25,231 bases of DNA from a virus. The stretch spans positions 1 through 25,231 of the IMG/VR virus record IMGVR_UViG_3300025592_000064; one strand, written 5' to 3'. A program made the translations under genes and the position numbers. The notes beneath the pieces were generated by a model. It was not told the DNA's origin and made no database searches. It saw nothing but the letters and a program-made list of their open reading frames with translations. Of the stretch, positions 1 to 25,231 are shown piece by piece (within the stretch, counting starts at the first letter, position 1; each line of letters begins with the position of its first letter).

Positions 1-719
1 AGCAGGAATTAGAAAAAGTGAAAAATTTAGATGGTGCGATTAAGAGGCAGAAACTTAAAGAGATAAGAACTAGGCTTACAGAGCTGTTTGATGACACAGC
101 AACTCAAGAATCAGAGTCAGCAACCTCAAAAAAACAAGCAAATAATTTTAATAGTTCATTTATTGACACCTACTATAAGAGTGGAGGCACTAAAATCATG
201 CAAAAAAGATCTACACAGTATGTTGATTATCAGCGTAGATCCCAAGCGTTTGAACTTGGGATGCGTGTCTATCCCTTTCTTGGGGGTAATCCGTCAAGGT
301 CTGGTCTGGTTATAGCTATCTTTCCTGCTATTGGTATGGTAGATGTGCAGTTTCCTCATGGTTCGCAACGCTATCCTGTAGAGGATCTTGTAGTAGATAC
401 TTCGGGTGATTACTTGAACATTTACGAAGATGACCAAGATACTATCCCTGGTGGCGTAGGTACTGTTCCTGTTTCATCTCGTTCTGTTAAAAAGCAAGCT
501 AGTCGTGTCGCCTCCAAGTACATGAAGCAAGCTATTTATTGGTACAAAAGGGATCGTACATATCGCCAATGTCGGCATGAGGTAAAACCTTGTTGTCCTA
601 AGTGCAAAAACCCACTCGGCAATACTGTTTACAAAAGAAGAGGAGGTAAGAGTGAGAAACTGCTCGCTTGTTATACTTGTCTCTTCATCATCAAACCTTC
701 CGACATCATTAAGGGGTAA
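1..719 (+). CDS. Head-block protein with zinc ribbon (5' partial)
   Basis: The reading frame is open to the left edge. A GTG at 18 is the first possible start in the window, but upstream codons (Gln-Glu-Leu-Glu-Lys) continue in frame, so the gene most likely begins outside. From the GTG there are 233 residues. The first ~50 are charged and probably helical. Around residues 80-130 there is a small beta-rich stretch (GLVIAIFPAIGMVDVQFPHG...PVEDLVV) that looks like an SH3/KOW-type barrel. The C-terminus has a CxxC...CxxC zinc ribbon (CCPKC ... CYTC). The stop is 3 bases before the protease ATG, and the protease RBS (AAGGGG) lies inside the last codons, so the two are co-translated. By T4 gene order (20-67-68-21-22-23) this is where core proteins sit, but I do not recognise the family and assign no function. 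Confidence 0.75.
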   Translation, partial: QELEKVKNLDGAIKRQKLKEIRTRLTELFDDTATQESESATSKKQANNFNSSFIDTYYKSGGTKIMQKRSTQYVDYQRRSQAFELGMRVYPFLGGNPSRSGLVIAIFPAIGMVDVQFPHGSQRYPVEDLVVDTSGDYLNIYEDDQDTIPGGVGTVPVSSRSVKKQASRVASKYMKQAIYWYKRDRTYRQCRHEVKPCCPKCKNPLGNTVYKRRGGKSEKLLACYTCLFIIKPSDIIKG

Positions 720-722
720 AGC

Positions 723-2168
723 ATGGCATTTTTAAGATATGCTAGGGCTAATGTAGTACAGCCCTCTATTCATGGTCTACAATGGGATAAAGTTAGAATC
801 GCTTCTGGTGATAAAACCATCAATGCCTCGCTCAAAAAGCAAGCTGAGGATATTCTAGGCGAACCTTTCACTCCCGATAGATTTCTACTTACACACTCCA
901 CAATCGTTTGTTCTGTCGATGCTTTCACGCCTCCTAATACAAAGACAGGCTCGATCACTGAGGGTGGGCAAACCATTAACCGTAAATATGCTGACTATCG
1001 TATAAGTTCAGATACAGATAAGTTCATCAATAACAACCTCGACTCATGGTCAAGGGAAGTGATCAAGAAGTCTTATCCGACTTTCATTGGTGCTCATAAC
1101 TTTGTTGAGCATATCCAAGTAGAAGAACTCTCAAAAGGTCGCATTATAGATGCAGTCCTTAGAGACATAGGTGAATCTCTATATGTAGACATCCTTGTCG
1201 CCACTGATCGTAAGCATGAAGACTTAGTAAAACAGATCGAGTCGGGTCAAATGAACGCAATGTCTATGGGATGTAGCGTAGACTTTACCATTTGTACTAA
1301 ATGTGGTCATGTAGCCGCTGATGAAACAGAGATGTGTTCTCATGTTAAATATGAGAAGGGCAATGTTTTCTATGATGAGCAAGGAAATCAGCATAGAGTA
1401 GCAGAGCTTTGTGGGCATGAAGATATTGGTGGCACAGCAGGTGTTACCTTCATTGAGGCTTCTTGGGTCGCAACTCCTGCATTTACAGGAGCTGTTGCTC
1501 GAAACACATTAGAGATACCCTCTGCTGATATGGCAAAATCTGCTTCGGATGTGGAACTAAATGAAGTCCCCGAAAAGTGGATCGCCAAAGCCTCTAGCTT
1601 ACAAAGTTCTCCTTGGTATGACCCTCATGGTCAACTAACTAAAAAGGCTGGCCCTTTTGATATGGATGAGGATGAAGAAGAAGGTGGAGGCGATGACGCT
1701 TCAACCCCTTCAGAGTCTTTGCTCAAACAATTAGAATCTGTGTATGAGACTGCTATTGTAGATCGTTTTCGTAAAAAACTAGAGAACGAGATCAAAGCAG
1801 AAAAAGCTCAAGAAGTTATGAACCCCCCAATAGATAAATCTGTCGTTGAGCAAAATGATACGATTATCAAAGAGGGAGTTTCTGCTTCTAAATATATGAG
1901 TCTCTTAGATGCTTCTGTTAAAACAGCTAAAACTGTTGAAGAAGCTGTCTTGAACATTACTTTGGTAAACAACCATTGTAAAGTTCATGTCCCGACCCAT
2001 GTTTATAAGTTGGCTAGTGTTCTAGGTACAACAACACAATATAATAGTGTTGTTGATTATCTTGAGCAAGCCAACTACTTAAACGGTAAAAAATTATCGA
2101 AGCAAGACACTCTTCGTCTTGTAAGATTAGCTAAACTGTTATCCCTTAACACTTACGGGCAGAAATAA
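723..2168 (+). CDS. Prohead maturation protease with zinc-binding insertion
   Basis: 481 residues. The N-terminal ~270 fit the His/Ser prohead protease (assemblin-like) layout: GAHNFVEH (His125 or His130 as candidate catalytic His), a G.I.......L.V strand pattern, then IESGQMNAMSMGCSV with Ser181 as candidate nucleophile. Directly after the Ser strand comes a Cys/His cluster (C191xxC194, C205xxH207, C230xH232), probably a zinc knuckle. The region after ~residue 300 is acidic and then helical (DEDEEEGGGDD...), as in proteases with a scaffold-like tail. Such enzymes cut scaffold and capsid precursors inside the prohead. Position immediately before an acidic scaffold and the capsid gene matches T4 gp21-22-23. 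The catalytic residues are assigned by pattern, not alignment. Confidence 0.75.
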   Translation: MAFLRYARANVVQPSIHGLQWDKVRIASGDKTINASLKKQAEDILGEPFTPDRFLLTHSTIVCSVDAFTPPNTKTGSITEGGQTINRKYADYRISSDTDKFINNNLDSWSREVIKKSYPTFIGAHNFVEHIQVEELSKGRIIDAVLRDIGESLYVDILVATDRKHEDLVKQIESGQMNAMSMGCSVDFTICTKCGHVAADETEMCSHVKYEKGNVFYDEQGNQHRVAELCGHEDIGGTAGVTFIEASWVATPAFTGAVARNTLEIPSADMAKSASDVELNEVPEKWIAKASSLQSSPWYDPHGQLTKKAGPFDMDEDEEEGGGDDASTPSESLLKQLESVYETAIVDRFRKKLENEIKAEKAQEVMNPPIDKSVVEQNDTIIKEGVSASKYMSLLDASVKTAKTVEEAVLNITLVNNHCKVHVPTHVYKLASVLGTTTQYNSVVDYLEQANYLNGKKLSKQDTLRLVRLAKLLSLNTYGQK

Positions 2169-2204
2169 GTCTCGCCCTGTTTCACCCCAGAAAGGAATTG
2201 CCTT

Positions 2205-3782
2205 ATGTCTAGGTATTCTCGTTCTAAGAATATGTCACGCAGGGCAGAACTTGCTCGTAGAAGAAATCGCAGAGCAAACTCTGCCCTTCCAGGTTCTGAT
2301 AACCTCGGTTGGGATCACTTCGGTCATCCTGCCTCCTCTGATCAACCCGATGTTGACGCTTATGGACTCGATTCAGAGTTCGGTGAAGGAGTCCGTAAAG
2401 GACCCTATCGCTCAGGCCCAGCTCCTGCCTCTGTAGGTTGGACTCCTGAACACCCTGCTTCTTCTGATGAGACCGCTGAGGATTATGCTCTTACTGATGA
2501 TCTTCGCCAAGAGAATCTTAAGAAAGCTATGGAGCGTAAAGCGGCAAAGTGTATTCAAATCGCTGAATCTCGTCTTGGTCGTAGAGCTTCTCAAGTTGAA
2601 GTTGAAGATCTTGCACTACGCATGATGGATCTCCCTAATCGTACTGTTAATGCTCGTGTTGCTCGTCTTGCAGACAATGCTGTACAAGTCGGTACTGACT
2701 ATGATGATGGTCTTGACTTCACAGGTCCAGGTAATGCAAGTGATGAGATTGAAGCTGATGGTCACATGGGTCATGGTATGTTCGATGAATATGACATTGA
2801 CGGTGATGAAATGATCGACATGAGCGAATGGGGTGGTTCAGACTCTGCATTCAACTCTATGGATACAAACGAAGACGGATTCCTTTCTCGTGATGAAGTC
2901 GCTATGGGTCTTGGTGAGTCATTCGCTGATGATATTGAAGCTGATGATGAACTCGCAAACATCATGGCTGAACTTGAAGCTGATGACATGGGTATGAATT
3001 CAGCAGATCAACTAGCAGAAGAAATCGCTATGCTCAAAGCGGCAAACGCTCGTCTTGCTCGCAAGGTTCGTAAGCTCGCTGATAATGCTGTACAAGTTGG
3101 CACAGACAATCCAGTTGAAGACCCAGAACTACAGATCGACACTTCTCCAGAAAATGAGCCATCTGAAGGTCAACCTACTCAGCGTCTTGCTAAGATTGAA
3201 CGACTCGCAGAAGCTCTTTCTGCTTATATGTCTGATCGTCAAGCAGGAGATGACATGGCTTCTCTTCTTGCAGAGCTTGAGGCTGATGACTCTCGTGAAA
3301 TGAACGATTCAAACTTTGGTTACACTGCCGAAGAAACTGTTGAAGCTCATGATATTGAAGCTCATGAACTTGAAGCTCATGAACTTGAAGCTGATGATAT
3401 TGAAGCTGATGATATTGAAACTCATATGATGGGTGAAGATGTCATGGGGCTTGATATGAACGCTGACGATCTGATGGCTATGGATCCTCGCCTCGCTTCA
3501 ATCTTTACTGCATCTGATGAAGAAGATTCTGATGAAGAAGATTCTAGCGAAGAAGATTCTAGCGAAGAAGATTCTAGCGAAGAAGAAAAGACTGAAGAAG
3601 ATTCTGAAGAAGAAAAGACTGAGGAAAAGGCTAAGAAGAAAGCTTCTTATCGCCCACGCACCTCAGCTCGTAAATCGGCAGTTAAGACTCTTGGGAACAT
3701 TTCTCGTGAGGCTTCAAGAGGTTCAGACGAACTTTCTAAACTTTGGGAATCTGCTCCCGATGTAAGCAAGTTCTTCGGATAA
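2205..3782 (+). CDS. Acidic prohead scaffold/core protein with EF-hand loops
   Basis: 525 residues, very acidic, with an Arg-rich N-terminus (MSRYSRSKNMSRRAELARRR). It lies between protease and capsid genes, where the scaffold is expected. Residues 197-208 (DIDGDEMIDMSE) and 220-231 (DTNEDGFLSRDE) form a pair of EF-hand calcium loops; the second is canonical, while the first has Glu instead of Gly at loop position 6. An 11-residue segment LADNAVQVGTD occurs at 155 and again at 291, each after an Ala/Arg-rich helix. Two low-complexity blocks follow: five-residue EAHxI/EADDI repeats and EEDSS repeats. The C-terminus turns basic and helical (KKKASYRPRTSARKSA), as in scaffolds that dock on capsid subunits. 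AAAGGA upstream of the ATG is the RBS. Scaffold role is inferred from composition and position; EF-hands are visible directly. Confidence 0.65.
   Translation: MSRYSRSKNMSRRAELARRRNRRANSALPGSDNLGWDHFGHPASSDQPDVDAYGLDSEFGEGVRKGPYRSGPAPASVGWTPEHPASSDETAEDYALTDDLRQENLKKAMERKAAKCIQIAESRLGRRASQVEVEDLALRMMDLPNRTVNARVARLADNAVQVGTDYDDGLDFTGPGNASDEIEADGHMGHGMFDEYDIDGDEMIDMSEWGGSDSAFNSMDTNEDGFLSRDEVAMGLGESFADDIEADDELANIMAELEADDMGMNSADQLAEEIAMLKAANARLARKVRKLADNAVQVGTDNPVEDPELQIDTSPENEPSEGQPTQRLAKIERLAEALSAYMSDRQAGDDMASLLAELEADDSREMNDSNFGYTAEETVEAHDIEAHELEAHELEADDIEADDIETHMMGEDVMGLDMNADDLMAMDPRLASIFTASDEEDSDEEDSSEEDSSEEDSSEEEKTEEDSEEEKTEEKAKKKASYRPRTSARKSAVKTLGNISREASRGSDELSKLWESAPDVSKFFG
3342..3425 (+). 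repeat. 15-bp coding repeat (EAHDI/EADDI)
   Basis: Near-perfect 15-base units inside the scaffold gene encode Glu-Ala-His/Asp-Asp/Glu-Ile/Leu, roughly five and a half copies. Copy number could vary by slippage without breaking the frame. Confidence 0.85.
3516..3632 (+). repeat. 15-bp coding repeat (EEDSS/EEKTE)
   Basis: Tandem units of GAAGAAGATTCTAGC type encode Glu-Glu-Asp-Ser-Ser, grading into EEKTEEDSE. It forms the polyacidic tail segment of the scaffold gene. The other frames give Lys-rich artefacts. Confidence 0.85.
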
Positions 3783-3784
3783 GA

Positions 3785-3792
3785 TATAAATA
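3785..3792 (+). promoter_or_regulatory. T4-type late promoter core TATAAATA
   Basis: Exact TATAAATA directly after the scaffold stop, within TATAAATAAAC, a string also found upstream of the nucleoside kinase (23375). By T4 spacing, transcription would start about 6 bases after the motif and run into the decoration and capsid genes. It also forms the left arm of the inverted repeat at 3786-3812. Confidence 0.5.
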
Positions 3793-3812
3793 AACTGTAA
3801 TAGTTTATTTAT
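3786..3812. repeat. Perfect 11-bp inverted repeat over promoter motifs
   Basis: ATAAATAAACT (3786-3796), 5-base spacer, AGTTTATTTAT (3802-3812). The left arm contains TATAAATA pointing right; the right arm is the TAGTTTATTTAT element seen before many other genes here. It is too AT-rich and lacks a T-tract to be a convincing terminator. Confidence 0.7.
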
Positions 3813-3815
3813 TAA
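3801..3815 (+). promoter_or_regulatory. TAGTTTATTTATTAA promoter motif (copy a)
   Basis: A copy of the motif repeated before eight other genes in this window. Here it lies 110 bases before the decoration-protein ATG, farther than in the other copies. Confidence 0.45.
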
Positions 3816-3924
3816 TGACGCTATTATATTGGAAAACTTTTGGGGGTCGGTTGTAAGACCACCCTATTCTTAACTACACTACTCTCTTGAAAACAGAGAG
3901 TACGAGCTTAATAGGAGAAATCTC

Positions 3925-4512
3925 ATGGCTCTACTTGGACAAGCTAGTGGTGGTTTTACAGAGTCAAGCTCTGCGTTGCGTATACTTCATGTTGGTGTGC
4001 GTAATACTGTAGGTCAACTACACAGCAGTGCTTTCACTCAGTCAAACCCCGTTTTTGGTGCTAATGCTACATCAGCACCAGGTCTTTTAACAAATGTACT
4101 CGGAGTACTTAGCGGTTCTATCGCTTTTACTCGTGGTACTACTAACGAGCATGGTGGACCTTCAGTGGCAGCCGCTCCTGCTACTGAGCGTGTGCTTGGT
4201 GTTTTCATCAACAATGCTTCGGGCAATGCTTTTGAGAATCAACCAGGTGTTGCTTCTAACCGTGGCCCATATGTTTCTGCACAAGGTACTTTTGCGAACC
4301 TTCTGTATGAGACAGTAAATGTTGCTACCAATGCTGACATCACAGCAACTTATGTTCCTGGTGCTACATTGATTGCTTCTATCAATGGTTTCTTGACCAC
4401 CGCTGTAAATAATGCAAATCACGATCATACTGATAGTGCTACTACCATCGGTATTCTTAAAATCTCTCCCGACTCAACTTCTGATGAGTTGGTATACGAC
4501 CAACGCATCTGA
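3925..4512 (+). CDS. Probable head decoration/stabilisation protein
   Basis: 195 residues, no Cys, rich in Gly/Ala/Ser/Thr/Asn, and predicted to be mostly beta strand. No signal peptide and no coiled coil. It sits immediately before the major capsid gene, separated by 22 bases, behind promoter-like elements at 3785-3815, and has a good RBS (AGGAGA). Small beta-rich proteins in this position are often capsid decoration (cement) proteins; no specific motif proves it here. A minor tail or neck protein is an alternative. Codon use matches the highly expressed capsid gene next to it (frequent CGT, GGT and GCT), in line with an abundant virion protein. Confidence 0.45.
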   Translation: MALLGQASGGFTESSSALRILHVGVRNTVGQLHSSAFTQSNPVFGANATSAPGLLTNVLGVLSGSIAFTRGTTNEHGGPSVAAAPATERVLGVFINNASGNAFENQPGVASNRGPYVSAQGTFANLLYETVNVATNADITATYVPGATLIASINGFLTTAVNNANHDHTDSATTIGILKISPDSTSDELVYDQRI

Positions 4513-4534
4513 TAGAAAGGAAGAGTGATTTATT

Positions 4535-5413
4535 ATGAGTAATACAGTTGATAATGCCGTAAAACAGAAGATCATTTCTGACTACATTAAGACTCCTCAA
4601 GGTCGTGCGAAGCTCGCCGCTTCAATGACTCAACCTTTACGCCTTCGTAGAGATTACACCTCTGTTGGTCGCAAGACTTTCTTAGTCGAGCAACTTCCAG
4701 ACGGTGCTTTACCTATCTACGACAAAGACCCAGATGTTACTGCATTTGTGGTTGGTGAAGAGGGTGAAAACATTCTTGCAATCACCAAACCTCGTAGGGT
4801 TATCTTCCCTCTTTTCGAGATTGCTTCAAATCCTGAGATTCCTTTGACTCAAATCAAAGAGCGTAGATTTGACCTTATCGAGAGGGCACAAGATTTAGCT
4901 CGTGCTCAAATCCAAGCGGCTGAAGACGAGCGTGTATTCGCTATTCTTGACGCAGTTGCGGCAAACGGATTTGATTCAGTTGCAGGTCAAACTAACGCTG
5001 ACCTTCCTGTTATCGCTCCTCTTAATGGTGCTGTTCTTGCTGACGCATTTAGCCTCATTGAGCGTCACGACCTTCGTGTTGCCCGTATCTTCATGAATGC
5101 TCGTGATTATGCTGACATCCGTAAGTTCGGTAGAGATATCCTCGACATCGAGAGCCAAGCGGCACTTCTCAAGACTGGTCTTCAGGCTACTCTTTGGGGT
5201 GCTCAGATCATCACTAGCCGTCTTGTTCCTGTTGGAACTGTTTATGTCTGCTGTGAGCCAGAAATGTTCGGTCGTATCCCTGTTCGTACAGAATTGACCG
5301 TTCTCTCTGCTGACGATCCAAAAGCTCGTACAATTGGTTTTTCAGTGTTCGAGAATTTGGGTATTGGTGCCTACAACCCTCGTGGTCTTGCTCGTCTTAC
5401 AGTACAGCGTTAA
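4535..5413 (+). CDS. Major capsid protein (HK97 fold)
   Basis: 292 residues. The N-terminus is helical and charged. QPLRLRRDYTSVGRKTFLVEQLPDGALPIYDKD followed by a long helix (LTQIKERRFDLIERAQDLARAQIQAAEDERVFAILDAVA) has the look of the N-arm/spine-helix part of HK97-fold capsids of myophages. The second half (RIFMNARDYADIRKFGRDILDIESQ...LWGAQIITSRLVPVGTVYVCCEPEMFGRIPVRTELTVLSADD) matches the P-domain pattern in which the subunit 'probes' an alternative site and ends with the A-domain strands. It is the last gene of the head block, followed by a strong terminator. Rich in preferred codons. It is shorter than T4 gp23 (521 residues) and nearer to compact capsid proteins without the insertion domain. 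Confidence 0.75.
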   Translation: MSNTVDNAVKQKIISDYIKTPQGRAKLAASMTQPLRLRRDYTSVGRKTFLVEQLPDGALPIYDKDPDVTAFVVGEEGENILAITKPRRVIFPLFEIASNPEIPLTQIKERRFDLIERAQDLARAQIQAAEDERVFAILDAVAANGFDSVAGQTNADLPVIAPLNGAVLADAFSLIERHDLRVARIFMNARDYADIRKFGRDILDIESQAALLKTGLQATLWGAQIITSRLVPVGTVYVCCEPEMFGRIPVRTELTVLSADDPKARTIGFSVFENLGIGAYNPRGLARLTVQR

Positions 5414-5439
5414 TATCTAGTATATTCGCTTTACTTTCG

Positions 5440-5453
5440 CCTACTTAGGTAGG
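5440..5453 (+). promoter_or_regulatory. Small hairpin after capsid gene
   Basis: CCTAC, 4-base loop, GTAGG. No T-tract follows, so it is more likely a 3' end stabiliser or part of the terminator region than a terminator in itself. Confidence 0.3.
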
Positions 5454-5472
5454 TGTAAGAGGTCATAGAAAG

Positions 5473-5504
5473 AACCTCATCTTCTTCGGAAGGTGGGGTT
5501 TTTT
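5473..5504 (+). terminator. Strong intrinsic terminator after the capsid gene
   Basis: AACCTCATCTTC, loop TTCG, GAAGGTGGGGTT, then TTTT. All 12 pairs form (two or three G-U) with a C(UUCG)G tetraloop and a T-run. It closes the head operon. Confidence 0.9.
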
Positions 5505-5553
5505 CGTATCTAGGGTTCTTTTCTTTGGCTTAACTCACTCTCCTATGGTACAA

Positions 5554-5598
5554 GTCTTACACTCTTAAACACTAAGAACCACATAAGGAGTGTAAGAT
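5554..5598 (+). promoter_or_regulatory. RBS- and start-masking hairpin of the TM protein gene
   Basis: CTTACACTC (5556-5564) is the exact complement of GAGTGTAAG (5588-5596), which sits between the RBS (AAGGAG, 5585-5590) and the ATG at 5597. Pairing extends at both ends with one or two wobble pairs, covering both the RBS and the start codon. Confidence 0.5.
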
Positions 5599-6082
5599 GA
5601 ACAACAATTTTGTTCCAGTTCCCACAGTAATGGAAGCCATGACAGGTTTCCTCTGTAGTAAGGCTTTTCTTATCTATCTAATTATATTTGGTGTTCTATT
5701 TTTTATATGGCTTTTTATCAAAAAAGAGAGGAGAGAAGAAGCTGATCTCTATCGAGCATTAGTGAGAGAAGTGAGAGAAAACCAAAATCTTAAGCGAAGA
5801 CTAGGACAGACACCAAATGAAGAGCAAGATGATATGTACTCCAACGAGGTACTCACCTCGTCATATGATTTATGCGAATCATATACCAAAGATATCAAAT
5901 GGAGAAACGCAGGTCTCAGACATGATATAAAAATACTAAACATCGAGGATAAAGAGACACTATTGAAAGCGAAGGCTCTACTTTTGTACTTAACTACCTC
6001 GGAGAAACAAACCCCACAATTTATTGAGGGTGTTCAGAAAACGCTCAAGGTTATTACGATCCTAGAAAAGAGTGTAAGATGA
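5597..6082 (+). CDS. Single-pass membrane protein with coiled coil
   Basis: 161 residues. Residues ~23-41 are a clear transmembrane segment (FLIYLIIFGVLFFIWLFI) followed by KKERREE, giving an N-out/C-in or N-in/C-out single-pass protein with a charged helical stretch after it (residues 45-75, probable coiled coil). The remaining C-terminal half is soluble and charged. The layout (short N-terminus, one TM, coiled coil) resembles i-spanins (Rz-like), but there is no lysis cassette nearby and no o-spanin, so I leave it unnamed. Start chosen at the ATG after AAGGAG. Its stop overlaps the endonuclease start (ATGA), and the last bases GAGTGTAAGATGA repeat exactly those around its own start codon. 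Confidence 0.75.
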   Translation: MNNNFVPVPTVMEAMTGFLCSKAFLIYLIIFGVLFFIWLFIKKERREEADLYRALVREVRENQNLKRRLGQTPNEEQDDMYSNEVLTSSYDLCESYTKDIKWRNAGLRHDIKILNIEDKETLLKAKALLLYLTTSEKQTPQFIEGVQKTLKVITILEKSVR

Positions 6083-6990
6083 GAGCGATACCATGCCCTA
6101 TATCTAAAGAGCGTTTTGAAGACCTCTATACTAAACAATACTTAACAGAGAAGCAGATTAACGAGTTGTTGATTTCTGAGGGTATTGACTCAAGCATGAA
6201 GCGTATTGGTAGTTGGAGACTACGCTATGGGATTGAAACGGTATCTAAGTTTGATCGTCTTGAGCTACCAAAGATTGAGGGGGAGTTAAGATCAATCCTT
6301 ATTGGTTCTATGCTAGGTGACGGTCGTATTGTTTTTCGTACTAACGCTTCACACTATGAGGAACGACACGCACCCAATCAGAAAGAGTATCTTGAGTGGA
6401 AGCAAGAGAAGTGGGGCGTGTGGTCATCTGGAGATTTAGCAGTAGCGATGAGTAGGGAGTTCCCTAGTTATATCTTTCGCACCCACGCTCACCCTATGCT
6501 AAATGAGTATCGAGACTTGTTCTATGAGGAGAGGGATAAGGGGTGGAAAGTTGTTAAGTCTGATGTTATAGACCAAGTAGATGAGTTAGCTTTGGCTATG
6601 TGGTATCTCGATGATGGTCATGCAGGACATTGGCCTATGATTTGTTTTGGGGCAAAACAGGGGAGTCGAGCTAACGCTTACTTAATCTTTGAGAAGTTTG
6701 GTTTAGCCCCTAACTGGACACATAAAAAAGGGGAGACAGGAGAGTTCCACTTTAAGGGTGAGAACGCTTATCGTTTCATTGAGATCATTAAGCCTCATGT
6801 ACCCGATTGTATGTCTTACAAGTTGGACTTTGGTTTTCAAGGTCGTAACAATGCTATCAAGAAAAAGATGGACAAAGGCATCTTAGAGGACTTAAGGAGT
6901 AAGGGGTGGGGTAAGCGTAGGATAGCTAGGTATCTTGATGTAGGGGCGAGTACAGTGGGTCGTTGGATGGTTAAGTTTGGAGTGGAGTGA
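6079..6990 (+). CDS. LAGLIDADG homing endonuclease, free-standing
   Basis: 303 residues. Two LAGLIDADG-type motifs: residues 74-82 (LIGSMLGDGRI, Asp81) and 173-180 (MWYLDDG, Asp178/179). Between them HYEERHAPNQKEYLEWKQ and FRTHAHPMLNEYRDLFYEERDKGWKVVKSDVI fit the LAGLIDADG_2 pattern of group-I-intron type enzymes. Both N- (residues 1-50) and C-terminal (265-303, WGKRRIARYLDVGASTVGRWMVKFG) parts look like helix-turn-helix DNA-binding modules. No intron borders are evident, so it is a free-standing mobile gene; such enzymes cut alleles that lack them and are copied by repair. It starts inside the previous stop (ATGA). Its last ~50 bases recur as fragments at 7403 and 8044. Confidence 0.85.
   Translation: MRAIPCPISKERFEDLYTKQYLTEKQINELLISEGIDSSMKRIGSWRLRYGIETVSKFDRLELPKIEGELRSILIGSMLGDGRIVFRTNASHYEERHAPNQKEYLEWKQEKWGVWSSGDLAVAMSREFPSYIFRTHAHPMLNEYRDLFYEERDKGWKVVKSDVIDQVDELALAMWYLDDGHAGHWPMICFGAKQGSRANAYLIFEKFGLAPNWTHKKGETGEFHFKGENAYRFIEIIKPHVPDCMSYKLDFGFQGRNNAIKKKMDKGILEDLRSKGWGKRRIARYLDVGASTVGRWMVKFGVE
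6935..6986 (+). repeat. Parent copy of endonuclease 3'-end repeat
   Basis: This 52-base 3' segment of the endonuclease gene is found again at 7403-7454 (50 of 52 identical) and, for 34 bases, at 8044-8077 (all identical). Only here is it in an intact reading frame. Confidence 0.9.
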
Positions 6991-6999
6991 GGACTTTGA

Positions 7000-7014
7000 T
7001 AGTTTATTTATAAT
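7000..7014 (+). promoter_or_regulatory. Promoter TAGTTTATTTATAAT (copy b)
   Basis: Consensus copy with a perfect -10 hexamer TATAAT (7009-7014), 48 bases before the ATG of the tagged gene at 7062. Confidence 0.6.
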
Positions 7015-7061
7015 AGATCTTAAGTGATCTCTTTAACCAAGAATCCAAATGGAGAAACATT
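7015..7061 (+). promoter_or_regulatory. Conserved 5' leader of tagged gene 1
   Basis: AGATC-TTAAGT-GATCT hairpin (7015-7030), then CTTTAACC, then AATGGAGAAACATT in which AATG (7048-7051) and CATT (7058-7061) pair around the GGAG RBS. The same order occurs before 8146, 9318 and 11556; before 23254 (-) it occurs without the RBS stem. Confidence 0.55.
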
Positions 7062-7376
7062 ATGCGTAGATCAGCATCAGAAATCATCAATAACCTTGAG
7101 AATAGGGTTGCACGACTTGAATCAAGTTCTAACCCTCGTCAAGCTAAAGATGCTTATGATATTTGGAGAAGGAAAGTAGATCAGTACATCATTAAGGAAA
7201 TGCGGGTCACTTTTGAATACGAAACAAAAGACGGTGAACACTCCGAAGACTATATAAACAGTCTTTGGCAAGATGGAGTTAAGCCATCACGAGCCTCCAA
7301 AAATATCATGCAGAAATTTCAATGGTTAAAGTCAGCGGGTATGCTAAAGCATCATAAATATTATGATGCTATTTGA
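7062..7376 (+). CDS. Tagged small protein 1 (MRRSASEII family)
   Basis: 104 residues. Residues 1-20 (MRRSASEIINNLENRVARLE) are the shared tag found on six proteins of this window: basic start, then an amphipathic helix with Ile9, Leu12, Val16, Leu19 on one face (a/d heptad spacing). The body (residues 30-104) is charged, with helices (DIWRRKVDQYIIKEMRVTFEYETKD...ASKNIMQKFQWLKSAGMLKHHKYYDAI) and is not related to the bodies of the other five. Function unknown. Start is fixed by the RBS GGAG and by conservation of the tag. It lies directly after the endonuclease gene, with its own promoter, so is probably a separate cargo gene rather than part of the mobile element. Confidence 0.8.
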   Translation: MRRSASEIINNLENRVARLESSSNPRQAKDAYDIWRRKVDQYIIKEMRVTFEYETKDGEHSEDYINSLWQDGVKPSRASKNIMQKFQWLKSAGMLKHHKYYDAI

Positions 7377-7402
7377 ATGGTTATTGAAAGGGATCTAGGG
7401 AT

Positions 7403-7454
7403 TTGATGTAGGGGCGAGTACAGTGAGTCGTTGGATGGTTAAGTTTGGGGTGGA
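7403..7454 (+). repeat. Endonuclease 3'-end remnant (copy 2)
   Basis: 50 of 52 bases identical to 6935-6986, but with no endonuclease gene attached. It lies just before the promoter copy at 7463, in the same relation to the promoter as the true endonuclease end is to the one at 7000. Confidence 0.9.
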
Positions 7455-7462
7455 TTGATTTG

Positions 7463-7477
7463 TAGTTTATTTATTAG
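7463..7477 (+). promoter_or_regulatory. Promoter TAGTTTATTTATTAG (copy c)
   Basis: Same motif, 29 bases before the ATG of the barrel protein gene. The leader hairpin and RBS stem of the tagged genes are missing here. Confidence 0.5.
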
Positions 7478-7505
7478 TGTCTATTATCCATAAAGGAGAG
7501 ACACC

Positions 7506-8036
7506 ATGAGACTTACTATCGCTTTACTCTTATCTGTCTTGCTCACCTCTACGATTTCTCACGCTGAAGAGAATAACTGGGAAGTGAGTCTAGGCACAAC
7601 GCAAATGTTCATCGGTGGGTACGAAGAGGGTTCAATACCTGTACCTACGAACTCTGCCACATTCATCTTATCTCGTAAGATGTATGAGAGCTTTGCATTA
7701 TGGGTTGTGTTCAATCTACCTACCTCCTCTAACAAAAGGTTTACAGAGGAAGGTTTACTTGTAGAGTCTCAGACACCACCTAGTCTTATGCTAGGTGCGA
7801 GTTATGAGTTATTGGGCTATGAGATCTCCGACAAGAAATCTTTAGGTCTTGATGTTGGTGCTTCAGTCGGACACACGATTACGCTTAATGGTCAGTTCTT
7901 CCCTGTGGGTGCGTTTCGTTTGAAGTTCGTTAAAGACGAGGACAGCACTATGTATGCAGGGGTGACAACCTCACCATATAATCCAGATGGTGATTTGGTT
8001 TGGGGTTTGATCTATGGCATGGGGTATAGATTTTAA
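7506..8036 (+). CDS. Secreted outer-membrane barrel-like protein
   Basis: 176 residues. Residues 1-20 are a typical Sec signal peptide (MRLTIALLLSVLLTSTISHA, cut after SHA). The rest alternates polar and non-polar residues in strand-length pieces (WEVSLGTTQMFIGGY, SFALWVVFNL, SLMLGASYELLGYEI, SLGLDVGASVGHTI, STMYAGVTTSPY, LVWGLIYGMGYRF) and ends in Phe, the usual C-terminal signal of outer membrane barrels. About eight strands would fit. In a phage, an outer membrane protein made in the infected cell could change the surface, for example to block superinfection (as some prophage-borne porins and lipoproteins do); this role is inferred. RBS AAAGGAGA; own promoter copy. Confidence 0.75.
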   Translation: MRLTIALLLSVLLTSTISHAEENNWEVSLGTTQMFIGGYEEGSIPVPTNSATFILSRKMYESFALWVVFNLPTSSNKRFTEEGLLVESQTPPSLMLGASYELLGYEISDKKSLGLDVGASVGHTITLNGQFFPVGAFRLKFVKDEDSTMYAGVTTSPYNPDGDLVWGLIYGMGYRF

Positions 8037-8043
8037 TGTGAGT

Positions 8044-8077
8044 GCGAGTACAGTGGGTCGTTGGATGGTTAAGTTTG
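8044..8077 (+). repeat. Endonuclease 3'-end remnant (copy 3)
   Basis: 34 bases identical to the endonuclease 3' end (GCGAGTACAGTGGG...), without the gene, again directly before a promoter copy (8086). Shorter than copy 2 on both sides. Confidence 0.9.
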
Positions 8078-8085
8078 AGGTTTTG

Positions 8086-8100
8086 TAGTTTCTTTATAAT
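8086..8100 (+). promoter_or_regulatory. Promoter TAGTTTCTTTATAAT (copy d)
   Basis: Perfect TATAAT (8095-8100), 46 bases before the ATG at 8146. Confidence 0.6.
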
Positions 8101-8145
8101 AGATCTTAAGTGATCTCTTTAACCTTAATCAAATGGAGAACCATT
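8101..8145 (+). promoter_or_regulatory. Conserved 5' leader of tagged gene 2
   Basis: AGATC-TTAAGT-GATCT hairpin (8101-8116), CTTTAACC, and AATGG-AGAA-CCATT (8132-8145) around the GGAG RBS, ending right at the ATG. Confidence 0.55.
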
Positions 8146-8625
8146 ATGAGAAGATCTGCATCAGAAATCATTAATAACCTTGAGACTCGTATCGCAAGAC
8201 TTGAAAGACAAGCATATCACCCTGATGACCCACGATCACAAGAGATGGGTGGTTATAGAGAGCCTGCGGGGGGAGAGTGGCATGAGCCTGAGATTCTTAC
8301 TGGAAAAAAGTTTCTCAGGTGGTTACAAAATGATCGGGAGATCAAATCCCATTTAAATAAGAGCGTGTTTATAGATGTTTCTTCATCTACTATCACCTTT
8401 GACACATCTTGGTGGTCAAAATATACAAGAAATGGTAATACCTTGGATGGGATTCTATACAGCATTTGGGACAATCCTATGTTGGGGCGGGATTGGAAGA
8501 TAAGAGGGAGAAATGTGACTATCAAGGGTTTGTGGGGAGACCTTGTGTACGGGGAGGGTGATATTTATGCACAAGAAACCTTTACCATCAAGAAGAGTCG
8601 TGGTTCTATCGTTTTAAAGGCATAG
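8146..8625 (+). CDS. Tagged protein 2 (MRRSASEII family)
   Basis: 159 residues, starting at the ATG at 8146. A start 36 bases upstream is open but would add 12 residues encoded by the untranslated leader. Tag residues 1-20 (MRRSASEIINNLETRIARLE), then a linker rich in Pro, Gly, Asp and Glu (HPDDPRSQEMGGYREPAGGEWHEPE), then a compact domain of about 110 residues (FLRWLQNDREIKSHLNKSVFIDVSSSTITF...GRNVTIKGLWGDLVYGEGDIYAQETFTIKKSRGSIVLKA) that looks alpha then beta. I do not recognise the domain. The linker between tag and domain is what one would expect if the tag is a separate targeting or processing element. Promoter and leader as for the other tagged genes. Confidence 0.8.
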   Translation: MRRSASEIINNLETRIARLERQAYHPDDPRSQEMGGYREPAGGEWHEPEILTGKKFLRWLQNDREIKSHLNKSVFIDVSSSTITFDTSWWSKYTRNGNTLDGILYSIWDNPMLGRDWKIRGRNVTIKGLWGDLVYGEGDIYAQETFTIKKSRGSIVLKA

Positions 8626-8649
8626 TCTATCTGTGGCCTTAATTAAGTT

Positions 8650-8668
8650 ATCATCTCTGATGATGTTT
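8650..8668 (+). terminator. Possible weak terminator
   Basis: ATCATC-TCT-GATGAT perfect small hairpin followed by GTTTTA, 25 bases after tagged gene 2. Short stem and poor T-run, so uncertain. Confidence 0.25.
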
Positions 8669-8756
8669 TAAACAAAGATGAGAGACAAAAGGTTTACACT
8701 TAGCCACAAGTGGGGAGTTTTTGTTCCTAGTGGAAGATAGATTTGAATAAGTTTAA

Positions 8757-8771
8757 TAGTTTGTTTATATA
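8757..8771 (+). promoter_or_regulatory. Promoter TAGTTTGTTTATATA (copy e)
   Basis: Motif copy 40 bases before the lipoprotein ATG; the leader hairpin is absent. The rest of the 186-base gap before it (8626-8756) shows only the small hairpin at 8650. Confidence 0.5.
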
Positions 8772-8810
8772 CCTTTTCTTGAACACACTTAACAAAGAAG
8801 GATATTCATT

Positions 8811-9176
8811 ATGAGAAACTTACTCACAATCGCACTTATTGCTCTTACCTTTATTGCTTGCGACAAGGATAAAGAAGAAACCACACCTAACGATGGTGGT
8901 ATGGAAGCTGGGGCTACCGCAGGATCAGAGGCAGGATCTGAAGCAGGAACTGAAGCAGGGTCTGATGCAGGAACTGAAGCAGGGACAGAAATGGACATGA
9001 TGGTTATGGGTGGTTCTGAAGAGACTACAGACATGGAAATTACTGAAGGTGGTACTGAGTCTGATATGGGTATGGACGAAGCGGGTATGGAATCTACGGA
9101 CATGGAAGTAGTTGAGGGTGGTTCAGATGAATCTACGGATATGGGATCTGATACCGAAGCTGGAACTGAGGGCTAG
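8811..9176 (+). CDS. Phage-encoded lipoprotein with Ala-Gly-Glu repeats
   Basis: 121 residues. Hydrophobic signal MRNLLTIALIALTFIAC with Cys17 as lipidation site (FIAC, a slightly atypical lipobox) and Asp18 at +2, which in enterobacteria favours inner membrane retention. The mature part is low-complexity and very acidic: AGSEAGSEAGTEAGSDAGTEAGTE (residues ~32-60), then DMxMxxGG and STDMEVVEGG units. No Cys apart from the lipidated one, no folded domain visible. It is likely displayed on the membrane as an extended acidic chain. Repeats of this kind are common in lipoproteins of some deltaproteobacterial predators, a weak hint on the host. Own promoter and AAGGA RBS; terminator 40 bases after. 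Superinfection exclusion is one possible role, unproven. Confidence 0.75.
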   Translation: MRNLLTIALIALTFIACDKDKEETTPNDGGMEAGATAGSEAGSEAGTEAGSDAGTEAGTEMDMMVMGGSEETTDMEITEGGTESDMGMDEAGMESTDMEVVEGGSDESTDMGSDTEAGTEG

Positions 9177-9216
9177 TAGTCTTGCTCGTCTAAATGGTCT
9201 TTAAGATCTTAGAATG

Positions 9217-9248
9217 AACCTCATTTCCCTTTGGGATTTGGGGTTTTT
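9217..9248 (+). terminator. Intrinsic terminator after the lipoprotein gene
   Basis: AACCTCATTTCCC, loop TTT, GGGATTTGGGGTT, then TTT. A 2x2 internal loop interrupts the stem. Outer arms match those of the terminator at 5473. Confidence 0.8.
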
Positions 9249-9255
9249 CCGTTTA

Positions 9256-9270
9256 TAGTTTGTTTATAAG
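9256..9270 (+). promoter_or_regulatory. Promoter TAGTTTGTTTATAAG (copy f)
   Basis: Motif copy 48 bases before the ATG at 9318, directly after the terminator. Confidence 0.55.
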
Positions 9271-9317
9271 TGATCTTAAGTGATCTCATTAACCTTAAAC
9301 AAAATGGAGAAACCATT
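9271..9317 (+). promoter_or_regulatory. Conserved 5' leader of tagged gene 3
   Basis: GATC-TTAAGT-GATC hairpin (9272-9285), CATTAACC, and AATGG-AGAAA-CCATT (9303-9317) around the RBS. Confidence 0.55.
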
Positions 9318-9752
9318 ATGAGAAGATCAGCATCAGAAATTATTAGAGGACTTGAGAATAGGGTTGCACGACTTGAAAGACAATCCTCAACCAACCGTAG
9401 GGCTAGAAAGTACGGGAAAGCGATCACAGACGCTGTTCGGATGCTTAAGAAAGAGGTGGGCGATGCAGATGCGTCTGAGATTGAAGTGGTGGTGGTAGAG
9501 CTAGTCCATTATAAATTTGAGGATCTGCTTAGAGAGATCGAGGACAGAGGTCCTAATGCTGAAGAGTACTATGAAAATGAAGTTGTAAATAAGTACCCAG
9601 CACTGGTCAAAGCAGGTATTCTATCCGCTGAAATATGGATACAACATCCCAAAATAATCCGAGACCGATACAGGTTGAAAAACTTAAAGGAAGTTAATCT
9701 CTTCGCTGAGTGCATTGGGTCAAGAAAATTGGCTGAGGGGCTCAGTTTCTGA
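9318..9752 (+). CDS. Tagged protein 3 (MRRSASEII family)
   Basis: 144 residues from the ATG at 9318; an in-frame start 48 bases upstream would translate the leader and is rejected. Tag MRRSASEIIRGLENRVARLE, then RQSSTNRRARKYGKAI and a mostly helical charged domain (ITDAVRMLKKEVGDADASEIEVVVVELVHYKFEDLLREIEDRGPNAEEYYENEVVNKYPALVKAGILSAEIW...). The segment VNKYPALVKAGIL recalls MQKFQWLKSAGML near the end of tagged protein 1, so these two may share a distant C-terminal motif; too short to be sure. Function unknown. The gene converges on the Rad50-like gene on the other strand, 68 bases away. Confidence 0.8.
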   Translation: MRRSASEIIRGLENRVARLERQSSTNRRARKYGKAITDAVRMLKKEVGDADASEIEVVVVELVHYKFEDLLREIEDRGPNAEEYYENEVVNKYPALVKAGILSAEIWIQHPKIIRDRYRLKNLKEVNLFAECIGSRKLAEGLSF

Positions 9753-9819
9753 TCCCTATTTAATCTTACAAGATGGGGTCTAAGTTAAGGGATAAGATGC
9801 TGTTTGGGGTAGAGTGAGG

Positions 9820-10941
9820 TTAATGGTCGATCCCTTGTTCACATAAAGGACAAGTATCTCCAATCTCGCACCTAATAGTATCAAGCTCCTCTGTGAGCCT
9901 TTCTACCTCTTGTTCGGTGCAAGATATACGACTGAATAGATCAAAGCGTTCAGAAGCGATTCTGAGGTCTTTTTCGACTTGCGAATCTACATTAGGTAAG
10001 TCTACATTAAGTTGTGTGATTTGTAAGATGGTTTGATCTAATTGATTTCTTTTGTGCAAGACCCGCTCAAGTGGTGCAGGGTCTTTCACCTCTACATCTG
10101 GGATAGGTGGGAATGAGGTTAAGCCAACCTCTACGATACCTTCCATGATCCTTAGTCTGTTCTTTTCTATACGAATACGCTCAAGGTCTTTAATCCCCAT
10201 AAAGTCATGTGGGTTCACTTGTGGGAATTTTACATTTTGCAAGGTGGATACGAACTGTGTTTGAAACATAAAGATTTCTCTCTTTTCTTTGATTGCCCCT
10301 AGCTTTTTAACTCTTTCTTCAAGAGTCTTAATCGACCCCTCAAGTGTACTTATATGATTGATCGTTTCCCCTACTTCGTCCAACTCGTTAAACTTAGGTA
10401 AACGATCCCGCTCAGATACTAAATCTTCATGCTTTACTTTAATGCGTTGATTAAGGTTCTTAGTTTCGTTCCTAGAGAGACTTGACGCTTTCTCTAGGGC
10501 TTCTATTGTCTTTACATCAGATAAAGCACTAGAGAGGACACTAGGTGGCATATCAAGCAAGAAGATTTGTTCAAACTGTCGAGCGATCTGAGGCCATACA
10601 GTTTTTCCATCGACATCTACCGAAACAATGTTCAAGTCATCAAGTTCATCGGGAGTTTTTGACCCTACTTTATCTAACTTTTGTCCGTTGATCTCATATT
10701 TATTAACCCCTTTACCCTTTTCCCAAATTACCGAGTTGCCATCATCAAAGTTGATGGAGACTTTTGATGACTTTTCACCTTGCCTTACATGAGAATATCC
10801 CCTTGCATTAGAGAAAGCACCTGCTATGGCTCTTGCACAAGCAGACTTACCTGTATTATTAGCCCCTGTAATAACAGTAAGACCTTTAACTTCAAAGTCA
10901 GCGTGTTTGATAGATTGGTAGTTTTCTATTTTGACTTGCAT
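9820..10941 (-). CDS. Half-length Rad50/gp46-like ATPase ending at its zinc hook
   Basis: 373 residues. Walker A GANNTGKS at 26-33 follows MQVKIENYQSIKHADFEVKGLTVI, the standard start of SbcC/Rad50/gp46 ATPases. A Gln-containing segment (ARQFEQIFLLDMPPSVLSSAL, ~120-140) fits the Q-loop, then a coiled coil (~155-355), then CPLC at 364-367, the Rad50 zinc hook. The protein stops six residues later, so the returning coil, ABC signature and Walker B are all missing; complete homologues would continue for several hundred residues. The 68 bases after the stop hold no continuation. Either the second half is encoded elsewhere, or this is a remnant or a standalone half-protein. Its start region diverges from the gene at 11043. 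Confidence 0.8.
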   Translation of the reverse strand: MQVKIENYQSIKHADFEVKGLTVITGANNTGKSACARAIAGAFSNARGYSHVRQGEKSSKVSINFDDGNSVIWEKGKGVNKYEINGQKLDKVGSKTPDELDDLNIVSVDVDGKTVWPQIARQFEQIFLLDMPPSVLSSALSDVKTIEALEKASSLSRNETKNLNQRIKVKHEDLVSERDRLPKFNELDEVGETINHISTLEGSIKTLEERVKKLGAIKEKREIFMFQTQFVSTLQNVKFPQVNPHDFMGIKDLERIRIEKNRLRIMEGIVEVGLTSFPPIPDVEVKDPAPLERVLHKRNQLDQTILQITQLNVDLPNVDSQVEKDLRIASERFDLFSRISCTEQEVERLTEELDTIRCEIGDTCPLCEQGIDH

Positions 10942-11005
10942 GGTGTCTTGTCTCCCATTCCCTTTATATGAATGATACCGAGTTTAGGTTTTTGTAACCC
11001 CTTAA

Positions 11006-11018
11006 ATATACCCTTATG
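11006..11018 (+). promoter_or_regulatory. ATATACCCTTATG element
   Basis: Closely resembles ATATACCCTATATG at 12030, upstream of the clamp loader. Here CCCTTA is also repeated directly (11000-11005 region and 11011). Possible promoter or operator of the small operon at 11043. Confidence 0.3.
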
Positions 11019-11042
11019 TAACTCTTGAAAGGAGACTAAGAC

Positions 11043-11267
11043 ATGACAGATCAAAAGGCACAACAACTAAGGGATGCATACAATAAGTTCGTTGACCACC
11101 CCGATGGTCATTGGAAAGGTTCTGCCATTGCAGTGGTCAACCAAGCTCAGAGATCAATCGTTCGGGAAGCGATGGACTTTATGGGTTCAATCGTTGACCA
11201 AGAGTTAGAACTGAGTGATGGTAATATTGCTCTTTACAGTAAAGGATATTGGGCACATGGATTTTGA
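11043..11267 (+). CDS. Small protein, unknown
   Basis: 74 residues, soluble, alpha-helical appearance (MTDQKAQQLRDAYNKFVDHPDGHW...AVVNQAQRSIVREAMDFMGSIVDQELELSDG). No Cys, TM or signal peptide. Good RBS (AAAGGAGA) 7 bases before the ATG. The last 11 bases overlap the next gene in another frame, so the two are probably translationally coupled. I do not recognise it. Confidence 0.65.
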   Translation: MTDQKAQQLRDAYNKFVDHPDGHWKGSAIAVVNQAQRSIVREAMDFMGSIVDQELELSDGNIALYSKGYWAHGF

Positions 11268-11487
11268 GGTATATAAACTAACCGATGCTGAACTTGGGGC
11301 AGTAGACTTTTGTAGAGGTCGCTACCTATGGGCTGACATCGTAGCTCAAAACTTAGAGGGTGATACGCTTACCCTAGATAACATGACTCAACATGAGATG
11401 AATGAGGCTATTGAGGTAGAGGGCATTCCTCTCTTAGATGATCGCACTGATCTTTTTCGAGGACTTATCTCTCTTGAGCCTGTGTGA
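11257..11487 (+). CDS. Small acidic protein, unknown
   Basis: 76 residues from the ATG at 11257 (AAAGGA RBS at 11241-11246 region). An earlier ATG at 11215 is in frame but would add 14 residues read inside the previous gene and lacks an RBS. Acidic, with LTDAELGAVDFCRGRYLWADIVAQNLEGDTLTL and a helical end. It overlaps the preceding gene by 11 bases. No known domain seen. Confidence 0.65.
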   Translation: MDFEVYKLTDAELGAVDFCRGRYLWADIVAQNLEGDTLTLDNMTQHEMNEAIEVEGIPLLDDRTDLFRGLISLEPV

Positions 11488-11494
11488 ACTTTAA

Positions 11495-11509
11495 TAGTTT
11501 ATTTATAGA
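11495..11509 (+). promoter_or_regulatory. Promoter TAGTTTATTTATAGA (copy g)
   Basis: Motif copy 47 bases before the ATG at 11556, just after the stop of the preceding small gene. Confidence 0.55.
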
Positions 11510-11555
11510 TTCTCATAGGAGTCTCTTTAACCTTAACTTGAATGGAGAAACCATC
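11508..11555 (+). promoter_or_regulatory. Conserved 5' leader of tagged gene 4
   Basis: Hairpin GATTC-TCATAG-GAGTC (11508-11523): both arms differ from the GATC/GATC version yet still pair (one G-U). Then CTTTAACC and AATGG-AGAAA-CCAT around the RBS. Confidence 0.55.
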
Positions 11556-11930
11556 ATGAGAAGATCAGCTAGTGAAATCATCCGTAACCTTGAGGGTCGT
11601 ATTGCTCGTCTTGAAAAATCGGCTCGTCCGAATGACATAGGTATACATAAAGTAGTCAACAAATTGGCATATATACATCAATTTTCTTCGGGGTCCATGG
11701 TTCTATCTGTGCCTAGTAGAAATGCTGACGAAGTGGTAAGGGCAATCAAGGAGATTGGTGTGGGAGCAGAGAATCCATTTGAGGAAAACGATATCACTTA
11801 TAAGAAAGATAATAAAGGACACATGGTTACATTCACTGTTTCATCACCCGAATGGTTAAGAACACATGATGTGGTTCTAAGCCTAAAACTAGATGGTTTT
11901 TTCCTAGTGTCTCACGATGACTTTAGATGA
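11556..11930 (+). CDS. Tagged protein 4 (MRRSASEII family)
   Basis: 124 residues from the ATG at 11556; a start 72 bases upstream would translate promoter and leader and is rejected. Tag MRRSASEIIRNLEGRIARLE, then KSARPND as linker, then an alpha/beta domain: HKVVNKLAYIHQFSSGSMVLSVPSRNADEVVRAIKEIGV...ITYKKDNKGHMVTFTVSSPEWLRTHDVVLSLKLDGFFLVSHDDFR. The order helix-strand-helix-strand-strand-helix would fit a small ferredoxin-like sandwich, but no catalytic motif is visible. The body is unrelated to the other tagged proteins. Function unknown. Confidence 0.8.
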   Translation: MRRSASEIIRNLEGRIARLEKSARPNDIGIHKVVNKLAYIHQFSSGSMVLSVPSRNADEVVRAIKEIGVGAENPFEENDITYKKDNKGHMVTFTVSSPEWLRTHDVVLSLKLDGFFLVSHDDFR

Positions 11931-12022
11931 GGGGATGTCTGAAACTCCAATTCAGAACCAGGAATCTCTTGTTGGTAGAGGTTATCTGATCTAAGAGTCT
12001 TAAACCTCCTCTAAATAGTATA

Positions 12023-12038
12023 AGGGTACATATACCCT
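12023..12038. promoter_or_regulatory. Palindromic operator-like site before the clamp loader
   Basis: AGGGTA-CATA-TACCCT, a 6-bp dyad 17 bases before the ATG at 12056, overlapping TATAAG and the ATATACCCTATATG string. It may be an operator over the promoter of the replication/transcription operon. Confidence 0.4.
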
Positions 12039-12055
12039 ATATGAGAGGAGAGAAG

Positions 12056-13249
12056 ATGTCATTAGACACGAAGTATAGACCTAGAACATACAGCGATGTG
12101 CTAGGTCAAAAGGCTACCATCCAAACGCTCAAAGGCTTTATTAAGTCAGATGCAGGTTGGAGGCAGTCTTACCTATTCGCTGGCCCTTATGGTTCGGGCA
12201 AAACTACACTGGGTCGGATCATGGCTCGTGCTTTATTATGTGAGTCGCCTGTTGAGGGTGTGCCTTGTGATGAATGTCATTCATGTAAAGCTATGCTTGT
12301 TGGTAGCCATGACTCATTTATCGAAGTGGATGCGGCTACCAACAGTGGGAAAGCAGATGTAAAGAAGCTACTCGAAGAGCTAGGTTATTCTTCCTTTTCG
12401 GGTAATAAGAAGCTCTACCTCTTTGACGAAAGTCACCAGCTAAGTCGGGATGCACTGGATGCTCTCTTAAAACCGATGGAGGAGAATGATCGAGGTAGCT
12501 TTGATAAGAAGCTCGTCTGTATCTTCGCCACCACTGAACCAGAGAAGATGAGAAAGACGGTATTAAGTCGGTGTGCTCCTGCTTTTATCATTCGTCATGT
12601 GGATTCAGAAGAAATCGCTGATCGTTTACAAAAGGTTTGTGAGTGTGAGGGATTCGAGTATGAGCGTGAAGCATTGGTCTTAATAGCTGACTTTACAGAG
12701 GGGCATATTCGAGATGCTTTAAAAGCGATTGAGGGTGTTGCTTCCTCAAATGAAGGCAAGGTGGGTCTACTAGGTGTAAGGTCTTATCTTCATGTGGATC
12801 GCAATGATGTAATCTGTCAGCTATTATTGAGTGATAACTCTAAGTCCTTAAGCCTAGTAGATGAGTTATTACAGTCTACCCCTGTGGGTATTGCTTATGA
12901 CAGGTTGCAATCAGCGTGTATGTTTGCGATTTCTCTTGGGATGAAAGCGGGCGTACCTCCACCATATTGGAACAGACCTCTTTTACAAGAGATATGGGAT
13001 AGGTATGGTATGCCTTTGTTAAGCCTCGCAGACAGTTTAGCGAGTCGCCCGATCAGACCAACAGGAGGTATGTTTAAGTGCGATTTATTGAAATGGAAGA
13101 TTGGGGGTATCCAAACCATACAAGTGACTCAAACTTTAGTAGAGAAAAAATCCCTTGTTTCAGAGCCTCAAGTGAATAATACACGATTAAAGAGCCAACT
13201 TTCGTTGTCTGAGTTTAGTAAGATGGTAAAAAGAATGGTATCTATCTAA
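12056..13249 (+). CDS. DnaX-type clamp loader ATPase
   Basis: 397 residues from ATG 12056, preceded by GAGGAG at 5 bases; an upstream in-frame ATG at 12041 lies within the RBS region and is less likely. Starts LDTKYRPRTYSDVLGQ as all DnaX/RFC proteins do. Walker A GPYGSGKT (43-50); a four-Cys zinc module C62-x8-C71-x2-C74-x2-C77 exactly spaced as in bacterial DnaX; DEAD-like Walker B FDESH (123-127); sensor 1 FATTEPEKM; SRC arginine finger motif LSRC. It is thus nearer to bacterial DnaX than to T4 gp44. Loads the sliding clamp onto primed DNA. The next genes encode NusG- and sigma-like proteins. A terminator-like hairpin overlaps its stop codon. Confidence 0.9.
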   Translation: MSLDTKYRPRTYSDVLGQKATIQTLKGFIKSDAGWRQSYLFAGPYGSGKTTLGRIMARALLCESPVEGVPCDECHSCKAMLVGSHDSFIEVDAATNSGKADVKKLLEELGYSSFSGNKKLYLFDESHQLSRDALDALLKPMEENDRGSFDKKLVCIFATTEPEKMRKTVLSRCAPAFIIRHVDSEEIADRLQKVCECEGFEYEREALVLIADFTEGHIRDALKAIEGVASSNEGKVGLLGVRSYLHVDRNDVICQLLLSDNSKSLSLVDELLQSTPVGIAYDRLQSACMFAISLGMKAGVPPPYWNRPLLQEIWDRYGMPLLSLADSLASRPIRPTGGMFKCDLLKWKIGGIQTIQVTQTLVEKKSLVSEPQVNNTRLKSQLSLSEFSKMVKRMVSI

Positions 13250-13263
13250 AACCATTCTTTTTA
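13227..13263 (+). terminator. Terminator-like hairpin spanning the clamp loader stop
   Basis: TAAAAAGAATGGT (13227-13239) and ACCATTCTTTTTA (13251-13263) are perfect 13-bp arms; the stop TAA lies in the 11-base loop. It ends in TTCTTTTTA. It is placed 14 bases before the NusG-like start, so it may attenuate read-through into that gene. Confidence 0.65.
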
Positions 13264-13276
13264 CTGTGAGTTGTAT

Positions 13277-13795
13277 ATGAGAGAAACTTCGTGGGTTGTC
13301 CTTGAGCTTTCAACTAAAGGCGAAGATGAAGCCCTCAAAGGGTCGCTCAAAGATCGAATTGTTTCAAATACTGCTTTTAATGTTGATGATGTCTACATAC
13401 CTCTAATGGTTCAGAGGTATCATAAACCTATTTGGTTGATGGAGGGTTATATCTTCATTAAGAGCGGGTATGGAGCTGTAGAGTATTATAGCTTGAAGCA
13501 ATCTGGTCTTGTAAGAGACATCATCTCACAGCTTGACACTCGTACAGGTCTTATGAGTATGGGAGTTGTTCCTGACTCAGACCTAAAGAAAATGGTAAAA
13601 CAAGTTGATAACTTGGGTGGGTCTTTCAAACAAGGAGATTGGGTGCGATTAAAGTCAGGTCCTTTCAAGAGCTTTGAGGGTGAGGTAGTGATGACTTGGA
13701 GAGATGGTGATGTACGAATGTACGCTGTCCATCTCTCTTTTAGAAGTGTAGAAATCGTACACACTATAGATTGCCTCTCAATAGAAGGAGCTTAA
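13277..13795 (+). CDS. NusG/RfaH-like transcription elongation factor
   Basis: 172 residues from ATG 13277; a TTG at 13271 would add two. The N-terminal ~100 residues fit the NGN domain: SWVVLELSTKGEDEALKGSL...VDDVYIPLM...KPIWLMEGYIFIKS, where the last part is the usual 'PGYVFV' strand. Residues ~119-145 (KQGDWVRLKSGPFKSFEGEVV) are a clear KOW motif. NusG-type factors bind the RNA polymerase clamp and promote processivity or antitermination. It lies just after a terminator hairpin, next to a sigma-like gene 1 base away, so these probably form a transcription control unit. RBS is weak (GTGAG), which fits translational coupling or attenuation. Confidence 0.85.
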   Translation: MRETSWVVLELSTKGEDEALKGSLKDRIVSNTAFNVDDVYIPLMVQRYHKPIWLMEGYIFIKSGYGAVEYYSLKQSGLVRDIISQLDTRTGLMSMGVVPDSDLKKMVKQVDNLGGSFKQGDWVRLKSGPFKSFEGEVVMTWRDGDVRMYAVHLSFRSVEIVHTIDCLSIEGA

Positions 13796-13796
13796 A

Positions 13797-14363
13797 ATGG
13801 ATCAAAAGCTAATGGAGCAGATTTTTTCTGACGCACATGGACTACAAAACTGTCCGACTCCAAGCTATGTCTCGGATGATCAGGTTGAAAAGATACATTC
13901 AATCTTAGAACATATGAGCAAAGTATCTCCAGTAGAAGCCGATATGGTTGAGTTGCATCTATTACATGGATTGAGCCAAGCATATCTCGGAAGGATTTTT
14001 GGTTATACACAGCCAAATGTCCATTACAGGGTTAATCGAGGGTTAGATAGATTGAGAGTCTATGCACAAATTACAATCTATGAGGAAGCTGAACTCAGAA
14101 GATTACTGTCTGGGTTCTTTATAGACAATAAAGACATCGAAGTTTTAGTTCTTTTATACACCTACTCTAGCCAAAGCTATGTGGCTCGTCTGTTAGGCGA
14201 CACACAAGGAAAGATCAGATACAGATATTTGAAGTGTTTAAAAGCGATGGAACAATCACCAAAATTAGATGAAGTGTATAATACCTTTAAAATCATCAGC
14301 GAAAATATCACTCTTCTTAGAGTTTTACCCGAAGATGTTGATCGGAAGAGGGTGATCTTATGA
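13797..14363 (+). CDS. Sigma region-4-like protein with two HTH domains
   Basis: 188 residues. Residues ~43-88 (SPVEADMVELHLLHGLSQAYLGRIFGYTQPNVHYRVNRGLDRLR) match the sigma-70 region 4 HTH pattern. A second, more divergent copy at ~105-150 (DNKDIEVLVLLYTYSSQSYVARLLGDTQGKIRYRYLKCLKAME) repeats the same layout, so the protein carries two tandem HTH units. No region 2 is visible, so it is not a complete sigma factor and may work with host sigma or with another phage factor. Size is similar to T4 gp55 but homology is not shown. The start codon follows the NusG-like stop by one base, and the stop overlaps the next gene (ATGA). Confidence 0.65.
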   Translation: MDQKLMEQIFSDAHGLQNCPTPSYVSDDQVEKIHSILEHMSKVSPVEADMVELHLLHGLSQAYLGRIFGYTQPNVHYRVNRGLDRLRVYAQITIYEEAELRRLLSGFFIDNKDIEVLVLLYTYSSQSYVARLLGDTQGKIRYRYLKCLKAMEQSPKLDEVYNTFKIISENITLLRVLPEDVDRKRVIL

Positions 14364-14611
14364 CCGATAAGATCTTACCTAAAGACATCGTAAAAAGATG
14401 GGTCGCAGAAGTGATGACTCAAAAGTACGACATCACGATACACCCTCAAGAGTATCCTTTTGGAGAAAAGTTCATACGCAATCTACAACGAGAGGATTGG
14501 GATGTGAGTATAATTGAAGACCATAAAATTGTGATCACTTCTAATGACCCGATCAAGCTGGCACACTTAACAATCAAACTTAGGAATCAAGGATTCCTGA
14601 TAGAGGATTGA
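14360..14611 (+). CDS. Small basic/acidic protein, unknown
   Basis: 83 residues (MTDKILPKDIVKRWVAEVMTQKYDITIHPQEYPFGEKFIRNLQREDWDVSIIEDHKIVITSNDPIKLAHLTIKLRNQGFLIED). Predicted alpha-beta; no Cys, no membrane segment. It overlaps the sigma-like gene by four bases (ATGA), so is made with it and may be an accessory transcription factor. In T4 the late coactivator gp33 is similarly small, but no sequence similarity is claimed. Followed by a promoter motif. Confidence 0.65.
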   Translation: MTDKILPKDIVKRWVAEVMTQKYDITIHPQEYPFGEKFIRNLQREDWDVSIIEDHKIVITSNDPIKLAHLTIKLRNQGFLIED

Positions 14612-14615
14612 TTTG

Positions 14616-14630
14616 TAGTTTATCTATTAC
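14616..14630 (+). promoter_or_regulatory. Promoter TAGTTTATCTATTAC (copy h)
   Basis: Motif copy 39 bases before the ATG of the giant gene at 14669; no leader hairpin. Confidence 0.5.
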
Positions 14631-14668
14631 TGTTAATACTTGTAGATTTAAACTCAAAGGAGAACACA

Positions 14669-17600
14669 ATGGCTGTAAGAAGAAATCGCATTGTAAAACC
14701 GTATAGAGGTAAACTCTATGACATGGTGGTCAAGAACTTTGCTTATGTACCTGTTCTTAATGCAAAAGGACAACAAGTAGAAGAGACCGATAAAGACGGT
14801 GAACCAATAAAAGGCAAGATCGTCAAGATCAGACGCAAAGAGGTGACTGACTCCTTTGAAATATATTACAATATTTGCCTTGTAGACGAATACTTTAAGA
14901 TGCTTTACGAAAAGTGTCTTAAAGACAGCATCACCCCATCTCCTGGGGAAATACTTGAGGTTTCAACCCTTAAAAATGATTTCGCTAAGAGTTGGAGGTA
15001 CTTACTGCAAAAGTACGCTATCAAAGCACCACGAGGTACAAGAGAGCTTGCAACTAAAGTCGAAGCCCGACTCGCTGTGATTGATGGCAACATCAATCAA
15101 GGTCTTACTGCTGTACTTTCAGGTACCGACATCAACATGGTCATAGGGCAACTCAAAGGTGCCGCAGGTAGTTCAGACTTCAAAAGAACAATCGCCTTTT
15201 ATGCAGATTACATCAAACAAGCCTTTAATATGCTTGGTTTTAATGTGGTTACAGAAGTTAAAAGCAATCCTAAGTTTAACATTAGATATGTGCAGTTCTC
15301 TGTTGGTGATGAGATCAGCGATTTAATAGCGAACTCAAGTAAGATGGTCGCAGGTGAGATCGAAAAGGCCGCTAAGTTAAAGAAAATCAGAGATGTGAAG
15401 CTCAAATCTTCTTTAATTGAAGAAGGTTATCATGTCGAGACTAGACCTACCTATGTTGATGGTGGGGTAGCGTATCTCACAGTTGCCTACGATCAGCAAG
15501 CCACTAAGATCCCTAAGCCTCGAAGTAAACCTAAAGAACCTGTTTTCTCTAAAAAAGATAAAGAGGTCATTCTTGCTTTAGAGAGCTTAGTTGAAGAGGA
15601 GAGAGTCTACGACATAAGCACTGACCCCAACGATTTTTTCGTTGCCCCTAAGTGTTCAATCGAAAAGGATGAGAGTGGTAAACCTACTCTTTCTTATGAG
15701 CCTGGTGAAGAAGAGAAGAATAAAAGCATTATTCGGCAGATAAAAGAAGCTCAGATTCGTTCTAAAGAGTTCTCTGTACCTCGATTTAAAGATGGTTTTG
15801 GCAGACTCCCTACTGGTGAGCCAGAAGCGGGGTACGACTCAAGAGGTAGACCAAGATTTAAGTATGTTGTACCTAAATCTCGCCTCAAGTTTTACAACCG
15901 AGCAGTTAGACTGTTTGATAAACTCTTACAGTTCAGAGCAATCTGCGACAATAAAGCCGCTCATAGTAAGGAAGTGTTCAACTACCGACAAGCTATGAAA
16001 CCTCTTATTAAAGGTGTATATAGCACTGATTTCACTGATAATCTTGGCAACACTTACAAACGCTTTAATAACATGGAAGATTTAGCTAAAAAGGTTATTA
16101 ATAAGCGTAAAAAAGAACAGAAGAAGAGGCTAATTCAGCCTGATATTTCTACCGAGATAATCACAGTCGAAAACTACCCCGATTGGGATGGGAAAAAGAT
16201 TGTCTATTCAGATCGTAAAGTTAAGATTGCTTGCTTCAAGTACCCATCGGGGAACACATTCAACCCAGTCCACCACAAAGATCTTTTGCAAGAAGCCTTG
16301 AACAGAATAAATCTAGGCAGAAATCCCGACCTCGACCCAACTCTCAAAGATAAGGTCTTGACTCCTTCATTTAGAGAGATAAAGGGGTCAGAAGGTCTGT
16401 CCAAGACTTTCCAACTTACCACTTTGAAAGATTCTAAGGGTAAAGATAAAGAAATCATCATAGCAGGTCGGTATGCAGGATATGAAATCGACACTATATT
16501 GAACATGGAAGGTCGCTTTATCGAAGGTGGCTATGTCAAAAAAGAGAATGGTCGTACTAAGAAAGTTGAAACAGATCGTATCGCTTTTGATAGTAAAGGA
16601 AATGTGTCCACTCTTGATAAGGTCAAAAAGGGAGACAAATGGGAGTATAAGCAAAGACTCATTGAACCTTACATCACAGTCAACCCAAAGACTGGTGTTC
16701 TTACTCTAGGTATACCAGGTGAAAACGAGAGTAAGGCTGACCGAAACATTATGAAGGATCTTGCTGAGAAAGTGACTAGTATTAGTACACTTAATGACCC
16801 AAAACTCCCCGATGGGCATAAAGGTCGTAATCCATTCTTTACTTTTTCTCCCGAAGACTTTGAACTCATTCGTGAGTCTTTAGGTTCTGTAGCTTTAAGT
16901 GCTTCTGCTTCTAAGTTCATGGACGAGTATTATGCAAAACTTAGAGCTAAACAGAACGCTCTTACTGTTGAGAACACTGAGCGTTTCACTCCCGAAGCTC
17001 TTGGTGGATTCGTTGCAGAGACTCCTCGTGGTCAGTTCAAGTTAAACAACAAACAAAAAGAAGCGGCCGCTTGGCTTGAATCATCTGGTATGCAGGGTGT
17101 AGTAGCTCTTGATACTGGTGTTGGAAAGACTCTTACCTCTCTTGTTGCAATCAAAAAAGCAATCAATGAGGAGATGGAGCAAGGTGGAGATGAACGAAGA
17201 TTTCTTTATGTTTCACCTAAGAGCCTTGTCGGAAACTTGAAGAAAGAGGTTCTTAGGTTCATGGTAGAAGGTGGAGATGACTTTGTTCGTGCAGACGGAG
17301 AGGTTGAAAAGACCCCTAATTGGCAAAAACTCGTGCTTGGTCGCATTGATGAAGTGTCTTATGAGGACTTTGTTGTAGACTTTAGGGCCTCTGAGGGCAT
17401 TGATGATATCCTCTTAGACATGGATAATGGCAAACAGATCATTGCGGATACAAGTCGTCTTGCTCGTGAGAATAAACATCATGGCAAAGAAGCAACCATC
17501 ACCTATGAAGTTAAGTATAAGAATGGTCGAGAGGTTTCAAGAAAAGAAGTTGATTTTCAAATCGGAAACTTGATTGACCCGACTATTGTTCGCACAGCTT

Positions 17601-20600
17601 CTAGTAGAAACGAGGTAAGGACTGTCCAAGAACTCGTTTCTTATCCTGCTCTTTCACCCTCTGAAAAGGATGCAAAGAAGAAAGAACTTGCTAAGTCTCG
17701 TAGGGTGTATAACAAACTCAAGAAGGAAGCTAAGGTTAAATCCTCTCCTGCTTTGAATAAAAAGTACCAAGAGAGATACTATGCTTGCTTCTTTGATGAG
17801 ATCAATGAGATCTTTGAAAAAGGACAAGGAGGAAAAGATAAAAACTACGCAGTGTCTTCTCTTGGACATCCTCGTAAAGTTTTCTTAACTGCTTCAGCAC
17901 TTGATCGTGATCCTGTTGACCTTTATAGGCTCGCTACTCTAGCTAAAGGTAAAGTACCTACTAAAAAGAGTGAGAAAGCCTTTGCAGAGAAATACGGTAA
18001 GGTTCTTGCAGGTCGTATGGTTGCCCTTAACCCAGACCCCAAACTAAGAGAACAGTTCTATAATTGGGTCAAAGAGAACTCTTATTTTGCACCTAAGACA
18101 GACATTGCTTATGACAAGATGGGTGTTAACTATCAAGAGGTTTCTCTACCACAACTTCAGAAACTTAAGTCTCGTACTCTTACTACTCGTATGCCACAAG
18201 CCATACAGGAAAAGTACAAAAAGCAGGCTAAATCCATTTCGGGTGAGCTGAAAGCAATGGTGTCTAAGTATCGTGATCTTAGGCATAAACTTAATGAGTT
18301 AAAGGAAAACTCAGGCGACTTATATGATCGGACAAAGAGTAAGCCATACCAAGATCTCACTAAAGCTACAGCTAAAGTGAAAACAGCTTTAGACCGTCTT
18401 ATTAAGACATCCTCTGAGGGGATGTTTAAGGCAGATGTAGGGTCTAAAATCTTTAGAGACAATAATGAAGAGAAATGCCTCTATTTCAGTTCGAGTAAAA
18501 AACTTGCTGAGTCTCTCATTAAAAAGAACAGTAAGATCCGTAGAGATAAGGTCCATGCTCTTCTTTGGGCTAAAGAAATCATCTTCTATCAAAACGGTAA
18601 AGTTGTTGCTGGGGTGGAAGAAGAAGACAACATGGGCTTTGAAGCTTTCGATGCGAAGTATATCGACTCAGGTATCTACAGCAAGGTGGCATCTGAAGAG
18701 GAAGACACTGAAACCGAGTCTACTTGGGCTATGGACATCTCAGAGAAGTATGTCGCAGAGAACGATAGCCTCGCAACTGCTGTATGTTCTGATAACTACG
18801 CTCGTGGTTTTAACTTCCAAACCTTCACTAAAGTCATCCACCTTGATCGTGGTAAAGGGTTTGATTCTGAACTATTAAAGCAAAGAACTGCTCGTGCTTA
18901 TCGTGGTGGTCAATCTGAACAAGTAGAAGAAATCTACATTGACGCTACCTTTGCACCAGACTCGGAGTCTGAAGGTACTGTCAGCGACAATGCTCGTAGA
19001 CTCAAAGTGGACCTTAAAAACGCTCTCTCTCTTGAGCGTAGGGAGCTTGAAGAGGGTAAGGCTTATGTTGTCTATATTTGGTTCAAAGACCCTTCAGACG
19101 AGTTAGGTGACGAGTGGTTAAAGACAGACGAGTTTGTATTCAATGCCACAGATGAAACTCTTGAAGTCAAGCTCAACCAACTCTTCAACAGCATGGGTTA
19201 TGTTAAGCCTCTTACTGTTGGGGATGAGGGTTATGTTGAAGAAGGGGCTAACGAACCTGTTAAGCGTTTAGTTCTCCTTGAGGGTACAGACATTAAAGAG
19301 AGAGCTACTGTTAAAGATGACTTTGATATGCTATCCATTGATCAGATTAAATCTCTGGTCAATGAAGCAGATCAAGATTTCTTCCAAGACATTATTGTTA
19401 ATGGTTTGAAATCTGACCTCACTAAGCGACTTGATGCTCGTGTTTCTGATACAGGTATTGCTATTAAAACCCCTGCTATGCTTAGATCTGTTCTTAACCC
19501 GACAGAAGAAAATCTATCAAGAGCTGAAAAAGAACTTGAAGAGTATGATGCAAACCCACTCAGCCATATCACTTTCGACCCAAGTCGTTATGATGACGCT
19601 GATATATGGTTGGCTAGCAGATTTAACAGAGATGGTACTAGTCTTACTGAGATGCAGAAGCAACGCATAGACCTAATGGGGGGTCCTGCTGTTGCAGACT
19701 ATATTCTGGGAGACACTCAAGCATCAGCTACGACAGGTACATTAAGACTAACGGAGAACAGATACATCGAGAGTGGTAACATCGATATTTCTTCTACTGT
19801 TATTAATAATAACTATGTTATGGCTAAACCTTGTGCTCCTAGAGGTTTTTCTCCGAGGTTCTTATTCGCTGAGATTGCCACTGCGAAACGCATGGGGATA
19901 AAAGAAATTAAATGTATGGCCGCAGGCAGTCCTGGAAGTGGAAGATATAGTGGTTATGCTGTATGGCCTAAGTATGGGTTTACATTTTCCATCGATCTTA
20001 CGGGTCTACTAGGAAATGTACCATTTAGCTCACCTGACCAAGTGTATGTACAAGCTGTAAAACAGATAATGGGTGAATATCCAGGTACTGTTGATCTTCA
20101 AAAGCTGTTGGTGATCTGTGCTGACATCGTGACTAACAAAGTCAAAGCAAATGATAAAAGAGCTTATGTAGAAGCGATGCGAGTATGGAAAGAAGCTAAG
20201 GCAAATGCTCTCGGTAACCGACCTGTACTCCCTACCAACGAAAAGTGGCAAGTAGGTGATCGTTTCGTGCTTGATAGCGAGTTTGTAAGAAATAGCTATC
20301 CACAGTTGTATAACGAACAGGGGGAGGTTACCGATGTAACTTCCAGTCAAATTAAGGTTCGACTTGATAGAGGGACAACTCAGTCAATAAATAAAGACAC
20401 CGATTGGATCACACAACTTAATCCTCGTCCTGCTGTTGATTTAAGTGCTTCACAGGAAGAGATTGAGGCTTATGACAGAAGATCTGCTGAGTACGAGGCA
20501 AACATATCTAAACCACCACCACCTAAATCAAAGCGATCCGTTGAGTACACTGTTGCGGTAGGTGAGAAACTGTGGGGTTTGTACGGTGGTGGTGGGTCGA

Positions 20601-21244
20601 TGACCTTGCATCTTAAAGACGGATCTATTTCCATGAAGATTGCTAACGCTTATCTTAAGAAAAAAGCACTTGAAGCGAACCTCGATGTAAACGATTTCCT
20701 TAACACCCCATTGGATCTCTTTAATATAGAAGACCCTTGGTGTTGGGAGCAGGAGATTGACAAAGTTAAAGTTAAAGGTCAGCCTCTTGATTGGAAAAAG
20801 GTCATCGCTCAGTACCCAGAAGCGTTTAAGACTGCATGGTATGCAAATAAGGGGCTTCGTGATAGAGTTACTCGTCTTGTAGGTTCTGTTGATGCTTTGG
20901 GTGCTTTCATGAAGAAGTATGACTTGATTGACCCTCAAACTGATTACAGAACTCCCCGTCCAGGTCAAAGATCACTACAAAGTAGGTCTGTTGGTCAAGA
21001 GCGTTCTGATAACAGTCAGTACAGTGCTGAAAATGTGCATCAGAGAGTTAAACTTGGTTCAGAGTTGACCTCTGAACAGGTGTCAGATCGCAAACTTTGG
21101 GAAGACTCTCAAGATCCTTGTTTACTTGCTGTTTGGGAACAGTTAAGACTTGAAAACTACGCAGGGCAAATTGTTGCCGAGTTGATCGAAGGCGAAGAAG
21201 ATCCCGATCTCATTGAAGCTCAAAGAGCAAGAAAGGATAAATAA
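14669..21244 (+). CDS. Giant 2191-residue protein with SNF2-type helicase core
   Basis: Residues 1-780 are a long charged region without a recognised domain. Helicase core: QKEAAAWLESSGMQGVVALDTGVGKTLTSL with Walker A around 815-822; Ia FLYVSPKSLVGNLKKE; motif II FFDEIN (Asp1043, Glu1044); III FLTAS (~1072); IV CLYFSSSKKLAES; V ARGFNFQTFTKVIHLD; VI QRTARAYRGGQ (1405-1415). This is an SF2/SNF2-like translocase, with a ~170-residue insertion between Ia and II. Near 1690-1780 AEIATAKRMGIKEIKCMAAG...GYAVWPKYGF resembles a GNAT-like domain found in phage virion polyproteins. Residues ~1859-1915 look like an SH3/KOW barrel. Very large phage helicases such as P1 DarB are packaged and ejected to protect DNA; that is a possible model, not shown. 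Good RBS (AAAGGAGA). Confidence 0.85.
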   Translation: MAVRRNRIVKPYRGKLYDMVVKNFAYVPVLNAKGQQVEETDKDGEPIKGKIVKIRRKEVTDSFEIYYNICLVDEYFKMLYEKCLKDSITPSPGEILEVSTLKNDFAKSWRYLLQKYAIKAPRGTRELATKVEARLAVIDGNINQGLTAVLSGTDINMVIGQLKGAAGSSDFKRTIAFYADYIKQAFNMLGFNVVTEVKSNPKFNIRYVQFSVGDEISDLIANSSKMVAGEIEKAAKLKKIRDVKLKSSLIEEGYHVETRPTYVDGGVAYLTVAYDQQATKIPKPRSKPKEPVFSKKDKEVILALESLVEEERVYDISTDPNDFFVAPKCSIEKDESGKPTLSYEPGEEEKNKSIIRQIKEAQIRSKEFSVPRFKDGFGRLPTGEPEAGYDSRGRPRFKYVVPKSRLKFYNRAVRLFDKLLQFRAICDNKAAHSKEVFNYRQAMKPLIKGVYSTDFTDNLGNTYKRFNNMEDLAKKVINKRKKEQKKRLIQPDISTEIITVENYPDWDGKKIVYSDRKVKIACFKYPSGNTFNPVHHKDLLQEALNRINLGRNPDLDPTLKDKVLTPSFREIKGSEGLSKTFQLTTLKDSKGKDKEIIIAGRYAGYEIDTILNMEGRFIEGGYVKKENGRTKKVETDRIAFDSKGNVSTLDKVKKGDKWEYKQRLIEPYITVNPKTGVLTLGIPGENESKADRNIMKDLAEKVTSISTLNDPKLPDGHKGRNPFFTFSPEDFELIRESLGSVALSASASKFMDEYYAKLRAKQNALTVENTERFTPEALGGFVAETPRGQFKLNNKQKEAAAWLESSGMQGVVALDTGVGKTLTSLVAIKKAINEEMEQGGDERRFLYVSPKSLVGNLKKEVLRFMVEGGDDFVRADGEVEKTPNWQKLVLGRIDEVSYEDFVVDFRASEGIDDILLDMDNGKQIIADTSRLARENKHHGKEATITYEVKYKNGREVSRKEVDFQIGNLIDPTIVRTASSRNEVRTVQELVSYPALSPSEKDAKKKELAKSRRVYNKLKKEAKVKSSPALNKKYQERYYACFFDEINEIFEKGQGGKDKNYAVSSLGHPRKVFLTASALDRDPVDLYRLATLAKGKVPTKKSEKAFAEKYGKVLAGRMVALNPDPKLREQFYNWVKENSYFAPKTDIAYDKMGVNYQEVSLPQLQKLKSRTLTTRMPQAIQEKYKKQAKSISGELKAMVSKYRDLRHKLNELKENSGDLYDRTKSKPYQDLTKATAKVKTALDRLIKTSSEGMFKADVGSKIFRDNNEEKCLYFSSSKKLAESLIKKNSKIRRDKVHALLWAKEIIFYQNGKVVAGVEEEDNMGFEAFDAKYIDSGIYSKVASEEEDTETESTWAMDISEKYVAENDSLATAVCSDNYARGFNFQTFTKVIHLDRGKGFDSELLKQRTARAYRGGQSEQVEEIYIDATFAPDSESEGTVSDNARRLKVDLKNALSLERRELEEGKAYVVYIWFKDPSDELGDEWLKTDEFVFNATDETLEVKLNQLFNSMGYVKPLTVGDEGYVEEGANEPVKRLVLLEGTDIKERATVKDDFDMLSIDQIKSLVNEADQDFFQDIIVNGLKSDLTKRLDARVSDTGIAIKTPAMLRSVLNPTEENLSRAEKELEEYDANPLSHITFDPSRYDDADIWLASRFNRDGTSLTEMQKQRIDLMGGPAVADYILGDTQASATTGTLRLTENRYIESGNIDISSTVINNNYVMAKPCAPRGFSPRFLFAEIATAKRMGIKEIKCMAAGSPGSGRYSGYAVWPKYGFTFSIDLTGLLGNVPFSSPDQVYVQAVKQIMGEYPGTVDLQKLLVICADIVTNKVKANDKRAYVEAMRVWKEAKANALGNRPVLPTNEKWQVGDRFVLDSEFVRNSYPQLYNEQGEVTDVTSSQIKVRLDRGTTQSINKDTDWITQLNPRPAVDLSASQEEIEAYDRRSAEYEANISKPPPPKSKRSVEYTVAVGEKLWGLYGGGGSMTLHLKDGSISMKIANAYLKKKALEANLDVNDFLNTPLDLFNIEDPWCWEQEIDKVKVKGQPLDWKKVIAQYPEAFKTAWYANKGLRDRVTRLVGSVDALGAFMKKYDLIDPQTDYRTPRPGQRSLQSRSVGQERSDNSQYSAENVHQRVKLGSELTSEQVSDRKLWEDSQDPCLLAVWEQLRLENYAGQIVAELIEGEEDPDLIEAQRARKDK

Positions 21245-21245
21245 T

Positions 21246-21509
21246 ATGGAAGATCTAGCTACAATCGAAGAATGGATTGATTACATCAACCAAATCCCCA
21301 TGATGGAAATGATTAGCCATGCTAAGGTCATCGGATCTGTCTCTTTCGAGGAAAATAGAGGGGATGAAGGGTACGATGACGAGGACATTATGGTCATCTA
21401 TCAAGCACTCGCTAAAAGGTTCTTAGAACTCGAAATGCGTGTCCCAGATATGATGGACAATGCGTGTGTTAGCTTCAGATCCATTGCAACAGGCATCTTC
21501 ACTCTGTAA
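21246..21509 (+). CDS. Small acidic protein, unknown
   Basis: 87 residues from the ATG at 21246, one base after the giant gene's stop and behind AAAGGATAA. A longer form starting at 21213 would overlap the giant gene and has no RBS. Acidic, helical (MEDLATIEEWIDYINQIPMMEMISHAK...DEDIMVIYQALAKRFLELEMRVPDMMDNACVSFRSIATGIFTL). Probably co-translated with the giant protein. No function recognised. Confidence 0.65.
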   Translation: MEDLATIEEWIDYINQIPMMEMISHAKVIGSVSFEENRGDEGYDDEDIMVIYQALAKRFLELEMRVPDMMDNACVSFRSIATGIFTL

Positions 21510-21517
21510 TGATTGAT

Positions 21518-21572
21518 AATCTCCTTGAGGTGGTATAAATAATCATTACGATGCAACCACATCAAGGAGATT
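21518..21572 (+). promoter_or_regulatory. RBS-masking hairpin with late promoter in the loop
   Basis: AATCTCCTTGAGGTGGT (21518-21534) pairs with ACCACATCAAGGAGATT (21556-21572), 16 of 17 positions. The right arm contains the RBS AAGGAG of the gene at 21577. TATAAATA (21534-21541) starts at the arm-loop junction, so a transcript from it would begin about 21547, lack the left arm and leave the RBS open. Read-through transcripts from upstream would be masked. This is the T4 lysozyme (e) and soc gene logic. Confidence 0.7.
21534..21541 (+). promoter_or_regulatory. T4-type late promoter core TATAAATA
   Basis: Exact match, 35 bases before the ATG at 21577, placed within the masking hairpin described for 21518-21572. 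Confidence 0.6.
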
Positions 21573-21576
21573 ACCT

Positions 21577-21774
21577 ATGAACGAGTCCGTCTATCAAGCT
21601 CTGAAAATGGCTGAAGAGTATCACTCTCGCAAATATGCCTCAAACCAAGAGCAAGCATACCCTACGATTACCGACATCTTGGCAACAGCAAGAGATATCT
21701 TTGAGTTCATCACTACTCTAAGTGAGGAGGATCTCAATGAAGAGTTTCCATTGGAGGTCGATGATATAGTGTAG
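21577..21774 (+). CDS. Small acidic protein, probably late-expressed
   Basis: 65 residues (MNESVYQALKMAEEYHSRKYASNQEQAYPTITDILATARDIFEFITTLSEEDLNEEFPLEVDDIV), soluble, helical, acidic C-terminus. Its RBS AAGGAG is 7 bases before the ATG and sits within a 17-bp hairpin whose loop holds a TATAAATA promoter, so it is predicted to be made only from late transcripts. No homology recognised. Confidence 0.65.
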   Translation: MNESVYQALKMAEEYHSRKYASNQEQAYPTITDILATARDIFEFITTLSEEDLNEEFPLEVDDIV

Positions 21775-21814
21775 TCTTTTTATTACTACCCCTTACTAAT
21801 AGAGGGTATTGATA

Positions 21815-22150
21815 ATGAACAAGTCGTACACACAGAAGCAAGGTGAGATTAGGGTTTGCTTAGAAGCAAACTTCAAAGGTTTATCCTACCCTAAGTACAT
21901 CTTTACTGTCCTGTCTGAGTGTGGCTTCTCATACGATAGAAATCATGACGGTATTGTGTTTGTTCACAATCAAGATACAAATCTAACTATCTTGATTACT
22001 TTAGACCGAAGACAAAAGTGGCATCACCTCATAGCGTATAAACACTCTAAATGGACGCTAACCTATGAGGGTGATGTAAAATATCATGTCTTTGGGAATG
22101 ATGTATTAAAGACAATACGCAGAGCTTATCTGCACTGGTATGGTCTTTAG
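21815..22150 (+). CDS. Small protein, unknown
   Basis: 111 residues from the ATG at 21815 with RBS AGAGGG at 8 bases; a TTG at 21809 is also in frame but too close to that RBS. Sequence MNKSYTQKQGEIRVCLEANFKGLSYPKYIFTVLSECGFSYDRNHDGIVFVHNQDTNLTILITLDRRQKWHHLIAYKHSKWTLTYEGDVKYHVFGNDVLKTIRRAYLHWYGL shows alternating helix and strand, ending in a basic aromatic helix (LKTIRRAYLHWYG). The HicA-like feel (small basic alpha-beta protein) is not backed by the diagnostic motif. Converges with the tagged gene on the other strand. Confidence 0.6.
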   Translation: MNKSYTQKQGEIRVCLEANFKGLSYPKYIFTVLSECGFSYDRNHDGIVFVHNQDTNLTILITLDRRQKWHHLIAYKHSKWTLTYEGDVKYHVFGNDVLKTIRRAYLHWYGL

Positions 22151-22168
22151 AACTTATGCTAAATCTAA

Positions 22169-22194
22169 TGACTTCTGATTACTTGTTGAAGTCA
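22169..22194. terminator. Hairpin between convergent genes
   Basis: TGACTTC (22169-22175), 12-base loop, GAAGTCA (22188-22194), perfect 7-bp arms. It spans the stop of tagged gene 5 and could act on both strands, but there is no T-run. Confidence 0.3.
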
Positions 22195-22568
22195 GTGCGA
22201 ACACTACGAGGAATTAAAAGTACTTTGCGAAGAAGCAACTCAAGCTGACGAACTTCACCCCTACCTTCTCCTTCTACACAAAACAGCTCAAGCTCTGTTA
22301 GCCCATTAGAAGCAGTGAAACCAATGAAGTGCTTATAGTCATACTTTATCTCCCAATCGCCCTCTTCTGCAATTAAGATTTTATTAGACCAACTTTCGAT
22401 GTAACTAGTGATGTCCTTAAAGTCTCCTCGCTTACGAACATAATAATCACCCTCTGAACCTTCGTGGATGTGACCCTCAAGCTCAAAAACAAGAGAGGAA
22501 GATTGTTTCTCAAGACGAGCGATTCTTAGCTCAAGTTCATTAATTATTTCTGATGCTGATCTTTTCAT
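22179..22568 (-). CDS. Tagged protein 5 (MKRSASEII variant)
   Basis: 129 residues. Tag MKRSASEIINELELRIARLE, then KQSSSL. The body (VFELEGHIHEGSEGDYYVRKRGDFKDITSYIESWSNKILIAEEGDWEIKYDYKHFIGFTASNGLTELELFCVEGEGRGEVRQLELLLRKVLLIPRSVRTDFNK) looks alpha-beta, with strands ended by a long helix; no motif recognised. The start is two bases after the stop of tagged gene 6, and the preceding bases GGTTA-AAG-TAACC form a small dyad but no RBS, so translation probably depends on coupling. It is the only tagged gene without its own promoter module. Confidence 0.8.
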   Translation of the reverse strand: MKRSASEIINELELRIARLEKQSSSLVFELEGHIHEGSEGDYYVRKRGDFKDITSYIESWSNKILIAEEGDWEIKYDYKHFIGFTASNGLTELELFCVEGEGRGEVRQLELLLRKVLLIPRSVRTDFNK

Positions 22569-22570
22569 GG

Positions 22571-23254
22571 TTACTTTAACCGTTCTGCTTCTAGGTTGTG
22601 ATATTGAATAGCCTCTTCAAGAGCGTAAGCGACCCTAGACATTGAACCACTACTCGTTCTGAGCTTAGATTGTGAACCTCTACCCTCTAAGATTGGCTCT
22701 AAAATGTCAGATAACTTATTATAACCCACCGCTAAAACATAAGTAATGATAGAGAAAATAACAGTAACACTCGCATATAAAAGCACACCACTCAGCAGGG
22801 GAGTCACTACAAAATAAATTTGTTGCAGTATCGCCACCAAAACTAATATCGCAGGAACTCCCTGAGTAAACTTTCTCAAAGCAACTTCAGAAGGGGACTG
22901 ATCTCTAGCTAGTTTAAGTTCGGCAGTCGAAACTAGCATATCTAAAGCCAACCCAATACGACCTTTCAAAGTCCTCTCCGTTTTCATGATATGATCTTCT
23001 AAGATTTGATACTCAGGATCATAATCGTAAATATACACTAGTTGCTTTGCAAGAGTGCTCGCCCCCTTCATGCTTCTAGTATTAGATACCTTTTTGAGTA
23101 AAGCAATAATCTCTCTCATGTAAGGTATCTTATCAAATAACTTTACGAGATTTCTCTTAACTGAATCTAGGGAGTCACCCAAAAAAGCTTCTCTTTCAAG
23201 ATGGGCGATTCTTATCTCAAGTTCATTAATGATTTCTGATGCTCTTCTTCTCAT
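22571..23254 (-). CDS. Tagged protein 6, with two membrane segments
   Basis: 227 residues. Tag MRRRASEIINELEIRIAHLE (Ser4 replaced by Arg, Arg18 by His), then REAFLG. Residues ~30-130 are charged helices (SVKRNLVKLFDKIPYMREIIALLKKVS...). Residues ~132-152 (GVPAILVLVAILQQIYFVVTP) and ~155-177 (SGVLLYASVTVIFSIITYVLAVG) form two transmembrane segments with a short turn, so N- and C-termini lie on the same side. The C-terminal tail (~45 residues) is charged. Hairpin membrane proteins of this kind can act as pores or as anchors; no holin or pore motif is visible. It carries the same promoter and a divergent form of the leader hairpin. RBS GGAG. Confidence 0.8.
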   Translation of the reverse strand: MRRRASEIINELEIRIAHLEREAFLGDSLDSVKRNLVKLFDKIPYMREIIALLKKVSNTRSMKGASTLAKQLVYIYDYDPEYQILEDHIMKTERTLKGRIGLALDMLVSTAELKLARDQSPSEVALRKFTQGVPAILVLVAILQQIYFVVTPLLSGVLLYASVTVIFSIITYVLAVGYNKLSDILEPILEGRGSQSKLRTSSGSMSRVAYALEEAIQYHNLEAERLK

Positions 23255-23285
23255 TCTTTGTCTCCATTTTGGTTAAGGTTAAACA

Positions 23286-23299
23286 GGTCACTTATGACC
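23286..23299 (-). promoter_or_regulatory. Leader hairpin of tagged gene 6
   Basis: On the minus strand GGTC-ATAAGT-GACC, followed by CTGTTTAACC and, 15 bases later, the GGAG RBS. Compared with GATC-TTAAGT-GATC, the stem bases change together while the AAGT loop is kept. Confidence 0.5.
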
Positions 23300-23300
23300 A

Positions 23301-23315
23301 ATTATAAATAAACTA
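23301..23315 (-). promoter_or_regulatory. Promoter TAGTTTATTTATAAT (copy i, minus)
   Basis: Full consensus on the minus strand, 46 bases before the ATG at 23254. Read on the plus strand the same bases give TATAAATAAAC, a late-promoter-like string pointing at the kinase gene. Confidence 0.6.
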
Positions 23316-23374
23316 TCTATAAAGATCTCATTTGAGTTCCTTTCAAAGTTAGAGAGAACACGACATTTGCTAGG

Positions 23375-23382
23375 TATAAATA
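23375..23382 (+). promoter_or_regulatory. T4-type late promoter core TATAAATA
   Basis: Exact core within TATAAATAAAC, 24 bases before the nucleoside kinase ATG; a transcript would have a very short leader with the AAAGGAGG RBS. Confidence 0.5.
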
Positions 23383-23406
23383 AACACATCAAAGGAGGTA
23401 GCTCAC

Positions 23407-23976
23407 ATGAGAATAATCGTAGAGGGTCTTATCGGTGTCGGTAAGTCCACATTCACAAAAGAAGCCAGTAAACACTTTAACCTTACTCCCATGTATGAAT
23501 CGGTAGGAGATAATCCGTTCCTTGAAAAGTTCTATTCTGACGATCCAAGCCGATGGGCTTATACGCTTCAAATGCACTTTCTCTATGACAGGTTCTCAAA
23601 ACATCTACCAGAAAATACCTTGCTTGATCGTTCAATCTTCGGAGACTCCTGCTTTGCCAACCTCTTAAGAGATGATGGAGTCCTTACCGAAGATGAACAC
23701 AGCTCGTACATGAAGCACTTTGAAATGCTTAAGCCTTATATCCCCCCTGTTGATATTTGTATCCACCTCCATGTTAGCGTAGAGCAAGCTATGGATAGGA
23801 TTTCTAAACGAGGCAGAGAATTTGAGTCGGGTATTGAGGAGTCTTATCTGCACAAGTTACAGGTTCAAGTCATGCAGATTCCAGATAGACTCCCTAAAGA
23901 GACTAAATACATCAAGCTCGATTGGTACGACATGGATGAGGGTCAGAGGCTAGATGTCATAAGAGGATTGCTTTAA
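23407..23976 (+). CDS. Deoxynucleoside kinase
   Basis: 189 residues. P-loop GLIGVGKST (7-15) with E6 before it; ESVGDNPFLEKFY after the first strand; LLDRSIFGD, the DRS motif of deoxynucleoside kinases (dGK/dCK/dAK family); and the lid region RISKRGREFESGI with two to three Arg. These enzymes phosphorylate deoxynucleosides to monophosphates for the phage nucleotide pool. Length is in the usual range (190-230). Substrate choice cannot be told from sequence; thymidine kinase 1 is excluded as it has a different fold. RBS AAAGGAGG. The stop overlaps that of the sirtuin gene on the other strand. Confidence 0.85.
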   Translation: MRIIVEGLIGVGKSTFTKEASKHFNLTPMYESVGDNPFLEKFYSDDPSRWAYTLQMHFLYDRFSKHLPENTLLDRSIFGDSCFANLLRDDGVLTEDEHSSYMKHFEMLKPYIPPVDICIHLHVSVEQAMDRISKRGREFESGIEESYLHKLQVQVMQIPDRLPKETKYIKLDWYDMDEGQRLDVIRGLL

Positions 23977-24764
23977 TCCTCAACCGTCAGTTGTTGCACT
24001 AAGTTTGGTAGGTAGTCCTCTGCCCTCTCAGTGGTGTAGTTAAAGCTCTTGGACTCTTGGGACGGATTAGGGTCGATGATATACATCGGTTTCCTCATCT
24101 GCCTACCTGCTTGAACCACCATATTAGTGATCCCTACAGAGAAGCTAGTGCCGATAAAGACCACCATATCTGCTTCCTCTATAGCTTCCATAGCGTCATC
24201 TAAGCGATAGTCCTCATGAGAACCATAAAACTCATCGAACCACAGTGCGTGTGCTCTTAAAGGGATCTCGCATTTAGGACAACAAGGTAAGTCATTCGGG
24301 TCTTTGGTCTGCCCAAACTTTTGATAGTCCTCCCAAACCTCGCTCATCGGGATTGAACCTCTCGGTGAACCATGATCACACCCATGATTGGGACAACGCA
24401 CTGCGTTGGTTGTGCCATGTATCTCGATGACATTTTGTGAACCCGCCTTGTTATGAAGGTGATCCACATTCTGTGTGATGATGTCAAAGGTCTTGCCCTC
24501 AGACTCACACCACTCCCCAATCTCCGCTAGGGCTTTATGAGCGTCATTCGGTTCAAGTTCAAAGACACCTTTGAACTTTTCTAAATACCATTCCCATGCC
24601 TTCGCTGGGTTCTTATTGAAGTAGCGTTGTGTGCCTTTCTCAAGGACATCATTAGCCCACACAGCATCCTCTCCTGTTCTCCATGCTTGGATTCCCGATG
24701 CTGTGCTGATCCCTGCACCTGTGACAACAAGGATGTTGTCCGCTGATTTGATTGCGTTTAGCAT
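23973..24764 (-). CDS. Sir2-family NAD-dependent deacylase
   Basis: 263 residues, complete sirtuin core. NAD site TGAGIS (15-20) and SGIQAWR (Pro-Asp-Phe replaced by Gln-Ala-Trp, Arg29 kept); TQNVDHLH (97-104); catalytic His116 in EIHGT; zinc module with Cys123/Cys128 and a CCPKC pair; GTSFSVGITNMV and YIIDPNP in the Rossmann half. At 60-63 Tyr-x-x-Lys stands where class III (CobB/SIRT5) enzymes have Tyr-x-x-Arg, suggesting a related acid-binding pocket. Sirtuins remove acyl groups from lysine using NAD+, and some transfer ADP-ribose. The WGR gene immediately upstream overlaps it by 7 bases (start within its last codons), so they are co-translated. It may reverse host acylation or interfere with NAD-based defence; inferred. 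Confidence 0.9.
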   Translation of the reverse strand: MLNAIKSADNILVVTGAGISTASGIQAWRTGEDAVWANDVLEKGTQRYFNKNPAKAWEWYLEKFKGVFELEPNDAHKALAEIGEWCESEGKTFDIITQNVDHLHNKAGSQNVIEIHGTTNAVRCPNHGCDHGSPRGSIPMSEVWEDYQKFGQTKDPNDLPCCPKCEIPLRAHALWFDEFYGSHEDYRLDDAMEAIEEADMVVFIGTSFSVGITNMVVQAGRQMRKPMYIIDPNPSQESKSFNYTTERAEDYLPNLVQQLTVED

Positions 24765-25003
24765 GATAGTGTCATTTCCTTTACTGTGTAGCCCTTCTTG
24801 AGCTTTTGTGGTGCTTTTTTCTCGAAGTAAGCCCGATCTTTATTGATAGCTTGCCCCCAGTCGCCAATGCGACCATAACGGACGACCACATCTCCATTTG
24901 GGCGACCTGTGGCTTCCCAAAACTTGTAGTGACCATCCTTATGCTCCAGTCGGATTCTGAAGGTTGGGGATAGGTTGCATTGTGTTATAGCGTCAATAGC
25001 CAT
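24758..25003 (-). CDS. WGR-domain protein
   Basis: 81 residues from the ATG at 25003 (RBS GGAG, 7 bases). A longer open frame upstream to 25156 would overlap the preceding gene and lacks an RBS. Nearly the whole protein is a WGR domain: KFWEATGRPNGDVVVRYGRIGDWGQAINKDRAYFEKKAPQKLKKGYTVKEM, with the RYGRIG core at 42-47 (Tyr replaces the first Trp) and the closing 'KKGY' helix. WGR domains occur in PARP1-3, where they bind DNA ends, and standalone in bacteria and phages, often of unknown role. Here the gene is directly upstream of, and overlaps, a sirtuin, so the two products likely act together in DNA-end or ADP-ribose-linked chemistry. Inference from fusion-like context only. Confidence 0.85.
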   Translation of the reverse strand: MAIDAITQCNLSPTFRIRLEHKDGHYKFWEATGRPNGDVVVRYGRIGDWGQAINKDRAYFEKKAPQKLKKGYTVKEMTLSC

Positions 25004-25013
25004 GTGTTCTCCT

Positions 25014-25231
25014 TTAGTGAGTGATTCGTAGTGTGAGTGCATCGAGCTTTGCGTTCTGCTCGGCTCGATATGACTCCATGAAAGTAACAAGCAGAGTGGG
25101 GTCGCTGAACAGCTTGCGAAGGTGTGACTCTGCGTCCTTCGTGTAGGTGAACTCACCCACAGGGATTTGTTGTGACCACGCTCCTCTTTCTCCTAAGAAA
25201 AGGTTTGCGGTACACCCAAAGATAGTCTGAT
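25014..25231 (-). CDS. Unknown protein, C-terminal 71 residues (5' partial)
   Basis: On the minus strand the frame is open from the right edge to a TAA at 25014-25016. The visible end reads ...ANLFLGERGAWSQQIPVGEFTYTKDAESHLRKLFSDPTLLVTFMESYRAEQNAKLDALTLRITH (only part is quoted in motif form: GERGAW, FTYTKDAESHLRKLF, RAEQNAKLDAL). Charged, helical end. It ends 10 bases before the WGR start, with the WGR RBS just after its stop, so the two are in one operon. The only in-frame Met in view is late (FMESYR), so the start lies outside the window. No domain recognised. Confidence 0.55.
   Translation of the reverse strand, partial: QTIFGCTANLFLGERGAWSQQIPVGEFTYTKDAESHLRKLFSDPTLLVTFMESYRAEQNAKLDALTLRITH

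What the first reader, a model, noticed from the sequence alone, without database searches (positions are those of the whole stretch)
7062..23254. Six unrelated proteins share one 20-residue N-terminal peptide
Genes at 7062, 8146, 9318, 11556 (+) and 22568, 23254 (-) all start MRRSASEIIxxLExRIARLE (tolerating K2, R4, H18), after which the bodies differ completely (104-227 residues, one with two TM segments). The peptide is an amphipathic helix with a/d spacing (Ile9, Leu12, Ile/Val16, Leu19), followed by a short polar linker. T4 internal proteins and Alt share a similar-sized N-terminal capsid-targeting sequence that is cut off by the prohead protease; known for T4, inferred here. Alternative: a common oligomerisation or localisation tag, for instance to a phage-made compartment. 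Either way, it looks like a modular addressing system for accessory proteins.
Basis: partly seen in the sequence, partly recalled or inferred. Interest (0 to 1): 0.88.

Follow-up and report, generated by a model that had tools for sequence, protein, structure and literature searches.

The report
Shared capsid-loading tag in huge phages
Dozens of otherwise unrelated proteins in a group of huge bacterial viruses begin with the same 20-residue peptide, and the sequence evidence suggests it is a removable address label that loads them into the virus head, so unknown proteins injected into the host could be recognised from sequence alone.

Summary
All six genes carry the N-terminal peptide. Counting related viral contigs, 99 distinct tagged proteins fall into 70 unrelated body groups, with up to 33 tags in one 375-kb phage and none in 84,980 GTDB genomes. 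Selection acts on the peptide (dN/dS about 0.2). Most tagged genes carry the promoter-like element of the capsid operon; replication genes lack it. A sister lineage (major capsid 89-91% identical) lacks this tag but uses another, LRSKLIRLAHENPxLRxxLLPLLKEA, on its own set. Two body families carry the first tag in one lineage and the second in the other, so the tags look interchangeable.

Both tags usually end in a [KR]-x-[AS] junction. When the second tag sits inside or at the C-terminus of a protein, a K-[KQ]-A usually precedes it too (6 of 8 strict cases, P about 2e-8). K-x-A is the most enriched spaced residue pair in head proteins of an isolated relative (Tunturi_5), but is not enriched in tail or replication proteins. 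Best reading: a capsid-targeting helix excised by the head maturation protease, as for T4 internal proteins, but expanded to tens of cargos per genome. Virion location and cleavage are inferred; I have no proteomics.

The parts
7062..7373 (+). Tagged protein 1 (104 aa); tag at 7062-7121; nearest [KR]xA junction is RQA at residues 26-28
8146..8622 (+). Tagged protein 2 (159 aa); tag 8146-8205, junction LE-RQA-Y
9318..9749 (+). Tagged protein 3 (144 aa); tag 9318-9377, junction LE-RQS-S
11556..11927 (+). Tagged protein 4 (124 aa); tag 11556-11615, junction LE-KSA-R
22182..22568 (-). Tagged protein 5 (129 aa); tag 22509-22568, junction LE-KQS-S; second gene of an apparent operon, no promoter-like element of its own
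22574..23254 (-). Tagged protein 6 (227 aa, with hydrophobic membrane-like stretches, seen by eye); tag 23195-23254, junction LE-REA-F
6998..7012 (+). Promoter-like element GATAGTTTATTTATA, 64 nt upstream of tagged gene 7062
8084..8098 (+). Promoter-like element TGTAGTTTCTTTATA upstream of tagged gene 8146
9254..9268 (+). Promoter-like element TATAGTTTGTTTATA upstream of tagged gene 9318
11493..11507 (+). Promoter-like element AATAGTTTATTTATA upstream of tagged gene 11556
23303..23317 (-). Promoter-like element GATAGTTTATTTATA upstream of the 23254/22568 tagged operon
3799..3813 (+). Same promoter-like element (AATAGTTTATTTATT, score 23.4) upstream of 3925, the gene just before the major capsid gene
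723..2165 (+). Head maturation protease, the proposed tag-cutting enzyme (phrog_18299, E 2.4e-14; 38% identical to Tunturi_5 gp331)
2205..3779 (+). Scaffold-like acidic protein with five [KR]xA[SGA] sites, four of them shared with relatives G001 and G003
4535..5410 (+). Major capsid protein (phrog_2522); 99% identical in G001 and G003, 89-91% in the second-tag lineage

Best explanation
The peptide is a capsid-targeting (propeptide) tag. An N-terminal amphipathic helix, MRR[ST]ASE[IV]I..LE.R[IV]ARLE, ending in a [KR]-x-[AS] junction, recruits tens of unrelated small cargo proteins into the prohead, probably by binding the scaffold core. The head maturation protease then cuts at the K-x-A-type junctions, and the cargo stays in the head and is injected with the DNA. 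Shown here: the tag, its restriction to phage contigs in the collections searched, protein-level selection, body diversity, tag swapping between lineages, the promoter-like element shared with the capsid operon, the junction pattern, and K-x-A enrichment in head proteins of a relative. Inferred: binding to the scaffold, cutting by this protease, capsid location and injection.
For: Modularity: 70 body groups among 99 proteins. The body of L073:2560 has untagged homologues starting at their own Met in LR745208 and Tunturi_5. The same slots hold different tagged bodies in the window, G001 and G003, although core genes there are 86-99% identical. Selection on the peptide: pS 0.58, pN 0.19, dN/dS about 0.20 over 100 tags. 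Phage-only: 0 matches in GTDB genomes for either tag pattern. Timing: 79 of 100 tagged genes have the promoter-like element, median 62 nt upstream; in the window it also precedes the decoration/MCP operon but not dnaX, NusG-like, sigma-like, dNK or Sir2 genes; in G001 and G003 no non-virion orthologue of Tunturi_5 genes scored above 6. Second tag: sister genomes with MCP 89-91% identical carry 7-15 LR tags and no RRSASE tags. A WGR-type body and the L107:10231 body carry RRSASE in G001/G003 and LR in G018-G020 (E 1e-10 to 1e-14). Junction: residue 21 is K/R in 75%, residue 23 A/S in 78%; LR tags have a K/R-A junction in 29 of 41. Internal and C-terminal LR tags are preceded by [KR][KQER]A in 6 of 8 strict cases, background 3%. 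Truncated internal RRSASE copies keep only the end, RIARLEKQA or VARLERQA. Protease specificity: in Tunturi_5 head/internal proteins the junction motif is 54 observed vs 13.8 expected (tail 14 vs 9.0, non-virion 18 vs 12.7). In a scan of all residue pairs, K-x-A ranks first in head proteins (142 vs 83, P 3e-9) and is flat in tail and non-virion proteins, while A-x-E and [IL]-x-E are not enriched.
Against: No virion proteomics or N-terminal sequencing was available for any tagged phage. The cargo bodies have almost no recognised family (one clear Pfam family, WGR, in 71 scanned), so none is a proven injected effector. About a quarter of tags lack a clean [KR]-x-[AS] junction at residues 21-23. 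The Tunturi_5 head class was assembled partly by my judgement from annotations and neighbourhood; a strict subset gives the same result. The junction motif was noticed before it was tested. Two of the eight strict internal LR tags lack the upstream [KR]-x-A, and the full-length internal RRSASE copies have no consistent K-x-A before them.
Confidence: 0.75

Rival explanations
1. Docking or localisation tag that is not capsid-directed: the helix pairs with a phage-made partner (replication or transcription factory, nucleus-like compartment or membrane) and is not cut.
For: The peptide is a two-heptad coiled-coil-like helix (weak AlphaFold helix, residues 5-22). Docking alone would explain modularity and N-terminal position. 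One cargo (22574-23254) has membrane-like stretches.
Against: It does not explain the K-x-A-type junction after both tags and before internal or C-terminal LR copies, nor the same motif in scaffold and head proteins. No tubulin (PhuZ-type) gene in G001-G003, G018, G019 or LR745208, whereas phage G and 13 control cellular genomes gave a hit. That argues only weakly against a nucleus-type phage; the shell protein was not searched.
Confidence: 0.15
2. Expression leader: promoter, leader and first 20 codons form one mobile expression cassette, and the peptide itself has no protein function.
For: Upstream promoter-like element and leader are conserved with the tag. 45-56-nt repeats border genes at 6935-8088.
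Against: Synonymous sites are strongly diverged while the peptide is kept (dN/dS 0.20), including Ser6 switching between TCN and AGY codons. 21 of 100 tags lack the promoter-like element. In-frame internal and C-terminal copies exist. A different tag replaces it on homologous bodies.
Confidence: 0.04
3. A diverged paralogous family: one ancestral tagged protein whose bodies drifted beyond recognition.
For: Some bodies are related across genomes (largest group 6 of 99).
Against: 70 groups with different lengths and a recognisable WGR domain in one; a body family existing without the tag in two other phages; homologous bodies with two unrelated tags.
Confidence: 0.03

Closest known systems
T4 capsid targeting sequence (CTS) of the internal proteins and Alt
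   Same: 10-20-residue N-terminal propeptide on several internal head proteins, removed by the head protease (PMC5694885); cargo such as IPI is injected with DNA (PMC9958956).
   Different: The T4 sequence was not aligned here; T4-type L/I-x-E or A-x-E is not the enriched motif here; a handful of cargos in T4 against up to 33 here; internal, C-terminal and polyprotein copies and two lineage-specific tags are not described for T4 in what I read.
Phage P1 DarB N-terminal packaging signal
   Same: N-terminal 30 residues suffice to send a reporter into the head; antirestriction cargo (PMC9024508).
   Different: The P1 Dar proteins share no consensus N-terminus (same paper); here one tag is shared by tens of proteins.
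Giant phage SPN3US / phiKZ head propeptides
   Same: Head-internal proteins with propeptides cut by a phage protease; gp53 and gp54 share an identical 15-residue N-terminus (PMC5694885, PMC10052503).
   Different: gp53 and gp54 are paralogues; several propeptides exceed 100 residues; the SPN3US motif is A-x-E.
Phage polyvalent proteins (Iyer et al. 2017)
   Same: Multidomain conflict proteins thought to be packaged in the virion, processed and injected (PMC5512222).
   Different: Here the cargo is mostly many separate small tagged proteins, sometimes fused with tags retained between the bodies.

Membership tests
Capsid targeting sequence (functional class, T4-type) | Short N-terminal peptide shared by non-homologous proteins | tested here: met
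   99 proteins, 70 body groups
Capsid targeting sequence (functional class, T4-type) | Genome encodes a head maturation protease | tested here: met
   723-2165, phrog_18299, 38% identical to Tunturi_5 gp331
Capsid targeting sequence (functional class, T4-type) | Cleavage site between tag and body matching the protease's other substrates | tested here: inconclusive
   Junction [KR]-x-A is the motif enriched in head proteins of a relative and occurs in the window's scaffold-like protein, but no cleavage has been measured
Capsid targeting sequence (functional class, T4-type) | Cargo found inside the virion | not testable with these tools
   Needs virion proteomics
T4 CTS proper (gp21-type L/I-x-E site) | L/I-x-E cleavage motif | tested here: not met
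   [IL]-x-E and A-x-E are not enriched in head proteins of the relative; filed as an analogue, not a member
phiKZ-type nucleus-forming phages (for the compartment-sorting rival) | Phage tubulin PhuZ | tested here: not met
   PF00091 absent from G001-G003, G018, G019, LR745208; several of these records may be fragments
Plain paralogous protein family | Bodies homologous | tested here: not met

The most novel reading that the evidence does not exclude
A clade of huge phages runs a programmable head-loading code: an excisable helix flanked by K-x-A protease sites can be attached to the start, middle or end of almost any protein, loading 10-33 or more injected effectors per genome. Sister lineages with nearly identical capsids have exchanged the entire code for an unrelated one while keeping some of the cargo.
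Probability: 0.6. Interest if true: 0.88.

Novelty: new variant of a known kind. Interest (0 to 1): 0.82.

Why it matters
What huge phages pack with their DNA is largely unknown, and most of their accessory genes have no recognised family. If this tag is a capsid address, injected effectors can be listed from sequence alone, including dozens of orphan proteins. The natural tag swap and the C-terminal and internal copies would also amount to a compact protein-loading code, testable with one reporter fusion.

Tried and rejected
T4/phiKZ-type cleavage (after RLE or ASE inside the tag): disfavoured because A-x-E and [IL]-x-E are not enriched in head proteins of the relative. Direct search of the tag in the phage collection: only weak chance hits. 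Pfam, PHROGs and PADLOC on bodies: almost nothing. AlphaFold of two bodies without an alignment: too poor to search (mean pLDDT 36 and 52), so no fold search was run. Shared N-terminal tags in Tunturi_5 and phage G: no comparable cluster found (phage G only to base 400,000). The giant helicase-like protein as a DarB relative: not supported. No paper was found describing this tag, but only open-access full text could be searched.
Full report
Observation. The window is a 25,231-base viral contig with a head module (protease 723, scaffold-like 2205, decoration-like 3925, major capsid 4535) followed by a clamp loader, a NusG-like protein, a sigma-like factor and a 2,191-residue helicase-like protein. 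An exact degenerate pattern found 81 stretches in viral contigs and none in GTDB genomes. A profile search counted 33 tags in a 375-kb contig (G001), 15 in 107 kb, 14 in 226 kb and 12 in 275 kb. Over 100 distinct N-termini the consensus is MRR[ST]ASE[IV]I[RN][ND]LExR[IV]ARLE[RK]Q[AS], with A5, L12, E13, R15, L19 and E20 invariant in that set (the search pattern itself required R/K2, R/K3, A5, E13, R15, L19 and E20).

Bodies. 99 tagged proteins form 70 groups with no detectable similarity between groups. Only one of 71 scanned members has a clear Pfam domain (WGR), and the defence library gives nothing convincing. One body family exists without the tag, starting at its own Met, in LR745208 and Tunturi_5; another is untagged in two related contigs. 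G001, G003 and the window are collinear here, with 86-99% identity in MCP, dnaX, NusG-like, sigma-like and AAA genes. Yet the tagged genes in the MCP-7506, 7506-AAA and AAA-dnaX intervals differ: 104 aa in the window against 135 aa in G003; 159 and 144 aa against 111 aa in G001; 124 aa against 159 aa in G003. All are in different body groups.

Selection and expression. Among 100 tags pS is 0.58 and pN 0.19 (dN/dS about 0.20), so it is the peptide that is conserved rather than the DNA. 79 of 100 tagged genes have a promoter-like element, WRTAGTTTATTTATA, about 62 nt before the ATG. In the window it also stands before the decoration/MCP operon, 7506, 8811, 14669 and, more weakly, 21815, but not before dnaX, the NusG-like and sigma-like genes, the AAA gene, dNK or Sir2. 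In G001 and G003 no non-virion orthologue of a Tunturi_5 gene scored above 6, while tagged genes score mostly 16-26. That these genes are expressed late is inferred from the capsid operon sharing the element.

A second tag. LR745208 (485 kb, MCP 89% identical to the window's) has no RRSASE tag. An unguided comparison of its N-termini exposed another shared peptide, M(T)TLRSKLIRLAHENPALRPHLLPLLKEA, with 11 copies, one of them between the scaffold-like and decoration/MCP genes. Three more genomes with MCP 91% identical carry 11, 7 and 15 copies and no RRSASE tag, while G003 has none and G001 and G002 only one and four weak LR hits. The LR tag pattern is also absent from GTDB genomes. A WGR-type body is RRSASE-tagged in G001 and G003 and LR-tagged in G019. 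The body of L107:10231 is RRSASE-tagged in G001 and has LR-tagged homologues in G018, G019 and G020. Two unrelated peptides in the same position on homologous bodies is the strongest sign that the tag is a functional address.

Removal. Both tags are usually followed by [KR]-x-[AS] (LR 29 of 41). Fused proteins are informative. L024:6017-7315 joins three bodies: the first and third tags are full length, the middle one is only RIARLEKQA; a second fusion in G001 keeps only VARLERQA. In the LR lineage, tags inside or at the C-terminus are mostly preceded by KKA, KQA or KKG (GKQAS, PKKAT, GKKAD, SKKAG, SKKGS): 6 of 8 strict cases have [KR][KQER]A within ten residues against a 3% background (P about 2e-8). 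So the junction tends to lie between tag and body on whichever side the body is. The RRSASE tag itself begins with R-[ST]-A-S, which fits the same motif; this is an observation, not a test.

Which enzyme. The window protease is 38% identical over about 240 residues to head maturation protease gp331 of the isolated phage Tunturi_5. There the motif [KR]-x-A-[SGA] (with a restricted middle residue) is found 54 times against 13.8 expected in head/internal proteins, led by the annotated DNA ejection protein gp328 (11 vs about 1), gp348, the DarB-like gp350 and the ADP-ribosyltransferase gp205, but only 14 vs 9.0 in tail and 18 vs 12.7 in non-virion proteins. Because I had noticed the motif first, I then scanned all residue pairs: K-x-A is the most enriched pair at spacing two in head proteins (P 3e-9) and also in a strict subset, and is flat elsewhere; A-x-E and [IL]-x-E are not enriched. 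The scaffold-like proteins of LR745208, G001, G003 and the window also carry 5-7 such sites (about 1 expected where computed).

Known systems. T4 internal proteins and Alt use a 10-20-residue propeptide (PMC5694885); P1 DarB's first 30 residues are sufficient (PMC9024508), but P1 Dar proteins share no consensus; SPN3US gp53/gp54 share 15 N-terminal residues but are paralogues, and its protease cuts after A-x-E (PMC5694885, PMC10052503). The present tag appears to work like a CTS but has a different candidate cleavage motif, many more cargos, copies at other positions, and a wholesale exchange between sister lineages. I found no paper describing it, within open-access text only.

Limits. I had no virion proteomics for a tagged phage; hosts are unknown; the class lists for Tunturi_5 rest on deposited annotation plus some judgement; numbers of internal tags are small; cargo functions are unknown.

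Noticed in passing
window 6935-6990, 7403-7458, 8033-8077: The last 45-56 nt of the LAGLIDADG endonuclease gene (6079-6990) recur twice downstream at 95% and 91% identity, each just before a promoter-like element. G001 and G003 show a single copy. It looks like a recombination footprint around inserted genes.
   Followed up: partly
window 14669-21244: 2,191-residue protein with SNF2/DEAD helicase motifs (residues about 790-1414), the same promoter-like element as the capsid operon, about 73-81% identical in relatives and no match in 50,697 phage records.
   Followed up: partly
window 23973-25156 (-): Sir2-type gene next to an untagged WGR-domain gene; in G001 and G003 a different WGR protein carries the tag internally after KKGT/KKGS.
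   Followed up: partly
window 2205-3782: Scaffold-like protein with acidic 5-residue repeats (IEADD/LEAHE) and an EF-hand-like motif near residue 215.
   Followed up: no
L088:13173-13748 and 15210-15872 (LR745208), L219, L217, L226: A third shared module of about 47 residues (LDNxAxLFQxNHxxLGIxxKVAMDFAxRCDxLSDxIEK) in LR-lineage proteins, ending in KKAG or KTAS in LR745208.
   Followed up: partly
L091:15201-16274, L104:14620-15156, L112:1882-2412, L120:15309-15881: Another short N-terminal motif, MK[PS]Y[QE]RVA[SN][RK]Y, on several proteins of the RRSASE lineage; a similar RVASKYMK also lies inside the window's 18-719 protein.
   Followed up: partly
G020 (L210:4169-7897): A 1,243-residue open frame with three LR tags, two of them preceded by GKKAD.
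   Followed up: partly
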